Assembly: GCF_004339595.1 (NCBI RefSeq)
Contig: NZ_SMFU01000011.1
Location: 248,001-312,000, forward strand
DNA from: Marinobacterium mangrovicola
Lineage (GTDB): Bacteria; Pseudomonadota; Gammaproteobacteria; Pseudomonadales; Balneatricaceae
DNA: 64,000 nt
Reading direction: 5' to 3'
A program made the translations under genes and the position numbers. Positions 1-64,000 of this stretch are shown piece after piece (within the stretch, counting starts at the first letter, position 1; each line of letters begins with the position of its first letter). Under the pieces are notes generated by a model, which did not search any database, was not told the DNA's origin, and saw only the letters and a list, made by a program, of their open reading frames with translations.

Positions 1-895
1 GATTGATATGGCCCGCCTTGCGCATGCCGTAACCGAGAATAAAGAGGGAGAAGGTCAGCGCGGCCATCACCATCCAGTCACGGTAGAGGACGCTCGATTC
101 AACCGCCATCGGCTGAATGGCGCCGGCGATACCGACCACAGCCAGGGTGTTGAACATGTTGGAGCCAATTACATTACCCAGTGCCAGATCATGCTCGTTC
201 TTGCGTACCGCGGCGATGGAAGAGGCGAGCTCAGGCAGCGATGTGCCGATGGCTACCACCGTCAAACCGATAATCAGATCGCTAACACCCAGTGCCGAAG
301 CGATATCCACGGCTCCCCATACCAGCAGGCGGGAGCTGGCGACGAGTAGCAGGAGGCCGATAAACAGCCACATGAGTGCCTTTTTCATCGGCATCAACTC
401 TTCCTGCATCTCATGCTCGAAGTCATCGCCCAGAGAATCGCCGCGCTGCTTCATGCCGAGCCAGATCGACCAGCCCATGGCGAGTGCGAATACCAGTAGC
501 AAGACAATGGCATCCATGCGGCTGATCTGGCCGTCGATCAACTGATAACCGGCGAGTAGCGTCACGGCCGCCAGTACCGGCAACTCTTTACGTAGAATCT
601 GGGAGTGAACGGCGATGGGGCAGAGCAGGGCGGTCACACCGAGAATCAGCGCGATATTGGTAATGTTGGAGCCGTAACCGTTACCCAGTGCGAGGCCCGG
701 GTTGCCTTGCAAGGAGGCCAGCGCAGAGACCACCATCTCAGGTGCAGAGGTACCAAAACCGATAATCACCATACCGATCAACAGCGTCGGCATCCCCAGG
801 TGCTTGGCCGTGGCGGCGGCTCCATCCACAAACCTGTCAGCGCTCCAGACAAGCAGCGCCAAACCCACAATCACGGCCAAAATTGCCAGTAACAT
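1..895 (-). CDS. Calcium/sodium antiporter, CaCA family (3' part cut by window edge)
   Basis: Inner-membrane cation antiporter of the YrbG/CaCA type, expected to exchange Ca2+ for Na+ or H+. Reading the minus strand from the ATG at 895 gives MLLAILAVIVGLALLVWSAD followed by two homologous blocks. Each block carries the family's alpha-repeat signature: GFGTSAPEMVVS in the first half and AIGTSLPELASS in the second, each followed by a G-N-x-x-G-S-N motif (LGNGYGSN, LGNVIGSN). Repeated hydrophobic segments fit about ten membrane helices, and an acidic hydrophilic loop (GDDFEHEMQEE) separates the halves. GGGAGTGGATAG upstream supports the start. The frame is open to base 1, so roughly the last few residues are missing. 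The family call is firm; the transported ion is inferred from the family. Confidence 0.9.
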   Translation of the reverse strand, partial: MLLAILAVIVGLALLVWSADRFVDGAAATAKHLGMPTLLIGMVIIGFGTSAPEMVVSALASLQGNPGLALGNGYGSNITNIALILGVTALLCPIAVHSQILRKELPVLAAVTLLAGYQLIDGQISRMDAIVLLLVFALAMGWSIWLGMKQRGDSLGDDFEHEMQEELMPMKKALMWLFIGLLLLVASSRLLVWGAVDIASALGVSDLIIGLTVVAIGTSLPELASSIAAVRKNEHDLALGNVIGSNMFNTLAVVGIAGAIQPMAVESSVLYRDWMVMAALTFSLFILGYGMRKAGHIN

Positions 896-1108
896 CTATC
901 CACTCCCGGAAAAAAATCGTTGGAAACCAAGCGCGCTACTATACCAGCTAAGAGGATCTCCTCTCAGGGGCCGGGCAGCAACCGGGCAGACGAATTTTTC
1001 GACGGGTGTATCAGTATTTTTCGATCATCCTGTACGGCAGATAACCGCTTTTGGAAGTACGGAGTTCGGGCCATTAACCGTGGATTTAAAAAAAGTTTAA
1101 TTCATCGC

Positions 1109-1136
1109 TTGTTCTTTCAAATCAGTCTGATAGAAT
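1109..1136 (+). promoter_or_regulatory. Sigma-70-like promoter of the tRNA-Ser gene
   Basis: TTGTTC at 1109-1114 and TAGAAT at 1131-1136 are separated by 16 bases, with the tRNA 5' end about 50 bases downstream. Good consensus fit and position, but read by eye only. Confidence 0.5.
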
Positions 1137-1185
1137 GCGCAGCCACTTGAGTCGAGGCCCCCAAAGGCGCGATTCAGGGATATGC

Positions 1186-1273
1186 GGTGAGGTGTCCGAG
1201 TGGCCGAAGGAGCACGCCTGGAAAGTGTGTATGTCGAAAGGCATCGAGGGTTCGAATCCCTCCCTCACCGCCA
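1186..1273 (+). tRNA. tRNA-Ser (anticodon GGA)
   Basis: An 88-nt gene with the long variable arm of a class II tRNA. The acceptor arm pairs GGTGAGG (1186-1192) with CCTCACC (1263-1269), then discriminator G and an encoded CCA at 1271-1273. The anticodon loop reads CTGGAAA, giving anticodon GGA for UCC/UCU serine codons, and the T loop GGTTCGAATCC is intact. The sequence is close to the E. coli tRNA-Ser(GGA) as I remember it. No terminator follows directly. Instead two further copies of the gene's 3' end lie downstream, at 1386 and 1581. Confidence 0.97.
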
Positions 1274-1385
1274 TCAAATTTTCGTTTTAAATCAATAAGA
1301 TGCTGACTTAATGGTTGGCTTGTTTTGTTTTGAACGGGTGTTTTGGGAGCAATCTGGGAATAAGTTCTTGATTGTACAGGGTGGT

Positions 1386-1410
1386 TTCGAATCCCTCCCT
1401 CACCGCCATC
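1386..1410 (+). repeat. Second copy of the tRNA-Ser 3' end (att-like direct repeat)
   Basis: These 25 bases are identical to 1251-1275 inside the tRNA gene: T loop, 3' acceptor strand, GCCA and two flanking bases. No tRNA body precedes them. A 3'-end duplication of this kind is what site-specific integration at a tRNA gene leaves behind. Only 110 bp lie between the copies, so any element is long gone. Partial tandem duplication of a tRNA is the alternative. Confidence 0.75.
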
Positions 1411-1419
1411 GAATTTAGA

Positions 1420-1450
1420 AGCCCTGTTCGTAACCCGGACAGGGCTTTTT
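1420..1450 (+). terminator. Rho-independent terminator after the tRNA 3'-end copy
   Basis: AGCCCTGT (1420-1427) pairs with ACAGGGCT (1439-1446) and runs into TTTTT. It probably ends tRNA-Ser transcripts, since no terminator lies nearer to the intact gene. Confidence 0.75.
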
Positions 1451-1580
1451 CGTTTCAGGCGGCAGCGATTCCTGAGAGGGAGGGTGAGAACCCTCGACAG
1501 GGTTCGAGTCGGGCCACGTTGGTAGAGCGGAGCGAAACAACGCCGGAGCCAGCGACGGCGGCCCCGAAGGGGCGCAAGTA

Positions 1581-1596
1581 ATCCCTCACTGCCATC
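1581..1596 (+). repeat. Third, diverged copy of the tRNA-Ser 3' end
   Basis: ATCCCTCACTGCCATC differs from the tRNA's ATCCCTCACCGCCATC at one base. It is again followed by an AGAAGCCCTGT hairpin (about 1605-1631), matching the layout after the 1386 copy. The stretch 1274-1943 holds these repeats and the leader of the next gene; I see no protein gene in it. Confidence 0.6.
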
Positions 1597-1943
1597 TAAT
1601 TCAGAAGCCCTGTCACATTGTGATGGGGCTTCGTCGTTTCTGGGGCAGCGTCCCCTTAGCCGCCTATCTGGCTAGGCTACCGCCGGTTATTTATGAGATA
1701 TGGGCTGTTTCAGTAGAGTCGTTCGGTGCTTTTTTGGCAGTGCAATTGTCTCTCCATCCCTTTGTCCTCTATTAGCACTTGCATTGTTTTTATTTGTTGC
1801 ATATAAGTAACACTTTAGTTGGCCGAAGTGTCAGATTTCACAAGAAAAACATGGCGACTCTAAACCCCCTTGGATAGAGTTAACATGAATGCTGAAGTTA
1901 CCGTCGGCGCGGCAAAGGAGGTGCCGGGGCGGTTTATCCTAAG

Positions 1944-3701
1944 ATGGGGCCTGGCCCCGAAATATCGGGTTTCGTTGTGCTGCTAAGGGTGCTGCTTTTT
2001 CCACTGTTCTTTCTATCTGCCTGGGTTTCAGCAGAGACAGTGAAACTTGATAGTGGGTGGTCCTACCGCTGGGGAGACTCCGCGTTCGATAGCAGTGGGG
2101 TGCCGCTCTGGACGCAGCAATCCGATCCTCAAGCTTGGCATGCGATCGCCTTTCCTGCTGACCCGCCCGATAGAGCCGATAAACAGAACATCTGGTTCCG
2201 CACGCTGTTGCCCGAGGGCGACTGGCGTGATCCGGTGCTATACATCTCCAGTGTCGACCTGATCGTCGAAGCCTATGTTGATGGCCGTAAAATTTACAGT
2301 TACGGACACTTCGATGAGCAGGGTAAAGGCACATTTGAAGGCTGGCCCTGGCACATGATCGAGCTGCCCTCGGGTAGTCAGGGCAAGCCGATCTATCTAC
2401 GTATATTCTCCGATTACAAAAACATCGGCCTCTGGGGCGAGGTGAAGGTTACCGAGCGCAGCGAATTGATCTCGTCGGTGATCAATGAATCGCTGGAGGG
2501 GATCATCGTTGGCGTCTTCAGTCTAGTGATCGCGTTGCTGGCGGTAGTGCTTGCGTGCATGCAGACCGAACGGCGTATGTTTATCGCTGTGGCTCTCTAT
2601 TCGTTGAGTGCGGCTGGCATGGTAATCCCCGGCAGCCCGGTGTCGCAGATGTTGCTGAATGCGCCGCTGGTCTGGGATTACATTGGCGCGCTGGGCTATT
2701 ACCTCATGCCGGTGGCGATGGCGTTGTTGATGGAAACCTGGTTTAAGGATCGCTCGGTTCGCGTGTACCGCATGGTACGTTGGGTATCGATCGCTTATAT
2801 CGGTTTGGCGATCGGTGGCAGCCTGCTTGGGTTGGTAGAGTTGAGCAATACCTATCCCGCCTTTGATTTTTTGTTTGCGATTTCGCTGGTGCTGCTGTTT
2901 TTGCCGGCGCTCAGGGGCTTATCCGGTTTCAGTCGTCAGCAGTGGGCGGTGCTAGGGAGCTATGGTCTGTTCGCGGCATTGCTCCTGGTGGATATGGGCG
3001 TCGCGCATAAGTTTCTGCCCTGGGTTAAGGTGCCTATACCCTGGGGCTCGCTGGCGTTCTCGGTGGTTGTGGTGCTGATTGCGGTGATCCATTTCAATCA
3101 GACTCAGCGCGAGCTCAAGAGCCTGAACGAATCCCTGGACCGGCAGGTCAAGGCGCGCACAGCAGAGCTTGAGCTGCTCTCCTATGAGGACCCTCTGACC
3201 AAGCTGAAAAATCGGCGTTTCTTCGATGAATCGTTCGAGCGTGAAGCTTCCCGTTCGAAGCGGCAGGGTTGTCCGCTATCCTTGCTGATCTGTGATATTG
3301 ACCAGTTCAAACACTTCAATGACACCCAGGGACACGCCGCCGGTGACGAGGCGCTGCGGCAGGTCGGTTTGAAAATGAAGCAGGCATTCCGCCAGAGTGA
3401 TCTGGCCTGTCGTTATGGTGGTGAGGAGTTCGTGGTTCTTATGCCGGGTGCGAGTAGCGCTGATGCGGTGGCGCGTGCCGAAGAGCTGCGCCGGGCCGTT
3501 GCTGCAAACGATATGAGCATGGATGGAAAGACCCTGCCGCGTATTACCCTGTCCGTGGGCGTTGCCAGCTGGCCGGGTAGTGCCTCCAGAATCGATACCC
3601 TTTTTGCCCGCGCGGATCAGGCGCTTTACAAGGCTAAACGGGCAGGGCGCGACCGGGTTATCGACGCCGACTTCGAGACCTACTCACCCGAAGGGAGCTG
3701 A
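1944..3701 (+). CDS. Membrane-bound diguanylate cyclase with 7TM-DISM-like sensor
   Basis: Predicted to make cyclic di-GMP from two GTP in response to a signal at or outside the inner membrane. An N-terminal hydrophobic segment (about 8-30) is followed by a beta-rich periplasmic domain (31-180) like that of 7TM-DISM proteins. About seven membrane helices follow (185-385), then a short coiled coil (390-412) and a GGDEF domain. The active-site motif is GGEEF at 492-496. RQSD at 483-486 lies five residues before it and fits the RxxD inhibitory site, so product inhibition is likely. There is no EAL or HD-GYP domain. AAGGAGG lies about 21 bases before the ATG, which is long, but no nearer in-frame start exists. 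The gene is convergent with the antiporter downstream. Confidence 0.88.
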   Translation: MGPGPEISGFVVLLRVLLFPLFFLSAWVSAETVKLDSGWSYRWGDSAFDSSGVPLWTQQSDPQAWHAIAFPADPPDRADKQNIWFRTLLPEGDWRDPVLYISSVDLIVEAYVDGRKIYSYGHFDEQGKGTFEGWPWHMIELPSGSQGKPIYLRIFSDYKNIGLWGEVKVTERSELISSVINESLEGIIVGVFSLVIALLAVVLACMQTERRMFIAVALYSLSAAGMVIPGSPVSQMLLNAPLVWDYIGALGYYLMPVAMALLMETWFKDRSVRVYRMVRWVSIAYIGLAIGGSLLGLVELSNTYPAFDFLFAISLVLLFLPALRGLSGFSRQQWAVLGSYGLFAALLLVDMGVAHKFLPWVKVPIPWGSLAFSVVVVLIAVIHFNQTQRELKSLNESLDRQVKARTAELELLSYEDPLTKLKNRRFFDESFEREASRSKRQGCPLSLLICDIDQFKHFNDTQGHAAGDEALRQVGLKMKQAFRQSDLACRYGGEEFVVLMPGASSADAVARAEELRRAVAANDMSMDGKTLPRITLSVGVASWPGSASRIDTLFARADQALYKAKRAGRDRVIDADFETYSPEGS

Positions 3702-3702
3702 T

Positions 3703-3732
3703 CTGAAAGTCAGGCTTCGTCTGACCCTTCAG
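3703..3732. terminator. Stem-loop between convergent genes
   Basis: CTGAAAGTCAG (3703-3713) can pair with CTGACCCTTCAG (3721-3732), with one bulge. It lies just past the cyclase stop and overlaps the end of the opposing antiporter gene. The T-run is weak, so terminator function is only suggested. Confidence 0.35.
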
Positions 3733-6244
3733 GTCGCTCAGTTCCTTTTCTGTTTTCTTCTGTAATCCCATGTATCTGACGCTGGCGCGCATCGCTGCGC
3801 TTCAGTCTGCTGGCCATTGCAGGGTTTTGTGCCATCAACTGATTGAGGTTATTGCGACTGAGCGTATAAAGCCTGGTTGGGGTCTGCGCCACCATCGAGG
3901 TGTCAGGCGTGCGTAGTTCACCCATCAGCGCGGATTCGCCAAATGAGTCGCCGGCAATCAGGGTACTCAAATGCTGCTCACCGGATTCTGTCTTGCTCTG
4001 CAGTTTGATAATTCCCCGGCTGACGATATAGAGCCTGTCGCTACGATTGCCCTGTTGCACCAGCTGATCGTGTTTTTCCAGCGTCATCGCCTCACATTGA
4101 GCGGCGATCTGGTTCAGCTCGGTTTCGGTAAGGTGGCCAAACAGAGGCACCCGGCGCAGCAGCTTGGCCGGGTCATCATCAAGATCAGGGATCGGCAGTC
4201 CGCGTAAGGCCTTCAACTCACGCTGAAGCGATACCTCGATCTGCTCGGCGGCGCCCTTGGCCAGGGTGCCAAGCTGAGCCTGTTCCCGGGTGGTGTCGAT
4301 CTCTGCCAGCAGCACTATCCGCTTACCCAGGCGCACCTGCATCAGCCGCGCAAGTTCCGGAAAATCATGGTTCAGGCGGTGCAGCTTGTCCGATGCCAGG
4401 TTGTTCCAGTGGCGGAAGCGTTCAAGCACCTGATCAACGATATCTCTGGGCGTGGATTCCAGCTGAGCCAGTTGTTCCAGGGAATTGAGCACATGACGGC
4501 TACCTTGAAAGTGACCCCAGACCACCTCGTAATAGCGATTGATGTGGCTGATACGCAGGCGCTCAACCAGCGGCTGTAATGGCGTATGGTCGCCAAGCAG
4601 CCTGAACAGCCAGTGTTCGATGAATTCATAGTGGCTATGGCCGTTAATATCCTCGATGCCGTTGCCATATTTCAGGGTATCTATCTGGTGATCCAGCACC
4701 AGCAGCAGCCGCCGCATGCTGGTCTCGCTGATGTGCCCGGCATTGAACATCTCCTGGTAGTGGCTCTTCTCCTCAGACAGCGCACGCAGGAAAAACAGGT
4801 TCAGTTCTTCGTCATGACCAAGCTCGCGTTGCCTGAAGCGTTTGATTTTGCGCTTGGCCTTGCTGATCGCCTGTCGACTTTTAAGGTTGAAACGGTGGGC
4901 GATGCGGCTGGAGAACATGCCGCCTTTCTGCAGTGCAGGCAGGCGTTCAATGGCCAGTTGGTGCGCTTCCAGATCACGTTCAAACAGGGCCAGGCGATCT
5001 GCAAGCGAGGCCTTGTCGAGGCCCAGTAGCGACAGCACCGGTTTGATTGTCAGGCCCTGAACCAACAGGGTAAACAGCACCGCGCCGGTGACCAGGGCAA
5101 CGAACAGATCCTTGAACGGGTAGTCGGTGAGGCTGAGCACGATGGCCAGTGCGATGGCACCGCGCAGGCCGCCCCAGAACATGATAAAGCGGTAGCCAAA
5201 CCCCACGGGTTTGACGCCGGGCAGGCGGTCAAACAGTGGCAACAGCACAAAGATAACGATCGCCCGCGATACCAGCATCGCCAGTACCACCCAGAGAATC
5301 AGGTCCCAGGAGCGGGCCAGCTCCAGTAGGTCAACCTGCATACCCAGTAGCAGGAACAGCAGAGCATTGGAGACAAAAGAGAGCACGTCCCAGAAGTGCT
5401 CGAGAGAGATCTGCACAGAGGAACTGATACGCAGCCTTCCCCAGGAGCCTAGCAGCAGGCCTGCCCCCAGCGTGGCCATAACGCCACTGATGTGCAGCAC
5501 CTCTTCGGCGATCAGAAAGGCCAGGTAGGCGGCGGCGATGGTCAGGCTGATCTCGAACACCGGGTTAGAATCCAGCCAGCCGATGAACAAGCCGCAGACA
5601 TAGCCCAGCGCGACCCCGAAGGCCAGGCCGCCGGCAAAGAGGATAAAGAAATCGACCACGCCCCCGGCCAGCTGAGAGCCGGAGATGGTGCCGACGGCGA
5701 GAATACCGAGCAGGATTTTTGAAACCACCAGGGCGGTGGCGTCGTTGAAAAGGCTCTCGCCCTCGATCAGCGTCGAAAGCCTGCCCGGAGCACCCACCTG
5801 GCGGAACAGGGCAATAACGGCGACTGGATCGGTGGCGCTGAGAATGGCGCCCAGCAGCAGCGAGGCGACCAGACCTATATCCAGGGCTTGCCAGATAATA
5901 ACGCCGATAAGCCCGGTAGATAGCAACAGTCCGGGTATCGCCAGCGCCAATATCTGTAAGCTGTTGCGCCGCAATAGTGCGGTATCCAGGTTATAGCTCG
6001 ATTCGAAAATCAGAGTGGGCAGGAACACAAACAGAATAAGGTCCGGCGAAATACTCAGCGCCGACTCCATATTCGCCAGCGCGGGAACAGTGTCGCTGAC
6101 AAAGCTGATGCCGATACCCACCAGCACCAGCAGCACCGTGTAGGGCAGCCCGCTGCGCCGTGCCAGCAGGTTCACACTGAGCGCGACCAGCAGCAAAACG
6201 AAAATAACAGCCACCAGCTGCGGAACAGGGTGCATAGCTTCCAA
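3710..6244 (-). CDS. NhaP/SOS1-like Na+/H+ antiporter with C-terminal cyclic-nucleotide-binding domain
   Basis: An 844-residue CPA1-family antiporter that should extrude Na+ (or K+) in exchange for H+ across the inner membrane. Residues about 1-410 form the 12-13 helix exchanger domain, with the family's LSATDPVAV and SLFNDATALV motifs. A long charged cytoplasmic region follows (about 415-690). Residues about 700-820 form a cNMP-binding fold: RRVPLFGHLTETELNQIA at its start, then the phosphate-binding-cassette region GDSFGESALMGELRTPDTS. Plain NhaP proteins are about 400-600 residues; this long form with a cNMP tail resembles plant SOS1 and some marine bacterial NhaP proteins. GGAATCC-type spacing upstream gives little start evidence, but the N-terminus fits the family. 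Whether it binds cAMP, another nucleotide or none is unknown. Confidence 0.88.
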   Translation of the reverse strand: MEAMHPVPQLVAVIFVLLLVALSVNLLARRSGLPYTVLLVLVGIGISFVSDTVPALANMESALSISPDLILFVFLPTLIFESSYNLDTALLRRNSLQILALAIPGLLLSTGLIGVIIWQALDIGLVASLLLGAILSATDPVAVIALFRQVGAPGRLSTLIEGESLFNDATALVVSKILLGILAVGTISGSQLAGGVVDFFILFAGGLAFGVALGYVCGLFIGWLDSNPVFEISLTIAAAYLAFLIAEEVLHISGVMATLGAGLLLGSWGRLRISSSVQISLEHFWDVLSFVSNALLFLLLGMQVDLLELARSWDLILWVVLAMLVSRAIVIFVLLPLFDRLPGVKPVGFGYRFIMFWGGLRGAIALAIVLSLTDYPFKDLFVALVTGAVLFTLLVQGLTIKPVLSLLGLDKASLADRLALFERDLEAHQLAIERLPALQKGGMFSSRIAHRFNLKSRQAISKAKRKIKRFRQRELGHDEELNLFFLRALSEEKSHYQEMFNAGHISETSMRRLLLVLDHQIDTLKYGNGIEDINGHSHYEFIEHWLFRLLGDHTPLQPLVERLRISHINRYYEVVWGHFQGSRHVLNSLEQLAQLESTPRDIVDQVLERFRHWNNLASDKLHRLNHDFPELARLMQVRLGKRIVLLAEIDTTREQAQLGTLAKGAAEQIEVSLQRELKALRGLPIPDLDDDPAKLLRRVPLFGHLTETELNQIAAQCEAMTLEKHDQLVQQGNRSDRLYIVSRGIIKLQSKTESGEQHLSTLIAGDSFGESALMGELRTPDTSMVAQTPTRLYTLSRNNLNQLMAQNPAMASRLKRSDARQRQIHGITEENRKGTERPEGSDEA

Positions 6245-6333
6245 TGCCGGGATTCCTCACAGCATGTCGCCACCCAGGGAGGGTGGCGGATCGTCAGTCA
6301 CGGCGCGGCGATGGCCGTGCCGCAAGCCGTTAC

Positions 6334-6960
6334 TCAGGCAACGGACGGGTTTAGTGTATAGGTGCCGGTAATCGCGGCGCCATCAAGAATGTGGATCTCA
6401 AGCTCTTCGTAGAGGGTTTCGCCATCGACACCCGGTTCCGCTTCGATGCTCTCCACATCCAGCGCGTAAATGCTGAACACGTAATGATGTGGAATTTCAT
6501 CGTTCCAGGGCGGGCAGGGACCGTCGTAGCCGAAGTAGTTGCCTTCCATATCCGCATCGCCGGCGAACCACTGGGTGTAGGAGTTGATGCCGTGACTCAT
6601 GCCGCCAGGAGCATCCGGGCCGCTTTTACCCTTGGGGGTGACGCCGCTGCAGTGGCTGCCTTCGGCGATCTCCGTAACCGAAGCGGGAATGTTGAACAGC
6701 ACCCAATGAAAGAAATCAGCGCGGGGCAGGGAAGCAGGAATAGTGCGTCCTTCCTGGTTGGCATCGTCGGCAACGCTGGGGGCATCGGGATCATGGCAGA
6801 TCAGTGCGAAGGATTTGGTGCCAGCCGGAAACTCGCTCCAGATAAGGTGGGGATTGATATTTTCCGCCAGGGCTACGTGAGTGTCCGGATCAATACTGGC
6901 AAAACAGTAACGGCTTGGAATCGCATCGCCGTTGTTGAAGCTATTGCTGAAGATCTTCAT
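6334..6960 (-). CDS. YbhB/YbcL family Raf-kinase-inhibitor-like protein
   Basis: A 208-residue member of the PEBP fold. The family core is visible: ICHDPDAPS (about 52-60), FFHWVLFNIP and GINSYTQWFAGDADMEGNYFG, then GPCPPWNDEIPHHYVFSIYALD near the C-terminus. The start was set at the ATG at 6960 because AGGTGG precedes it at good spacing; a longer reading would add 26 residues without a ribosome site. It is larger than E. coli YbhB (about 160) because of an insert before the HWVLFNIP strand. Ligand and role are unknown. Confidence 0.88.
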   Translation of the reverse strand: MKIFSNSFNNGDAIPSRYCFASIDPDTHVALAENINPHLIWSEFPAGTKSFALICHDPDAPSVADDANQEGRTIPASLPRADFFHWVLFNIPASVTEIAEGSHCSGVTPKGKSGPDAPGGMSHGINSYTQWFAGDADMEGNYFGYDGPCPPWNDEIPHHYVFSIYALDVESIEAEPGVDGETLYEELEIHILDGAAITGTYTLNPSVA

Positions 6961-7216
6961 TAATAATCCACCTAAAGTTCTCGGGTCCTTGAAGCGTTTG
7001 GGTAGAGATCCTGCGCGCAAGGGCGGCAGGCTGCACAATTAATGTAGCATCTGGGCCGTTTCGTCGTAACCCGGATAAGTGTTTGTAATATAGGCGAGAT
7101 GCTGATCTGGATCGATCTTTTGTGCCGAATTGAACCTGCGGGTCAGCGTGTTAGTCTAAAAGCCGGTAACACAGGAATACAAAGTCAAAGTCAGAAACTA
7201 CATAAGAGGGATCAAC

Positions 7217-7396
7217 ATGGGTGTAGAAGTTTCCGGACTATTTGGTTTGATTCTGCTGGTACTGGATGTGCTGGCTATTGTGAAAACGGTACAGAGTAAC
7301 GCCAGCACGGGCGCCAAGGTCTTATGGATCGTCGTGATTCTGATGTTGCCGTTGCTGGGTCTGCTGCTTTGGTTCCTGTTCGGGCCCAAGGGCTAG
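7217..7396 (+). CDS. Small membrane protein, PLDc_N (phospholipase D N-terminal-like) family
   Basis: A 59-residue protein, MGVEVSGLFGLILLVLDVLA..., with two hydrophobic helices (about 7-22 and 35-54) joined by a short polar turn. It ends in WFLFGPKG. The pattern of P-x-x-G-xx-L-W near the end matches PLDc_N proteins, where this region forms the membrane anchor of cardiolipin synthases or stands alone. AGAGGG lies eight bases before the ATG. No function is known for the stand-alone form. Confidence 0.78.
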   Translation: MGVEVSGLFGLILLVLDVLAIVKTVQSNASTGAKVLWIVVILMLPLLGLLLWFLFGPKG

Positions 7397-7457
7397 TACC
7401 ACAAAACCAGTACACAGAAGCGAGTACCCAGTTACGAGGTGCTACTGCGTATTTTTA

Positions 7458-7856
7458 TCATTTAACCGGCTCCGCCCCGATTTCTGCGAGCAGTTGGTCG
7501 AAGACTTCGGGGTTGTTCTGCTTCAGAGCGTTGAGCGCGGTTTTCAGATCGCCGAGTGACTTGAGCAGCAGATGCTGCTTCTCTTCCTCGATTTTCGCTG
7601 CCAGCTCCCTGAGCTTTTGTGCTGGCTCTGAATCCTTGCCCTCCACCAACTCAAGCACCGCATCGGTGAGTGTGCCCAGCTGGCTGCCATAGCTGGCGAC
7701 TCTGCGAGTAATGAGTGACTCAAGCTTTGGATTACCTGCCAGGGTGACATCAACCTGCGGGGAAAACCATTGCGTCACCGGCGCTATGGACTGATCGACA
7801 TCGCCGCTCAGCGGGGAGTTAAACATCCACCACCAGGGATTCATCCACTCATTCAT
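7458..7856 (-). CDS. Conserved hypothetical protein, polyhydroxyalkanoate-granule-like layout
   Basis: A 132-residue protein, not recognised with certainty. It begins MNEWMNPWWWMFNSPLSGDV, a tryptophan-rich amphipathic stretch, and continues with a heptad-rich helical region (about 60-125: KLRELAAKIEEEKQHLLLK). Aromatic heads with long helices occur in surface-active or granule-associated proteins, but that is only a resemblance. The start at 7856 was chosen because GGAGGT lies six bases before it. It stands alone, divergent from the monooxygenase gene. Confidence 0.6.
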   Translation of the reverse strand: MNEWMNPWWWMFNSPLSGDVDQSIAPVTQWFSPQVDVTLAGNPKLESLITRRVASYGSQLGTLTDAVLELVEGKDSEPAQKLRELAAKIEEEKQHLLLKSLGDLKTALNALKQNNPEVFDQLLAEIGAEPVK

Positions 7857-7997
7857 GCTGACCTCCGTTTCAGGGCTTAGAAGAGCTGCTCTCTGGAAAG
7901 TCTGGTCCATAAAGCCAATAACGGCCAGCGTTGGTGATTAGGTTTATCGTTTTTTTTCGATATGGCATCATGGCAGCCTAAGATAAGGATACGAGCC

Positions 7998-8993
7998 ATG
8001 AATTTACTGCAAGAAACGCCTTTCTCCCTGCTTGAGCTGGCGCCCATGCGGCTCGGCGATACGGCCGGGGATACGCTGAAAGGCACTCTCGAGTTCGCAC
8101 GCCACGCAGACCAGAGCGGCGTGCATCGATTCTGGCTGGCAGAACACCATAACATGCGCGGTATCGCCAGCTCCGCCACCTCAGTGCTGATTGGCGCGGT
8201 GGCAGGCTACACCGAGCGTATGCGGGTCGGCTCTGGCGGCATCATGCTGCCAAACCATCCGCCCTTAGTGGTCGCCGAGCAGTTCGGTACCCTGGATGCG
8301 CTCTACCCGGGCCGGATCGACCTGGGTCTTGGGCGCGCACCGGGTACCGATCCTCTGACCTCAAGGGCACTGCGCCGTGACGATATGCGCGCCGAGCAGT
8401 TCCCACAGGAAGTGGAGCAGCTGCAGAAGCTTCTGGGTCCTGTTGATCCCGATGCCCGTGTGCACGCAGTGCCGGGCGAGGGGAGTCAGGTTGATATCTG
8501 GATTCTCGGTTCCAGCATGTTCAGCGCCCATCTGGCGGCGGCGAAAAGCCTGCCCTACGCCTTTGCCGGTCACTTCTCGCCTAGGTACGCCCGCGATGCG
8601 CTGGAGCTGTATCACGCCAATTTCACGCCCTCCGAGACGATGCCAGAGCCCTATGCGATTCTCTGTTTGCCGTTAATTGCAGCGAACAGCGACGAAGAGG
8701 CGCGCTTTATCGGCACCAGTTCGCAGCAGCGTATTCTGGCGCTGTTGCGCGGTGATCCGCTCTGGCTGCGGCCGCCCGTCGAGTCGATGGACGATCTCTG
8801 GAATCCGCGCGAGCGCGCTGGCGTGGAGGATTTCCTTGGGTTGCAGGTGAGCGGTGGCCCTGAGACTCTCCGGTCGAAGCTGTCGAAAATTATCGAGACC
8901 TACCCGGTGAACGAGCTGATGTTTACCAACGATATCTACGATCAGCAGCAGCGCCAGGAAGCGGTTTCTATTTTGATGTCGTTGAAGGGCTGA
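7998..8993 (+). CDS. Luciferase-like (LLM class) flavin-dependent monooxygenase
   Basis: A 331-residue flavoprotein of the bacterial luciferase superfamily. It is expected to use reduced FMN and O2 on an unidentified substrate. The N-terminus [12 protein letters not shown], the FWLAEHHNM motif (about 44-52), the [13 protein letters not shown] loop (about 79-91) and the [12 protein letters not shown] motif (about 110-121) are typical of the YhbW/Mer-like subgroup. The start at 7998 follows AAGGAT; a reading from 7962 would add 12 residues without support. It stands alone, with a REP-like repeat after it. Confidence 0.88.
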
Positions 8994-9019
8994 TGTCGTT
9001 GAAAGATTAAAGCTGATTC

Positions 9020-9108
9020 GTAGGAGCGACGTCCCCGTCGCGATTAACCACCGGCGTTTTAAATAACTGCTATGCCGGGTTCCATCGGCGTGAGGGCGCG
9101 CCTCCTAC
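9020..9108. repeat. REP-like palindromic element
   Basis: Starts GTAGGAGCGACGTCCCCGTC (9020-9039) and ends GGCGCGCCTCCTAC (9095-9108), so GTAGGAG and CTCCTAC face each other. The left half holds a six-base-pair hairpin (GCGACG 9026-9031 with CGTCGC 9036-9041). The GTAGGAGCG...CGCGAT head is like Pseudomonas-type REP sequences. It lies between two genes, as such repeats do. Confidence 0.65.
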
Positions 9109-9129
9109 CTTTTGTGTTCAAGACAGAGC

Positions 9130-9291
9130 TCAGTGCTCCATTTCATTGCCCCGCGGCGCAATTCCCCAAAACACCCCACCAATGAGGGTGATGGCGGCTC
9201 CGCCGATAATCCAGCTCCAGCCCATACCGAGCAGGCCGGCGAACTCTATGCCCAGGCCAGCGAGAAACAGTAGCGCGGTCAGGTAGATCAT
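9130..9291 (-). CDS. Small membrane protein (53 residues)
   Basis: The minus strand encodes MIYLTALLFLAGLGIEFAGL and continues to a C-terminus IAPRGNEMEH. It has two hydrophobic helices (about 1-22 and 25-44). AGGAGAG lies six bases before the ATG, a strong ribosome site for so short a frame. It is followed on the same strand by nothing nearby. Family not recognised. Confidence 0.6.
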   Translation of the reverse strand: MIYLTALLFLAGLGIEFAGLLGMGWSWIIGGAAITLIGGVFWGIAPRGNEMEH

Positions 9292-9339
9292 GGGTCTCTC
9301 CTATGCCGTTTAATCGCGTGTTTTCTCCAAGCCTAGCAA

Positions 9340-10431
9340 TCAGATGCCGGATTCGCCGGAAAGAATCTCATCCGGCATGCAGATTTCTCCGCTTTGTTCT
9401 GCCCTGTAGCCAGGGAGTTTATCTACCTCGTTGCTGAAGGCTTCGCTTTGCAGGTTGCTCAGCAAAGTCTTTACGGCGGGCATAGAAAGAGTGCGCTGAT
9501 GGCAGGCGAGCAGGTACTGCTCCTGTGCCAGCGGAATAAAGTCGAGCCCGAACTGGCTGGCGGCGGCCTGGACACCAAACCCCGTATCGGCCATGCCGGC
9601 GGCCACATGGGCGGCGATCGCCGAGTGGGTGTACTCCACACCGCTGCTGTCGAGCCACTCGTTGACCTCTATAGATGCGCGATGCATCAGCGCTTCCAGC
9701 AGTTGCCGTGTGCCCGAGCCCGGTTCTCGGTTGATAAAGCGGATATCCTCCCGGGCAAGATCGCTGATCGAGGTGATATTGAGCGGGTTGCCCGGCTGTA
9801 CCATCAACCCCTGCTGACGGGTGATAAAGCGGATTATGCGATGGGCGCGGGGTTTGAGCAGTTTCTGCGCCTGAGTGCGCATCTCCGAGTCGATCGCTTC
9901 CACCGGCAGGTGAAAGCCCGCCATATCGCACTGCTCCCTGGCGAGAGATGCCAGCGCTTCCTGACCATGGCGATACTGCAGATCCAGTTCAAACCCCTGG
10001 GCGAAGCGCGGCAGCAGCTCCACCGCGTAACCGTGACTGGCATGCAAACGCAGGCTTGGCCTACTACCCTCTAGTAGTCGGGAAAGTTCCAGATTGAGCT
10101 CAGAGGTGATGTTGTCCAGCTGGGGTTCCAGGCGGGCGATCACGCGCTTCTCCGCCCAAAGCAGTTTATCGCCCAGCGCGGTTAGGTGAGCGCCACGGCC
10201 TTTCTCCAGCTCCACCAGTGGGGTGCCGAAAAAATCGGCCCACTTGTTGAGTTGGTTCCAGGCGTGGCGATAGGAGATTCCGGCCTTGGCGGCGGCGCTG
10301 GTGAGCTTTTTATCCTTCTCTATATGTCGCAGCAGGATAAATAGCTGAGGGTCGAGTGTGCGACCCTGATCATCACGAAAAGACCAGGTCGGAACGATAT
10401 CGATTTTATGCGCTGTTTTTGAAATAGGCAT
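9340..10431 (-). CDS. ModE-like HTH regulator with periplasmic-binding-protein-like sensor domain
   Basis: A 363-residue transcription regulator divergent from the formate dehydrogenase operon and most likely its regulator. Residues about 25-110 form a ModE/LysR-like winged helix: KLTSAAAKAGISYRHAWNQL is the helix-turn-helix and GRGAHLTALGDKLL the wing. Residues about 125-340 form a substrate-binding domain like those that bind molybdate or tungstate (LHASHGYAVELLP, then REPGSGTR). The same architecture is found next to Fds and other molybdoenzyme genes. The ligand could be molybdate, formate or a cofactor precursor; sequence does not tell. Confidence 0.82.
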   Translation of the reverse strand: MPISKTAHKIDIVPTWSFRDDQGRTLDPQLFILLRHIEKDKKLTSAAAKAGISYRHAWNQLNKWADFFGTPLVELEKGRGAHLTALGDKLLWAEKRVIARLEPQLDNITSELNLELSRLLEGSRPSLRLHASHGYAVELLPRFAQGFELDLQYRHGQEALASLAREQCDMAGFHLPVEAIDSEMRTQAQKLLKPRAHRIIRFITRQQGLMVQPGNPLNITSISDLAREDIRFINREPGSGTRQLLEALMHRASIEVNEWLDSSGVEYTHSAIAAHVAAGMADTGFGVQAAASQFGLDFIPLAQEQYLLACHQRTLSMPAVKTLLSNLQSEAFSNEVDKLPGYRAEQSGEICMPDEILSGESGI

Positions 10432-10436
10432 TGTTT

Positions 10437-10528
10437 TTCATATTTGGAATATCTGCCCCTGATGGTAATTTGACCGCCACTATAAGAGCAATACATCCGT
10501 CAAAATATGCAGTGTGGTTCATATTTGG
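10437..10528. promoter_or_regulatory. Divergent control region with repeated TTCATATTTGG
   Basis: TTCATATTTGG occurs at 10437-10447 and exactly again at 10518-10528. TCAAAATATG at 10500-10509 is an imperfect inverted partner of the second copy. The copies flank both ends of the gap between the regulator and fdsG, so they are candidate operators for the adjacent regulator. I see no convincing -35/-10 pair. Confidence 0.5.
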
Positions 10529-10545
10529 CGGTTGGAGGAATAACA

Positions 10546-11043
10546 ATGAATACACCGGGAAGCGTTAGCTGGGAGCCGACAGCTGCGCAAGCCATCATCG
10601 ATGAGCTTAAGTCAAAGCCGGGAGCGCTGCTTCCGATTCTTCATGCAATTCAGAACCGTTTCGCCTATGTGCCGGAAGAGGCGGTGGCATTGATTGCGCC
10701 CGCGCTGAAGCTGTCCCGTGCTGAAGTACACGGCGTGATCAGCTTTTATCATCACTTCCGCACCCATCAGCCGGGGCGCCACGTGGTGGAGATCTGCCGT
10801 GCTGAAGCCTGCCAGGCGCAGGGATCCCGCGAGCTGGAAGCCCATGCCAAGGCGACTCTGGGTGTGGACTATCATGGCACCACCGCTGATCGTGCGGTCA
10901 CACTGGAGCCGGTCTACTGTCTGGGTAACTGCTCCTGCGGCGCATCTGTGCGTGTAGGCGACGAAATCTACGCCCGCATGACACCGGAGAGCTTCGACGA
11001 ACTGGTCGATGAGCTGCGTACCGAACGCCTGGAGGTGTTGTGA
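10546..11043 (+). CDS. fdsG: NAD-dependent formate dehydrogenase, gamma subunit
   Basis: NuoE-like 2Fe-2S subunit that passes electrons within the diaphorase part of soluble formate dehydrogenase. It has 165 residues. The four cluster cysteines are visible as CRAEAC (C84, C89) and CLGNC (C125, C129), the thioredoxin-fold pattern of this family. The start at 10546 follows GGAGG; an upstream in-frame ATG at 10507 has none. It is the first gene of fdsGBACD, and its TGA overlaps the ATG of fdsB. Confidence 0.95.
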   Translation: MNTPGSVSWEPTAAQAIIDELKSKPGALLPILHAIQNRFAYVPEEAVALIAPALKLSRAEVHGVISFYHHFRTHQPGRHVVEICRAEACQAQGSRELEAHAKATLGVDYHGTTADRAVTLEPVYCLGNCSCGASVRVGDEIYARMTPESFDELVDELRTERLEVL

Positions 11044-12647
11044 TGAGTTCTGTGATGGCTGCTACCCGTATCTATATTCCCTCCGACACCACGGCGAAAG
11101 CTCTGGGTGCGGATCGCGTTGCCCGCGTTATCGAAGCGACGGCAAAAGAGCAGGGCGTTGAGCTCGAGATCGTGCGCAACGGTACCCGTGCACTCTACTG
11201 GCTGGATCCGCTGATTGAAGTGGATACGCCGGAAGGTCGTTTCGGCTACGGCCCGGTAACGGTGAAAGACGTGGACTCCCTGTTCGCGGCCGAGTTCTGG
11301 AGCGGTGAAACCGCTCATCCGCTGGCTGTAGGTCTGGTTGAAGAGATTCCCTACCTTAAGCGTCAGCAGCGTCTGACCTTTAGCCGAGCCGGTGTTACCG
11401 ATCCGCTGTCGCTGAGTGATTATGAAGCTCATGACGGCTACAAGGGTCTGCGCAACGCACTGAAACTGGAAGCCCAGGGCATCGTCGATGCTGTGAAAGC
11501 CTCCGGCCTGCGTGGCCGTGGCGGTGCAGCGTTCCCTACCGGTATCAAGTGGCAGACCGTGCTGGATGCCAACTCCCCGGAACAGCAGAAGCAGAAATAT
11601 ATCGTCTGCAACGCTGACGAAGGCGACTCCGGTACCTTCGCCGACCGCTTGGTGATGGAGTGCGATCCGTTCATGCTGATCGAAGGCATGACCATCGCCG
11701 GTCTCGCCGTGGGTGCGACCCAGGGTTACATCTACCTGCGCTCCGAATACCCGTTGGCTGACAAGAACCTGAATGCGGCCATCGAAAGCGCCTACGCCAA
11801 CAACCTGCTGGGTGAAGATATCCTCGGCAGCGGTCGTCACTTCGATCTGGAAGTGCGTGTCGGTGCTGGCGCCTACATCTGCGGTGAGGAAACCTCGCTG
11901 TTGGAGAGCCTTGAAGGCAAGCGCGGTCTGGTCCGTGCCAAGCCGCCGCTACCGGCCATCGTGGGTCTGTTCGGTCAGCCCACCGTGGTCAACAACGTAC
12001 TGTCCCTTGCGGCGGTGCCGTTCATCCTCGACAAGGGTGCCCAGGCCTACGCTGACTGCGGTATGGGTCGTTCACGCGGTACGCTGCCGTTCCAGGTGGC
12101 TGGTAACGTCAAGCAGGGCGGTCTGGTTGAGCTGGCGTTTGGTCCTACCCTGCGCGAGCTGATGTTTGATTTTGCCGGCGGTACCCGTAACGGGCGTCCG
12201 CTGCGTGCGGTTCAGGTCGGTGGCCCGCTGGGCGCTTACCTGCCGGAAAGCCAGTGGGATACACCGCTGGATTATGAAGAGTTTGCCAAGGTCGGCGCCG
12301 TACTCGGTCACGGTGGCGTGGTGATGTTCGACGATACCGTCGACATGGGCGAGCAGGCGCGTTTCTCCATGGAGTTCTGCGTTGCCGAGTCCTGCGGTAA
12401 GTGCACTCCCTGCCGTATCGGTTCTACCCGCGGCGTCGAGGTAATCGACCGTATCCGCGCCGGTCAGAATGTGGATGCCAATCTGGAACTGCTTTCCGAC
12501 CTTTGCGAGACCATGCTGGACGGTTCTCTTTGTGCCATGGGCGGCATGACTCCCTTCCCTGTTCAGAGTGCGGTTAAGCACTTTGGGGAAGACTTCGTTA
12601 AACACTCAACCAGTGAGCACCTTAACAGCGTGCTGGAGGAGGCCTGA
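11043..12647 (+). CDS. fdsB: NAD-dependent formate dehydrogenase, beta subunit
   Basis: NuoF-like subunit carrying FMN, an NAD+ site and a 4Fe-4S cluster; here NAD+ is reduced with electrons from formate. The 534-residue protein has an N-terminal extension of about 110 residues, probably thioredoxin-like. The nucleotide-binding motif GLRGRGGAAFPTG follows (about 155-167), then CNADEGDSGTFADR, and the cluster motif ESCGKCTPCRIG with a fourth cysteine in GSLCAMGG. The ATG at 11043 overlaps the fdsG stop (TGATG), which suggests translational coupling. A GTG three bases earlier is possible. Confidence 0.95.
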   Translation: MSSVMAATRIYIPSDTTAKALGADRVARVIEATAKEQGVELEIVRNGTRALYWLDPLIEVDTPEGRFGYGPVTVKDVDSLFAAEFWSGETAHPLAVGLVEEIPYLKRQQRLTFSRAGVTDPLSLSDYEAHDGYKGLRNALKLEAQGIVDAVKASGLRGRGGAAFPTGIKWQTVLDANSPEQQKQKYIVCNADEGDSGTFADRLVMECDPFMLIEGMTIAGLAVGATQGYIYLRSEYPLADKNLNAAIESAYANNLLGEDILGSGRHFDLEVRVGAGAYICGEETSLLESLEGKRGLVRAKPPLPAIVGLFGQPTVVNNVLSLAAVPFILDKGAQAYADCGMGRSRGTLPFQVAGNVKQGGLVELAFGPTLRELMFDFAGGTRNGRPLRAVQVGGPLGAYLPESQWDTPLDYEEFAKVGAVLGHGGVVMFDDTVDMGEQARFSMEFCVAESCGKCTPCRIGSTRGVEVIDRIRAGQNVDANLELLSDLCETMLDGSLCAMGGMTPFPVQSAVKHFGEDFVKHSTSEHLNSVLEEA

Positions 12648-12649
12648 TC

Positions 12650-15520
12650 ATGTTGCAGCATTTTGATCCGAACAAAGACTACGGTACCCCGGCGTCACTG
12701 AGCGAAAAACTGGTGACACTGGAGATCGACGGCGTTGAGATCAGCGTGCCGGAAGGCACCTCCGTCATGCGTGCCGCCGCGCTGGCCGATATCAACATTC
12801 CGAAGCTATGTGCCACCGATAACCTGGAGTCTTTCGGCTCCTGCCGTATCTGCGCAGTGCAGATCGAAGGTCGTCGCGGCACGCCGGCGTCCTGCACCAC
12901 GCCGGCCGAAGCCGGCATGAAGGTGACCACCCAGAACGAAAAGCTCGCCAAGCTGCGTCGCAACATCATGGAGCTGTACATCTCCGATCATCCGCTGGAC
13001 TGTTTGACCTGTCCGGCCAACGGCGATTGCGAGCTGCAGGATATGGCGGGTGCTGTCGGCCTGCGTGAAGTGCGCTACGGCTTCGATGGCGAGAACCATC
13101 TGGATGCGCCGAAAGACACCTCTAACCCGTACTTCACCTTCGATGCCAGCAAATGCATCGTCTGCTCACGCTGCGTGCGTGCCTGCTCCGAAGTTCAGGG
13201 TACCTTCGCACTGACCATCGATGGCCGCGGTTTCGACTCCAAGGTCGCTGCTGGCCAGGACGAAGACTTTCTCGACTCCGAGTGTGTCTCCTGCGGTGCC
13301 TGTGTCCAGGCCTGCCCGACCGCCACGCTGATGGAAAACTCCGTCATCGAAATGGGTCAGCCGGAGCACAGCGTTGTCACTACCTGCGCATACTGCGGTG
13401 TGGGCTGCTCGTTCAAGGCTGATATGAAGGGCGACCAGGTTGTTCGTATGACTCCCTATAAGGGCGGTGAAGCGAACCACGGTCACTCCTGCGTCAAGGG
13501 CCGTTTCGCCTTTGGTTACGCGACTCACAAAGATCGTATCCGCGCACCGATGATTCGTGACTCCATCGATCAGCCGTGGAAGGAAGTTAGCTGGGAAGAG
13601 GCCATCGGCTTCGCCGCTCGTCGTCTGAAAGAGATCCAGGCTGAACACGGTCGCGAGAGTATCGGTGGTATCACCTCATCTCGCTGCACCAACGAAGAAA
13701 CCTACCTGGTTCAGAAACTGATCCGTGCCGGTTTCGGTAACAACAACACCGATACCTGTGCCCGTGTCTGCCACAGCCCCACCGGCTATGGTCTGAAGCA
13801 GACTCTCGGTGAGTCCGCGGGTACCCAGACGTTTGATTCCGTGATGCAGTCCGACTGCGTGCTGGTGATCGGTGCCAACCCCACCGACGCGCACCCGGTA
13901 TTCGGTTCCCTGATGCGTCGCCGACTGCGTGAGGGCGCCAGCCTGATCGTGGCTGATCCGCGTCATATCGACCTGCTGGATACACCGCACCTGAACGACT
14001 CCATGCACCTGCCGCTGCGACCGGGTACCAACGTGGCCCTGGTTAACGCGCTGGCACACGTGGTGGTGACCGAAGGTCTGGAAGACAAGGAATTCATCGC
14101 CAAGCGTTGCGAAGGCGATGCCTACAGCAAATGGCGTGATTTCATCTCCGACGAGCGCCACTCACCGGAGCACATGGAAGCGGTAACCGGGGTTGCTGCT
14201 GCCGACATCCGTCAGGCTGCGCGCACCTACGCGACCGCCGGCAACGCTGCGATCTACTACGGTCTGGGCGTCACCGAGCACAGCCAGGGTTCCACCATGG
14301 TAATGGGTATCGCCAACCTGGCGCTGGCCACCGGCAACATCGGCCGCGAAGGTGTGGGTGTGAATCCGCTGCGTGGTCAGAACAACGTGCAGGGTTCCTG
14401 CGACATGGGCTCCTTCCCGCACGAGCTGCCGGGCTACCAGCACGTGGCTGATCCGGTTGCCCGTGGCCGCTTTGAAGCGGTCTGGGGTGTAGAGATTGAT
14501 CACGAGCCGGGCCTGCGTATCCCGAACATGTTCGATGCCGCTATCGCCGGTCAATTCCGCGCCATGTACGTACAGGGCGAGGATATCGCTCAGTCCGACC
14601 CGAACACCCAGCACGTCGAACAGGCGCTGCGCGCGCTGGACTGCCTGATCGTGCAGGATATTTTCCTTAACGAGACCGCCAAGTTCGCACACGTGCTGCT
14701 GCCGGGCTCCACCTTCCTTGAGAAGAACGGTACATTCACCAACGCCGAGCGCCGTATCAACCGCGTTCGCAAGGTGATGCCGCCGATCGCCGGTAAGGAA
14801 GACTGGGAAGTGACCGTCGAGCTGTCCAACGCCCTGGGCTACCCGATGGACTACAGCCATCCGTCCGAGATCATGGACGAGATCGCCAGCCTGACGCCGA
14901 GCTTCAAGAACGTCAGCTACGAAAAACTGGAACAGGAAGGCAGCCTGCAGTGGCCGTGTAACGACGAGCATCCGGTGGGTTCACCGATCATGCACGTGGA
15001 AAACTTCCCGATCGGCGATGGCAAGGCTCACTTCGCGATTACCGAGTTCGTGGCTACCACCGAGCGCTCAAGCCGCCGCTACCCGCTGTTGCTGACCACC
15101 GGTCGTATCCTCAGCCAGTACAACGTGGGTGCGCAGACCCGTCGTACCGACAACCAGGCCTGGCATGACGAGGATATTCTCGAAGTGCATCCGTATGATG
15201 CGGAAGAGCGTGGTATCAAGGATGGCGACTGGCTGGGTATCTCCAGCCGTGCAGGTCATACCGTACTGCGGGCTCTCGTCAGCGAGCGCATGCAGCCGGG
15301 CGTGGTCTACACCACCTTCCACCACCCGCACAGTGGTGCCAACGTGATCACCACCGATAACTCCGACTGGGCAACCAACTGTCCGGAGTACAAGGTGACC
15401 GCGGTGCAGGTCGAGAAAGTGACTCAGCCGTCTGAATGGCAGAAGAACTTCCACGACAACCACGAACGTCAGCAGAGCTTCCTCAAGGAAGCGGCTGCCG
15501 CGGCGGCGGAAGCTCAGTAA
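12650..15520 (+). CDS. fdsA: NAD-dependent formate dehydrogenase, catalytic alpha subunit
   Basis: Molybdenum bis-pyranopterin enzyme that oxidises formate to CO2 in the cytoplasm. Its 956 residues hold, in order: a 2Fe-2S domain (C54, C65, C68, C82), a His/Cys 4Fe-4S site (HPLDCLTCPANGDC, 114-127), two ferredoxin-type clusters (C169-C179, C212-C222), the proximal cluster CAYCGVGC (246-253) with C281, then the molybdopterin domains. The Mo-site motif ARVCHSPTGYG puts a cysteine at 374 and histidine at 375, so this is the Cys and not the selenocysteine type. No residue looks missing. GGAGGAGG lies before the ATG, and the TAA overlaps the next ATG. Confidence 0.96.
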   Translation: MLQHFDPNKDYGTPASLSEKLVTLEIDGVEISVPEGTSVMRAAALADINIPKLCATDNLESFGSCRICAVQIEGRRGTPASCTTPAEAGMKVTTQNEKLAKLRRNIMELYISDHPLDCLTCPANGDCELQDMAGAVGLREVRYGFDGENHLDAPKDTSNPYFTFDASKCIVCSRCVRACSEVQGTFALTIDGRGFDSKVAAGQDEDFLDSECVSCGACVQACPTATLMENSVIEMGQPEHSVVTTCAYCGVGCSFKADMKGDQVVRMTPYKGGEANHGHSCVKGRFAFGYATHKDRIRAPMIRDSIDQPWKEVSWEEAIGFAARRLKEIQAEHGRESIGGITSSRCTNEETYLVQKLIRAGFGNNNTDTCARVCHSPTGYGLKQTLGESAGTQTFDSVMQSDCVLVIGANPTDAHPVFGSLMRRRLREGASLIVADPRHIDLLDTPHLNDSMHLPLRPGTNVALVNALAHVVVTEGLEDKEFIAKRCEGDAYSKWRDFISDERHSPEHMEAVTGVAAADIRQAARTYATAGNAAIYYGLGVTEHSQGSTMVMGIANLALATGNIGREGVGVNPLRGQNNVQGSCDMGSFPHELPGYQHVADPVARGRFEAVWGVEIDHEPGLRIPNMFDAAIAGQFRAMYVQGEDIAQSDPNTQHVEQALRALDCLIVQDIFLNETAKFAHVLLPGSTFLEKNGTFTNAERRINRVRKVMPPIAGKEDWEVTVELSNALGYPMDYSHPSEIMDEIASLTPSFKNVSYEKLEQEGSLQWPCNDEHPVGSPIMHVENFPIGDGKAHFAITEFVATTERSSRRYPLLLTTGRILSQYNVGAQTRRTDNQAWHDEDILEVHPYDAEERGIKDGDWLGISSRAGHTVLRALVSERMQPGVVYTTFHHPHSGANVITTDNSDWATNCPEYKVTAVQVEKVTQPSEWQKNFHDNHERQQSFLKEAAAAAAEAQ

Positions 15521-16371
15521 TGAGCGCCAACCCGGGCCGCAAAGCGTTCAGGGTCACGCAGCGTCGGGGTGCTGAGTCGGCAACGGCTCAGGACCTGCTG
15601 GCGGAAGAGGTCGCGGTAGCGCTTGTCTACAACGGCCTCTCCCATGTGGTGATGATGGCAAGCCCGATGGACCTGGACGACTTTGCGCTGGGTTTCAGCC
15701 TGTCGGAAGGGATCATCGAGCGGCCGGAGCAGCTCTACGGTGTGGAGCAGGTACCGCAGAAACAGGGCATCGAGCTGCATATCGAGATCGCCAGCGAGTG
15801 CTTTGCAAAGCTCAAGGAGCACCGCCGTAACCTGGCCGGTCGCACCGGCTGCGGTCTCTGCGGTGCCGAGTCGCTGCAGCAAGCGGTGGCCACGCCCAAG
15901 CCTGTCCCAGCACTGGCGTTGCCAGACGGTGAGAGCATTGAAAACGCCCTGGCGCAGCTGCGGCAGAATCAGCCGCTGCAGTCCGTCACCGGCGCGGTGC
16001 ATGGTGCGGCCCTGTGTGATCTGGGCGGCAATATCCTGCTGCTCAGAGAAGATGTGGGTCGTCATAACGCACTGGACAAGCTGATCGGCGCCCGTGCAGA
16101 AGATCGCGATGATTATCCTGCTAATGAGGATAGCTTCGTCCTGATCTCCAGCCGCGCCAGTTACGAGATGGTCAACAAGTGCAATGCCATGGGTATCTCG
16201 ACGCTGGTGGCGGTATCGGCCCCCACCGCGCTGGCCGTGGAGCATGCATCGATGGCCGGAATGAACCTGGTAGGCTTTGCCCGCACCGGACGCCATGTGG
16301 TTTATACCACCAGTGCGGCCGCTCAGAGCGGTATAACCGAAGAACAAATTAGCTTAGCGAGAGCAAAATAA
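15520..16371 (+). CDS. fdhD: FdhD/FdsC, sulfur-transfer protein for formate dehydrogenase
   Basis: A 283-residue FdhD-family protein. In E. coli FdhD moves sulfur from IscS to the molybdenum cofactor before its insertion. The conserved GCGLCG motif places the key cysteines at 111 and 114, and VTGAVHGAALCD and REDVGRHNALDK are the other family blocks. The start is set at 15520 within TAATG, coupled to fdsA. In other fds operons this gene is called fdsC, and the order matches. Its TAA overlaps the fdsD start in the same way. Confidence 0.94.
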   Translation: MSANPGRKAFRVTQRRGAESATAQDLLAEEVAVALVYNGLSHVVMMASPMDLDDFALGFSLSEGIIERPEQLYGVEQVPQKQGIELHIEIASECFAKLKEHRRNLAGRTGCGLCGAESLQQAVATPKPVPALALPDGESIENALAQLRQNQPLQSVTGAVHGAALCDLGGNILLLREDVGRHNALDKLIGARAEDRDDYPANEDSFVLISSRASYEMVNKCNAMGISTLVAVSAPTALAVEHASMAGMNLVGFARTGRHVVYTTSAAAQSGITEEQISLARAK

Positions 16372-16601
16372 TGTCGCAGAGTGAAATGGACCGACTGGTC
16401 CAGATGATCAACCAGATCGCTATCAACAACATCAGCGCCGGCGATGAAAACGCCGTGGCTGAGATGATCGCCGGCCATGTTCAGAAGTTCTGGTCACGCC
16501 GGATGAAACAGATGCTGGGCGAGTATGTAGAGCAGGGCGGCGAAGAGCTGCACCCGGCTGCCAAGCTGGCGGCTCAGAAGCTGAGCGCTCAGGCAGCTTG
16601 A
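16371..16601 (+). CDS. fdsD: Formate dehydrogenase delta subunit
   Basis: A 76-residue helical protein matching the FdsD family (MSQSEMDRLVQMINQIAINN, then HVQKFWSRRMKQML). FdsD closes fdsGBACD operons. It is found in the purified enzyme of some species and is thought to help assembly or stability. The ATG overlaps the fdhD stop, and a terminator follows 22 bases after the gene. Confidence 0.92.
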   Translation: MSQSEMDRLVQMINQIAINNISAGDENAVAEMIAGHVQKFWSRRMKQMLGEYVEQGGEELHPAAKLAAQKLSAQAA

Positions 16602-16622
16602 TTCAGTCTGTCTAGCACGATG

Positions 16623-16648
16623 AAAAGGCCGCGTTATGCGGCCTTTTT
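16623..16648 (+). terminator. Rho-independent terminator of the fds operon
   Basis: AAAAGGCCGC (16623-16632), loop GTTAT, then GCGGCCTTTT (16638-16647) in a T-run. Strong stem. It may also serve the opposing amidohydrolase gene through the A-run on its left. Confidence 0.9.
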
Positions 16649-16678
16649 CGTTATGGGGTGGTTAATGAACGGCCCAGC

Positions 16679-18478
16679 TCAGTTGACTCCCTGATGCCAG
16701 GCATCCAGCAGGTGATGTGCGTTTTCCTGGTCCGCAATCAACGGTGGGCGTCGCAGTGCGTTCGCGGCCATCTCGCCATTCGCTTGATAGACAACTTCGC
16801 CATCCTTGATGGTCATGAGTACCTGGAGTTGATCCAGGGTTTCCGGGTCGATGGCGGTCGGGTCTGCAGACAGGATGACAAAGTCGGCGACCTTGCCTTT
16901 CTCGATGCTGCCCTTGCTGTTTTCCTCAAACTGCTGCCAGGCGGGCCAGATGGTCATCGCCTTGAGTGCTGTCATCACGTCAACGCGTTGCGTAGGCCCC
17001 AGGATATCGCCGGAGCGGGTGCGCCGGGTAACTGTGGCGTCGAGTATGCGCATGCTGTCGGGGAAGGCTACGGGTGCGTCATGGTGGGAGCCGAACATCA
17101 TATCGCGTGCACGTACCCAGCCGGTCGGCGAGATGTTCTCGGCGTTAACCGGGCCGACGGTGTGGTCCCGGTGCCAGTCGCCCCAGTAAAAGGTGTGCAT
17201 CGGGAACAGTGACATAAATACGCCCAGCTCCTTGTAGCTGTCCACCTGGTCCTCACGCAGGAACTGACCGTGAATCAGTACCGGGCGGTTGCCCGGATCG
17301 CCATAGGTTTGTTGCGCGTTCTTCAACGCATCGATAAGCATATCGGATGCGCCCTCGCCGTTGGCATGGGTGATCACCTGTATGTCGTGCTGGTAGCACC
17401 AGTTTACTGAGTCCTGTACCTGCTCCATGGTCACTGCAGCATAGCCAGCATAACCTTCCGGATAATCACCTACCGGGTCGTAATAGGGGCGGTCACGCAG
17501 GGCGGTGAAGCCTTGGGGGGAACCGTCGATGGTCAGCTTGCAGCCGCCGACCCGAACATGACCTGTGTAGTCGTTTGAAACATTGGCTTCCAGGTAGTCT
17601 TTGGCTTCGAGAACGTCGGGAAAGGCGATAACGTCGATCGGCAGCTTGCCGGCCAGGTCTACCGCTTTCAGCGCTTCAACGACGCCGCCGGAAGAGCGGC
17701 CATCCTGAGAGGTGGTATAGCCGAACTGTGCCCACATCTTTGCACCGGCCGCGGCAAAGGCCTGGAGTCCCTCGGGGCCGAGCTCAGACAGCATCGGCAC
17801 CAGCGTTGTGAAAAAAGCGTACTCTTCCAGCACGCCGTTTGGCTCGCCGTTACTATCCCTGCGAATGACACCGCCGGCGGGATTCTCCGTGGATGCGTTG
17901 ATGCCGGCCATCTCCAGCGCTTTCGAATTCGCCACACCCAGGTGGCCTGACTGGTGCACGATCATTATTGGGTATTCGGTGGAGACCGCGTCCAGGTCCT
18001 CCCGGGTAGGGTGTCTGAGCTCCTTGAGCTGGGCGTTGTCGTAGCCGAAACCGATGATCATTTTGACCTGTTTGACCGCCTCGGCATTGGTTTCAGCCCA
18101 GTTGAGCAGGCTCTGCTGCAAGCTGGCGATATCGGTGACTTTGCCATCCGGCGGCGCAAGCAGGTTAGCTGACAGGGCCTGAATGCCGCCCATCACCACA
18201 TGGCCATGGCTGTCGACAAAACCGGGCAGCAGTGCCCGACCTTCCAGGTCGATCAGTTGGGTTGTGTCGGTCTGAAACGAAGTGACCTCGGCCAGGTCGC
18301 CGACTGCCAGAATCTGGCCATCTTTCACGGCTACGGCATCAGCTCTCGGCTGAGCGTCATTGATCGTCAGGATAGAGCCACCCATATAGATGGTATCTGC
18401 ACTGTCTTGTGCCGCTGCTATGCCGGAAAGGAAAAGACCGGTGCCGAGAAGAAGGGGGACGTAAGCTTTGCTGGCCAT
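16679..18478 (-). CDS. Exported amidohydrolase, YtcJ-like
   Basis: A 599-residue metal-dependent hydrolase of the amidohydrolase-3 group. A signal peptide is clear (MASKAYVPLLLGTGLFLSGI, cleavage likely after AAA at 21-23), so it should act in the periplasm. The metal motif is PGFVDSHGHVV (H91, H93). Later histidines in THANGEGASDMLID and LIHGQFLREDQ fit the TIM barrel, and GKVADFVILSADP is the usual C-terminal beta-sandwich strand. YtcJ relatives include N-substituted formamide deformylase. A formate-releasing role beside fds is tempting but is inference only. GAGGAC lies before the ATG. Confidence 0.85.
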   Translation of the reverse strand: MASKAYVPLLLGTGLFLSGIAAAQDSADTIYMGGSILTINDAQPRADAVAVKDGQILAVGDLAEVTSFQTDTTQLIDLEGRALLPGFVDSHGHVVMGGIQALSANLLAPPDGKVTDIASLQQSLLNWAETNAEAVKQVKMIIGFGYDNAQLKELRHPTREDLDAVSTEYPIMIVHQSGHLGVANSKALEMAGINASTENPAGGVIRRDSNGEPNGVLEEYAFFTTLVPMLSELGPEGLQAFAAAGAKMWAQFGYTTSQDGRSSGGVVEALKAVDLAGKLPIDVIAFPDVLEAKDYLEANVSNDYTGHVRVGGCKLTIDGSPQGFTALRDRPYYDPVGDYPEGYAGYAAVTMEQVQDSVNWCYQHDIQVITHANGEGASDMLIDALKNAQQTYGDPGNRPVLIHGQFLREDQVDSYKELGVFMSLFPMHTFYWGDWHRDHTVGPVNAENISPTGWVRARDMMFGSHHDAPVAFPDSMRILDATVTRRTRSGDILGPTQRVDVMTALKAMTIWPAWQQFEENSKGSIEKGKVADFVILSADPTAIDPETLDQLQVLMTIKDGEVVYQANGEMAANALRRPPLIADQENAHHLLDAWHQGVN

Positions 18479-18792
18479 GCGGGTTGTCCTCGATGATGGG
18501 GCCTATGAAACTTAGACAAGATCAGCAGAAAGGCCAAAACACCTTTTTAGTCAGACTCCTATGCGGTTATGGAAAAACTGGCCTGTGATTTGAAATTAAG
18601 GGTAAAAGGAGTCCCTAAAGAGGATGGGGCGCTGTGCGGAAGTGGTTGTTCCTATTGCTGGTCAGGCAGGAGTGAATCAACTGAAATGGCGCGCAACCTC
18701 GGTGCCGGTCCGCTTTGTGTGAATGGAACTACACTGCTATCGAGCACAGCCAATTAACATCCTGTTGGTCTTTAACTCCAGAGGTTCGAAGT

Positions 18793-19998
18793 ATGAACGA
18801 TCCGCGTTCCGGCATGGCGATCACTAGCGACTCGGAGCAGGCGGCGCAGAATTACCTGGATGCAGTAGATCGGATTCTGGGCTCCGAATCTGGCGCTAAA
18901 GAGCTGCTCGATAGTGCGCTGGAGCAGGACCCGGAATTTGCGCTGGCCATGGCTGCTCGCTACATGCTCGCCAAGGACGGAAACGATCCTGCCGCTGATG
19001 ACCTGCGCGCCAAGGCCCAGTTCCTGGCCCAACAGGCGACGTCCTGGGAGCAGGCTCATATCGAAGCGCTGATCGGTTTGTTGACCGATCCTTACGCAAA
19101 CCTTGCGCAAACCGAGGCCTATGTTGCCGCTAACCCCGGTGATCTGCTGATCATCTCCCAGTTATCCGGCTACCTGATTTTTTATGGTGGCCCGGAAAAA
19201 CTGTCCCGGGTTCTAAATATTCTTCAAGCTTCCGAGACGACGTTGGGTGATGACTGGGCGTTCCTGGCGCGTTTGGGTTTTGCCATCAGTGAAGCGGGAG
19301 ATCCGGCGCAGGGGCGGGAGGTTCAGGAGCGGGCGCTGAAACTGCGGCCGCATTCCCTCTACACCATCCACGGCTATGCTCACATTCTGCATGATCTGGG
19401 TGTGCCGGATGAGGCCGAGACACTGATTCATACCTGGCTTGATCGGCATAAAGCGACCGCAGAGGGTGGCGCTCTGTATGGGCACCTGCAGTGGCATTTG
19501 GCACTGGCCGAGTGGCAGGTGGGCAAGCGGGATGAAGCCTGGGCGCGCTACCAGCGTTACAGCGCCCCGGAAACTACCACCTGCGGCCCGGTACTGACAC
19601 TGGCGGATTGCGGCGGCTTTCTGCTGCGCGATTATCTGAAAACGGGAGAAACCTCGCCGCTGACCCCGGCGGTAGCGGAGCTGACAGCGCGGTTCGAAGG
19701 AATGTTGGCACACCCGTTTATCGCCTTGCATGTGGCGGGTATTCACGCGGCGACAGGAGGCCTTAGCGGACTGGATGGCTGTGCGGCGCTTATTCGCGAG
19801 AAGGAGTCTAGCGACAATCGTGATCTTGCGCTTCAACTAGTGGAGTCCGTTGGTCTCTTTGCCCGCGCCGATTTCTCGCGTGCGGCTCAGTTATTGGGGG
19901 AGATCACAAAGCCGCAGCGTATCGGCGTAGGCGGAAGTCGGGTTGAGCGGATGCTGATCGATCTGCTTGAGGAAAAAGCCCAGGAGCGTGCCGCGTGA
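18793..19998 (+). CDS. TTC38-like tetratricopeptide repeat protein
   Basis: A 401-residue soluble protein made of helical repeats, with no signal peptide or membrane segment. HSLYTIHGYAHILHDLGVPD (about 189-208) followed by GALYGHLQWHLALAEWQVG (about 224-242) are the two conserved His-rich blocks of the TTC38 family. The function of bacterial members is not known. The start at 18793 follows GAGG; a longer reading from 18715 would add 26 residues with no ribosome site. The gap before it (18479-18792) shows no other gene that I can support. Confidence 0.78.
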   Translation: MNDPRSGMAITSDSEQAAQNYLDAVDRILGSESGAKELLDSALEQDPEFALAMAARYMLAKDGNDPAADDLRAKAQFLAQQATSWEQAHIEALIGLLTDPYANLAQTEAYVAANPGDLLIISQLSGYLIFYGGPEKLSRVLNILQASETTLGDDWAFLARLGFAISEAGDPAQGREVQERALKLRPHSLYTIHGYAHILHDLGVPDEAETLIHTWLDRHKATAEGGALYGHLQWHLALAEWQVGKRDEAWARYQRYSAPETTTCGPVLTLADCGGFLLRDYLKTGETSPLTPAVAELTARFEGMLAHPFIALHVAGIHAATGGLSGLDGCAALIREKESSDNRDLALQLVESVGLFARADFSRAAQLLGEITKPQRIGVGGSRVERMLIDLLEEKAQERAA

Positions 19999-20047
19999 CT
20001 TGCTATCAGACCGCAAGATCAATGATTGGGTTGCAGGAGGAGCTTCT

Positions 20048-20284
20048 GTGAGGCTAATCATCATACTGAGTGCCGTATTGCTGGTGGGGCTGCTCGTTTA
20101 CAAGCAGATCGGTCCTGGTGTCGTGCAGCCATCCGAAACGGTTGACGCGCTCTCATCCCAGGATGCTCCCCAGGTGCCGACGACACCCCAGCAGGTCAAA
20201 GAGTTTGGTGTACAGATGAACGAGTACATGAATGAAGAAGCGGAAAAAAGAGCGGCCGCTATCGAGAAAGCTACCTCCCAGTGA
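20048..20284 (+). CDS. Single-pass membrane protein, GTG start
   Basis: A 78-residue protein: one hydrophobic helix (about 2-19, RLIIILSAVLLVGLLVY) then a polar tail with a proline-rich patch (APQVPTTPQQ) and a charged helix (about 50-78). AGGAGGAGC stands seven bases before the GTG, which decides the start. A frame from 19967 overlapping the TPR gene has no such site. The gene lies 49 bases after the TPR gene and may be cotranscribed. Family not recognised. Confidence 0.65.
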   Translation: MRLIIILSAVLLVGLLVYKQIGPGVVQPSETVDALSSQDAPQVPTTPQQVKEFGVQMNEYMNEEAEKRAAAIEKATSQ

Positions 20285-20482
20285 GGTGGTTTTTAAATCC
20301 GCATATTAAATCTGGCTAGCTAGCTCCTTTAAGTTTCTTACTTTTCAGTCTTTCCACTTCGTCGGAATAATGAACCTGTGCAATATCAAAGTGCATATTC
20401 TTAGTGTCTGAACCTTTCACTCAGCGTATAGATTGCCGGCTTGATCTCTTTAGCCTGTAAGAAAAAATACTCTGGTGGACGT

Positions 20483-21364
20483 ATGGAAAAGGATGGCCTG
20501 ATTGCAGGCTTCGAGCGGGTTCGAGTGCCCGGTGATGGGATTACAGTTGATGCACTGGTGGGCGGCGAGGGGCCGCCGCTACTGCTGCTGCACGGCTATC
20601 CGCAAACGCGGATGATCTGGAAGAAAGTGGCGCCTGTTCTGGCCCGCTCTTTTACCCTGGTGATCCCCGACCTGCGCGGTTATGGTCGCTCCGAGAAACC
20701 CCTCGATGAGGCCAGGCCGGAGCTTTACTGCAAACGGCAGATGGCGCGGGATCAGCTGGCGACCATGCGGCATCTTGGCTTTGATTCCTTCCATGTTGCC
20801 GGCCATGACCGCGGCGCCAGGGTCGCTTACCGGCTGGCGTTCGATCAGCCGGAAGCGGTCAAACGACTCGCCGTTATCGATATCATTCCCACACTGGATC
20901 TGTTTGCAGCCAGCGGCGAGGCGTTTATGGGGATGTTTCACTGGAGTTTTCTGGCGCAGCCCTATCCATTGCCGGAGATGCTGCTCGAGGGACGTGGTGA
21001 CCGTTTTGCGCTCGCCCTGATGCAGCGCTGGGTTAAACCTGGTTTCAAGTTCGATGAGGAAGCGCTGGAAGATTACCTGCTGAGTAACCGGAATCCTGCT
21101 GTGGTTCGAGCGGGCTGCGACGACTACCGTGCAGCCTGGTTGTTTGACCGTTTACACGACCAGGAAAGTCTTGCTAAGGGTAAGCTCGAAATGCCGGTGC
21201 TGGCGCTCTGGGGCGCTGCAGGAGCGGTCGGCAAGGCATCGCCGCTGGAGATCTGGGCGCGTTGGGCAAAAGACTTGTGTGGCGAGGCGTTACCTGCAGG
21301 TCACTTTGTGCCCGAAGAGGCGCCGGAAGAGACGGCCCGGGCACTGCGGGCGTTTTTCAGTTAA
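20483..21364 (+). CDS. Haloacetate dehalogenase-like alpha/beta hydrolase
   Basis: A 293-residue hydrolase that matches fluoroacetate/haloacetate dehalogenases, enzymes that break the carbon-halogen bond of 2-haloacetates. As I recall the structurally studied enzymes, the active-site set is: aspartate nucleophile in GHDRGARVAYR (D109), two arginines for the carboxylate (R110, R113), halide-site HW in MFHWSFLAQP (H153, W154) and a tyrosine (Y215 in DDYRAAW), and the catalytic histidine in GHFVPEEAPEE (H274). All are present here. The start at 20483 has a weak GGTGG. It is a single gene with no dehalogenation neighbours, so the native substrate could differ; some homologs defluorinate while others prefer chloroacetate. 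Confidence 0.82.
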   Translation: MEKDGLIAGFERVRVPGDGITVDALVGGEGPPLLLLHGYPQTRMIWKKVAPVLARSFTLVIPDLRGYGRSEKPLDEARPELYCKRQMARDQLATMRHLGFDSFHVAGHDRGARVAYRLAFDQPEAVKRLAVIDIIPTLDLFAASGEAFMGMFHWSFLAQPYPLPEMLLEGRGDRFALALMQRWVKPGFKFDEEALEDYLLSNRNPAVVRAGCDDYRAAWLFDRLHDQESLAKGKLEMPVLALWGAAGAVGKASPLEIWARWAKDLCGEALPAGHFVPEEAPEETARALRAFFS

Positions 21365-21526
21365 CTCCCTGTCGTTTTGGCCCTGCCTGGCAGTGCTTCA
21401 CCCCTGCGAAAAAATCAGCTTTTCAGGCGTACCTGGCCCTACTTTATGTTTAAGCGGGGCCTCAGCGTACGCCGTATTTGGGGCATTGATCATTTGTGGC
21501 GCCTCCTGTCTGCTTGAAGGTTCCTC

Positions 21527-22258
21527 TTAAGCGTCTTTTCCTTCACTGGCCTTGTTGGCTTCGCTGACCTCTGCAATCAGATCGGTTGCCAGTCGCCAGG
21601 AACGCCGGTCCGCGAGAGGGCTGTATGCGACTCCGGCCGCAGGGTTGTTCGAGCCAGGTATGGCGAACGAATGTGCGGTTCCGCTGAAGCTGATAAACGA
21701 CATGTCGAGCTGGTTTTGATCGAAGTAGTCCAGCGTCTCTGCGATCTCCTGGCGCGTCACCATTGGGTCGGCGCTGCCGTTCAGGATCAAAAAGCGGCAT
21801 CCGCTCGTCAGGGCGGGCAGGTCTTTCGGGAAAGAGAGCAGGCCGTGGAAGCTGATCGAGGCGCGCAGCTCGCTATCGATAAGCCCGAGTTGCAGGGTGC
21901 AGAGCCCGCCGAGGCAATAGCCCAGGCTAAGTTTGTTCTCGTAGGCGCCAAGCTCCCGCTCGATCTCTGACTTCAGTGTCTGCAGATGCTGGCGCAACGC
22001 TTCGAAGTCCGCCACCAGGTTTTGCATCGCCTCTTGGCGTCCCTCCATGGAGGTGAGATCTGTGCGACTGCCGTGGTAGTCGACAATGACCGCATCCAGC
22101 CCCATGCCGTTAAGACGCTTTGCGACCTCCCTTTCAAATGCGCTGATACCCGCCCAGGTGGGAAAGATCAGGGCGAGAGTTCCCGTCTTTCCATCGGTTG
22201 CGAAAAATTCATGAGAATGCAGTCCTGTATGGACGGTGCGACTGATAGATGTTCTCAA
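21527..22258 (-). CDS. Dienelactone hydrolase family protein
   Basis: A 243-residue alpha/beta hydrolase with a cysteine nucleophile, as in dienelactone hydrolases. The triad is visible: C115 in GYCLGGLC, D164 in NGSADPMV and H196 in SGTAHSFA. FPTWAGISAFEREVAKRL near the N-terminus is the oxyanion-hole region (FPTWAG). Many such proteins hydrolyse other esters, and no chlorocatechol genes are nearby, so the substrate is open. It is divergent from the ring-cleavage operon. AAGGAGATT lies before the ATG. Confidence 0.85.
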   Translation of the reverse strand: MRTSISRTVHTGLHSHEFFATDGKTGTLALIFPTWAGISAFEREVAKRLNGMGLDAVIVDYHGSRTDLTSMEGRQEAMQNLVADFEALRQHLQTLKSEIERELGAYENKLSLGYCLGGLCTLQLGLIDSELRASISFHGLLSFPKDLPALTSGCRFLILNGSADPMVTRQEIAETLDYFDQNQLDMSFISFSGTAHSFAIPGSNNPAAGVAYSPLADRRSWRLATDLIAEVSEANKASEGKDA

Positions 22259-22347
22259 AACAATCTCCTTAACCCGCTACATCTGTGTATTTTTTGTCGG
22301 ACTTTTGCAGTGGCTGTCTGGCCAGGATAAAAAAATAAATAAAAAAA

Positions 22348-22364
22348 CTCATCTATTAGATGAG
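22348..22364. repeat. Inverted repeat CTCATCT-ATT-AGATGAG in AT-rich leader
   Basis: A perfect seven-base-pair stem with a three-base loop, flanked by A-runs on both sides. It sits in the 294-base gap between divergent genes, about 130 bases before the operon promoter. It could be an operator, or a terminator read on the minus strand (a T-run of seven follows there). Confidence 0.4.
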
Positions 22365-22486
22365 AAAAACACAGCCTAATACGCTCTTCTTAAATTTTTC
22401 AACTCATTGATATATATAGTTTTATTTGTATTTTTCCGGTGTTTTTAAAGCGCCTGCCGGCCCGTTTTTTCGAAAGCCTCCAGGCA

Positions 22487-22515
22487 TTGACGCACATCAA
22501 TAGGGTGATTATATT
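22487..22515 (+). promoter_or_regulatory. Sigma-70-like promoter of the ring-cleavage operon
   Basis: TTGACG (22487-22492), 17-base spacer, TATATT (22510-22515). Transcription would start near 22522, 31 bases before the first ATG and inside the inverted repeat at 22519. Confidence 0.7.
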
Positions 22516-22518
22516 CGC

Positions 22519-22534
22519 CATACAGTTGTGTATG
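22519..22534. promoter_or_regulatory. Candidate operator CATAC-N6-GTATG (copy 1)
   Basis: CATACAGTTGTGTATG is an inverted repeat with six central bases. It covers the expected transcription start, a position typical for repression. An exact match of the two half-sites lies at 56997, and one-mismatch matches lie at 34374 and 59013, all before catabolic or transport genes. Confidence 0.6.
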
Positions 22535-22552
22535 TTGAGTGTGGAGGAAGAG

Positions 22553-23371
22553 ATGGTCGAAGCGGATCGCAAGTACGTTCAGGCAGCGGGTCATGAGACT
22601 GCCTACTTCGAATGTGGCCAGGGTGCACCCCTGCTGTTGCTGCATGGTTCAGGCCCCGGCGTATCAGGCTGGACCAACTGGGGCGGTGTCATGGACCAGC
22701 TGGCAGAGAACTTTCACGTCATCGTTCCGGATATCGCCGGCTTCGGTTTTACCGAGTTCAAAGACGGTACCGAGTACGACATCAAGTTCTGGGTAAACCA
22801 CCTGGTTGAGTTCATGGATGCGCTGGGTATCGATCGCGCTTCCCTGGTGGGTAACTCCTTCGGTGGTGCTGTTGGTCTCGGTCTTGGGTTGTTCAATCCT
22901 GAGCGTCTCGACAAGCTGGTGCTGCTGGGTACGCCTGCAGGCACATTCCCGCAGACCAAGGGCCTGGCTGGCGCCTGGCTGTATGAGCCGTCCGTCGAGA
23001 ACATGCGTGCGCTGATGGAGCTCTTCCCCTACGACAAGAGCCTGATCACCGATGAACTGGTGCAGTCCCGCTACGAGGCCAGCGCCCGTGCCGGTGCCCA
23101 GGAAGCGCTGCGTAAGCTGATCCCCAAGCCGTCTGAAGATGGCGAAACCATGGTCAAGGCGTTCCCGGAAAAGGCAGTTCGCAACATCAAGGCCCAGACC
23201 CTGGTTCTGCACGGTCGTCAGGATGGCGTGGTGCCGCTGCAGTGTGGCCTTGCCCTGGCAGAGAATATTCCCAATGCCGACCTGTTCGTGTTCGCACAGT
23301 GCGGTCACTGGGTGCAGACGGAACAGAAACAGAAGTTTCTCAATATCGTAACCAGCTTTATTGGCGGGTAA
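22553..23371 (+). CDS. meta-Cleavage product C-C hydrolase (MhpC/BphD/DmpD type)
   Basis: A 272-residue alpha/beta hydrolase that should split the ring-fission product into 2-hydroxypenta-2,4-dienoate and a carboxylic acid. LLLLHGSGPGVSGWTNWGG is the oxyanion-hole block, followed by the triad S102 (GNSFGGA), D224 (HGRQDGVVP) and H252 (CGHWVQTEQ). The start at 22553 has GGAGGA six bases upstream; an in-frame ATG at 22439 lies before the promoter and is not credible. It is the first gene of the operon, six bases before the LigA-like gene. The acid it releases, and hence the substrate, is not readable from sequence. Confidence 0.93.
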   Translation: MVEADRKYVQAAGHETAYFECGQGAPLLLLHGSGPGVSGWTNWGGVMDQLAENFHVIVPDIAGFGFTEFKDGTEYDIKFWVNHLVEFMDALGIDRASLVGNSFGGAVGLGLGLFNPERLDKLVLLGTPAGTFPQTKGLAGAWLYEPSVENMRALMELFPYDKSLITDELVQSRYEASARAGAQEALRKLIPKPSEDGETMVKAFPEKAVRNIKAQTLVLHGRQDGVVPLQCGLALAENIPNADLFVFAQCGHWVQTEQKQKFLNIVTSFIGG

Positions 23372-23376
23372 GTCTG

Positions 23377-23661
23377 ATGAAACGAGATGTATTGGAACGG
23401 GTGTTGTGGAGCCTGTCGATCGACCGGTTCTCAAAAGAAAAATTCAAAGAAAACCCGGAAAAGTTCCTCGGCCGCTTCCCGTTGGATGCCGAGGATGTCC
23501 GCATGATCCTGGAGTTTGACGTCAAAAAGCTCCAGGAGGTTGGCGTGAATCCGATGCTGACAATGGGTTACTGGATCGAGATGTCTCCCGATCGACAGAT
23601 GTCTTCTTATAACAAAAAGCTCGGCTCTGAATCCGAGTACTCAGCGTCAATCAAGGGGTAA
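23377..23661 (+). CDS. LigA-like small subunit of class III extradiol dioxygenase
   Basis: A 94-residue helical protein of the LigA superfamily, the alpha subunit that caps the active site of LigAB-type dioxygenases. Recognisable features are the region NPEKFLGRFPLDAEDVRMIL and the LTMGYWIEMSPDR tail. It is separated from the catalytic LigB-like gene by only six bases, so the two should form one enzyme. In MhpB, the class III enzyme of phenylpropionate breakdown, no such subunit is present. Confidence 0.82.
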   Translation: MKRDVLERVLWSLSIDRFSKEKFKENPEKFLGRFPLDAEDVRMILEFDVKKLQEVGVNPMLTMGYWIEMSPDRQMSSYNKKLGSESEYSASIKG

Positions 23662-23667
23662 GCAGAT

Positions 23668-24510
23668 ATGGCACAGATAGTTGGCGGATTTTTGGTGCCG
23701 CATGATCCGGTCATGTTTGTCGCCGGTGATGCGGCGCCCGCGGACAAGGCTGAAAAGGTATGGGGCGCGTTTGAAACCTGCGCTCAGCGTCTGGCGGATA
23801 GCGGTGCAACCACCGTGATCATCGTCGGCAACGATCACTACATGCTGTTTGGCACTACCTGTCTGCCGAAGTACTGCATCGCGACCGGTCACCTGGAAGG
23901 TCCGCTGGATCAGCTTCCTGGCCTCAAGCGTGGCCAGATCGAGAACAACGAAGCGCTGGCAACGGCCATTGCCGAGCACGGTGCAGAGAACGGTTTTGAC
24001 TGGTCCGTAGCCCGCTCTTTCACCACCGATCACTCGTTCTCTATTCCGCACCAGTTGATCGTGCGTCGCGCTGAAGAGTTGAGCGGTCGCAGTATCGCGG
24101 CGATTCCGGTGTATCTGGCCAGCGCGGTGGACCCCTACATCACCACCGAGCGTTCCCGTGAGCTGGGTGCGCAGATGAATGCGGCGATTGAAGCCTTCGC
24201 CGGTGATGACAAGGTTGCGGTGATCGGTAGTGGCGGCATCAGCCACTGGGTCGGTACCAAAGAGTCCGGCAAGGTCAACGAAGCGTTTGACCGCCGCGTG
24301 ATCGACAGCTGCTGCAGCCTGGATATGGATGGCCTGGCCTCTCTGAGCAATGAAGAGATTCTCGAAGAGGGCGGTAACGGTGCGATGGAGATCCGCAACT
24401 TTCTGTGTGCCATGGCGGCCGTCAATCCGGTGAGTACCGATCTGGTTGAATACCAGCCGGTGCCGGAGTGGGTGACCGGGCTCGGATTCATTGAACTCAA
24501 GGTAGCGTGA
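23668..24510 (+). CDS. LigB-like class III extradiol ring-cleavage dioxygenase, catalytic subunit
   Basis: A 280-residue non-heme Fe(II) enzyme predicted to open a catechol ring next to the hydroxyls using O2. Likely iron ligands are H12 (GFLVPHDP) and H57 (GNDHY); further family histidines are in TTDHSFSIPHQL and GSGGISHWVG. It is not related to the BphC/DmpB type usually found with the downstream hydrolase and hydratase. Together with the preceding gene it forms a LigAB-like pair. The preferred catechol is unknown. Confidence 0.9.
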   Translation: MAQIVGGFLVPHDPVMFVAGDAAPADKAEKVWGAFETCAQRLADSGATTVIIVGNDHYMLFGTTCLPKYCIATGHLEGPLDQLPGLKRGQIENNEALATAIAEHGAENGFDWSVARSFTTDHSFSIPHQLIVRRAEELSGRSIAAIPVYLASAVDPYITTERSRELGAQMNAAIEAFAGDDKVAVIGSGGISHWVGTKESGKVNEAFDRRVIDSCCSLDMDGLASLSNEEILEEGGNGAMEIRNFLCAMAAVNPVSTDLVEYQPVPEWVTGLGFIELKVA

Positions 24511-24518
24511 GGGGCGAG

Positions 24519-24860
24519 ATGGATAAGGTATTTCTCTGCAAGGTATCTGACCTGGCGGAAAACGAAGTTAAGAAAATCGATAACAGCGAGCACGGTGATA
24601 TCGCCGTTTATAACCTCGGTGGTCAGTACTACGCAACGGCGGATCTGTGCACCCACGCAACAGCATCACTGGCGGAAGGCGATGTGGAAGATGATCTGAT
24701 CGTCTGCCCGGTGCATTGGGGTCAGTTCCATATCCCGACCGGCAAGGCGATGGGTTTCCCCTGTGAAATCGATCTGCGCACCTACCCGGTTGAGGTGGAA
24801 GGCGATGATATCTACGCCCTCGTCGAAGCGGCGGATGCGGCTCTGATTGCCAAAGGTTAG
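24519..24860 (+). CDS. Rieske ferredoxin of aromatic dioxygenase
   Basis: A 113-residue electron carrier between the reductase (33302-34294) and the oxygenase. The Rieske ligands are C44, H46 (LCTHATASL) and C63, H66 (CPVHWGQF). The start at 24519 follows GAGGGGCG; a GTG 12 bases upstream would add four residues. It lies between the ring-cleavage and oxygenase genes. Confidence 0.93.
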   Translation: MDKVFLCKVSDLAENEVKKIDNSEHGDIAVYNLGGQYYATADLCTHATASLAEGDVEDDLIVCPVHWGQFHIPTGKAMGFPCEIDLRTYPVEVEGDDIYALVEAADAALIAKG

Positions 24861-24873
24861 AGGATAGAGACTG

Positions 24874-26220
24874 ATGAGCAACATAATAAAAACTGTAGAC
24901 GTTACGGATAGCCTGGAAAATCTGAGCGAATTCTGTGATATCGAGAACGGCCGTATCTCCGGCAAGATCTTCTCTGATAAGGCGATTTACGAGCAGGAGC
25001 TGGAGAAAATCTTCGCCCGCTGCTGGCTGTTTGTCGCCCACGAATCACAGATTCCGAAGACCGGTGACTACATCACCACCACCATGGGTGAAGACGAAGT
25101 GATCGTCGTGCGCCAGAAAGATGGTGGTATCAAGGTTTTCCTTAACGCCTGCCCGCACCGTGGCAACAAGGTCTGTTTCGCCGAGTCCGGCAGCACCCGT
25201 GGCTTTATCTGTAACTACCACGGCTGGTCGTTCAATACCGCCGGTAACCTGGTGGGTCAGCATGAGTCCGGCATCTATGAAGCCAGCGACTTCGACAAGT
25301 CCAAATGGGGTCTGAAGGAAGTTGCCCAGGTCGATTCCTGGAAGGGGCTGGTATTTGCCACCTTCGATCCGGAAGCACCGACCCTGAAAGAGTACCTCGG
25401 TCCGATGACCTGGTACCTGGATGCGCTGTTCGACAACCAGGAAGGCGGCACCGAGTTTGCCGGTGGCTGTATCCGCTCCACCTATGAATGTAACTGGAAG
25501 ATCGCGGCGGAAAACTTCGTCGGCGATATCCTGCACGCCGGCTGGACCCACGACTCCGCAGCCCGTGCCATGCTCGGCGGTGCGGTGGCCAAGGTCAGCG
25601 ATTTTGAAGAGTCCTACTCCGTTAACTGGAACGGTCACGGCTACGAATTTGCCCTGGATACCGTCGGTAACGTGGCGGTACTCGGTGAGAGTGCGCTGAA
25701 CAAGTATGTCCATACCATCAAACCGTCTGTGGCAGAGCGTCTGGGCGAGTTCCGCTCCAACATGGTCGCGTCGGTGTCCTCCTGCACCATCTTCCCGAAC
25801 TTCTCCTTCCTGGCGGGGCAGAACACCATCCGTGTCTGGCAGCCGCGCGGTCCGAACAAGATCGAGCTGTTCAGCTGGGTGCTGGTCAACAAGAGCGCCC
25901 CGGACGATATCAAAGAGAAGTGGCGCAAGGGCGCAATGATGACCTTCTCGCCCACCGGCGTGTTCGAGATGGACGATGGCGAGAACTGGGAATACTGCAC
26001 CCGGACCTCCAAGGGCAAGGTGACCGGTGCTCAGGATCTCTATATCGGCCTGGGTATGAACACCCTGGAGCGACAGACCGACCTGCCGGCCAACGTTTAC
26101 AAGGGGCAGCTTAACGAGGCGAACGCCCGTGCCTACTACCAGCACTGGTACGACCATCTGAATGCGAAGAGCTGGTCGGAGATCCCGGATCGTAACGTTG
26201 GCAAGGCGGAGGTTGAATAA
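24874..26220 (+). CDS. Rieske ring-hydroxylating dioxygenase, large (alpha) subunit
   Basis: A 448-residue catalytic subunit expected to add both atoms of O2 to an aromatic ring, forming a cis-dihydrodiol. The Rieske site is CPHRGNK (C93, H95) and CNYHGWSF (C113, H116). The mononuclear iron site is ENFVGDILHAGWTH (D218 bridge, H221, H226), and the carboxylate ligand is in MDDGENW (about 367). Length and motifs fit the phenylpropionate/biphenyl/naphthalene group, not the oxygenases that lack a beta subunit. Two bases separate it from the beta gene. Confidence 0.94.
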   Translation: MSNIIKTVDVTDSLENLSEFCDIENGRISGKIFSDKAIYEQELEKIFARCWLFVAHESQIPKTGDYITTTMGEDEVIVVRQKDGGIKVFLNACPHRGNKVCFAESGSTRGFICNYHGWSFNTAGNLVGQHESGIYEASDFDKSKWGLKEVAQVDSWKGLVFATFDPEAPTLKEYLGPMTWYLDALFDNQEGGTEFAGGCIRSTYECNWKIAAENFVGDILHAGWTHDSAARAMLGGAVAKVSDFEESYSVNWNGHGYEFALDTVGNVAVLGESALNKYVHTIKPSVAERLGEFRSNMVASVSSCTIFPNFSFLAGQNTIRVWQPRGPNKIELFSWVLVNKSAPDDIKEKWRKGAMMTFSPTGVFEMDDGENWEYCTRTSKGKVTGAQDLYIGLGMNTLERQTDLPANVYKGQLNEANARAYYQHWYDHLNAKSWSEIPDRNVGKAEVE

Positions 26221-26222
26221 TC

Positions 26223-26771
26223 ATGGCAAACCAGACTGAGACTCAGGTTGAGCTGCGCCCGGTATCCATGGAGCAGCACCACAAGGTGTCCTGCTTCCTG
26301 GCTCGCGAGTACCGCCTGCTGGATGAGGAAAAGTTCGACGAATGGCTGGCGCTGATGCACGAGGATGTCCACTACTGGATGCCGGGCATCGAAAACCGTC
26401 GCCGTGAAAACCTGCTTGAGCACGGTTTCTACGCCAGCGATCACATGGCTTACTTCGACGACAAGCTGCGTGACCTGCAGCGCCGTGTGGCGCGCTTCCA
26501 GCAGCCTTCCGCCTGGGCGGAAAACCCGGGTACCCGTAATGTGCACCAGGTCTCCAATATCGAGGTGTACTACGGCGAAACCGACGGTGAATACCTGGTC
26601 CACTCGGTGTTTCAGAGCGTGCGTAGCCGCGGCATGGATGAAGAGTATGTCATCTACGGGCGCCGTACCGACGTGCTGGTAGAGGAGGGCGGCAGCTTCA
26701 AGCTGAAGAAACGCCTGATCCTGATCCCGAACGCGACACTGAGCTGCAAAAACATCAACACCTTCCTGTGA
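26223..26771 (+). CDS. Ring-hydroxylating dioxygenase, small (beta) subunit
   Basis: A 182-residue structural subunit (SnoaL-like fold) that assembles with alpha as alpha3beta3. Typical blocks are FLAREYRLLDEEKFDEWLAL (about 19-38), DVHYWMPG, then RNVHQVSNIEV and a C-terminal RLILIPNATLSCKNI. It lies directly after alpha and seven bases before the dihydrodiol dehydrogenase. Confidence 0.93.
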   Translation: MANQTETQVELRPVSMEQHHKVSCFLAREYRLLDEEKFDEWLALMHEDVHYWMPGIENRRRENLLEHGFYASDHMAYFDDKLRDLQRRVARFQQPSAWAENPGTRNVHQVSNIEVYYGETDGEYLVHSVFQSVRSRGMDEEYVIYGRRTDVLVEEGGSFKLKKRLILIPNATLSCKNINTFL

Positions 26772-26778
26772 GGGCGCT

Positions 26779-27561
26779 ATGAAAACGCTAGAAAGCAAAG
26801 TTGCGCTCGTCTCGGGTGGTGCCGATGGCATCGGTCGCGCCGTGGTCGAGCGCTACATCGCTGAAGGCGCCAAGGTCGCGGTGTTCGATATCAACGCCGA
26901 GAAACTGGAGTCTCTGAAGGCCGCGTACCCGGATGAGCTGATCACGGTGCACGGAGATGTCACCCGTTACGAAGATAACGAGCGCGCCGTTGCCGAAACA
27001 GTGGCCGCGTTTGGCAAGCTCGATATCTTTGTCGGCAACGCCGCGCTGTTCGACTACTTCGTACCGCTGCGTAAGATCGCGCCGGAACAGCTGGAAGAGA
27101 GCTTCGACAAGCTGTTCCACGTTAACGTGATGGGCTACATGAACGGCGTTCGCGCCGCGATGGCAGAGCTGAAAAAGAGTAAGGGAGCGGTGGTGCTCAC
27201 CGTGTCCAACTCCGGCTTCTATCCCGGCGGCGGCGGCATTCTTTACGTTACCGCTAAGCACGCAGTGGTTGGATTGATTAAGCAGTTGGCCTACGAGATG
27301 GCGCCGGATGTCAGGGTGAACGGCGTATCTCCGGGAGCCACCGATACCGAGATGAAATCGGTGGACGGAATCTCCGACCGGGCGCAGCCGCTGAACCATA
27401 TCCAGGGCTTCCGCGATAATGCCGCCAATGCGGTGCCGCTGAAGCGGATCGCGTCGCCTGCTGATCACACAGCCTTCTATGTTGTTCTGGCCTCCAACGA
27501 GCAGTCACCGATGACCACCGGTTGCGTCATCCACAGTGACGGCGGTTGGGTCGCCAGATAA
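26779..27561 (+). CDS. cis-Dihydrodiol dehydrogenase (SDR family)
   Basis: A 260-residue NAD+-dependent short-chain dehydrogenase that should turn the cis-dihydrodiol into a catechol, restoring the aromatic ring. The cofactor motif is GGADGIGR (13-20), D37 fits NAD preference, and the active site is S143 with Y156 and K160 (YVTAK). GFYPGGGGILYVTAKHA matches the HcaB/BphB group. Position between the oxygenase and downstream genes supports the role. Confidence 0.92.
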   Translation: MKTLESKVALVSGGADGIGRAVVERYIAEGAKVAVFDINAEKLESLKAAYPDELITVHGDVTRYEDNERAVAETVAAFGKLDIFVGNAALFDYFVPLRKIAPEQLEESFDKLFHVNVMGYMNGVRAAMAELKKSKGAVVLTVSNSGFYPGGGGILYVTAKHAVVGLIKQLAYEMAPDVRVNGVSPGATDTEMKSVDGISDRAQPLNHIQGFRDNAANAVPLKRIASPADHTAFYVVLASNEQSPMTTGCVIHSDGGWVAR

Positions 27562-27585
27562 GAAATAAACGGGAGCATAACAATA

Positions 27586-28524
27586 ATGAGTATTTTCGAT
27601 ACCACCCGACTGCCGCTGCTGGTGGCACCCATGTTTCTCGTATCGTCGCCGCAGCTGGCTATCGCTGCAGCACGTTCCGGGGTTGTTGGCAGCCTGCCGG
27701 CGGCCAATGCGCGCAGCGTGGAAACCCTCGATGAGTGGATGTCCGAAATCCACGCCGAGCTCAGCGGTGAAGGCCTGCCCTGGCTGTTCAATATGATTGT
27801 CCACTCCACCTACGACCGCTTTGATCGTGAGATTGAGCTGGTGCGCAAGTATCAGCCCTCCATCGTCTCCACGGCGCTGGGCTCCCCGGCTCGGGTGATG
27901 GAGGTGGTGAAGGGCTACGGCGGCCAGGTTTACGCCGATGTCATTACCCCGGCCATGGCGAAAAAATCGATCGCAGCCGGTGTCGATGGTCTGATCCTGG
28001 TGACCCAGGGCGCCGGTGGTCATACCGGTCGCTATAACCCGCTGGCCTTTATCGCTGAAGTACGTGAGTTCTGGGATGGGCCACTGGGCATCGCTGGCTG
28101 TATCTCTCGGGGTGACGATATCGGCGGGATGCTGGCAGCAGGCGCTGACTTTGTGGTGTCCGGTACCCGCTTTATCGCTGCTGACGAAAGCTTCGCTGTC
28201 GATGAGTACAAGCAGATGCTGGTCGATTCCGCCATGGAAGGTGTGGTTGAAACCAAGGCGGTCAGCGGCGTGCTGGCCAACTGGATGACCGCAAGTCTCG
28301 AGAAGTGTGGCATCTCCCCGGACGACAAGGGCGACGACAAGGTAATCGACTTCTCCGGCGATATCTCCACCGCCAACAAGGCCTGGAAAGATGTCTGGTC
28401 TGCCGGCCAGGGTGTGGGCGTGACCAAAGAGGTGAAGAGCTGCCTCGACATCGTCGACGAGATGCACACAGAGTTTGTCGAGTCCCTGCAGAGAGTCAAC
28501 CAGCTGTCAGAAAGGTACCTCTAA
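27586..28524 (+). CDS. Nitronate monooxygenase-like flavoprotein (copy 1)
   Basis: A 312-residue TIM-barrel FMN protein of the nitronate monooxygenase/2-nitropropane dioxygenase family. RLPLLVAPMFLVSSPQLA begins the barrel, and TQGAGGHTGRYNPLAF is the conserved flavin and active-site loop with its histidine. No nitro chemistry is expected in this operon. Some family members, such as IpdC in steroid breakdown, work as flavin-dependent dehydrogenases on CoA esters, which would suit the CoA ligase two genes downstream. That role is inference. The TAA overlaps the hydratase ATG. A related gene lies at 39608-40582. Confidence 0.85.
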   Translation: MSIFDTTRLPLLVAPMFLVSSPQLAIAAARSGVVGSLPAANARSVETLDEWMSEIHAELSGEGLPWLFNMIVHSTYDRFDREIELVRKYQPSIVSTALGSPARVMEVVKGYGGQVYADVITPAMAKKSIAAGVDGLILVTQGAGGHTGRYNPLAFIAEVREFWDGPLGIAGCISRGDDIGGMLAAGADFVVSGTRFIAADESFAVDEYKQMLVDSAMEGVVETKAVSGVLANWMTASLEKCGISPDDKGDDKVIDFSGDISTANKAWKDVWSAGQGVGVTKEVKSCLDIVDEMHTEFVESLQRVNQLSERYL

Positions 28525-29303
28525 TGTCCAGTTCAGAGTTCAATGCTGTTGCGCAGCAGATAATTAAAGCTAGAGCCGAAGCCTGCGCTATCGATCCCAT
28601 CTCGGGTGCTTACCCCCACTTCGATATGGATGATGCCTACGCGATCCAGAAGCTGGTCAATGCCGCCCGCGTTGACGACGGTGGTCGCGTGGTCGGCTAC
28701 AAGATCGGCCTCACGTCCAAGGCGGTTCAGGAGCAGCTCGGCGTCGGCCAGCCCGACTACGGTGTGCTGTTCGCGGATATGGAGCTGCGCCAGGGCGAGG
28801 TACTTGATACCAGCGGCCTGATCGCCCCCAAGGCCGAAGGTGAAATCGGCTTCGCATTCAAAAACGATATCGACCGCAGTGACCTCACGCTGATGGAGCT
28901 GCAGGCCGAAATCGACTTCTTTTTCCCGGTGATCGAGATCGTTGATTCCGTGGTGCGCGACTGGAAGATCGGCATCGTCGATACCATCGCGGATAACGCA
29001 TCCTCCGCGCGTTACATGATCGGTACCAAAACCTTCAGCCCGCGCGGCGTCGACTTCGGCGAACTGCCGCTGACGATCAGTGCGCCTCAGGGCGAGATCA
29101 AGGGTGTCGGTCGGGCCTGTCTCGGTAATCCGCTGTACGCCACTCACTGGCTGGTGAAAAAGCTCATCGAGCTGGATGTGCCGGTCAAACGCGGACAGAT
29201 CGTGCTGTCTGGGGCCATGGCGCCGATGGTACCGATTACGCCAAACAGTGAGATCGCTTTCGACTTCGAAGGACTTGAACGTCTGGTGCTCACTTCGCGC
29301 TGA
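28524..29303 (+). CDS. mhpD: 2-Hydroxypenta-2,4-dienoate hydratase
   Basis: A 259-residue hydratase of the MhpD/DmpE/BphH family that converts 2-hydroxypenta-2,4-dienoate to 4-hydroxy-2-oxovalerate. GYKIGLTSKAVQEQLGVGQP, APKAEGEIGF (metal-binding glutamates) and PLYATHWLVKKL are family blocks. The ATG at 28524 overlaps the previous stop (TAATG); a longer in-frame reading inside the upstream gene is discounted. It supplies the aldolase at 32274. Confidence 0.93.
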   Translation: MSSSEFNAVAQQIIKARAEACAIDPISGAYPHFDMDDAYAIQKLVNAARVDDGGRVVGYKIGLTSKAVQEQLGVGQPDYGVLFADMELRQGEVLDTSGLIAPKAEGEIGFAFKNDIDRSDLTLMELQAEIDFFFPVIEIVDSVVRDWKIGIVDTIADNASSARYMIGTKTFSPRGVDFGELPLTISAPQGEIKGVGRACLGNPLYATHWLVKKLIELDVPVKRGQIVLSGAMAPMVPITPNSEIAFDFEGLERLVLTSR

Positions 29304-29336
29304 GAAGCCCACAAGTACAAAAAGAAGGGTTAAGTT

Positions 29337-31166
29337 ATGGGTGAAAATATCTACGCTTCGCTGCCGGCTACCCAAACGTCGGTAACCCAGGAACCGGATG
29401 GTTCCTTCATTGTGGCGTCGCAAACCGAGCTCAAGCCGTATGAGCGTTGCGTCGGCGACTGGCTGGAGCGCTGGGCTGAAGAGCGCGGCGACCAGATCTT
29501 TATCGGTGAACGCCAGGGAGAGGGCTGGCGCGCGCTGGGCTATCGTGAGTTCCGTAACTCCGTACACCGCGTTGCCCAGGGGCTGTTGAATCTGGGGCTG
29601 GCCGACCGTGGTCCCCTGGTGATCCTGTCCGGTAACTCGGTGGATCACGCGCTGATCATGATGGCGGCCATGCATATCGGCATCCCGGTGACCTCGGTCT
29701 CCGTGGCCTATTCTCTGGTGGCCAAAACCCACGAGAAACTGGCATCAATTGTTGAGCGGCTGCGCCCTTGCGCTGTGTATGCCGATGATGCGCTGCAGTT
29801 TGCCGATGCGCTCGCCGCCTGTGAGGGTGTCGAGACATTTATCTCATCCCGCAATCACCTGGAGAGCGACGGTGTGTTGCCGTTTGAGCAGCTGCTCAAT
29901 ACACAGGCCACCGACGCGGTAACCGAGCGTTTCAACGCGTTGACGCCGGAAAGCCACGCCAAGTACATGCTGACCTCCGGCTCCACCGGCGTGCCCAAGG
30001 TGGTGGTGAACACCCAGCGTATGCTCTGCTCCAACCAGCAGATGGTGGCCCAGTATTACTCCTTCCTGGAAAGTGATACGCCGCGTGTCCTCGACTGGCT
30101 GCCGTGGAGCCACACCTTCGGTACCAACCATAACTTCAACCTGGTGCTCAGAAACGGCGGCACCCTGTATATCGATAACGGTAAACCGGTGCCGGGTCTG
30201 ATCGAAGAGAGCGTGCGCAATCTCAAGGAGATCAAGCCGAACCTCTACTTCAACGTGCCCAAGGGGTTTGAAGTGCTGCTGGGTTATCTGCGCGAGGATG
30301 AATCCTTCCGCCAGAGCTTCTTCTCCAGCGTCAACATGCTGTTTTACGCCGCAGCGGCACTGCCGGGCCCGATCTGGGATGAGTTGAAGGAGATGTGTGC
30401 CGAGACCGGGAACGACGTTTTCTTCACCACTGAATGGGGCTCCACCGAGACCGCGCCGGCCAACACCAACGTTCACTGGCGTCTTGAAAAGGCCGGCAAT
30501 ATCGGTATTCCGCTGCCGGGCGTGCAGATCCGCTTTGTGCCCAACGGCTCCAAGCTGGAGATGCGTATCAAGGGCCCGAACGTGTTCAGCGAGTATCTCA
30601 ACGACCCGGAAACCACCGCGGATTCCTTTGACGAGCAGGGCTTCTACCGCATTGGCGATGCTGGTCGCCTGGTGGACCCGGAAGATGCCTCCAAGGGGAT
30701 CCTGTTCGACGGCCGTGTATCGGAAGACTTCAAACTCTGCACCGGTACCTGGGTCTGTGTCGCCACGATCCGCGCCAATGTGCACAAGTACCTGGGCGAC
30801 CTGGTGGCCGATGCGGTCGTCACCGGCCATGACCAGGATTACCTGGGCCTGATGCTGGTACCCGGTCCGGGTATGCGCAAGCTGGCAGGGGACAAGGACG
30901 GCACTATGACCGGCAGCGAACTGATGGCGAATCCGGCGGTCCGCAGTGCGCTTGAGAACGAACTGGTCGTGATGGCTAAGCAGTCACGAGGCTCAGCTCA
31001 GCGGGTTTGCCGCGCACTGATCCTGGAGACGCCGCCGTCTCTGGAGCAGGGCGAGGTTACCGATAAGGGCAACCTGAATCAGCGTCGGCTGCTAGAAACG
31101 CGCGCCGAATATGTGCAACGGCTCTATGACGCAGATGTACATGAGAGCGTTATCAGCATCATTTAA
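29337..31166 (+). CDS. Feruloyl-CoA-synthetase-like acyl-CoA ligase
   Basis: A 609-residue AMP-forming ligase. The P-loop is LTSGSTGVPK, and LDWLPWSHTFGTNHNFNLVL, GRVSEDFKLCTGTWV and the C-terminal GEVTDKGNLNQRRLL are blocks that mark the feruloyl-CoA synthetase branch. It should join an aryl or aryl-acrylate acid to CoA with ATP. No feruloyl-CoA hydratase/lyase (Ech) lies in the operon, so it may act on the incoming acid or on the acid released by the C-C hydrolase. It lies between lower-pathway genes, with a small gene fossil directly after it. Confidence 0.87.
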   Translation: MGENIYASLPATQTSVTQEPDGSFIVASQTELKPYERCVGDWLERWAEERGDQIFIGERQGEGWRALGYREFRNSVHRVAQGLLNLGLADRGPLVILSGNSVDHALIMMAAMHIGIPVTSVSVAYSLVAKTHEKLASIVERLRPCAVYADDALQFADALAACEGVETFISSRNHLESDGVLPFEQLLNTQATDAVTERFNALTPESHAKYMLTSGSTGVPKVVVNTQRMLCSNQQMVAQYYSFLESDTPRVLDWLPWSHTFGTNHNFNLVLRNGGTLYIDNGKPVPGLIEESVRNLKEIKPNLYFNVPKGFEVLLGYLREDESFRQSFFSSVNMLFYAAAALPGPIWDELKEMCAETGNDVFFTTEWGSTETAPANTNVHWRLEKAGNIGIPLPGVQIRFVPNGSKLEMRIKGPNVFSEYLNDPETTADSFDEQGFYRIGDAGRLVDPEDASKGILFDGRVSEDFKLCTGTWVCVATIRANVHKYLGDLVADAVVTGHDQDYLGLMLVPGPGMRKLAGDKDGTMTGSELMANPAVRSALENELVVMAKQSRGSAQRVCRALILETPPSLEQGEVTDKGNLNQRRLLETRAEYVQRLYDADVHESVISII

Positions 31167-31180
31167 TGGGTGAGAACAAT

Positions 31181-31315
31181 ATGGCTAAGAAGCTTAATGC
31201 CGTGATCATCGGCCCGGGCTGCTCTTCAGGGGTAAGCCGGTACAGATCTGCTGATGAAAATGAAACGTTCAGCGTGGATCGAGCCCTGCTCGTCATGAGT
31301 TCACAGATTAATTAA
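31181..31315 (+). pseudogene. Fossil of acetaldehyde dehydrogenase 5' end
   Basis: The 44-codon frame begins MAKKLNAVIIGPG, nearly the same as [13 protein letters not shown] of the intact gene 154 bases on. It then loses register. The bases about 31241-31284 again match the intact gene (CAGATCTGCTGATGAAAATG; 31375-31418 there), now read in another frame, and a stop follows at 31313. This is a truncated, frameshifted tandem copy of the first 30 or so codons of mhpF. It keeps an ATG, but no product is expected. Confidence 0.85.
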
Positions 31316-31334
31316 GTGACCGGGAGATAGGTTA

Positions 31335-32249
31335 ATGAGCAAAAAACTGAAAGCAGTCATTATCGGCCCCGGTAACATCGGTACTGATCTGCTGATGAAA
31401 ATGAAACGTTCAGAGTGGATTGAGCCGGTCTGGATGGTGGGTATCGACCCTGAATCCGAAGGCCTCAAGCGCGCCCGTGAAATGGGCATCAAAACCTCTG
31501 CCGAGGGTGTCGACGGCATTCTCGACAAGGTGATCGAAGATGATATCCGCGTCGCGTTTGATGCTACCTCTGCCTATGTCCACGCCGAAAACAGCCGCAA
31601 GCTGAATGAGCTTGGCGTGATCATGGTCGATCTGACGCCGGCCGCCATCGGCCCGTTCTGTGTGCCGCCGGTCAACCTGGCCGCGCACGCCAAGAACCTG
31701 GAGATGAACGTCAACATGGTGACCTGCGGTGGCCAGGCGACGATCCCGATGGTCGCAGCTGTTTCCCGAGTTCAGCCGGTTGAATACGGCGAGATCATCG
31801 CCACGGTTTCATCTCGTTCCGTGGGCCCGGGTACACGTCAGAACATCGACGAGTTTACCCGTACCACTGCCGGCGCGGTGGAGAAGGTAGGCGGCGCGAA
31901 GAAAGGCAAGGCGATCATCATCATCAACCCGGCGGAGCCGCCGTTGATCATGCGAGACACCGTGCACTGCCTGACCGAAGGCGAGCCGAACCAGGATGCG
32001 ATCACCGAGTCGGTCCATCAGATGGTGGCCGAGGTGCAGAAATATGTGCCGGGCTATCGCCTGGTAAACGGCCCGGTCTTTGATGGCAACCGCGTTTCCA
32101 TGTTTATGGAAGTGGAAGGACTTGGTGACTTCCTGCCGAAGTACGCCGGCAACCTGGACATCATGACCGCTGCGGGCCTGCGTACCGCCGAGATGTTTGC
32201 CGAAGAAGCGGCGAGCGGTGCTATCGATTTGCCGGCACGCGGCCAATAA
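31335..32249 (+). CDS. mhpF: Acetaldehyde dehydrogenase (acylating)
   Basis: A 304-residue enzyme that oxidises acetaldehyde to acetyl-CoA with NAD+ and CoA. The nucleotide motif is [12 protein letters not shown] (9-20), and the catalytic cysteine is C131 in [10 protein letters not shown]. In this family the enzyme channels acetaldehyde from the aldolase, encoded next. GGGAGATAGG lies before the ATG. A broken copy of its 5' end precedes it. Confidence 0.95.
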
Positions 32250-32273
32250 GCCTGGGACGGAGGAGAACAGACA

Positions 32274-33302
32274 ATGAATCTGCAAGGTAAGAAAGTCCGT
32301 CTGCACGACATGAGCCTGCGTGACGGCATGCATGCAAAGCGCCACCAGATCAGCCTGAAAGAGATGGTGGATGTAGCCACGGCGATGGATGAGGCGGGGA
32401 TGCCGCTGATCGAAGTCACCCACGGTGATGGCCTAGGCGGTTCGTCGGTCAACTACGGTTTTCCGGCACACTCAGACGAGGAGTACCTGGGCGCCGTTAT
32501 CCCGAAGATGAAGCAGGCCAAGATTTCGGCGCTGCTGCTGCCGGGTATCGGCACCGTCGATCACCTGAAAATGGCCAAGGAGCTGGGCGTCTCCACCATC
32601 CGTGTGGCGACCCACTGCACCGAGGCGGACGTGTCCCAGCAGCACATCACCATCGCCCGTGAGATGAATATGGACACCGTGGGCTTCCTGATGATGGCGC
32701 ACATGGTTCCGGCCGAGAAGATTCTCGAACAGGCCAAACTGATGGTCGGCTACGGCGCCAACTGCATCTACTGCACCGACTCCGCCGGCTACATGCTGCC
32801 GGAAGAGGTCAGCGCCAAGATCGGTCTGCTGCGTGCCGAACTGCCGGACAATATTGAGATCGGCTTCCATGGTCATCACAACATGGCGATGGGTGTGGCC
32901 AACTCACTGGCGGCGATCGAAGCCGGCGCTGCCCGTATCGATGGATCCGTTGCGGGCCTCGGTGCCGGTGCCGGTAATACCCCGCTGGAAGTGCTGTGTG
33001 CGGTGCTGGATCGCATGGGCTGCGAAACCGGTATCGATCTCTACAAGATCATGGATGTGGCGGAAGACCTGATCACGCCGATGATGGATCAGCCGATCCG
33101 TGTCGATCGTGACTCCCTGACCCTGGGCTACGCCGGTGTTTACTCCTCCTTCCTGCTGTTCGCTCAGCGCGCGGAGAAAAAATACGGCATCTCAGCCCGT
33201 GACATTCTGGTAGAGCTGGGTCGTCGTGGCACCGTGGGTGGCCAGGAAGACATGATCGAAGATCTGGCCCTGACCATGGCGAAGCAGAAAGGAGTGGTCT
33301 GA
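32274..33302 (+). CDS. mhpE: 4-Hydroxy-2-oxovalerate aldolase
   Basis: A 342-residue Mn2+-dependent class II aldolase (DmpG/MhpE/BphI) that cleaves 4-hydroxy-2-oxovalerate to pyruvate and acetaldehyde. The metal and base residues are R16, D17, H20 (LRDGMH) and H199, H201 (GFHGHHN). GGAGGAG precedes the ATG. Its stop overlaps the start of the reductase gene (TGATGG). Confidence 0.95.
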
Positions 33303-34294
33303 TGGCTGTTGAAGTCAGAGTCGAGCCGTCTGGTAAGAGCTTCAGCGTCGAAGAGGGGCAGAGTGTGCTGGAGGCTGGCCTGAAGGCCGGCGTTACTCTC
33401 AAGCACAGCTGCCGGGATGGTCAGTGCGGCGAATGCCGCACCACCATCGTCTCCGGGCAGGTCGCTTACGCCGATGAGGTGAAAGACAAGCTGGTCGAAA
33501 CCGACCTGGATGGCGTCACTGGCCTGATGTGCCAGGCGCGCCCGAGCAGTGATCTGGTAGTGGATGCCCCCGAGGTTACCGAGCTGGAAGGGATCAGTAT
33601 CCAGAAGTTCCCGGTCCGAGTGCTGGCCAAAGAGGTGTTGTCGGACGACGTGGTGGTGCTGCGTTTAGGTCCGGCACCCGGTATCGAGTTCCGCTGCATG
33701 CCTGGTCAGTACATCGACCTGCAGATGAAAGATGGCAACAAGCGCAGCTACTCCGTAGCGGCAACGGATGATAGTGGCCAGATCGAACTGCATATCCGCA
33801 AGATGCCGGGTGGTGTGGTTAGCGGCTTTATCTACGATGAGCTTAAGGCCAAGGCGATCCTCACCGCTGAAGGGCCGTTCGGGACTTTCTATATCCGCGA
33901 GGGTGAGGCTCCGATCATTCTGACCGCCAGTGGCACCGGTTTTGCGCCGATCAAGGCGATCATCGAACAGCTGGTGCGTGAGGATAACAGCCGTCCCGTG
34001 GTGCTCTACTGGGGTGGTCGTCGTAAGGCGGACCTCTATTACCACCAGATGTGTCTGGACTGGGGTAAAGAGTTGTCCTGGTTGACCTATGTGCCGGTGC
34101 TGTCCGAAGAGGAGGGCGACTGGGATGGCCGTACCGGCTTTGTGCATCAGGCGGTGGTGGATGATATCCCCGATATGTCCGGTTATGAGGCTTATGTCTG
34201 TGGCGCGCCCATCGTGGTCAGCTCGGCGCGGACAGACTTCGTAGAAAAATGCGGCCTGGACCTGGCCAATTTCCATAGTGATGCCTTCCTCTGA
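33302..34294 (+). CDS. Dioxygenase reductase (2Fe-2S ferredoxin plus FAD/NAD domains)
   Basis: A 330-residue NAD(P)H-dependent reductase. The plant-type 2Fe-2S domain comes first (C37, C42, C45 in CRDGQCGEC, and C77). The FAD motif RSYSVAA (148-154) and the nucleotide-binding ASGTGFAPIKAI (about 202-215) follow. With the Rieske ferredoxin and alpha/beta subunits this gives a three-component system of the naphthalene-dioxygenase layout, unlike HcaD, which lacks the plant-type ferredoxin. It is the last gene of the operon and lies 7 kb from the oxygenase genes; a terminator follows. Confidence 0.92.
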   Translation: MAVEVRVEPSGKSFSVEEGQSVLEAGLKAGVTLKHSCRDGQCGECRTTIVSGQVAYADEVKDKLVETDLDGVTGLMCQARPSSDLVVDAPEVTELEGISIQKFPVRVLAKEVLSDDVVVLRLGPAPGIEFRCMPGQYIDLQMKDGNKRSYSVAATDDSGQIELHIRKMPGGVVSGFIYDELKAKAILTAEGPFGTFYIREGEAPIILTASGTGFAPIKAIIEQLVREDNSRPVVLYWGGRRKADLYYHQMCLDWGKELSWLTYVPVLSEEEGDWDGRTGFVHQAVVDDIPDMSGYEAYVCGAPIVVSSARTDFVEKCGLDLANFHSDAFL

Positions 34295-34320
34295 GTCGGC
34301 CTTGTTATAAGACGGCGAGA

Positions 34321-34366
34321 TACCCCGTGCCGTAAACATGTTCTTCGGTGCGGGGTAATGTTTTGT
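34321..34366 (+). terminator. Terminator of the ring-cleavage operon
   Basis: TACCCCGTGCCG (34321-34332) pairs with CGGTGCGGGGTA (about 34346-34357) except for two central bases. TTTTGTTT follows within four bases. Confidence 0.7.
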
Positions 34367-34373
34367 TTATAAA

Positions 34374-34389
34374 CATTCACAGCTGTATG
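34374..34389. promoter_or_regulatory. Candidate operator CATTC-N6-GTATG (copy 2, one mismatch) over a promoter
   Basis: Matches the 22519 site but for one base, and is followed by TT as there. TTGTTT (34363-34368) and TATGTT (34386-34391) are 17 bases apart, so the site would cover the spacer and -10 of a promoter facing the TRAP genes, though about 150 bases before dctP. Confidence 0.45.
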
Positions 34390-34466
34390 TTTTAGGTTTT
34401 TAATAATAGGTTTTTGCCTATATTTAGGCATAAAATCGAACTAAAAACCGGAAACATTAAGTTGAA

Positions 34467-34492
34467 AAAAAGATACATTAATGTATCTTTTT
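34467..34492. promoter_or_regulatory. Perfect 26-bp palindrome before dctP
   Basis: All 26 bases are symmetric about 34479.5, with core GATACATTAATGTATC bounded by A5 and T5. TTGAAA (34462-34467) and TATCTT (34484-34489) with 16 bases between could form a promoter overlapping it. It could be the operator of the adjacent AraC or TetR regulator, or a bidirectional terminator, since a T-run follows on either strand. Confidence 0.6.
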
Positions 34493-34536
34493 GGTTGAAA
34501 GCTACTCCTGGAAAATAATAAATATGAGGGATAGAC

Positions 34537-35568
34537 ATGAAAAAATGTCGTAACCTAGCCGCAGCTCTCTGTGCTTCAATCTCACTCACCGTTGGTGGTA
34601 ACGCACTGGCGGACGATACCCTGACGCTGAGATACAACCAGTGGTTCCCGTCTTCTCACTGGTCCCAGGTTGATGGTCTGCTGGACTTCTTCCGGCAGGT
34701 TGAAACCGTCACTGATGGACGTGTCAAAATCCAGCCTTCTGCCAAGCCGTTGGCGCCGCCAAACCGAAACTACCAGGCGGTAACCAGTGGTATAGCGGAT
34801 GTGGCCTGGGGCCCGCACGGCTATACGCCGGGCGCCTTCCCGCTGACCGAGATGGTCGAATTCCCCTTTGATACCGTCGATGCTGAAAAAAGCTCCATTG
34901 CTTACTGGCGTACATTCAAAGAGCACTTCCAGCCCACCGGCATGCAGGAAGACGTGGTCACTCTGGCGATGCATGTGACCTCTGGTGGCAATATCCATAT
35001 GAAGGATGACGCGGTGGTTACTCCGGAAGATCTCAGTGGTAAGAAAATCCGTGTGCAGACACCGGTGGTTTCCAATGCACTGCAGGAACTGGGCGTATCG
35101 CCGATCTCAGGCTCTTTGGTTGAGCTGCGTGAATTCCTTTCCCGCGGCGTGATTGATGGCACTGCGCTCTCTGATGAGTTCGTGACCGGCTTCAAAATCG
35201 ACAAATATGTTAATCACGTGACCCGTATTCCTGGTGGCCTCTATTCCAACTCTGCGTTCATCATCATGAACAAAGACAAGTGGGATCAGATCAGCCCGGA
35301 AGATCAGGCCGCGATCCGGAAAATTTCCGGCGAGGTACTGTCTGCACGGATGGGCAAGCTGTGGGACGAGAACGACCTGAAAGGGCGTGAGTTCCTCAAG
35401 GCCAAGCTCGGCGAAGAGTATCGTGAAGCGTCTCCCGAGCTGATGGATGCGCTGGCCGAGGCCTTCGCCCCTCAGCGTGCAGAGTGGTTCAACGTCGCTA
35501 ACGAGAACGGTGTCGACGGTAAAGCGGTGATGGATTTCTACCGCAACGAGATCGATTCCCTGCAGTAA
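34537..35568 (+). CDS. dctP: TRAP transporter substrate-binding protein (DctP family)
   Basis: A 343-residue periplasmic binding protein that captures the substrate for the DctQM permease. The signal peptide covers about residues 1-25 (cleavage near ALA-DDT). The body shows the family's core: LRYNQWFPSSHW near the start, the hinge region GKKIRVQTPVVSNALQELG (the arginine that grips the substrate carboxylate), and VTRIPGGLYSNSAFIIMNKD. TRAP systems carry organic acids using the Na+ gradient. Placement beside the aromatic operon suggests an aromatic or arylalkanoic acid. Confidence 0.92.
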   Translation: MKKCRNLAAALCASISLTVGGNALADDTLTLRYNQWFPSSHWSQVDGLLDFFRQVETVTDGRVKIQPSAKPLAPPNRNYQAVTSGIADVAWGPHGYTPGAFPLTEMVEFPFDTVDAEKSSIAYWRTFKEHFQPTGMQEDVVTLAMHVTSGGNIHMKDDAVVTPEDLSGKKIRVQTPVVSNALQELGVSPISGSLVELREFLSRGVIDGTALSDEFVTGFKIDKYVNHVTRIPGGLYSNSAFIIMNKDKWDQISPEDQAAIRKISGEVLSARMGKLWDENDLKGREFLKAKLGEEYREASPELMDALAEAFAPQRAEWFNVANENGVDGKAVMDFYRNEIDSLQ

Positions 35569-35584
35569 GCCCCAGCGCTTGTGT

Positions 35585-35618
35585 AGCTCCCTGCGCCTCA
35601 GGGCAGGGAGCTCTTTTT
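35585..35618 (+). terminator. Intra-operon terminator between dctP and dctQ
   Basis: AGCTCCCTG (35585-35593) pairs with CAGGGAGCT (35604-35612), then CTTTTT. It would lower transcription of the permease relative to the binding protein, which such importers need in excess. Confidence 0.75.
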
Positions 35619-35661
35619 AACCACTTATTTTTCCTCTGCGGATCTATAGAAGAGGCCGCCT

Positions 35662-36138
35662 ATGCCTTTCTCTGTGCTAAAGCTTCTCGAGAGTCTCTGT
35701 TCCCGGGTCGCTGTACTTGCTGCGCTCCTGATGGCGCTAATCATCGTGGTCGACGTAATCGGACGTAATATCTTTAACGCATCTCTGGGTTTCTCTTATG
35801 AGGTGGTCTCTATCTCACTGGCGGTGATGTTTTATTCCGGGCTCTACCACGTCCATAAAACACGCAGCCATGTGACGATCGACCTGCTGGATAAATACTT
35901 CGTCGGTGGTTTAGGGCGTTTTGTTTTCTGGTTTGTCTATCTGATCGAGTGCGTTTTCTTTACCGCGCTGGTGGTGACCGTATTTATGCAGTCCTACGAG
36001 TCATACAAGTTCGGGGACGTGTTCCTGTTCCTGGGTGTTTACAAGTGGAAGGTGATTCTCGGCATCGCAATATTGGCCCTGATCGCCTGGATCAGCCTGC
36101 TGGTGGCTGCGCCGCAGCGACATCTGCGTGAAGAATAA
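35662..36138 (+). CDS. dctQ: TRAP transporter small permease (DctQ family)
   Basis: A 158-residue membrane protein with four hydrophobic helices (about 16-36, 49-66, 88-110, 129-148). The family residues GRNIFNASLGFSYEV after helix 1 and TRSHVTIDLLDKYF in the first cytoplasmic loop are visible. It pairs with the large permease encoded next, 18 bases on. Confidence 0.9.
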   Translation: MPFSVLKLLESLCSRVAVLAALLMALIIVVDVIGRNIFNASLGFSYEVVSISLAVMFYSGLYHVHKTRSHVTIDLLDKYFVGGLGRFVFWFVYLIECVFFTALVVTVFMQSYESYKFGDVFLFLGVYKWKVILGIAILALIAWISLLVAAPQRHLREE

Positions 36139-36156
36139 GAGTGGTGGGTTAAAAAA

Positions 36157-37437
36157 ATGATAATGCTGATCTCTTTTGTTGTCCTGTTTATGCTGCTGTT
36201 CCTGCGGGTGCCTATCGCAGTGGCGACCGGCATGGTGGGTGTGTTTGGCCTGGCTTTTTATCAGGGCTGGCCGGCGGCTTTCAGCCAGCTTGGAAGTATC
36301 GCCACCGATACCGTGCTGTCCTATGAATTCGCGGTGATTCCGCTGTTTATCCTGATGGGTAATATCGTTGCCAAGTCAGGCCTTGCCGATGAGCTTTACG
36401 CTGCAACCTATGCCCTGATCGGCCACCTGCGTGGCGGTCTGGCGATCACCACTGTCGGTGCTTGCGGGGGTTTTAGCACCTTCTGCGGCTCCAGCTTCGC
36501 CACTGCTGCGACCATGTCGAAGATCGCCTATCCATCGATGATCCGCTACGGCTATTCGCAGAATGTGGCCACCGGTACCATCGCCGCCGGCGGCACGCTT
36601 GGGATACTGATTCCGCCCTCCATCGCGCTGGTGTTCTACGGCATTATCACCGAGACCGATATTGGCGAGCTGTTTATCGCCGGTATCATCCCGGGCCTGC
36701 TCGGTATCCTGATGTACTGCCTGACCATTATCGCGATCTCTTATGCACGGCCGGGTTCCTGCCCCTCGGGTGAAAAGCAGTCGCTGTCCGAGCGCTTTGC
36801 TGCGGTACGCCAGATCTGGGCCTTCACCATGCTGGTAGCCCTGGTGCTGGGTGGTATCTACTTCGGCCTGTTCTCACCTACCGAGTCTGCGGCCGTGGGT
36901 GTTGTCGGCGCCATCCTGCTGACCGCACTGCGTGGACGTTTCGACATCAAGAAAATACACGAGGCGCTGCAAGACTCTGCCGCGACCAGCGTGTCACTGA
37001 TCGCGATTCTGATCGGCTCGCTAATTTTCGCCAACCTGGTGAACGTGTCGAACTTCCCGTTCGTGATCGTGGACTGGATTGAGAGCCTGGGTTTCAGCCT
37101 GCTGGGTGTGCTGCTGGTGATCATCCTGATCTACCTGGTGCTCGGTGCGGTACTTGAGTCAATCTCCATGTTGCTGCTGACGGTGCCGGTGTTCTACCCG
37201 GTGGTGAGCAGCATGGGCATGGACCTGGTCTGGTTCGGTATCGTGGTTGTCGTTGCCACCGAGATCAGTCTGATTACTCCTCCCGTCGGTCTTAATGTCT
37301 TCGTGCTCAAGTCCGTGCTGCCGGATATCGATCTGAAGGTGATCTTCAAGGGTGTGTTCCCGTTTGTGATCTCCGACATGCTGCGACTGGCAATTATCGT
37401 GCTGTTTCCGTCGGTCTCCCTGGTACTGATCAGCTAG
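36157..37437 (+). CDS. dctM: TRAP transporter large permease (DctM family)
   Basis: A 426-residue transport subunit with about 12 helices. Conserved blocks include LRVPIAVATGMVG at the start, FAVIPLFILMGNIVAKSG, GGFSTFCGSSFATAATM, GTIAAGGTLGILIPPSI and the second repeat ITPPVGLNVFVLKSV. It drives uptake with the Na+ gradient. A nine-base-pair hairpin without T-run (37423-37445) overlaps its stop codon. The AraC gene follows 61 bases on. Confidence 0.93.
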   Translation: MIMLISFVVLFMLLFLRVPIAVATGMVGVFGLAFYQGWPAAFSQLGSIATDTVLSYEFAVIPLFILMGNIVAKSGLADELYAATYALIGHLRGGLAITTVGACGGFSTFCGSSFATAATMSKIAYPSMIRYGYSQNVATGTIAAGGTLGILIPPSIALVFYGIITETDIGELFIAGIIPGLLGILMYCLTIIAISYARPGSCPSGEKQSLSERFAAVRQIWAFTMLVALVLGGIYFGLFSPTESAAVGVVGAILLTALRGRFDIKKIHEALQDSAATSVSLIAILIGSLIFANLVNVSNFPFVIVDWIESLGFSLLGVLLVIILIYLVLGAVLESISMLLLTVPVFYPVVSSMGMDLVWFGIVVVVATEISLITPPVGLNVFVLKSVLPDIDLKVIFKGVFPFVISDMLRLAIIVLFPSVSLVLIS

Positions 37438-37498
37438 ATCAGTACCCGGTGGAGGTTAACCAGCGAAGCGTGTGATGCCATAACAAAAAGGGATCTCT

Positions 37499-38446
37499 AT
37501 GCTGAACCAGAATGCTGAGAAAGGGGGAGCGGCATCTGCTGACTCTCTACGCTCGATGTTGAGCCAGTATGCGGGTCTGGATATCAGTGCAGCGCCCAGT
37601 GGGCGCGGCTTGGAGGCTCGCTACCGTAAACTGGGTGATGTTTCTCATCTGTGTCTAAAAGGGGCTCTCGCCAGCGATGCGCTGGCCGTACGTGCCAAAA
37701 CCTATACCCTGCTGCTGAGTGGTAGCGGAGAGCTGGGATTTGAACGCTCAGGAAGCATCGAGACACTTGCTGCCGGTCAGGCGGTATTGCTTTCGCCAGG
37801 AGAGAGGGCGGAGCTCTCATTTAGCGCCAGTGAAATCTGTTATTTCGTTTCCTTCGGACGCGAGAGCATGAACCGGGTGCTGGCCGAGATGGATATACTG
37901 GCCAGCGTTGTTAGTCTGAGCATCGAGAAAGGTGTGGTTGCTTTTGGCGAGAGCTCTGATATCGGGCGCTATATCGACGCGCTGATGTCACGGGCTGATC
38001 AGGGGGAGTTCGACAAGATAAGCGTTCATTACAACGCCATTATCGGCATGTTGATCCTCGAATCCTTTGTCTCTCATAAAAACCGGCTTAACGATACGGG
38101 TAGTGGTGAGTATGTCGGCAGTATTAAAGAGTATATCTCAAAGAATATAACCAGTGATCTCAGTGTGGAGGCTTTGGCCGATTATATCGGTGTCAGCGAC
38201 CGTCAGATCTACACAATATTTGGTGATCTTTATGGCATGACGCCGGGGCAATACTTTAAACAGGTCCGCGTTTATGCGGCACATAAGGAAATATCAAACT
38301 GCAGCACCCGTGAGAATATAACTAACCTGGCCTTTAAATATGGATTCAGTAATCCGGGCCGCTTCTCTCAGCAATATAAAGAGTATTTTGGCGAGCTGCC
38401 GTCACAAACCATGCGTAAGCGGTTAACAGGAAGCGCCCTCAGATAG
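37499..38446 (+). CDS. AraC family transcription regulator
   Basis: A 315-residue regulator. The N-terminal part (about 30-180) is a cupin-like ligand domain of the AraC-binding-like type, including a TLAAGQAVLLSPGERAELSF strand pattern. The C-terminal 105 residues carry two helix-turn-helices: VEALADYIGVSDRQIYTIF and ITNLAFKYGFSNPGRFSQQY. Position after the TRAP genes and the ring-cleavage operon makes it a likely activator of one or both. AAAGGGATCTCT precedes the ATG. Confidence 0.9.
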   Translation: MLNQNAEKGGAASADSLRSMLSQYAGLDISAAPSGRGLEARYRKLGDVSHLCLKGALASDALAVRAKTYTLLLSGSGELGFERSGSIETLAAGQAVLLSPGERAELSFSASEICYFVSFGRESMNRVLAEMDILASVVSLSIEKGVVAFGESSDIGRYIDALMSRADQGEFDKISVHYNAIIGMLILESFVSHKNRLNDTGSGEYVGSIKEYISKNITSDLSVEALADYIGVSDRQIYTIFGDLYGMTPGQYFKQVRVYAAHKEISNCSTRENITNLAFKYGFSNPGRFSQQYKEYFGELPSQTMRKRLTGSALR

Positions 38447-38458
38447 AGGGCGTTTTTT
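38434..38458 (+). terminator. Terminator of the AraC gene
   Basis: CGCCCTC (38434-38440), loop AGATA, GAGGGCG (38446-38452), then TTTTTT. The stem overlaps the stop codon. Confidence 0.85.
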
Positions 38459-38472
38459 ATTTCACTTTTCTT

Positions 38473-39081
38473 TTATGGCTTGTTGGCCAGTTCATCCCGC
38501 TTCGGGCACTTCATCAACGGGCAGTTGGAAACCAGGAACTCGGCGATACGCTCGGCCATCTCCTGGCGATGCTTGTAGTCTTTGTCGAAGTGGATCAGCG
38601 AAGTGGAGACGATATAGGCGTACACCAGATTGGCCAGGTCATCCGCGCGCACATCCGTATGCCCCAGCTCCTTGAAGATCGTCTTGATGAACGAGAGCCG
38701 GTAGTTGTCCACTTCCTCGACACATTCGCGTGCCAGTGAATCGCGTCTGGCCCAGGCACGAATAGATATCTCGATAGAGGCGGCCTCCACAGCGCTGCTG
38801 CCTTTTACCGGCAGGTTCATCAGGTAGATGATCTGTTCAAGCGGGCTGGCAGCGCCTCGCTGCAGCCGGTCTATGATCTCTTCGGTGGCCCGCAGACGCC
38901 ATTTTTTCAGGATCCCTTCAAGCAGATCTTTACGACTGTCGAAGTGGTGGTAGAAGCTGCCGCGGGTGATCTTGAGCTTCTTGGCCAACTGGTCGACGCG
39001 AACCTGGTCAATACCGCCAGTGGCGAGAACCTTGATGGCAGCGTTTATCCAGGTGTCGCGGCTGAGTTTGTTTGTCGTCAT
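38473..39081 (-). CDS. TetR family regulator (first)
   Basis: A regulator of about 202 residues. The N-terminal helix-turn-helix is VRVDQLAKKLKITRGSFYHHF (slightly split by family numbering about 27-47), which is typical TetR; the remaining helices form a ligand domain ending in a cysteine-containing tail (NCPLMKCPKRDE). The ATG at 39081 was chosen because it starts just before the first helix; an in-frame ATG at 39129 would add 16 residues. Neither has a good ribosome site. Inverted repeats CGGTT-N6-AACCG (39161-39176) and CGCTATAGCG (39175-39184) upstream could be its own operators. It is convergent with the AraC gene. Confidence 0.82.
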   Translation of the reverse strand: MTTNKLSRDTWINAAIKVLATGGIDQVRVDQLAKKLKITRGSFYHHFDSRKDLLEGILKKWRLRATEEIIDRLQRGAASPLEQIIYLMNLPVKGSSAVEAASIEISIRAWARRDSLARECVEEVDNYRLSFIKTIFKELGHTDVRADDLANLVYAYIVSTSLIHFDKDYKHRQEMAERIAEFLVSNCPLMKCPKRDELANKP

Positions 39082-39456
39082 CTTGAGCCAATGAGGTGCA
39101 AGTAGGTCGTTAGGTTGGTTGCCTGGCATCTATAAGCAGAGCCTGGCGGCGCGGCAAAATCGGTTAAATGAAACCGCTATAGCGATCATTTATTAACGAT
39201 AATGCAACATTAAAATTTCGATAAAGAACAATATACACAGATTTGATCTTTTTTCAATATATGATGGCCTGTTTTTATTTTGTTTATTTTGGGTTTTTTA
39301 ACGGGGTTGTTTTATTTTAAATAAAATCTAATTTTATGGTTTTATATTTTTTCGGTTTGAAGATTTTTTAATTTTTGGTTTTTTTGTAAAATTTTTATAA
39401 ACGTTTTAAATTTTTATTGTTTATAACAAAATCAATTTTTCAAGAGGCGGAGATAA
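39082..39456. other. AT-rich intergenic region
   Basis: About 375 bases without a supportable protein gene. From about 39180 to 39440 the sequence is strikingly AT-rich, with many T-runs (TTTTTT, TTTTTTT) spaced at intervals, much poorer in G+C than its neighbours. Such DNA is often bent and a target for nucleoid proteins. It separates two minus-strand genes. Confidence 0.7.
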
Positions 39457-39537
39457 GTGGGTTTTAAGATGGTTACGGCTATTTTGGCAGGTACGGCGAT
39501 GGGACTTGTTCGAGAGGGTAGTTTAAAACGGCTTTAA
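39457..39537 (+). CDS. Possible small membrane peptide (26 residues)
   Basis: A GTG-started frame, MGFKMVTAILAGTAMGLVRE and a basic end GSLKRL. GGCGGAG lies five bases upstream, and a strong terminator begins six bases after the TAA, so ribosome site, frame and terminator form a complete tiny unit. The hydrophobic centre could span the membrane. Chance cannot be excluded for so short a frame. Confidence 0.35.
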   Translation: MGFKMVTAILAGTAMGLVREGSLKRL

Positions 39538-39542
39538 AAAAC

Positions 39543-39576
39543 AGCGGGAGGGCGGAGTTTAGACCGACCTCCCGCT
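39543..39576. terminator. Bidirectional terminator
   Basis: AGCGGGAGG (39543-39551) pairs with CCTCCCGCT (39568-39576). TTTTT follows on the plus strand and AAAAAA precedes it, giving a T-run for minus-strand transcripts leaving the gene at 39608. Confidence 0.88.
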
Positions 39577-39607
39577 TTTTCAGATCAACAATAGATCTTC
39601 AGGGTGA

Positions 39608-40582
39608 TCAGCCCAGTTTTTCGTTCAGTGCTTTGTAGGCCGCGTTGAACTCGCTTTCCAGGCGATCCACGACCGCGGCTGTGGTCGGCACATCGCGGAT
39701 AACGCCTATACCCTGGCCAGCGCCCCAGATATCTCTCCAGGTCTTGGATTCTTCACCGGAGGAAACCTTGGTGACATCGCCCTTGTCGCCGGACAGGGCG
39801 TTCGGGTCCATGCCCGCCTGCAGGATAGAGGGGGTGAGGTAGTTGCCGTTTACGCCGGTGAAGTGATCGGTGTAGGTGATATCGTCCGCACTGCTGTCAC
39901 AGATCATCTTTTTGTAGCCGTCGACAGCATTCGCCTCTTGGGTGGCGATAAACATGGTGCCGGCGTAACCGCCGTCGGCCCCCATGGCCATGGCTGAAAG
40001 GATGCTGTCGCCCTTGGCGATGGCGCCGGAGAGGAACAGCGGGCCATCAAACCATTCACGGATCTCCTGCACCAGAGCAAACGGAGACTGCACACCGGCA
40101 TGGCCGCCGGCACCTGCGGCTACGGCGACCAGGCCGTCTGCGCCTTTCTCAATCGCCTTTTTGGCAAATTTATTGTTGATCACATCATGCAGTACCACGG
40201 CGCCGACCGAGTGGGCGGCATCGTTGATTTCGGTGCGCGCACCCAGAGAGGTGATCCAGATCGGCACCTCGTGCTTCACCAGAATGGCGATGTCCCGCTC
40301 CAGCCGCTGGTTGGTACTGTGGGCGATCAGGTTCACGCCGAACGGCGCCGCCGGGCGCTCCGGATGGGCTTCGTTGTGTTCGGCCAGCTCTTTTTTGATG
40401 CGCAGGATCCATTCTTCAAGCTGGATCGGTTCGCCTTCTTTCTCCCGCGCGTTGAGCACGGGGAAAGTGCCGACAATCCCGGCTTTGCATTGTGCGATAA
40501 CGAGTTCCGGTCCTGAGATGATGAACATCGGGGAGCCGATAAGGGGAAGACGCAAGTTGTCGAACAGTGAGGGGAGTGCCAT
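39608..40582 (-). CDS. Nitronate monooxygenase-like flavoprotein (copy 2)
   Basis: A 324-residue TIM-barrel FMN protein, related to the one at 27586 and of like length. It starts RLPLIGSPMFIISGPELVIA and has the loop AVAAGAGGHAGVQSPFAL with the conserved histidine. The C-terminal block GAGQGIGVIRDVPT parallels SAGQGVGVTKEVKS of copy 1. AAGGAGCC precedes the ATG. It directly follows the crotonase gene (three bases), so the two likely act on one CoA-linked intermediate, with this protein as a dehydrogenase or reductase; that role is inference. Confidence 0.86.
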   Translation of the reverse strand: MALPSLFDNLRLPLIGSPMFIISGPELVIAQCKAGIVGTFPVLNAREKEGEPIQLEEWILRIKKELAEHNEAHPERPAAPFGVNLIAHSTNQRLERDIAILVKHEVPIWITSLGARTEINDAAHSVGAVVLHDVINNKFAKKAIEKGADGLVAVAAGAGGHAGVQSPFALVQEIREWFDGPLFLSGAIAKGDSILSAMAMGADGGYAGTMFIATQEANAVDGYKKMICDSSADDITYTDHFTGVNGNYLTPSILQAGMDPNALSGDKGDVTKVSSGEESKTWRDIWGAGQGIGVIRDVPTTAAVVDRLESEFNAAYKALNEKLG

Positions 40583-40585
40583 GAC

Positions 40586-41356
40586 TTAGGCTCCTTTGAA
40601 GTTGGGTTTACGTTTTTCGAAGAAGGCCTGAACGCCCTCGCGAAAATCTTTGCTGTCGAACAGGTTGGTCTGCTCACGGGCTTCGGCGGCGAAGGCGTTG
40701 TCGTAGCTCATGCCGTCTACCGCACGCAGCAGGCGCTTGGTCGCCGCATTGGCCAGCGGAGCGCCCTCGGCGATGCGCCGGGCCAGGCCGAGGGTTTCCT
40801 CGGCGAGTTGCTCGGCCGGATGTATGGAGTTGGCGAGGCCCAGATCGACGGCTTCAGCAGCAGGGGTTTTGCGACCCTCAAGAATCGCCTGCAGGGTGCG
40901 CTTGTAGCCCAGCCCTCGGTGCAGCAGCCAGGTGCTGCCGCCATCCGGTACCAGTCCTATGGCGGCAAACGCCATATAGAGGGTGGCCGAATCGCTCATG
41001 GTCATCAGGTCACAGTTCATCGCCAGGGCGGCGCCAATGCCGGCAGCGGAACCATGTACCTGAGCGATCCAGATTTTCGGCGACGAGGCGATGGCCGAGA
41101 GAATAGGGCGGTACTCCTGCTCCAGCATCAGCGAGGCAGGGCCGTCTATTTTCTCGCTCAGGTCGGTGCCGGCACTGAAGCCGGGTCCATTACCGGACAG
41201 AATGACCACGCGGATCTCGTCATTCACATGAATCTTCTGGATCGCCTGCTTGAGCGCATCCCTAAGCTCCCTGTTCATGGCGTTAAACACGTCTGGCCGA
41301 TTGAGGGTGATGCGTGCGACAGCGCCGTCAACATCAAAACGTAGAGTGTCAGTCAT
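40586..41356 (-). CDS. Enoyl-CoA hydratase/isomerase family protein, PaaG-like
   Basis: A 256-residue crotonase. The CoA-oxyanion residues are present (GFSAGTDLSEKI, VHGSAAGIGAAL). The two glutamates of true enoyl-CoA hydratases are both replaced: alanine stands at the position of the first (GIGAALAMNCD) and of the second (AFAAIGLVPDGG). Instead D138 in LVPDGG lies where PaaG-type isomerases have their catalytic aspartate. I therefore favour a double-bond isomerase of the PaaG type over a hydratase. The start at 41356 follows AGAGGAAG; a longer reading would add 19 residues. First gene of a two-gene unit with the flavoprotein. Confidence 0.86.
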   Translation of the reverse strand: MTDTLRFDVDGAVARITLNRPDVFNAMNRELRDALKQAIQKIHVNDEIRVVILSGNGPGFSAGTDLSEKIDGPASLMLEQEYRPILSAIASSPKIWIAQVHGSAAGIGAALAMNCDLMTMSDSATLYMAFAAIGLVPDGGSTWLLHRGLGYKRTLQAILEGRKTPAAEAVDLGLANSIHPAEQLAEETLGLARRIAEGAPLANAATKRLLRAVDGMSYDNAFAAEAREQTNLFDSKDFREGVQAFFEKRKPNFKGA

Positions 41357-41534
41357 TAACTTCCTCTTATTATTCTTTAGCGCCGGGGCGAAGAGCCCGG
41401 CGGCTGTTGCCATCCCAATTGAGCAGGGAGGGCAAAACTGTTGCGCACCTCCAAAACGGAAAGCGCTCCAAGTTCAGGTCACCGGGGTGGATCTGGAAGC
41501 TATCCGCCCCGGGTAAAACCGGGGTATGTCTGAA

Positions 41535-42161
41535 TCATTTGGCGTAAGGATCGAAAACGCTGAGCCGCGGCAGCGGCGCCAGCTCTTTTTCGGCAATCTG
41601 TTTTGCCTCGGCAGGATCGATACCTATGCCGCGCAGCACGATCTCTGCGGTTTCCGAGCCGGCCTGTCGCCAGGTGCGGTGGCCGTCGAGCACCAGGCTC
41701 ATAGCGCCGAGGGTCGATCCACCGACGGTGGCTGCCACCGAAGCAAGCTGTTTCATTTCAAAGCTGAAACGACCGGACTCAACGCCACGGCGTAGCTCTG
41801 CGGCGGGCATGCGGCCCCAGAAAGCACCGATCTTGGGGTCGATAATCGCGTAACGTGCAAGGAATCGGCCCCAATCCGGTTCTTCATGGGTGCGCCTCAA
41901 GCTCAGCCGAATAGCGGCGGAGATCTTCTCGGCCGGGTCTTTCATATCTGCCGTTACCTGCCCGAACGACTCGTCCAGTTCCTTGCCGATCATTTCGCAC
42001 ACAGAGTCGAACATCGATTCGGGGTACTGAAGATTGTTGTAGACGGTCCCGCGCGATAGCCCCGCCTCCCTGGCCACGTCACTCACAGTCAAAGAGGTGC
42101 CGCCCATTTCAGCGAAGATTTTCATGGCTGCGTGGTGAATTCGTAGGCAGGCGCTGTTCAT
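41535..42161 (-). CDS. TetR family regulator (second)
   Basis: A 208-residue regulator divergent from the liv-type transport operon and thus its likely repressor. The helix-turn-helix is TVSDVAREAGLSRGTVYNNL; the rest is a helical ligand domain. The ATG at 42161 follows AAGGA; an in-frame ATG at 42197 lies inside the presumed promoter. Ligands of such regulators next to fatty-acid or aromatic CoA genes are often acyl-CoAs, but none is shown here. Confidence 0.87.
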   Translation of the reverse strand: MNSACLRIHHAAMKIFAEMGGTSLTVSDVAREAGLSRGTVYNNLQYPESMFDSVCEMIGKELDESFGQVTADMKDPAEKISAAIRLSLRRTHEEPDWGRFLARYAIIDPKIGAFWGRMPAAELRRGVESGRFSFEMKQLASVAATVGGSTLGAMSLVLDGHRTWRQAGSETAEIVLRGIGIDPAEAKQIAEKELAPLPRLSVFDPYAK

Positions 42162-42186
42162 GTTTTTCGGGTCCTTGGTGATACAG

Positions 42187-42228
42187 TGTTGACACATAAT
42201 AAACAGATGTGTTCAAAATAAGTCAACA
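42187..42228. promoter_or_regulatory. Divergent promoter region with nested inverted repeats
   Basis: TGTTGAC (42187-42193) faces GTCAACA (42222-42228). Inside, TTGACACAT (42189-42197) faces ATGTGTTCAA (42207-42216) with one extra base. On the minus strand TTGACT and TTTATT (42226-42221 and 42203-42198) are 17 bases apart and could drive the TetR gene. These are good candidate operators for it. Confidence 0.55.
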
Positions 42229-42261
42229 ATACTAATAAAAAACCAACGCAGGAGGCTCTTC

Positions 42262-43137
42262 ATGGAGCTGATTCAACTAGCCGTCGGCGGGGTGGCAAAT
42301 GGCTGTATCTACGGCCTTGTCGCCCTCGGGTTCGTGCTGATCTACAAAACATCCGAAGGCGTTAACTTCGCCCAGGGTGATCTCATGATGCTCGGCGCTT
42401 TCGTGGCGTTAGGGCTCGGTAACTCCGCCCAAATGGGGCTTTCTTTCTGGCTGGCAGTGCCCCTGGCTGTCTGCATCATGTTCTGTGTGGGATGGGGCGT
42501 CGAACGGGTCGTCGTAAGGCGGATCTTCGGCCAGCCCCAGTTCGCGCTGGTCATTCTTACCATCGCCCTGGGCTTCGTCTTCCGCTTTGTGGCGGGGTCG
42601 ATCTGGGGTTACAGCCCACTGGTTCTGGAAACGCCGTTCAATGGCGTGAACCTGCGCTTTGGCGAGCTTGTTATCTCCATGGCGGACCTGCTCACCATCG
42701 TTATTACCCTGGCGTTGACCTTCGGGCTCTGGACCTTCTTCGCACATACACGCATCGGGTTGGCTGCGCAGGCGGCGAGCCAGAACCAGATGGCGGCGTA
42801 CATCGTCGGCATACCGGTGATGAAGGTGAACTCGCTGATCTGGGGGCTTTCCGGTGCCGTCGCCACGGTAGCCGGTGTGCTCTACGCCACCCGCGGTGCC
42901 ATCGACCCGAACATCGGTCTGCTCGGTATCAAGGCGTTTGCCGCCGCGGTGATCGGCGGGCTCGGTTCTCTGCCCGGTGCACTGCTGGGCGGGATGCTGA
43001 TCGGTGTCGTCGAGCCGATCGCAGGGCGTTACGCCCCGGGCGGTATAGCGATCATGTCGCCTTACATCATCATGCTCGCGGTGCTGGTTACCCGCCCCGG
43101 CGGGCTCTTCGCTCAGATTCACATGAAGAAGGTGTAA
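42262..43137 (+). CDS. livH: ABC transporter permease, LivH type
   Basis: A 291-residue inner-membrane permease of the branched-chain amino acid family (HAAT), with about eight helices. GLVALGFVLIYKTSEGVNFA near the N-terminus and the loop AASQNQMAAYIVGIPVMKVN (contact with the ATPase) are typical. Neighbours suggest the substrate is a fatty, aryl or alicyclic acid and not an amino acid. GGAGG precedes the ATG. First gene of a long operon. Confidence 0.92.
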   Translation: MELIQLAVGGVANGCIYGLVALGFVLIYKTSEGVNFAQGDLMMLGAFVALGLGNSAQMGLSFWLAVPLAVCIMFCVGWGVERVVVRRIFGQPQFALVILTIALGFVFRFVAGSIWGYSPLVLETPFNGVNLRFGELVISMADLLTIVITLALTFGLWTFFAHTRIGLAAQAASQNQMAAYIVGIPVMKVNSLIWGLSGAVATVAGVLYATRGAIDPNIGLLGIKAFAAAVIGGLGSLPGALLGGMLIGVVEPIAGRYAPGGIAIMSPYIIMLAVLVTRPGGLFAQIHMKKV

Positions 43138-43141
43138 CGCC

Positions 43142-44239
43142 ATGCGAGTTGTCTTCAAAACAAGTTACGACCGGGATATCGATTTGCACGAGCATGGTCT
43201 CGACCGCGGCAAAATGCTGGGGCTCGTCGGGCTGATGATTCTGCTGCCGTTTCTGGTCAACGATTACTACCTGGCCGAAGCGGCCAATACGCTGATCTGG
43301 GCACTGGCCGGGATGGGGCTGATGATCGCCGTGGGTCACACGGGCCAGGTCAGCCTTGGTCATGCCGCCTTCCTGGCGATCGGTGCCTACACCGATGCGG
43401 CACTTATGAATGCGGGCGTTCCTTTCCTGGTCGCGTTTCCGCTGGCAGGTCTGCTGACCGGCTTGTTCGGCGCCGTGATCGCCATACCGGCGGTGCGAAT
43501 GTCGGGGATTTACCTGGCGATCGCTACGCTTGCGGTCTTCGTCATCGTCGAGGAGCTGATCCTTCTGCTGGAGCCGATTACTGGCGGTGTCAGTGGTATT
43601 GCCGCGCCGTCGATTACGCTTTTCGGTATCAGCTTTGACCGTTATGGCGAGCTGCATAACTTCTACTGGCTGATCCTGGCGGTGGTGATTCTCGTTACCT
43701 GGGGCTATGCCAACCTGATGCGCAGCCCCACTGGACGCTCCTTTCTGGCGGTGCGCGATAGTGAGGTGTCAGCCCGTGCCATGGGGATCAACGTCACCCG
43801 CACCCGAGCGCTGGCCTTCGGTCTCTCCTCCGGTGTTACCGGGCTTGCCGGTGCGCTGATGGGGCATTACATCGGTTTCTTCAACTACGAGCTGTTTTCG
43901 GTCTTTATCTCCATCAACCTGCTTCTTGTTGTCACCATCGGCGGTCTTGGCTTTATCCAGGGCGCGTTTCTCGGCGCGGTGCTGATTACCGGCATGCCGC
44001 AGGTGATCGCGATTCTGCGTGATGGTCTGAATGCCAGCGTTGGTGTGGATCTGGGGTCGATTCCGGGTCTGGATACGGTGCTGTTCTCGGTGATTCTGAT
44101 CCTGTTCATCATCTTCGAGCCCACCGGGCTTTACGGCCGCTGGCTCAAGATCCGCACCTGGTTCGAGCTGTTTCCGCTGGCGCGGCGTGACATGTTCCGC
44201 CGTCACAAGACCTACCTGAAAACGGAGCGCATGAAATGA
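43142..44239 (+). CDS. livM: ABC transporter permease, LivM type
   Basis: A 365-residue partner permease. GHTGQVSLGHAAFLAIGAYT is the LivM signature, and RDSEVSARAMGINVTRTRAL is the ATPase-coupling loop. A hydrophilic head of about 25 residues and a basic tail (RRHKTYLKTERMK) extend beyond the core. The last codons overlap livG (ATGA). Confidence 0.93.
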   Translation: MRVVFKTSYDRDIDLHEHGLDRGKMLGLVGLMILLPFLVNDYYLAEAANTLIWALAGMGLMIAVGHTGQVSLGHAAFLAIGAYTDAALMNAGVPFLVAFPLAGLLTGLFGAVIAIPAVRMSGIYLAIATLAVFVIVEELILLLEPITGGVSGIAAPSITLFGISFDRYGELHNFYWLILAVVILVTWGYANLMRSPTGRSFLAVRDSEVSARAMGINVTRTRALAFGLSSGVTGLAGALMGHYIGFFNYELFSVFISINLLLVVTIGGLGFIQGAFLGAVLITGMPQVIAILRDGLNASVGVDLGSIPGLDTVLFSVILILFIIFEPTGLYGRWLKIRTWFELFPLARRDMFRRHKTYLKTERMK

Positions 44240-45012
44240 GCCTGCTAGAAGTTGAAGATCTCGCCGTGCATTTCGGCGGTGTCAAAGCGGTGGATGGTGT
44301 CTCCTTTGCGGTGGATCAGGGCGAGGTGTTTGCCATCATCGGCCCGAACGGCGCCGGCAAGTCCACCATATTCAACCTGATCAGCCATATCTATCAGCCG
44401 ACGCGGGGCCGCATCTGTTTCGATGGTGCCGATATCACCGGCTCCAAACCCCAGGATATGGCCCGCCTCGGCATAGCGCGGACCTTTCAGAATATCGAGC
44501 TGTTCGACCACTCCACGGTGCTAGACAACCTGTTGATGGGGCGTCACACGCACCGTCAGTCCAACTTTATTCAGGACATCCTGTTTCTGCCCAGCGTGCG
44601 TCGCGAAGAGCGTCTGCATCGCGAGCGGGTAGAGGAGGTGATCGAGTTCCTGGAGCTTGAAGCCTATCGCAACAAGCGGATCGAGGGCTTGCCCTATGGC
44701 GTGCGCAAGATCGTCGAGATCGGTCGCGCCCTGGCGATCGGTCCCAAGCTGATTCTGCTGGACGAGCCCGCATCGGGGCTGTCGGTGGAAGAGACCCAGG
44801 ACGTGGCGTTCTGGATCGAGGATATGCGCCGCGATATGGGGCTGACGGTACTGATGGTCGAGCACGACATGGGACTGGTGTCCCAGGTGTGTGACCGGGT
44901 GCTGGCCGTGGCCAACGGCAAACCCCTGGCGCAGGGAACACCGCATGAAGTTCAGGCCGACCCTCATGTGCAGGCGGCTTATCTGGGTACTCCCGAGGAG
45001 GTGGCCGTATGA
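44236..45012 (+). CDS. livG: ABC transporter ATPase, LivG type
   Basis: A 258-residue ATP-binding subunit. Walker A is GPNGAGKST (about 36-44). The helical-domain motif GIARTFQNIELFDHSTVLDN is typical of LivG, and Walker B is LILLDEPASGL. The usual LSGGQ-like signature is altered: the segment before Walker B reads EGLPYGVRKIVEIGRAL, as in many LivG proteins. ATGA overlaps join it to livM and livF. Confidence 0.93.
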   Translation: MSLLEVEDLAVHFGGVKAVDGVSFAVDQGEVFAIIGPNGAGKSTIFNLISHIYQPTRGRICFDGADITGSKPQDMARLGIARTFQNIELFDHSTVLDNLLMGRHTHRQSNFIQDILFLPSVRREERLHRERVEEVIEFLELEAYRNKRIEGLPYGVRKIVEIGRALAIGPKLILLDEPASGLSVEETQDVAFWIEDMRRDMGLTVLMVEHDMGLVSQVCDRVLAVANGKPLAQGTPHEVQADPHVQAAYLGTPEEVAV

Positions 45013-45770
45013 CCGTGCTTTCCGTTCGCAACCTGGAAACCTTTTACGGCGCGATCATGGCGCTACGTGGCGTTTCCATCGACGTAAAACAGGGTGAGAT
45101 CGTCACCATTCTCGGCGCTAACGGCGCCGGCAAAACAACGCTGATGAAAACCATCGCCGGGCTCATGGAACCGGAGAAGGGCAGTATCGAGTTCAACGGC
45201 AACTCCATTTCCGGCCATGAACCGGACCGCGTCGTGGCGGAAGGTGTGGTGCTGGTGCCGGAGGGGCGGGAGGTTTTCCCCTATCTCACCATTGAGGAAA
45301 ACCTGCGCCTGGGCGCCCATACCCGGCGCGATAACTATGCCGAGGATCTGGAGCTGGTCTACAGCTACTTCCCGATCCTGAAAGAGCGGCGCAAGCAGTC
45401 CGCCGGATATCTCTCCGGTGGCCAGCAGCAAATGTTGGCAATCGGTCGCGGGCTGATGGCACGCCCGGCGCTGATGATGCTGGATGAGCCGAGCCTTGGG
45501 CTTTCCCCTCTGCTGACTCAGGAAATCTTCGACATCATCTCCCGGCTCAACGCGGAGCAGCAGGTCACCATGCTGCTGGTTGAGCAGAACGCTCATATCG
45601 CGCTGGCCACCGCCCATACCGGCTATGTGCTGGAGATGGGGCGCATCGTCATGGGGGGCTCCACCGAGAAGCTACGCGCCTCTGACGATATTCAGGAGTT
45701 CTACCTGGGGCGTTCGGAAGAGACCGAACGGGGACAGAAACGCTGGAAGAGAAGAAAAACATGGAGATGA
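45009..45770 (+). CDS. livF: ABC transporter ATPase, LivF type
   Basis: A 253-residue ATP-binding subunit. Walker A is GANGAGKTT, the signature is LSGGQQQML and Walker B is LMMLDEPSLGLSP. VPEGREVFPYLTIEENLRLG is the LivF block. It carries a basic tail (about 235-253) beyond the usual 235 residues. It ends just before the ligase start. Confidence 0.93.
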   Translation: MTVLSVRNLETFYGAIMALRGVSIDVKQGEIVTILGANGAGKTTLMKTIAGLMEPEKGSIEFNGNSISGHEPDRVVAEGVVLVPEGREVFPYLTIEENLRLGAHTRRDNYAEDLELVYSYFPILKERRKQSAGYLSGGQQQMLAIGRGLMARPALMMLDEPSLGLSPLLTQEIFDIISRLNAEQQVTMLLVEQNAHIALATAHTGYVLEMGRIVMGGSTEKLRASDDIQEFYLGRSEETERGQKRWKRRKTWR

Positions 45771-45775
45771 GCCGA

Positions 45776-47584
45776 ATGAACACCGATGACGTCATCAGCT
45801 TCGATGGCCATTCGACCATTGTCTCGCTCTGGGTCGCGCGCTGTGCCGAGTACGGTGAGCGGACCTGTCATCGCGAGAAAAAGCTGGGCATCTGGCACGC
45901 CTACTCCTGGCGTGAGTATTACGAAACCTCGAAAAAGATTGGTCTGGCGCTGCTGGAGTTGGGGGTTAAACCCTGCGAGCCGGTGCTGATTCTGGCCGAA
46001 GATCGTCGTGAGTGGCTCTATACCGATCTGGGCGCCGCGAGCATCGGCGGTATTCCTGCCGGTGTGTACACCACGGACAGCGCCAAGCAACTGGCTTACC
46101 TTGCCAACGACAGCGGCGCGCGGGTGCTGTTTGTCGAAGACGACGAGCAGCTCGATAAATGGTTGGAGTCCGCCGATCAGATGCCCGGCATCGAGCATGT
46201 GATTGTCTACGAACGGGAGGGGCTGGCAACTTTTTCGCACCCTAAGGTGCGCTTCTACGACGAGCTGCTGGCGCTGGGTGAAAATGCGCCGGACCAGGAC
46301 CGGTTCGAGCAGGCGTTGCAGAAGGTGCGTCCCGATGACCCTCGCATGATGATCTATACCTCGGGCACTACCGGCGCGCCGAAAGGGGCGATCCTGACCC
46401 ATCGCAATATGGTTTATCAGGTGCTTGCGGGGCTGGAACGGTTCAACTTCAAGGAAACCGACGAGCAGCTCTGCTTCCTGCCGCTATGCCATGTGCTTGA
46501 GCGCCTGGTCTCGGTGGATGCGCCCATTGCCAACGGTTCTACGGTCAATTTCGCCGAAAGCCCGGAAACCGTGTTCGAAAACATGCAGGAGGTGAGCCCG
46601 CATACCTTCGTGGGCGTGCCGCGTATCTGGGAGAAGATCTACTCCCGCGTGACGATCATGCGCTCCGATGCAGGCCCCATCGGTGTGCGCGCCTATGACT
46701 GGGCGTTCAATACCGGGATGCGCTACTCCCAGGCAGAAAATCCCTCTGTCGGACTGCGCCTGGCCAACCAGCTGGCGCAGTGGACGGTGTTGGGTAACCT
46801 GCGCCGCATGCTGGGTCTGGCCAATGCACGCCGTGTCGCCACCGGTGGTGCGCCCTCATCGCCGGACCTGATCCGCTGGTACGGCGCCCTCGGCGTGCCG
46901 ATGGTCGAGGCGTTCGGCATGACCGAGACCGGCGGTATCGCCACCGCCAATACGGTGGATGACAACCACATCACCACCGCCGGCAAGCCGCTGCCCGGAT
47001 CCGAACTGAAGATCGACGACAACGGCGAGCTGTTGATCAAAGGGCCGGGGATCTTCGCCAGCTACTGGAACAAACCGGAGAAAACGGCGGAAACCTTCAC
47101 CTCCGACGGTTGGTTGAAAACCGGCGATATCGGCAAGATCGATGAGCACGGTTGCCTGACCATCACCGGTCGAATCAAGGACGTGATCATCACCGCCGGT
47201 GGCAAGAACATCACCCCCACCGAGATCGAGTCGTCGCTGAAATTCAGCCCCTATATCTCGGATGCCGTGGTCATCGGCGACCAGCGCAAGTACCTCACCT
47301 GCCTGATCATGATCGACCAGGAAAACGTGGAGAAATTTGCTCAGGACCGCGCGATTCCGTTTTCCGACTTCGCCTCGCTGACCCGTGCTCAGGAGGTACT
47401 GGAGCTGATCCGTGAGGTGGTGACGACGGTGAACAAGGATTTTGCCCAGGTTGAGCAGATCAAGGATTTCCGCCTGATCGATCTGCTGCTGACCGCAGAA
47501 GACGAAGAGCTGACCCCGACCATGAAGCTCAAGCGCAGTTTCGTGAATGAGCGCCATAAGGCTCTCATCGACGATATGTACTGA
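45776..47584 (+). CDS. AMP-forming acyl-CoA synthetase (long-chain type)
   Basis: A 602-residue ligase of the FAA/FadD15-like group, which joins fatty or aryl-alkanoic acids to CoA. The P-loop is IYTSGTTGAPKGA, the adenylate motif GMTETGG, and LKTGDIGKIDEHGCL with ITAGGKNITPTEIE near the C-terminus. KLKRSFV near the end holds the catalytic lysine region. The ATG at 45776 has GGAGATGAG upstream; ATGs at 45761 and 45767 are alternatives. Lying between the permease and binding-protein genes, it probably activates the imported acid (import coupled to CoA trapping). Confidence 0.92.
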   Translation: MNTDDVISFDGHSTIVSLWVARCAEYGERTCHREKKLGIWHAYSWREYYETSKKIGLALLELGVKPCEPVLILAEDRREWLYTDLGAASIGGIPAGVYTTDSAKQLAYLANDSGARVLFVEDDEQLDKWLESADQMPGIEHVIVYEREGLATFSHPKVRFYDELLALGENAPDQDRFEQALQKVRPDDPRMMIYTSGTTGAPKGAILTHRNMVYQVLAGLERFNFKETDEQLCFLPLCHVLERLVSVDAPIANGSTVNFAESPETVFENMQEVSPHTFVGVPRIWEKIYSRVTIMRSDAGPIGVRAYDWAFNTGMRYSQAENPSVGLRLANQLAQWTVLGNLRRMLGLANARRVATGGAPSSPDLIRWYGALGVPMVEAFGMTETGGIATANTVDDNHITTAGKPLPGSELKIDDNGELLIKGPGIFASYWNKPEKTAETFTSDGWLKTGDIGKIDEHGCLTITGRIKDVIITAGGKNITPTEIESSLKFSPYISDAVVIGDQRKYLTCLIMIDQENVEKFAQDRAIPFSDFASLTRAQEVLELIREVVTTVNKDFAQVEQIKDFRLIDLLLTAEDEELTPTMKLKRSFVNERHKALIDDMY

Positions 47585-47615
47585 TCTGTTGAAGATCTAA
47601 CTTGTGGAGATAACG

Positions 47616-48785
47616 ATGAAAAATAAGAAAATCAAAGCATTGTTCCTGGCGACCTCTTTGTTCGCGACGCCGCTGATGGCCGCCACCCAGGGCGTGTCTG
47701 ACGACGAAGTGAAGATCGGTGGTGCGCTGGACCTGTCCGGTATTTTTGCCCCCTTCTCGGTACCGGCTGCCGCCGCTGCCAACGCCTACTTCGATGAGGT
47801 CAACGCCAACGGCGGTGTGCACGGTCGCAAAATCAACTACATCGTCGAAGATCATGGCTACCAGGTGCCTCGTGCAGCCCAGGCCGCGAACAAGCTGATC
47901 AACCGCGACCAGGTGTTTGCGATGTTGCTCAACATGGGCACGCCGCAAAACCTGGCCATGTTTAAGCTGATGGGGCCCAAGGGGATTCCCAATCTGTCAC
48001 CGATCACCAATGCGCGCCAGATGGTCGAGCCGCCGGAGCCGTGGAAATTTGCCGCGGCGTCCTCTTACTACGAGGCGGTGACCGCGGGTATGAACTACCT
48101 GGTGGAAAACGAAGGCACCAAGAGAGTCTGCCTGATGATTCTGCCCACCGATTTCGGTTCCGAGATCGAGGCGCGGGTTCAGGAGATGGCCGATGCGGGC
48201 AGCATCGAACTGGGCGTGAAGATCGGTCACAAGCCGGACGAAAGCGACTTTACCGGTGCCCTTGGCAAGGTGAAGAGCGCCGGCTGCGACACCGTCGGTC
48301 TGGCCCTGGGGGTTTCGCAAACCATCAATGCCATCTCCACTGCACGCAAGCTGGGCATGGATGATCTGAAGTTCTACGTCTCAGCCGCCGGGTTCCACAC
48401 CGTGCTGGCTAAGGGGCTGATGCAGCAGGGCGTCACCGGCGGCGTCTTTGCCGGAGCCGGTACCCAGGATCTGGAAGCACGCGTCAATGAACCCGCCGTG
48501 GCGGAATGGATGGAGCAGTACAAGAAAGCCACTGGCGAGGATTTCCCCGGCACTGGCGCGATTCTCGGTCGTTCCGCGGCTGAACTGCTTTACCGGGCGC
48601 TGGAAGCAGCAGGCCCGGATCTGACCCATGAATCCTTCATCGCCGCGATGGAGAGTCTCGATTACGACGACGAGATCTCGGGCAATCACGTGGACTTCTC
48701 CACTACAGACCATGTGGGTGCCGATGAGGTGTTTATCTCCCGCATCGATAACGGTTCCTGGGTGTTGGTGGACACCATTCGTTAA
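47616..48785 (+). CDS. ABC transporter substrate-binding protein, LivJ type
   Basis: A 389-residue periplasmic protein with a signal peptide (MKNKKIKALFLATSLFATPL, cleavage near MAA-TQ). DDEVKIGGALDLSGIFAPFS opens the first lobe of the periplasmic-binding fold type I. Its place in the operon makes it the receptor of the LivHMGF importer. TGGAGATAACG precedes the ATG. Substrate unknown. Confidence 0.9.
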   Translation: MKNKKIKALFLATSLFATPLMAATQGVSDDEVKIGGALDLSGIFAPFSVPAAAAANAYFDEVNANGGVHGRKINYIVEDHGYQVPRAAQAANKLINRDQVFAMLLNMGTPQNLAMFKLMGPKGIPNLSPITNARQMVEPPEPWKFAAASSYYEAVTAGMNYLVENEGTKRVCLMILPTDFGSEIEARVQEMADAGSIELGVKIGHKPDESDFTGALGKVKSAGCDTVGLALGVSQTINAISTARKLGMDDLKFYVSAAGFHTVLAKGLMQQGVTGGVFAGAGTQDLEARVNEPAVAEWMEQYKKATGEDFPGTGAILGRSAAELLYRALEAAGPDLTHESFIAAMESLDYDDEISGNHVDFSTTDHVGADEVFISRIDNGSWVLVDTIR

Positions 48786-48888
48786 GTCTCAACAGGGCGG
48801 ATGGGGCGTTGCCGCGCTTCATCCTCTCCTGCAGGGAAAGCATTCAATTGAGCAAGCCCGTTAAGTAAGCAAGTCAGCGGAGGTCAGC

Positions 48889-50052
48889 ATGTTAAAGCGC
48901 ACTCTTTATAACGAAGAACACGAGATGTTTCGGGACGCAGTCCGGGCCTGGGCAAAAAAGGAGGTTTTCCCCCATCTGGAAGCCTGGAATGAGGCCGGTT
49001 GTGTCAGTCGTGAAGTGTGGCGCAAGGCGGGCGAGGAGGGGTATCTCTGCATGTACGCCGATGAGAAATACGGCGGGCTGGGTATCGACGATTTTCGTTA
49101 CGACATGATTTTGCTGGAAGAGCTCAGTTCACGCGCTTCGGGCCTTTTTCTCGGCCTGCATAACCGTATTGTCGGCCCTTATCTGCAGCATTTCGCCACT
49201 GAGGAGCAGCGCGCCCGCTTTATGCCGGGTGTGGTTTCCGGCGAGACCATTCTGGCCATCGGCATGACCGAACCCGGCACCGGGTCGGACCTGGCCGGTA
49301 TCAAAACCCGGGCCGTGGACATGGGCGATCACTGGCTACTGAACGGCTCGAAAACCTACATTTCAAACGGTCTGCTGGCGGACCTGGTACTGGTGGCCGC
49401 GCGCACGAATCCCGAATCCAGCCACGAGATCGGCCTGTTCTGGGTCGAAGGCGATATGCCGGGCTTCAGCCGCGGCCGCAAGCTTAAGAAGCTGGGCCTG
49501 GACAGTCAGGATACGGCGGAGCTGTTCTTTGATGACGTAAAGATCCCCAAGGAAAACGTGCTCGGCGATCCCGTTAAGGGTTTTACAACCATGATGCTCA
49601 ATCTGGCAGAAGAGCGGCTGCAGGGCGCCGTCGGTTTTGCGGCCCGCGCCGAACACGCCTTTGAACTGACCCTGGAGTTTATTACCGAGCGCCAGGCGTT
49701 TGGCCAGCCGGTCGGCACCTTCCAGAACTCCCGCTTCAAGATGGCTTCCATGCGCACCGAAATCGATGCCGCCTGGGCGTTCACCGATCACTGTGCCAAG
49801 GCGCACATGAACGGCGAGTTGAGTGCCGAGATGGCGGCGGAAGTAAAGCTGTTTACCTCGGATGTGGAGGCGCGTGTGGTGGATGAATGTCTGCAGCTCC
49901 ACGGCGGTGCCGGATTTATGGACGAGTACGAAATATCCCGGCTGTATCGCGATGCCCGCGTTAGTCGGATCTACGGAGGGACCTCGGAAATCATGCGCGA
50001 AATCATCGGCCGCGGCCTTGGCCTTGGCGAACCGCGGCGAAAAACGGGCTGA
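48889..50052 (+). CDS. Acyl-CoA dehydrogenase (long-chain/isovaleryl-like group)
   Basis: A 387-residue FAD enzyme that makes the first double bond in beta-oxidation. Motifs are IGMTEPGTGSDLAGI (FAD and substrate loop), the ERQAFGQPVGTFQ segment and the C-terminal RIYGGTSEIMREI. At the place of the medium-chain catalytic glutamate (YEGT) it has glycine (YGGT), as in long-chain and isovaleryl dehydrogenases whose base sits elsewhere. GGAGGTCAGC precedes the ATG. Confidence 0.92.
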   Translation: MLKRTLYNEEHEMFRDAVRAWAKKEVFPHLEAWNEAGCVSREVWRKAGEEGYLCMYADEKYGGLGIDDFRYDMILLEELSSRASGLFLGLHNRIVGPYLQHFATEEQRARFMPGVVSGETILAIGMTEPGTGSDLAGIKTRAVDMGDHWLLNGSKTYISNGLLADLVLVAARTNPESSHEIGLFWVEGDMPGFSRGRKLKKLGLDSQDTAELFFDDVKIPKENVLGDPVKGFTTMMLNLAEERLQGAVGFAARAEHAFELTLEFITERQAFGQPVGTFQNSRFKMASMRTEIDAAWAFTDHCAKAHMNGELSAEMAAEVKLFTSDVEARVVDECLQLHGGAGFMDEYEISRLYRDARVSRIYGGTSEIMREIIGRGLGLGEPRRKTG

Positions 50053-50131
50053 TAGCAGCCGATCGAATTATTGACGGCCTGCGGCCTCAGGTCAGGCGGG
50101 CTGAACAAATTTATAGCAGGAGAAGCAACAG

Positions 50132-52294
50132 ATGAGTGTTGAAACTTACGTGCGCCTTGAAGCGATAGAAGATGGATTGTATCGGCTGGTGCTGGATTTT
50201 CCGGATGCGCCGTTGAACGTACTCGGACGCAAGGCAACCAACGCCCTGGCAGAGGCCGTGGCTAATCTGCCTACCGACAAGATCCGAGGTCTGCTGGTGG
50301 TCAGCACCAAGCGAGGCTTCGTTGCCGGTGCGGATATTACCGAATTTTGTGAGTCCTTCTCCAAGGGCACCAGCGAACTGTTCGATTACGCCATGGTGGG
50401 TCAGGGGGCGTTGAACGGTATCGAGGATCTGCCTTGCCCGACCATCAGCGTGGTCCGCGGCGAAGCGCTCGGCGGCGGTCTGGAAGTGGCGCTGTCTACG
50501 GACCTGCGTATCTTCAGCAAAAACGCCAAGGTCGGCCTGCCCGAGGTCAATCTTGGCATTATGCCGGGCTGGGGCGGCTCTATCCGTCTACCGCGTCTGA
50601 TCGGTGTCGATAACGCCATGCAGTGGATGCTGCAGGGGCGTCCGATGAAAGCCGACGAAGCACTGCGGGTGGGCGTTGCCAATGCGGTTGTCGATGATGC
50701 TGATCTGGAGACAGCAGCGCTGGAGATGCTCAAGAGCGCCGTGGCCGGCGATATCGACTACCGTTCCCATCGGGCCAAGAAGCTGATGCCGCTGGCGATC
50801 AGCGATCATGAACTGGAGATGGCGCTTACCGCATCCGAGGGGATGTTCGGTAACCCCAAGGTTGACCAGTACCCGGCGCCGGCGCGTATCACCCGGTCGG
50901 TGCGCAAAAGCACCCGTATGCAAAGAGAAGACGCGCAGCACCAGGAGGACAGCGACTTTATCGAGCTGGCGGCGACGCCGACGGCAAAAAGTCTGATCAA
51001 TCTGTTCATGAGCAACCAGGCGCTGCGCCGTGAAAACAAGTCCTATGCCGAGGGTAGCGCGGCACCGGCCAAGGCAGCGGTGCTGGGTGCCGGCATCATG
51101 GGCGGCGGTGTCGCCTACCAGAGTGCTTCCACCGGCACGCCGATCCTGATGAAGGATATTAGCGATGGCGCCATCGAAGCGGGGCTGAAAGAATCCGACC
51201 GGCTGATGCTCGGCCAGGTGATGCGCGGGCGCATGAAACCCGAGGATGCGCTGAAAACCTGCCGTCGCATCGAGCCACGTCTCGATTACTACGGTTTCGA
51301 CAGCGCCGATTTTGTGGTGGAAGCGGTGGTGGAAAATCTAAATGTGAAACGTGCGGTGCTGGCGGAGGTGGAACAGCAGGTGGGCGAAGCCACGGTGCTG
51401 GCGACCAACACCTCGACACTGACCGTGAAGGAGATGCAGGACGCCGTGCAGCGACCGGAGAACCTCTGCGGCATGCACTTCTTCAACCCGGTACACCGCA
51501 TGCCGCTGGTTGAGATCGTCAAGGGTGAACTGACCTCTGATGAAACCGTCTCCCGAGCGGTCAGCTACGCCCTGGCGATGAAAAAACTGCCGATCGTGGT
51601 CAAGGACTGCTCCGGCTTTCTGGTGAACCGCATCCTCTTCGCCTACACCCGCGCATTCTTTGAACTGGTCAACGAAGGTGTCGACTTCAGCCGTATCGAC
51701 CGACTGATGGAGAAGTTCGGCTGGCCCATGGGACCTGCGGCCCTGAACGATATGGTCGGGATGGATACCTGTGTGCACGCATCCAAAATCGTTGGTGATG
51801 CCTACCCGGATCGTATGAGCGATTTCCGCAATGCCGCGGACCTGCTGCTGGAGGCCGGGCGTCTGGGGCAGAAGAGCGGTGCCGGCTTCTATCGTTATGA
51901 GCTCGATAAAAAGGGCAAGCCGAAGAAAAAGGCAGACCCGGAGGTCGGTTCGATTCTTGCGCCGCTGGTGACTCAGGGGACAGAACTGAGCGATCAGCAG
52001 GTCGTCGATCGGATGATGCTGCCGTTCTGTTTTGAAGCCGCGCGCTGTCTGGAGGAAAAGGTGGCCAGCAGTGCTGGCGCTATCGATACGGCGCTGGTGA
52101 ATGGCCTGGGCTTCCCGCGTCACTTGGGCGGAGTCTTCGGCTATATGGATCAGCTGGGCGCCGCCAAGTTGGTCGAACTGTCCGAGCAGTACCAGCATCT
52201 GGGCCTGGCCTACCAGCCACCTGCGAGTGTGATCGAGATGGCGACAGACAATAAGAGCTTTTACCCCTTTTCCACCGCTGTAGCGCAGCACTGA
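50132..52294 (+). CDS. fadB: Fatty oxidation complex alpha subunit (enoyl-CoA hydratase/3-hydroxyacyl-CoA dehydrogenase)
   Basis: A 720-residue two-function enzyme. The crotonase domain (about 1-190) keeps both catalytic glutamates, E118 (GGGLEVAL) and E138 (GLPEVNLG). The dehydrogenase begins at about 310 with [17 protein letters not shown] and carries the active-site [19 protein letters not shown]-terminal dehydrogenase repeat follows. It should hydrate enoyl-CoA and oxidise the L-3-hydroxyacyl-CoA. AGGAGAAG precedes the ATG; the thiolase starts 11 bases after. Confidence 0.93.
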
Positions 52295-52304
52295 GGAGCC
52301 AGTC

Positions 52305-53489
52305 ATGAGCAAAGATTTTAAAGATACCGATGTTGTCATTGTCGACGCTGCACGCACCGCCATGGGGCGCTCCAAGGGTGGTGTATTCCGTAACGTACGC
52401 GCGGACAGCCTGTCCGCACGCCTGGTTGAGGGTGTGCTGGCGCGTAACCCCTCCTTTGATGTGGAACGGGTGGAGGATCTGATCTGGGGCTGTGTGAACC
52501 AGACCAAGGAGCAGGGGCTGAACGTTGCCAAGGGTGTGGCGACCCTTGCCGGACTGCCGGCCGGCATCGCGGCGCAAACCGTCAACCGCCTCTGTGGTTC
52601 TTCCATGGCGGCGCTGCACACGGCGGCGGTCTCGATCAAGGCGGGCATGGGCGACAGCTTTATCGTCGGCGGTGTTGAGCACATCGGTCATATTCCGATG
52701 TTGCACGGTATGGAGCTGAACCCGGAGCTGAGCCGGACGATCTCCACTTACTCGATGAATATGGGACTCACCGCCGAAGCCCTGGGTCGTGAATACGATA
52801 TCAGCCGCGAAATGCAGGATCAGTTCGCTTACCGTTCACAGCATCTTGCCTGGGAAGCCACCGAGCAGGGGCGCTTCAGCAAGGAGCTGATCGCGGTAGA
52901 GGGACATGATGCCAAGGGCAACCTGATCGGCGTTAAACAGGATGAGGTGATTCGTTCTGATGTATCGCTTGATGGTCTGGCTGGTCTGCCGTCGGTGTTC
53001 ATTCCGAAAGTGGGTACCGTCACGGCAGGTAATGCGTCGGCTATTGCCGATGGCGCATCGATGATGCTGGTGATGTCCGGGGCTGCCGCCCGCGCGGCGG
53101 GTATCGACCCGATGGCGCGCATTCTCTCCATGGCCACGGTTGGCTGCGAAGCGGCCATCATGGGTATAGGCCCGGTGCCGGCGACTCATAAGGCGCTGGA
53201 GCGTGCCGGTTTGACAATCGATGATATCGAGGTAGTTGAGCTCAACGAGGCGTTCGCCGCTCAGGGCCTGGCCGTTGTGAAGGCGCTGGGGCTGATCGAT
53301 CAGGTAGATGAGAAGGTCAACCTCAACGGCGGGGCGATCGCGCTGGGCCATCCCTTTGGCTGCTCAGGCACCCGTATTTCCGCCACGCTGCTGAATGCGA
53401 TGGAGCAAAAGGGCGCCAGTGTCGGCCTCGCCACCATGTGTATCGGTATGGGACAGGGGATATCAACCATCTTCGAGCGGCTGAACTGA
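52305..53489 (+). CDS. fadA: Acetyl-CoA C-acyltransferase (3-ketoacyl-CoA thiolase)
   Basis: A 394-residue thiolase that ends the beta-oxidation round by releasing acetyl-CoA. The nucleophile is C97 ([10 protein letters not shown]), the histidine is in [14 protein letters not shown] and the second cysteine in [19 protein letters not shown] is the usual NEAF block. It follows fadB as in fadBA operons. Confidence 0.95.
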
Positions 53490-53526
53490 TGTCGCTCTGA
53501 CACTGGGTTGTTATTCTGCTTCCTGT

Positions 53527-53559
53527 CGGGCACGACGCGTTTATCTGGCGCCGTGCCCG
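53527..53559. other. Stem-loop after the thiolase gene
   Basis: CGGGCACG (53527-53534) pairs with CGTGCCCG (53552-53559) over a 17-base loop. No T-run follows, so it may stabilise the transcript end or be a weak terminator. Confidence 0.35.
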
Positions 53560-53630
53560 GCTAAGTTAGAAAGACATCCAAGAGAATGGTGAAAAGAGGG
53601 GGCTCGAAGCCCTCCAGAAAGGGAGGTTCT

Positions 53631-54188
53631 ATGCCCGGCAGTTTGGAGAATACAAAACGGACCTTGGTGCATAACCGCAATATCGATGTGCGCGGATATA
53701 TTCGTGAGGATGGTCTCTGGGAGGTGGAGGCGGTGCTGGGCGATACCAAAAGCCATATCATCAGCCTACCCGATCGCGGGGATATTCCAGTGGGTGAGCA
53801 CCTTCATTACATGAGCCTGGCGCTGGCGCTGGATGAAAGCCTGACTATTAAAGAGGTCCGGGCCAGAATGGAGGATACCCCTCATGCGGATTGCCCGGGG
53901 GCAGAAAGGTCGTATCAGGCACTTGTCGGTGTGCGGATCGGCTCGGGCTGGCTCGATGAAGCCAAGGCTGCAATTGGGCGAGTAGCAGGCTGTACTCATC
54001 TGACCGAGCTTTTACCGGTGCTCGCTACTGCGGCGATTCAGACCATTCATGGTTATAAACTTCAGCATATCGAGGGCTTTGGGCGCACGGAGAAGGATAA
54101 GCAGCGGATGCTGAATTCATGTTTCGGCTTTAGGCAAGAGGGGCGTGCGGTCGCTCATATCTGGCCTGATAGTAAGCAGGGTGAGTGA
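53631..54188 (+). CDS. DUF2889 family protein
   Basis: A 185-residue protein matching DUF2889: RNIDVRGYIREDGLWEVEA near the start, then LTIKEVRARMEDTPHADCP and a C-terminal half with THLTELLPVLATAAIQTI. Such genes recur next to aromatic and steroid CoA pathway genes, but no activity is established that I know of. GGGAGG precedes the ATG at 53631; an in-frame ATG at 53586 is weaker. Confidence 0.85.
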   Translation: MPGSLENTKRTLVHNRNIDVRGYIREDGLWEVEAVLGDTKSHIISLPDRGDIPVGEHLHYMSLALALDESLTIKEVRARMEDTPHADCPGAERSYQALVGVRIGSGWLDEAKAAIGRVAGCTHLTELLPVLATAAIQTIHGYKLQHIEGFGRTEKDKQRMLNSCFGFRQEGRAVAHIWPDSKQGE

Positions 54189-54226
54189 GCCACCGCTACT
54201 GCCGAGGCAAAATCTATTCGCCCCGG

Positions 54227-54628
54227 TTAAATCGCAACCAGGGCTTCGCCCACGAGGGTCGCTGTGCCATCGGCCTTCACGGCGCGAATCTCCACGCGGG
54301 CACACCGCTCATCGTTTATCTGAATCAGCTCCACCACTGATCCCATGCAGGTCACCACATCCTGGAGGTGAGTGATGGCCGTGAAGCGTGCGCTGAACTT
54401 GCGGATCCTTGCCTGTGGTTTCCATTGGGTCAGTAATCGCCCCAGGTAACCCATGGACAGCATCCCGTGGGCAAATACATCCGGCATGCCAGCGCCCTTG
54501 GCGAAGTCGCTGTCGATATGAATCGGGTTATGGTCGCCGGATGCGCCAGCGTACAGCGCCAGTGTGGAACGCGTTATGGGAGGAAGTTGCAACGGTGGGA
54601 TTTCGGTGCCTACTCGAATATCAGCCAT
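54227..54628 (-). CDS. MaoC-like (R)-specific enoyl-CoA hydratase, catalytic half
   Basis: A 133-residue single hot-dog domain. The hydratase motif is complete: YAGASGDHNPIHID supplies D32 and H37, followed by MPDVFAHGMLSMGYLGR. It probably pairs with the preceding MaoC-like protein, whose motif is degenerate. GGAGAGC precedes the ATG. Confidence 0.9.
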   Translation of the reverse strand: MADIRVGTEIPPLQLPPITRSTLALYAGASGDHNPIHIDSDFAKGAGMPDVFAHGMLSMGYLGRLLTQWKPQARIRKFSARFTAITHLQDVVTCMGSVVELIQINDERCARVEIRAVKADGTATLVGEALVAI

Positions 54629-54631
54629 GGG

Positions 54632-55087
54632 TTAGCTCTCCGACCTTGGGTGGGTATAAATCAGCGTGCAGATCGCCCTGGCAACCAGTGTGTCAGACTG
54701 GTTCGTGTAGCTGTTTTCGATCTCGACAAACTCCAGGGCGCCGCCTTTTTTGTCAAAAATATTTTTCACACGGGAGCCTACTGTAAGCGTATCGCCGGCA
54801 TACACAGGTTCAAAATACTCAAAGGCCTGGGCGCCATGAAGCACGCGGCCGATATCCAGGTTTAACAGTGTGATAACTGGCACCGGGTCCGGGCCCTCCA
54901 TATCGACTGCAGACAAAAAGGTCGGTGGAGCGGGGATCGATTTATGGCCGGCTTCCAGGGCGCTGGCTTCGTCGGTGTAAATCGGATCGGTTTCGCCAAT
55001 CGCCTTGGCAAAAAACTTCAGGCGTCCTTTTTCTATATCGACGCTAAAATTCGGGAATTCGTGCCCGATCAGGGAGCGATCTAACAT
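54632..55087 (-). CDS. MaoC-like hydratase, non-catalytic half
   Basis: A 151-residue hot-dog protein of the FAS1-like MaoC N-terminal type. Where the partner has GDHNPIH it reads GETDPIY, so both catalytic residues are replaced. PAPPTFLSAVDMEGPDP and FEYFEPVYAGDTLTVGSRV are typical. It lies three bases before the catalytic half. The layout copies split hydratases such as mycobacterial HadAB or ChsH1/ChsH2, where one chain gives substrate room and the other catalysis. Confidence 0.88.
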   Translation of the reverse strand: MLDRSLIGHEFPNFSVDIEKGRLKFFAKAIGETDPIYTDEASALEAGHKSIPAPPTFLSAVDMEGPDPVPVITLLNLDIGRVLHGAQAFEYFEPVYAGDTLTVGSRVKNIFDKKGGALEFVEIENSYTNQSDTLVARAICTLIYTHPRSES

Positions 55088-55149
55088 GGGACCTCTGCCA
55101 ATGGTTTATAGAGTTAAAAGGTAAACGCAACTCCTTGCCGGGTGCTGCA

Positions 55150-55794
55150 TCAGTAACTGGTTAATGTCAGTCCATGCACCAGCGAATACTTGATGAGCTC
55201 CGCGTTGTTGGTGAGCCCGAGTTTCTCCAGAATCCTGCCGCGGTAAGTGCTCACCGTTTTTACACTGAGAAACATCTTCTCGCCGATCTCGGTTAACGAG
55301 TCACCGTCGGCGATGCATTTCAGGATGCCGAGCTCGCGTTCTGAAAGGCGTTCATGGGGGTAGCCTTTGATCTGTTCCCGCTCTTCGCCGCTCGCGAGGC
55401 AGGGGTGCTCATAGGCTTCGCCTGCTGCAAGTTTAGCCAGGGCGCTGAACAGCTCAGGAGGTGAGGCGTCCTTGGACAGGTAGCCATCGGCTCCCGCCTT
55501 GTAAGCCGCAGGCCCGAACTGACTGGCTGGATACATCGACATCACCAGTATCTTTATGCTGGGTGAACACTGACGCAGCGCATCGATATGCTCCAGTGCG
55601 TTGGTGCCGCCCAGGTTTATATCGAGCACCACCAGCTCTATCTGCGGTGTGTCCTCCAGCTGCGCCAGGGTTTCCTCGATGCTCGCAGCTTCGGCGATCA
55701 CGTTAAAGCGGTCGTTGTCGGCCAGGAGTTTGGCAAAACCTGAGCGGAAAATGGTGTGGTCATCCACCAGAAGAACCTGAATCCGATCAGTCAT
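55150..55794 (-). CDS. LuxR/NarL family response regulator
   Basis: A 214-residue regulator. The receiver domain has the acidic pair DD at 11-12, phospho-acceptor D58 (VVLDINLGG) and lysine in YLSKDASPPE. The C-terminal helix-turn-helix is LSERELGILKCIADGDSLTE, then KTVSTYRGRILEKLGLTNNA. The ATG at 55794 has GGGAGA eight bases upstream. It overlaps the kinase gene by eight bases, so the two are cotranscribed. Confidence 0.93.
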   Translation of the reverse strand: MTDRIQVLLVDDHTIFRSGFAKLLADNDRFNVIAEAASIEETLAQLEDTPQIELVVLDINLGGTNALEHIDALRQCSPSIKILVMSMYPASQFGPAAYKAGADGYLSKDASPPELFSALAKLAAGEAYEHPCLASGEEREQIKGYPHERLSERELGILKCIADGDSLTEIGEKMFLSVKTVSTYRGRILEKLGLTNNAELIKYSLVHGLTLTSY

Positions 55795-56884
55795 TTTCAT
55801 CTTCTCCCTGGCTTGAGTTCATATCGATGACCGGCAGGGTCAGCGAGATACGGGTGCCGCCCAACGGAGCGTTCGCTGCATGTAGCTCACCGCCATATTC
55901 GGCTGCCCGCTCGCGCATAAACAGCAACCCAAAGGAGTTTTCTCGCTTGGGCGCTGAGTCAAAGCCGATGCCGTCATCGTCGATGACCACGCTGAGCATG
56001 CCCTCGATGTGGCGGATTTCGATCACCACCTGGCTGGCTTCGGCGTGACGTATCACATTGGTCAGCGATTCCTGCACGGTGCGGTAGATCACCAGCGACT
56101 GCTCCTGGGACAGCGTCGGCAGGCTATCTTCACAGTGCAGCCTGTAACGCAGCATGCTGCGGCTGCGCTGCTGTTTCAGCAGATTTTCGATGGCTGGCAG
56201 CAGACCGAGATAGTTCAGCGTTGCGGGGTACAGCTGCTCCGATTTATGGCGGGCGAAGTCGATACTTTCCTGGGCAAGACCGATGATATCTTCGGCGATC
56301 TCGATAATCTCTCCCGGATCACTCTGGCTGAGCAGACGGGTGGCGCCGAGCTTGATCGATGTTAGCAGCCCGCCGAGAACGTCATGGATATCACGCGCCG
56401 TTTCATGGCGTTGATGCTCGCGCACCCGGTTGGCGTAGCGGCTGATCAACTGCAACTGCTGATGCGAGTTTCTCAGCTCCCGCTGGTAGTTCAGCTGTAG
56501 CGTCATGTTGACCGCGACTCCTGCCACCGCAGGCCTGCCTTCATAGATAATGGCGCGGCCATGCACTTCCAGATCGACCAGATAGCCTTCCACATGCCTG
56601 GCCTGGGTGAAGAAGCGTGCGGTTGCTCCTGGCCCCTCGCGATAGCGTCTTTCGATATGATCGCGCACCGTCTGCAGGCTTTCCGGCGTCAGTATCGGCG
56701 CGATGGGCTTATTGATGATTTCAGCGGTGGTGCGACCGGTGATGGCGGCGAAGGCACTGTTGCAGTAGCGCATCACCTCATCCTGGATGAGATAGATTCC
56801 CACCAGCGACTGTTCGACCAGTACCTGATAGGAGCGCTCGTTAAAGAACGGAGCATCCCGCTTTTTGTTGAGTTCAGGGGGCAT
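55787..56884 (-). CDS. PAS-domain sensor histidine kinase (NarL partner type)
   Basis: A 365-residue cytoplasmic kinase with no membrane helix. A PAS domain (about 15-130) should sense a small ligand or redox state. The dimerisation helix has phospho-acceptor H167 in ARDIHDVLGG (HisKA_3 type), and the ATP domain shows VQESLTNVIRHAEAS and DDDGIGFD. The ATG at 56884 is preferred to a TTG three bases earlier. It diverges from the acyl-CoA dehydrogenase gene at 57160, suggesting control of that gene by this pair. Confidence 0.9.
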   Translation of the reverse strand: MPPELNKKRDAPFFNERSYQVLVEQSLVGIYLIQDEVMRYCNSAFAAITGRTTAEIINKPIAPILTPESLQTVRDHIERRYREGPGATARFFTQARHVEGYLVDLEVHGRAIIYEGRPAVAGVAVNMTLQLNYQRELRNSHQQLQLISRYANRVREHQRHETARDIHDVLGGLLTSIKLGATRLLSQSDPGEIIEIAEDIIGLAQESIDFARHKSEQLYPATLNYLGLLPAIENLLKQQRSRSMLRYRLHCEDSLPTLSQEQSLVIYRTVQESLTNVIRHAEASQVVIEIRHIEGMLSVVIDDDGIGFDSAPKRENSFGLLFMRERAAEYGGELHAANAPLGGTRISLTLPVIDMNSSQGEDEND

Positions 56885-56996
56885 CAAACGTCCCTTGTTG
56901 TTTTTGTTGTCAGGGCTTACTGGGGACTAACACCCTGATTATGTTGTATCCACTCAGGGCTTATCCAGCAAAGTTTATAGAATCAGAATTTTCCTA

Positions 56997-57012
56997 CATA
57001 CACTATCGTATG
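56997..57012. promoter_or_regulatory. Candidate operator CATAC-N6-GTATG (copy 3)
   Basis: CATACACTATCGTATG has the same half-sites and spacing as the site at 22519 and is likewise followed by TT. It lies in the gap between the sensor kinase and acyl-CoA dehydrogenase genes, 148 bases before the latter. Confidence 0.6.
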
Positions 57013-57159
57013 TTCAAAGCTAGCCTGTGACCCTACAAAGCAGCTTGATTAGACCCTGTTGCCGGGTTCGGTTCCGTTTCTGTCGGGTAGCCGTATCGGC
57101 AGAGAAAAAATCCAAGCTGCAGCCAAGAAATATAAAAACAAACGTAGGCAGGCTGACCG

Positions 57160-58950
57160 ATGAGCTATCAAGCACCTCTGGATGAGTTGCGTTTCCTGAT
57201 CAACGAGCTGGTGGACCTGGAAAAGGCCACAGGTAAGAACGATCTGGTCAGCGATGACCTGGTGTTCTCTATCTGGGAAGAGGCCGGCCGATTTGCAACA
57301 GGGGTTCTCGAACCTCTGAACCGTCCGGGAGACTGCGAAGGACTGAGATTCGAGGATGGCGAGGTCAAAACCCCCGCAGGGTTTGTCGGCGCTTATCGCC
57401 AGTTGACCGAGATGGGCTGGAACAGCGTAGGTCTGCCTGAAGAGCTCGGTGGGCAGGGGCTGCCCTGGCTGGTCAGCTCTCCGATCACCGAGATGTTCAG
57501 CTCCGCCAACAAGGCATTTAACATGTGCGCCGGACTGACCCAGGGCGCCATCGAAGCGATCAACCTGATCGGCTCAGCCTATATCAAAGAACTTTATCTT
57601 GAGCCCATGGTGGCCGGCCGATGGACCGGGACCATGAACCTCACTGAGCCCCAGGCCGGTTCCGACGTCGGCGCCATCCGCACCCGGGCGATTCCTCAGC
57701 CCGATGGCACCTACCGTATCTCCGGGCAGAAAATATTTATCTCTTTCGGTGAGCATGATCTCGCCGAAAACATCATCCATCTGGTCCTTGCTCGCCTGCC
57801 CGACGCTCCTGAAGGTGTGCGTGGCATCTCCCTGTTTCTGGTGCCCAAGTTCCTGGTCAACGATGATGGCTGCCTGGGTAACAGAAACGACCTGCAGTGC
57901 GTCTCTATCGAACACAAGCTAGGTATTCACGCCAGTCCCACCTGTACCTTGGTATTTGGCGATCAGGGCGGCGCCACGGGCTATCTGCTAGGTGAGCCCA
58001 ACCGCGGCCTGGCGGCGATGTTCGTGATGATGAATGCGGCGCGCCTCACCGTGGGTATGGAAGGGGTTGCGTCGGCGGAAGCGGCGCTGCAGAAAGCCCG
58101 GGCCTACGCCTTTGAACGGGTACAGGGCAGCAAGGCGGAAGATCCGTCCACTGCTGTGGCTATTGCCGAGCATGAAGATGTGCGCCGCATGCTGATGCTT
58201 ATGACCTCCCGCACCCGCGCCATGCGCGCCATGGCGATGGTGATCGCCGAAGCCCAGGATTTGTGCGAGAGCAGTGACGATACCGCCGAGTCTGCCCGGC
58301 AGCACACCTTCGTCAGTCTGATGACACCGATCTTTAAAGCTTGGGCGACGGAGTCCGCCGTTGAGGTTGCCTCGCTGGCGATCCAGATTCATGGCGGCAT
58401 GGGCTTTGTCGAAGAGACCGGCGTTGCCCAGATCTGGCGGGACTCGCGTATCTGCCCAATCTACGAAGGCACCACAGGGATTCAGGCAAACGACTTGGTG
58501 AGCCGCAAACTGCTGCGGGATAAGGGCGAGGGACTATCGCTGCTGGTGGCAAAAATACGCACCACGCTGCAGGAATCCCAGGCTTTCGCCACGGAACTGC
58601 GCAAACCGATCAGTGCGCTGGAAGAGGCGCTGAACAGTCTCGAAGGCTGCGCCGAGCGGATCATCGCGCTCGGCGACTCGGGTATCGAGAACATCCGCTT
58701 TATCTCCGTTCCTTTCCTCATGCTGGCGGGTAATACCGTCGGCGGCTGGCTAATGCTGCAGTGCGCTGTGCGTGCGTTGCAGGCACGGGGCTCTGAACGC
58801 TACGCAGAGCAGACCCTCGAATCCTGGCGCCAGAGCGCAGAGTTTTACAGCCGTTACACCCTGGCCGAAGTCCACGGACTGGAGAGGCAGGTGCTCAACT
58901 ATCTAGAAGACGCCGCCGCCGCGCCCGCCGCGGACATTTTTCGCTACTGA
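57160..58950 (+). CDS. Acyl-CoA dehydrogenase, large FadE5/AidB-like type with C-terminal domain
   Basis: A 596-residue FAD enzyme with the extra C-terminal ACDH_C domain (about 470-590). TEPQAGSDVGAIRTRA is the FAD/substrate loop, and the catalytic glutamate is kept in CPIYEGTTGIQ (about 444). The N-terminal extension matches the long group. It should desaturate an acyl- or aryl-alkanoyl-CoA. AGGCAGG precedes the ATG. It and the ligase after it are separated by a 124-base gap that contains a candidate operator. Confidence 0.92.
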   Translation: MSYQAPLDELRFLINELVDLEKATGKNDLVSDDLVFSIWEEAGRFATGVLEPLNRPGDCEGLRFEDGEVKTPAGFVGAYRQLTEMGWNSVGLPEELGGQGLPWLVSSPITEMFSSANKAFNMCAGLTQGAIEAINLIGSAYIKELYLEPMVAGRWTGTMNLTEPQAGSDVGAIRTRAIPQPDGTYRISGQKIFISFGEHDLAENIIHLVLARLPDAPEGVRGISLFLVPKFLVNDDGCLGNRNDLQCVSIEHKLGIHASPTCTLVFGDQGGATGYLLGEPNRGLAAMFVMMNAARLTVGMEGVASAEAALQKARAYAFERVQGSKAEDPSTAVAIAEHEDVRRMLMLMTSRTRAMRAMAMVIAEAQDLCESSDDTAESARQHTFVSLMTPIFKAWATESAVEVASLAIQIHGGMGFVEETGVAQIWRDSRICPIYEGTTGIQANDLVSRKLLRDKGEGLSLLVAKIRTTLQESQAFATELRKPISALEEALNSLEGCAERIIALGDSGIENIRFISVPFLMLAGNTVGGWLMLQCAVRALQARGSERYAEQTLESWRQSAEFYSRYTLAEVHGLERQVLNYLEDAAAAPAADIFRY

Positions 58951-59012
58951 TCAGATATCTGCCCGTCTCTGGTGCTCATTAAGCCTGGCCAGGAACGGAT
59001 AATAATAAATTG

Positions 59013-59028
59013 GATACATAACTGTATG
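59013..59028. promoter_or_regulatory. Candidate operator GATAC-N6-GTATG (copy 4, one mismatch)
   Basis: GATACATAACTGTATG keeps ATAC-N6-GTAT and differs from the exact sites in one outer base. It lies 46 bases before the CoA-ligase start. Confidence 0.45.
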
Positions 59029-59074
59029 GTTTTGACCTGCAGTTGGCTCAAAACAATAAAAAGGGATGTGAAGT

Positions 59075-60769
59075 ATGTACAAGAAAAACTTCAAATCGTG
59101 GCCTCCGGGCATGCCCCATGAGGTTGCACTTCCGACCGAGACCGTTTTTTCCAATCTGGAAAAAGCGTACAGAAAACATCCTGAAAAAATTGCGATGGTT
59201 TTCTATGAAACCGAGATCAGCTACCGGGAGCTGTATGAGTCCAGCTGCCGGATGGCGGGATGGCTGACGCAGCATTCGGGCGTTGGGAAAGGGGATCGGG
59301 TCGGGATCTTTTCGCAGAACAGCCCCCAGTATGTGATCGCCTTTTACGCCATCCTGTGCGCAGGCGGTGTTGCGGTACCGATGAACCCCATGTCGGTGGA
59401 GGAGGAGCTCGCTTTCCTGCTGGAGGATAGTGGTGCCAAGGCGCTGTTCGCGGCCACCGAACTGAATGAATCGTTCGAGAAGATTGTTGCGGGGCTCGGT
59501 GTCAGTGTTATCGGCATTGAGTACAGCGATTACCTGCGTGCCGAGACCGATCTGCCGGTTCCTGAATTTGTCAGCCAGCCGCCCTTTGCTGATTCTCTGC
59601 AGAGCCTGAAATCCTTTACCCGCTGGCGTGATGCGTTGGCGCAGGGCGAGCCGATGGAGCCGGTACAGACATCGCTGGATGACTTGGTGATGCTGCCCTA
59701 CACCTCGGGCTCCACCGGTAATCCGAAAGGCTGCATGCACGATAGCGTATCCGCGCAGCATGCCATGCGGGCCATCTACGACTGGTTTGGTATCCGCGCC
59801 GATGACAGCATCCTTGTTGTTGCGCCGATGTTCCATGTGGTGGGCCTGCAGGCGGGCATGAATTCCACCATCGCCCAGGGTGCCACCATGGTGATTCTGC
59901 CGCGTTGGGATCGCACCGTAGCGGCCCATGCCATTCACAATTATCGAGTCACTGTTTGGCCCACTGTTCCGGCCATGGTGATCGACCTGATCAATGCGCC
60001 CGATTTCGATAAAGAAGAGATCGCTTCGCTGCGGGTTTTGCTCGGCGGCGGCGCCTCCATGCCGGAAGCGGTAGCCGAACATCTGCATCAGCTCTGCGGC
60101 CTGACCTATCACGAGGGTTGGGGGATGACCGAAACCGGTTGCCCGGGTACCACCAATCCGCTGCATGCACCGAAAAGTCAGTGCGGTGGCTTGCCCTGCC
60201 TGAATTCCGATGTGCGTATCGTCGATTTCACCACCCTGGAGGATATGCCGGTCGGAGAGGTAGGCGAAGTGCTGTTCGCCGGCCCGCAGTTGTGCCGTGG
60301 CTATTGGCAGAACGATGCGGCCAACGCCAAGGAGTTTGTCGAGCTTGATGGCGTTCGTTACCTGCGCACCGGAGATCTTGGGCGGATGGATGAGGATGGT
60401 TATCTGTTCCTGGTCGATCGTATCAAGCGAATGATCAATGCCTCCGGCTACAAGGTCTGGCCGAGCCAGGTTGAAACCGTGTTGCACCGTCATCCGGCCG
60501 TGCAGGAAGCCTGCGTTATTGCGGCTCAGGATGAAAAACGTGGCGAAACGGTCAAGGCCCTGATTGTCCTGAAACGCGAGTATGACCTCACTACGCCGGA
60601 ATCGATTATCGAATGGAGCCGCGAGCACATGGCCGCGTACAAAATCCCGCGCATCGTCGAGTTTATCGATGCCCTGCCCAAGTCGGGCAGCGGGAAAATA
60701 CTCTGGCGACGAATTCAGGAGATGGAGGATGAAAACAAAAAGAAACTTGCAGATTTAGAGGTGAGCTAG
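59075..60769 (+). CDS. AMP-forming acyl-CoA ligase (fatty/aryl acid type)
   Basis: A 564-residue ligase. The P-loop is PYTSGSTGNPKG, the adenylate motif GWGMTETGCPG, and the hinge LVDRIKRMINASGYKVWPS. The catalytic lysine lies in KSGSGKILWRR near the C-terminus. It belongs to the medium-chain/aryl branch and differs from the ligases at 29337 and 45776. With the preceding acyl-CoA dehydrogenase it would activate and desaturate one acid. AAGGGATGTG precedes the ATG. Confidence 0.92.
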   Translation: MYKKNFKSWPPGMPHEVALPTETVFSNLEKAYRKHPEKIAMVFYETEISYRELYESSCRMAGWLTQHSGVGKGDRVGIFSQNSPQYVIAFYAILCAGGVAVPMNPMSVEEELAFLLEDSGAKALFAATELNESFEKIVAGLGVSVIGIEYSDYLRAETDLPVPEFVSQPPFADSLQSLKSFTRWRDALAQGEPMEPVQTSLDDLVMLPYTSGSTGNPKGCMHDSVSAQHAMRAIYDWFGIRADDSILVVAPMFHVVGLQAGMNSTIAQGATMVILPRWDRTVAAHAIHNYRVTVWPTVPAMVIDLINAPDFDKEEIASLRVLLGGGASMPEAVAEHLHQLCGLTYHEGWGMTETGCPGTTNPLHAPKSQCGGLPCLNSDVRIVDFTTLEDMPVGEVGEVLFAGPQLCRGYWQNDAANAKEFVELDGVRYLRTGDLGRMDEDGYLFLVDRIKRMINASGYKVWPSQVETVLHRHPAVQEACVIAAQDEKRGETVKALIVLKREYDLTTPESIIEWSREHMAAYKIPRIVEFIDALPKSGSGKILWRRIQEMEDENKKKLADLEVS

Positions 60770-60798
60770 GCCCGTGCTCCTTTGCCTGAGAGCACTTA

Positions 60799-60824
60799 CC
60801 CCGGGGTTAGCCCCGGGGATTTTT
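60799..60824 (+). terminator. Terminator after the CoA ligase
   Basis: CCCCGGGG (60799-60806), loop TTAG, CCCCGGGG (60811-60818), then ATTTTT. The eight-base-pair G:C stem is very stable. Confidence 0.9.
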
Positions 60825-60977
60825 GAATACTAAGGATTAAGGAAGAGTTAAATAAGAAGTTGAATTTAATTCCCTGTCTATAACTCATAAATGATTGCGG
60901 TATTTGTCTATAAATAACGCCATTGTTTGATTATTTTTTGAATACCTTAAAATTAAAATAAATAAGGATTTAGGTAG

Positions 60978-62051
60978 ATGAAAATAAAAAAGATCGCGGC
61001 TGCTATCATGGTGGCTGGATTATCATCGCAGGTGTCTGCGCTGGAATTGGGTGAATTTAACGGAACAACTTTCAGTGTAGGTGGTTACGTTAAAGCGGAA
61101 GGCGTGTTCAGTATGCCGGACGACGATGATAACTTTTTTGAAGGTGGCGCCCGCCAGTCCCGTATCAATTTCTCCGCGGCAAAAAATGTCGATGGACATC
61201 AGGTGCGTGGATTCATCGAAAGTGACTTCTGGGACAACAATACGACCAATAATGACAGTACCTATGCGATGCGACTGCGTCATGCCTACATCAGCGTCGA
61301 CAACCTGACAGTCGGTCAGACATGGAATGGACAGTTCTTCGCCACCGCTCCGTTCGATACAGAGATGATTAACCTCTGGGGCGTGGGCACAGGTACTCTG
61401 GCCGGCAATGGCGCTGTTATCCGTCCCGATCTGGTGCTGCATTACAGCCTGGGCGGATTCCGTTTTACCTTCCAGGACCCGGTCTATGAGGATGCCGATT
61501 ATCCCGATATGGTCGTTGCCTACACCAAGCGCACCCAGGGCGGACATGCCTTCAACCTTGCGATTACAGGGCGTGAGGTGGAAACCGTAGGGGATGAATC
61601 TGACTTTGGTGCAGCCATCTCTCTGGCCAGTAAGTTTCGCTTCGGCAATACCAGTTTCTCGCTCAGTGGCTTTACTGGTGAAGGCGCAGGTATCTATGCG
61701 GGCTGGGGCTACAACGGAGCGATGGGGCCGGCAACCAGTGACTATAACCCGGTCAAAGACGAGCTGATCAGAACTACCGGTTTTGCGGTGGGGGCTAGTC
61801 ATAAATTCAATGACCAATGGCGCGCCAATATCCGGTATGGCCAGACCAAAGCGGATGAAGTTGCCGCTGGCATGGATGAGGATACCCTCAAGCTTGCGCT
61901 GGTTAACCTGATCTATACCCACTCTACAGGCGTCGATTTTGGTATCGAGTTCCGCGACCAGAACGTAGCCAACCGTCCGCCTTCCGCTGCAAACACTTCT
62001 CAGAGACCGGCAGGTTCCCAGGTGGAAGTGATGGCCATGTATAAATTCTAA
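60978..62051 (+). CDS. Outer-membrane porin, DcaP-like
   Basis: A 357-residue protein with a signal peptide (cleavage after VSA at about 20-22) and a beta-barrel pattern of alternating hydrophobic strands ending in MAMYKF, the C-terminal aromatic residue used for barrel assembly. FSVGGYVKAEGVF and SRINFSAAKNVDGHQVRGFI match DcaP-type porins, which pass organic acids. Its place before a TRAP importer suggests a shared outer-to-inner membrane route. The AT-rich leader (60826-60977) has no clear promoter pair. Confidence 0.85.
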   Translation: MKIKKIAAAIMVAGLSSQVSALELGEFNGTTFSVGGYVKAEGVFSMPDDDDNFFEGGARQSRINFSAAKNVDGHQVRGFIESDFWDNNTTNNDSTYAMRLRHAYISVDNLTVGQTWNGQFFATAPFDTEMINLWGVGTGTLAGNGAVIRPDLVLHYSLGGFRFTFQDPVYEDADYPDMVVAYTKRTQGGHAFNLAITGREVETVGDESDFGAAISLASKFRFGNTSFSLSGFTGEGAGIYAGWGYNGAMGPATSDYNPVKDELIRTTGFAVGASHKFNDQWRANIRYGQTKADEVAAGMDEDTLKLALVNLIYTHSTGVDFGIEFRDQNVANRPPSAANTSQRPAGSQVEVMAMYKF

Positions 62052-62068
62052 TTACATCGCTTGAATAT

Positions 62069-62105
62069 AGGGCAATCCGTTCTTCCCCCTTCATCGGGTT
62101 GCTCT
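62069..62105 (+). terminator. Stem-loop after the porin gene
   Basis: AGGGCAATCCG (62069-62079) pairs with CGGGTTGCTCT (62095-62105) allowing G-T pairs. The following CTATATAT is a poor T-run; a weak terminator at best. Confidence 0.4.
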
Positions 62106-62190
62106 ATATATCGAGAATAGATTGTAACTGGATTTACCCTGAGGCCTGAGTATTGGCTGAAAAGACTTCTAATAATAAAAAGGTGAAATC

Positions 62191-63309
62191 ATGAAGAACT
62201 CTATCCACGCCTTAACCGGTGCCGTTGCCATATCCCTGGCTTTTACAGCTTTTGATGCTGAAGCTAAAACCATTCGTGCTGTAAGTGGTTTTGGTCCATC
62301 CCATGTAATGGCCACCACGGCTTTTCCTAAAATGGATGAAAAGCTTCGTGAATTTACCGATGGTGAGTGGAAAGTACGCGACACCCCGTCGGGTCTTATC
62401 AGTGTTGGAGAAATGAATAAAGGGCTTAAGGATAGCGTTGTTGAAATGGGTACTATGGTGCTGCCTTATTTCGCTGCGGATTATCCCGAAAGCATGCTGC
62501 CAGGCGAGCTTTCGATTATAGGCACGGATAACTGGGCGCTGGCATCGGCGGCGTCTGAATATGTATCAACCTGCAAAGAGTGTGTGGCCGAGTTTGCCAA
62601 AAATGGTCAGGTTTACACCGGCTCCGATGCGACCACAACCTACGAGCTGCTGACCACCAAGCCGGTGCGCAGCGCTGAGGACCTGCAGGGTATGCGGATT
62701 CGTACTCCGGGTTCGGTGTTCACCCGTTTCATCTCGGATATGGGCGGTGAAGCGATACAGATGCCGACCAGCGATATGTTCGAGGCGATGAATTCCGGCG
62801 TGATCGACGGTACCTACAGCGCCACCTCGGATCTTAAAAATGTCGGTCTCTACGACGTGGTGAAGTACGTCACCAATATCAACCAGGGTGTATTCAACTC
62901 GGCGGCGATGCCCAATGTCTCCCATCGCCTCTGGAACGACATGAACGAAGAGGAGCGCCATGCGCTGGTGCGTGCGGCTCAGTACGCGCAGACCTATGGC
63001 GGCCAGGGCTGGCGCGATGCGCGGGACGAGGCGACCGAAGAAGCGCTGAAGCGCGATATCGAGTTTATCGAGCCCAGCGAAGAGTTCGAGACCCGGATGG
63101 AAGCCTTCCGCAGCAATCACTTGCAGCAAGTCACCAAAACCCTGACAGACCGCGGCGTAACCAACGCTCAGGAGAAGGTGGACCGCTACCTGGCGCTGGT
63201 TGAAAAGTGGAGTGAGCTGGTGAAAACGGTGAACAGCGCCGACGAGCTGGCAGAGCTTCGCTACAAGGAGATCTGGGCGGACCGCAAGCTTACGGACTAC
63301 GGCAACTGA
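62191..63309 (+). CDS. dctP: TRAP transporter substrate-binding protein (second system)
   Basis: A 372-residue periplasmic protein with a signal peptide (cleavage near AEA at about 23-25). SAEDLQGMRIRTPGSVFTRF holds the carboxylate-binding arginine region, and NSGVIDGTYSATSDLKNVGL the family's G-x-x-D-G segment. It is only distantly like the dctP at 34537. CKEC (about 127-130) is an unusual cysteine pair. AAGGTG precedes the ATG. Confidence 0.91.
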   Translation: MKNSIHALTGAVAISLAFTAFDAEAKTIRAVSGFGPSHVMATTAFPKMDEKLREFTDGEWKVRDTPSGLISVGEMNKGLKDSVVEMGTMVLPYFAADYPESMLPGELSIIGTDNWALASAASEYVSTCKECVAEFAKNGQVYTGSDATTTYELLTTKPVRSAEDLQGMRIRTPGSVFTRFISDMGGEAIQMPTSDMFEAMNSGVIDGTYSATSDLKNVGLYDVVKYVTNINQGVFNSAAMPNVSHRLWNDMNEEERHALVRAAQYAQTYGGQGWRDARDEATEEALKRDIEFIEPSEEFETRMEAFRSNHLQQVTKTLTDRGVTNAQEKVDRYLALVEKWSELVKTVNSADELAELRYKEIWADRKLTDYGN

Positions 63310-63326
63310 TCCAAGAGACGTAAACG

Positions 63327-63890
63327 ATGATGAAGTCTATTGAGCGCTGGGTGAGTAAAATCACGCTGGTGTTGGGTACGGTGGTTCTGATGCTGATGGT
63401 GGCGCAGATCGTTATCGATGTGGTGATGCGTGCCGTTGCCGGATCGGGTTTTCCCGCTACTTCGGAACTGGTGAGCAAGTACTACATGGTTGCCGTCAGC
63501 TTTATGCCTATCGCCTATGCAGAAGTGCATCGCAGGCATGTTGAAGCGACGGTGTTTACCGATCTGTTATCGGCCAGAAAGAAGCAGGCGGTTACGCTGC
63601 TGGGCTTCATCATCTCCGTTTGCGTCTACGGCATTCTCACCTGGGGCAGCCTGGGTGAGGCGCTGGAACAGACCGAAAAACGCGCTTACGTGGAGTCCGG
63701 TGTCGATATTTTCTACACCTGGCCCAGTTACTGGATTTTGCCGGTCTTTCTTGGACTTATGTGGTTTGTCTGTGTAATTCGCGTTGTCACGCTGGCCTCT
63801 CATGTATTCAGGGGCAAGCTTCAAGACCTTGACGAGGGCAGGGGCGCGATCGACGTCAGCAGCAACCAAGCCAAGCAAGAGGGAGCCTGA
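63327..63890 (+). CDS. dctQ: TRAP transporter small permease (second system)
   Basis: A 187-residue membrane protein with four helices (about 12-35, 50-68, 89-108, 130-150) and a hydrophilic C-terminal tail of about 30 residues. RAVAGSGFPATSELVSKYYM and EVHRRHVEATVFTDLL are DctQ blocks. It lies 17 bases after dctP and three bases before dctM. Confidence 0.9.
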   Translation: MMKSIERWVSKITLVLGTVVLMLMVAQIVIDVVMRAVAGSGFPATSELVSKYYMVAVSFMPIAYAEVHRRHVEATVFTDLLSARKKQAVTLLGFIISVCVYGILTWGSLGEALEQTEKRAYVESGVDIFYTWPSYWILPVFLGLMWFVCVIRVVTLASHVFRGKLQDLDEGRGAIDVSSNQAKQEGA

Positions 63891-63893
63891 GCC

Positions 63894-64000
63894 ATGGATC
63901 CGATTTTGGTTGGTTTTCTCTCTCTGCTCGCGGTGCTGTTGCTGATCTTTGCCCGGGTGCCCATCGCAATGGCGCTGATGCTGGTGTCATTCTTCGGTAT
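63894..64000 (+). CDS. dctM: TRAP transporter large permease (5' fragment, cut by window end)
   Basis: The first 35 codons, MDPILVGFLSLLAVLLLIFA then RVPIAMALMLVSFFG, match the DctM N-terminal helix (compare LRVPIAVATGMVG at 36157). The gene continues past the window. Confidence 0.88.
   Translation, partial: MDPILVGFLSLLAVLLLIFARVPIAMALMLVSFFG

Follow-up and report, generated by a model that had tools for sequence, protein, structure and literature searches.

In the CymR regulon of p-cymene and p-cumate degradation, known from P. putida F1 and B. xenovorans LB400, a single TetR-type repressor controls, through several palindromic operators, the genes of a ring-hydroxylating dioxygenase and a meta-cleavage pathway, and the pathway ends in a hydratase, an aldolase and an acetaldehyde dehydrogenase (as described in PMC5224996). 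The locus reported here, found in a 64,000-nucleotide stretch of the Marinobacterium mangrovicola genome (hereafter, the window), shares all of these features in its predicted form. The kind of regulon is already known, and ours may be called CymR-like in its layout. The operators themselves differ: that of CymR is ACAAACAGAC-N6-GTCTGTTTGT (PMC5224996), a form that the window sites do not match, as they have the form ATACA-N4-TGTAT. A TetR protein with an acyl-CoA dehydrogenase neighbour, PA3973, was set aside because its motif, as given in PMC9736018, is unrelated, and the available parts of PMC9956071 and PMC4349456 had no bearing on the operator.

The hca genes of E. coli (3-phenylpropionate-cinnamate) have a LysR-type regulator, HcaR. 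Among named models, HcaE and HcaB of NCBIfam come nearest to the dioxygenase alpha subunit of the window, as does PDB 8k0a among solved structures. The dihydrodiol dehydrogenase exceeds the PRK06200 cut-off, whereas the alpha subunit, at 400 bits, stays far below the 830 required for the HcaE equivalog NF042946. Unlike E. coli hca, the window operon includes genes for an NMO-like protein and a CoA ligase. The features of the window are as follows (sites carry no strand; matrix scores and ranks are those of the out-of-genus matrix described below).

22276..22291: weak operator-like site preceding a divergent dienelactone-hydrolase-like gene (21527-22258, minus strand); matrix score 10.2
22487..22515, plus strand: predicted sigma-70-like promoter of the ring-cleavage operon, TTGACG-N17-TATATT, by consensus match
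22519..22534: candidate operator CATACAGTTGTGTATG, located 3 bases past the -10-like hexamer; rank 3, with a matrix score of 23.3
22553..34294, plus strand: ring-cleavage operon, gene order identical in relatives
34374..34389: second candidate operator before dctP, CATTCACAGCTGTATG, a site of the initial annotation; matrix score 24.1, rank 2
34472..34487: candidate operator before dctP, GATACATTAATGTATC, with equivalents before dctP in relatives; matrix score 26.9, rank 1
34537..37437, plus strand: TRAP transporter dctPQM (PF03480, PF04290, PF06808)
38473..39129, minus strand: TetR1, proposed repressor (PF00440)
56997..57012: operator-like site between the histidine kinase and acyl-CoA dehydrogenase genes, CATACACTATCGTATG; matrix score 19.8, rank 5
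57160..58950, plus strand: acyl-CoA dehydrogenase (Pfam), candidate regulon member
59013..59028: operator-like site preceding the CoA ligase gene, GATACATAACTGTATG, an exact core match; matrix score 21.3, rank 4
59075..60769, plus strand: CoA ligase (AMP-binding, Pfam), candidate regulon member

The initial annotation had described an inverted repeat, CATAC-N6-GTATG, in four copies. All four are present, exact at 22519 and 56997 and with one mismatch at 34374 and 59013. The statement that such a pattern is expected far less than once in 64 kb holds for the exact copies only, since genome counts give an expectation per 64 kb of approximately 0.04 for exact matches and 0.85 for matches with up to one mismatch. 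Across the whole genome there were 3 exact matches (2 for the reversed-pattern control) and 66 with up to one mismatch (control, 52), while up to two mismatches gave 22 matches in the window against 16.5 expected, a number reached in 11 of 100 shuffles. The copies had also been described as intergenic. For 22519 this depends on the start of the hydrolase, as a longer frame from GTG 22439 spans the site; the match to relatives suggests a start at ATG 22553, which would leave 22519 outside the coding sequence.

The motif, which resembled chance in a single genome, became clear once relatives were added. The relatives suggested a better form of the motif, ATACA-N4-TGTAT (operator consensus AACATACA-N4-TGTATGTT): 3 of its 7 exact genomic occurrences fall in the window, and with up to one mismatch there were 58 matches genome-wide against 25 for the control and 8 in the window against 0.75 expected. 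A matrix was then applied whose training set of 22 sites included none from the GTDB genus of the window. Its five best window sites (22519, 34374, 34472, 56997 and 59013, scores 19.8-26.9) comprise the four copies already named and a fifth at 34472-34487, overlooked until then and the strongest of all. The next-best window score was 10.6 and the maximum across 40 shuffled windows was 14.6; genome-wide, where 50 core matches out of 58 were examined, the same five again came out on top. Several window genes carry no site, namely TetR1 itself, DcaP, the AraC gene, the second dctP and those of the larger liv/fad operon. Exact core sites outside the window (L118-L121) were inspected and set aside; their matrix scores run from 7.0 to 18.5, the highest lying within a 412-residue frame. 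One of them is flanked by AraC-like and pobA-like genes and another by GntR/MocR-like and exporter-like genes (all names by eye). Among the papers listed in literature searches, at the level of titles and abstract beginnings, none described an ATACA-N4-TGTAT operator, and the literal operator strings matched no paper.

The first genes of the ring-cleavage operon encode a C-C hydrolase, a LigB-type dioxygenase, a ferredoxin, Rieske dioxygenase alpha and beta subunits and a dihydrodiol dehydrogenase, followed by an NMO-like protein, a hydratase, a CoA ligase, an acetaldehyde dehydrogenase, an aldolase and a reductase. A site upstream of the hydrolase was present in 14/14 family clusters against 0.03 in shuffles; these clusters come from related genomes and are hence not independent observations. 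In each it follows the -10 element of an equivalent promoter, with 9 to 11 of the 12 consensus bases retained and a spacing of 3-4 bases from the -10 hexamer, and all 16 paralogous hydrolase loci examined were without a site. Weaker matches at 22216 and 22276 both fall at the gene that lies upstream of this operon in divergent orientation, before which several relatives have like-placed sites stronger than that at 22276. For dctP, the counterpart figure was 10 of 14 clusters with a site at up to two mismatches, against 0.27 in shuffles, the other four regions matching at three mismatches only. The site at 34472, which is 98 bases downstream of 34374 and closer to dctP, is contained in a 26-base perfect palindrome, and M. 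lutimaris and genome G005 have a second dctP site placed like 34374. By eye, 34472 falls between the two elements of a possible promoter, TTGAAA/TATCTT, whose spacer is 16 bases long. A regulon shared by uptake and ring cleavage, as originally suggested, is strongly supported by conservation before orthologous operons across genera.

Three regulators had been put forward, namely the first TetR protein (TetR1), the AraC protein and the NarL-type response regulator. TetR1 was singled out by co-occurrence, by synteny and by sites at its own gene in distant relatives, while the other two do not follow the genome distribution of the hydrolase. The hydrolase (at least 76% identity) is found in 14 genomes, all 14 of which have TetR1, itself with an orthologue in 15 of the 116 family genomes. 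At 12 distant loci a TetR1 orthologue is divergent to the equivalent operon with a site in between, and with a matrix from the 14 family promoters, 68 sites were found at 26 distant loci where shuffles gave 0.9. Upstream of TetR1 in the window there is no site (matrix score -2.2), and clear ones occur there in some relatives only. Apparent autoregulation sites in G012 and G048 were rejected, as they lie within a neighbouring frame (photolyase-like by eye), and a recurrent CATCCAGTAGTG(G/A)ATG match at five distant loci, inside the dioxygenase alpha gene, was taken as chance. The computation established the sites, their conservation, their placement at promoters and the co-occurrence of TetR1.

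TetR1 itself has the TetR_N helix-turn-helix domain (PF00440, 44.7 bits against a cut-off of 24) and an all-helical TetR fold with ten predicted helices, in a structure model of moderate confidence (mean pLDDT 71, lower in the helix-turn-helix). Alignment with orthologues suggests a start at residue 17, giving 38473-39081. The best fold match was QacR (E 8.8e-05, TM 0.62 to query), and QacR and FadR-type TetR proteins (PDB 3br0, 5gpc, 6azh) were the best PDB fold and sequence matches, with 11-20% identity in the fold matches; the profile search reached no named equivalog.

We propose that the repeat is very probably the operator of TetR1, predicted to head a repressor regulon over ring cleavage, uptake and side-chain activation. 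From the sequences we infer binding, repression and an inducer: at 22519 a TetR1 dimer would cover the region where transcription of the ring-cleavage operon starts, at 34472 TetR1 would occupy the dctPQM promoter or its vicinity, helped by the further site at 34374, and in this strain it would also sit before the acyl-CoA dehydrogenase (56997) and CoA ligase (59013) genes. Repression would last until TetR1 binds an aromatic acid or a pathway CoA thioester, and import of the compound, opening of its ring and activation of its side chain would then be induced together.

For the initial inclusion of side-chain oxidation in the regulon, the evidence at 56997 and 59013 is their site score, both genes being without a close orthologue in the relatives searched: the acyl-CoA dehydrogenase reached at most 51% in 10 other genomes, and the CoA ligase had no match at 1e-190 in the other 115, among up to 12 candidates scored in each. 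This absence would suit a regulon in which TetR1 governs only the conserved core of ring cleavage and TRAP uptake, the two remaining sites being chance or decayed sequences without function, as would the core mismatch in 56997 and its score, the lowest of the five. However, both scores far exceed the shuffled-window maximum, both sites precede genes of pathway type, and M. lutimaris has likewise gained a site before another accessory uptake operon. We regard this restricted regulon as unlikely; the acyl-CoA dehydrogenase and CoA ligase probably belong to the TetR1 regulon in this strain.

It is very improbable that another regulator binds the repeat, even though the AraC, NarL-type and TetR2 genes all lie within the window and 56997 adjoins the two-component genes. 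The best response regulator match in the other 14 genomes was at most 37%, and AraC has a 92% match in M. lutimaris, matches of 39-43% in three further members of the genus and 32% in one more, with none (1e-30) in nine. Upstream of TetR2 the inverted repeat is a different one, and TetR2 was absent from the related clusters compared. Nor do the palindromes seem to act as RNA hairpins or terminators, for which we see scant probability. The site at 34472 does fold, in an A-tract/T-tract palindrome, at -9.9 kcal/mol (z -4.1), and 22519 at -12.6 kcal/mol (z -3.8), but 56997 (z -1.4) and 59013 (z 0.0) fold not notably better than shuffles, base identity and not pairing alone is conserved, and the position 3-4 bases past the -10 hexamer is kept. 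That the copies are chance matches selected after the fact would fit CATAC-N6-GTATG, which is near its control genome-wide and shows no excess of loose matches; with an out-of-genus matrix returning the same top five and conservation in 14/14 clusters, chance can largely be dismissed at 22519 and in the dctP region, and its overall probability is negligible.

With TetR1 as the predicted repressor, a regulator and operator can be assigned to a pathway for aromatic acids that Marinobacterium, Amphritea, Nitrincola and Pseudomonas share and of which no description was found in the literature searched; importers, porins and chemoreceptors are predicted to belong to the regulon, and TetR1 and its operator would form a compact, directly testable repressor-operator pair. 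A wider reading, which we hold tentatively and at somewhat under even chances, is a portable sense-import-degrade regulon in which one TetR subfamily keeps a constant operator while the genes beneath are exchanged. If true, the operator has persisted in Oceanospirillales, in Pseudomonas and in bacteria further removed, the exchanged modules include a TRAP importer, an ABC importer, a porin, a chemoreceptor and, here, the acyl-CoA dehydrogenase and ligase, and the gain of one 16-20 base site would bring a new uptake, sensing or side-chain module into the catabolic regulon.

Plasmid pTTS12 of P. putida S12 carries a TetR1 homologue (51%) beside ring-cleavage genes and a chemoreceptor. A phenylpropionic acid cluster of this plasmid is placed with an efflux pump in PMC9537497, and for this reason the two were not equated. 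Of the best sites on pTTS12, one preceding an AraC-type gene scored 17.7, one adjoining the TetR gene 17.4 and one ahead of the chemoreceptor 16.1.

All four copies of CATAC-N6-GTATG reported in the initial annotation are present as described, and on their own they are weak evidence because the genome-wide counts lie close to those of a reversed control: 3 exact copies against 2 in the 4.98 Mb genome, and 66 against 52 with up to one mismatch. That the window holds two of the three exact copies is suggestive, though this selection was made after the fact. A symmetric 20-column matrix was built from 22 training sites that all lie outside the window's GTDB genus: ten hydrolase promoters from three other genera (the name Marinobacterium is also in use for some of these species) and, from Pseudomonas, Alcanivorax and a Pantoea-labelled strain, twelve loci. 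It ranked the 16-base sites of the window as follows, by first base.

34472, 5' of dctP: score 26.9, rank 1
34374, 5' of dctP: score 24.1, rank 2
22519, hydrolase operon: score 23.3, rank 3
59013, CoA ligase: score 21.3, rank 4
56997, acyl-CoA dehydrogenase: score 19.8, rank 5

With this matrix, the next positions were 22216 (10.6) and 22276 (10.2), followed by 3.6, and the maximum in forty shuffled windows was 14.6; a single position of at least 14 occurred in one of ten further shuffled windows. Among the 50 of 58 genomic core matches (up to one mismatch) that were scored, the five sites again lead the ranking, followed by one within a coding frame (18.5). The four annotated sites therefore genuinely stand out, and 34472 adds a fifth. 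The genes concerned are arranged as follows.

From 22553: ring-cleavage operon (C-C hydrolase, LigB-type extradiol dioxygenase, ferredoxin, Rieske dioxygenase, dihydrodiol dehydrogenase, NMO-like protein, hydratase, CoA ligase, acetaldehyde dehydrogenase, aldolase, reductase)
34537-37437: TRAP transporter, next after the operon
After the transporter: AraC gene, convergent with TetR1
38473-39129, minus strand: TetR1, the first TetR gene
Past TetR1: TetR2, with a divergent liv/fad operon
Further along, beyond TetR1: two-component pair, acyl-CoA dehydrogenase and CoA ligase

Because the Rieske dioxygenase is nearest to 3-phenylpropionate/cinnamate dioxygenases yet falls below the HcaE equivalog cut-off, we only infer that the pathway substrate would be an aryl-alkanoic or cinnamic-type acid.

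The hydrolase was found at 76% identity or more in 14 of the 116 family genomes searched, and a TetR1 orthologue in 15, including all 14 of these (hypergeometric probability 4e-17, ignoring shared ancestry); in the fragmented draft genome that makes up the fifteenth (G004), no hydrolase match exceeds 45%. The TetR1 genomes include M. lutimaris, the nearest relative of the window (hydrolase 99%), M. zhoushanense, M. ramblicola, a Marinobacterium MAG, M. sediminicola, M. halophilum, M. iners, Amphritea atlantica, an Oceanospirillales MAG and three Nitrincola species. Site conservation before orthologous operons, proposed as a check in the initial annotation, was borne out: the palindrome precedes the hydrolase with up to one mismatch in 14/14 clusters (dinucleotide shuffles average 0.03), and dctP in 5/14 (shuffles 0.02), or 10/14 with up to two mismatches (shuffles 0.27). 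It also precedes TetR1 with up to one mismatch in 6/15 (shuffles 0.015), two of the six lying within a neighbouring frame. At 16 paralogous hydrolase loci (38-46% identity, two in TetR1 genomes; locus L011 and more remote paralogues excluded), no match was better than three mismatches.

A genome-contig scan with the TetR1 alignment gave 38 loci. In 12 of these, the operator lies between a TetR1 orthologue (46-51%) and the divergently oriented orthologous ring-cleavage operon; a liv-type ABC transporter, also preceded by sites, follows TetR1 in six of the 12. In a Colwellia MAG and an Oceanobacter MAG, TetR1 lies near dctPQM with sites 5' of dctP. With a matrix built solely from the 14 family promoters, 68 sites scoring at least 12 were found in 26 distant loci against 0.9 in shuffles, with at most six per locus and five being a recurrent coding match within the dioxygenase gene. 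Homologues at about 29-35% (Mesorhizobium, Nonomuraea, a Sphingomonadales MAG and others) carry sites resembling CATACAGTGCTGTATG close to their own start; no such sites were found at the distant homologue loci L161, L168 and L170.

Of the three regulators initially suggested, TetR1, which its sequence and a moderately confident fold place in the TetR family, fits by co-occurrence, synteny and self-linked sites, and distribution speaks against the NarL-type response regulator and the AraC protein. Matches to the former do not exceed 37% in the 14 other TetR1 genomes; the latter reaches 92% in M. lutimaris, 39-43% in three further genomes of the genus and 32% in one more, with no match at 1e-30 in nine of the TetR1 genomes. 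TetR2, which was not found in the fetched clusters of relatives, is preceded by another inverted repeat. This repeat (42187-42228; two 19-base arms, 74% complementary), which is also 5' of the divergent liv/fad operon, is possibly TetR2's own operator.

Each of the 14 hydrolase promoters pairs a -10-like hexamer with TTGACA or TTGACG, and the site starts 3-4 bases past that hexamer. Two palindromes could also fold into RNA hairpins, but two others do not stand out in RNA folding, and DNA binding is favoured because the site sits at the promoter. Classical TetR repression is the likely mode, in which a TetR1 dimer would cover the promoter until released by a pathway ligand. CymR offers the nearest known regulatory logic, with a different operator (PMC5224996). 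Among the entries listed, a literature search found no description of the present operator.

As to the proposed regulon joining uptake, ring cleavage and side-chain oxidation, conserved sites support the first two; for the third, score alone points to 56997 and 59013 as putative members. In the window, no site was found at the liv/fad operon, AraC, DcaP, second dctP or TetR1 itself; the second DctP-type solute-binding protein (62191-63309), by the window end, is without an operator. Sites in relatives also precede a divergent dienelactone-hydrolase-like or DcaP-like gene, a second dctP in M. lutimaris, and a Porin_4 gene in Nitrincola tibetensis. Across the clusters fetched from 13 relatives, 60 sites score at least 13 (ten being training sites, and a duplicated G029 stretch taken once); 3 of them lie well within frames of at least 100 residues.

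The M. lutimaris site is strong (27.7; locus L034, 12667-12682); the second dctP gene behind it is missing from this place in the window, and a CoA-ligase-like frame lies downstream. In N. tibetensis (locus L111, 18731-18765) tandem operators 19 bases apart precede the Porin_4 gene, which is divergent from TetR1; similar tandems occur in N. tapanii and N. alkalisediminis. M. lutimaris (G003) also carries CATACAAACGTG-type palindromes with a common AAACGTG half (C18:788574, C18:999656, C14:449869), which may serve another regulator as operator. In Pseudomonas aegrilactucae (locus L148, 19057-19072) a chemoreceptor gene encoding an sCache_2 domain has a strong site (27.4) at its start, and a chemoreceptor likewise adjoins the TetR1 homologue in P. 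bharatica CSV86 (locus L147).
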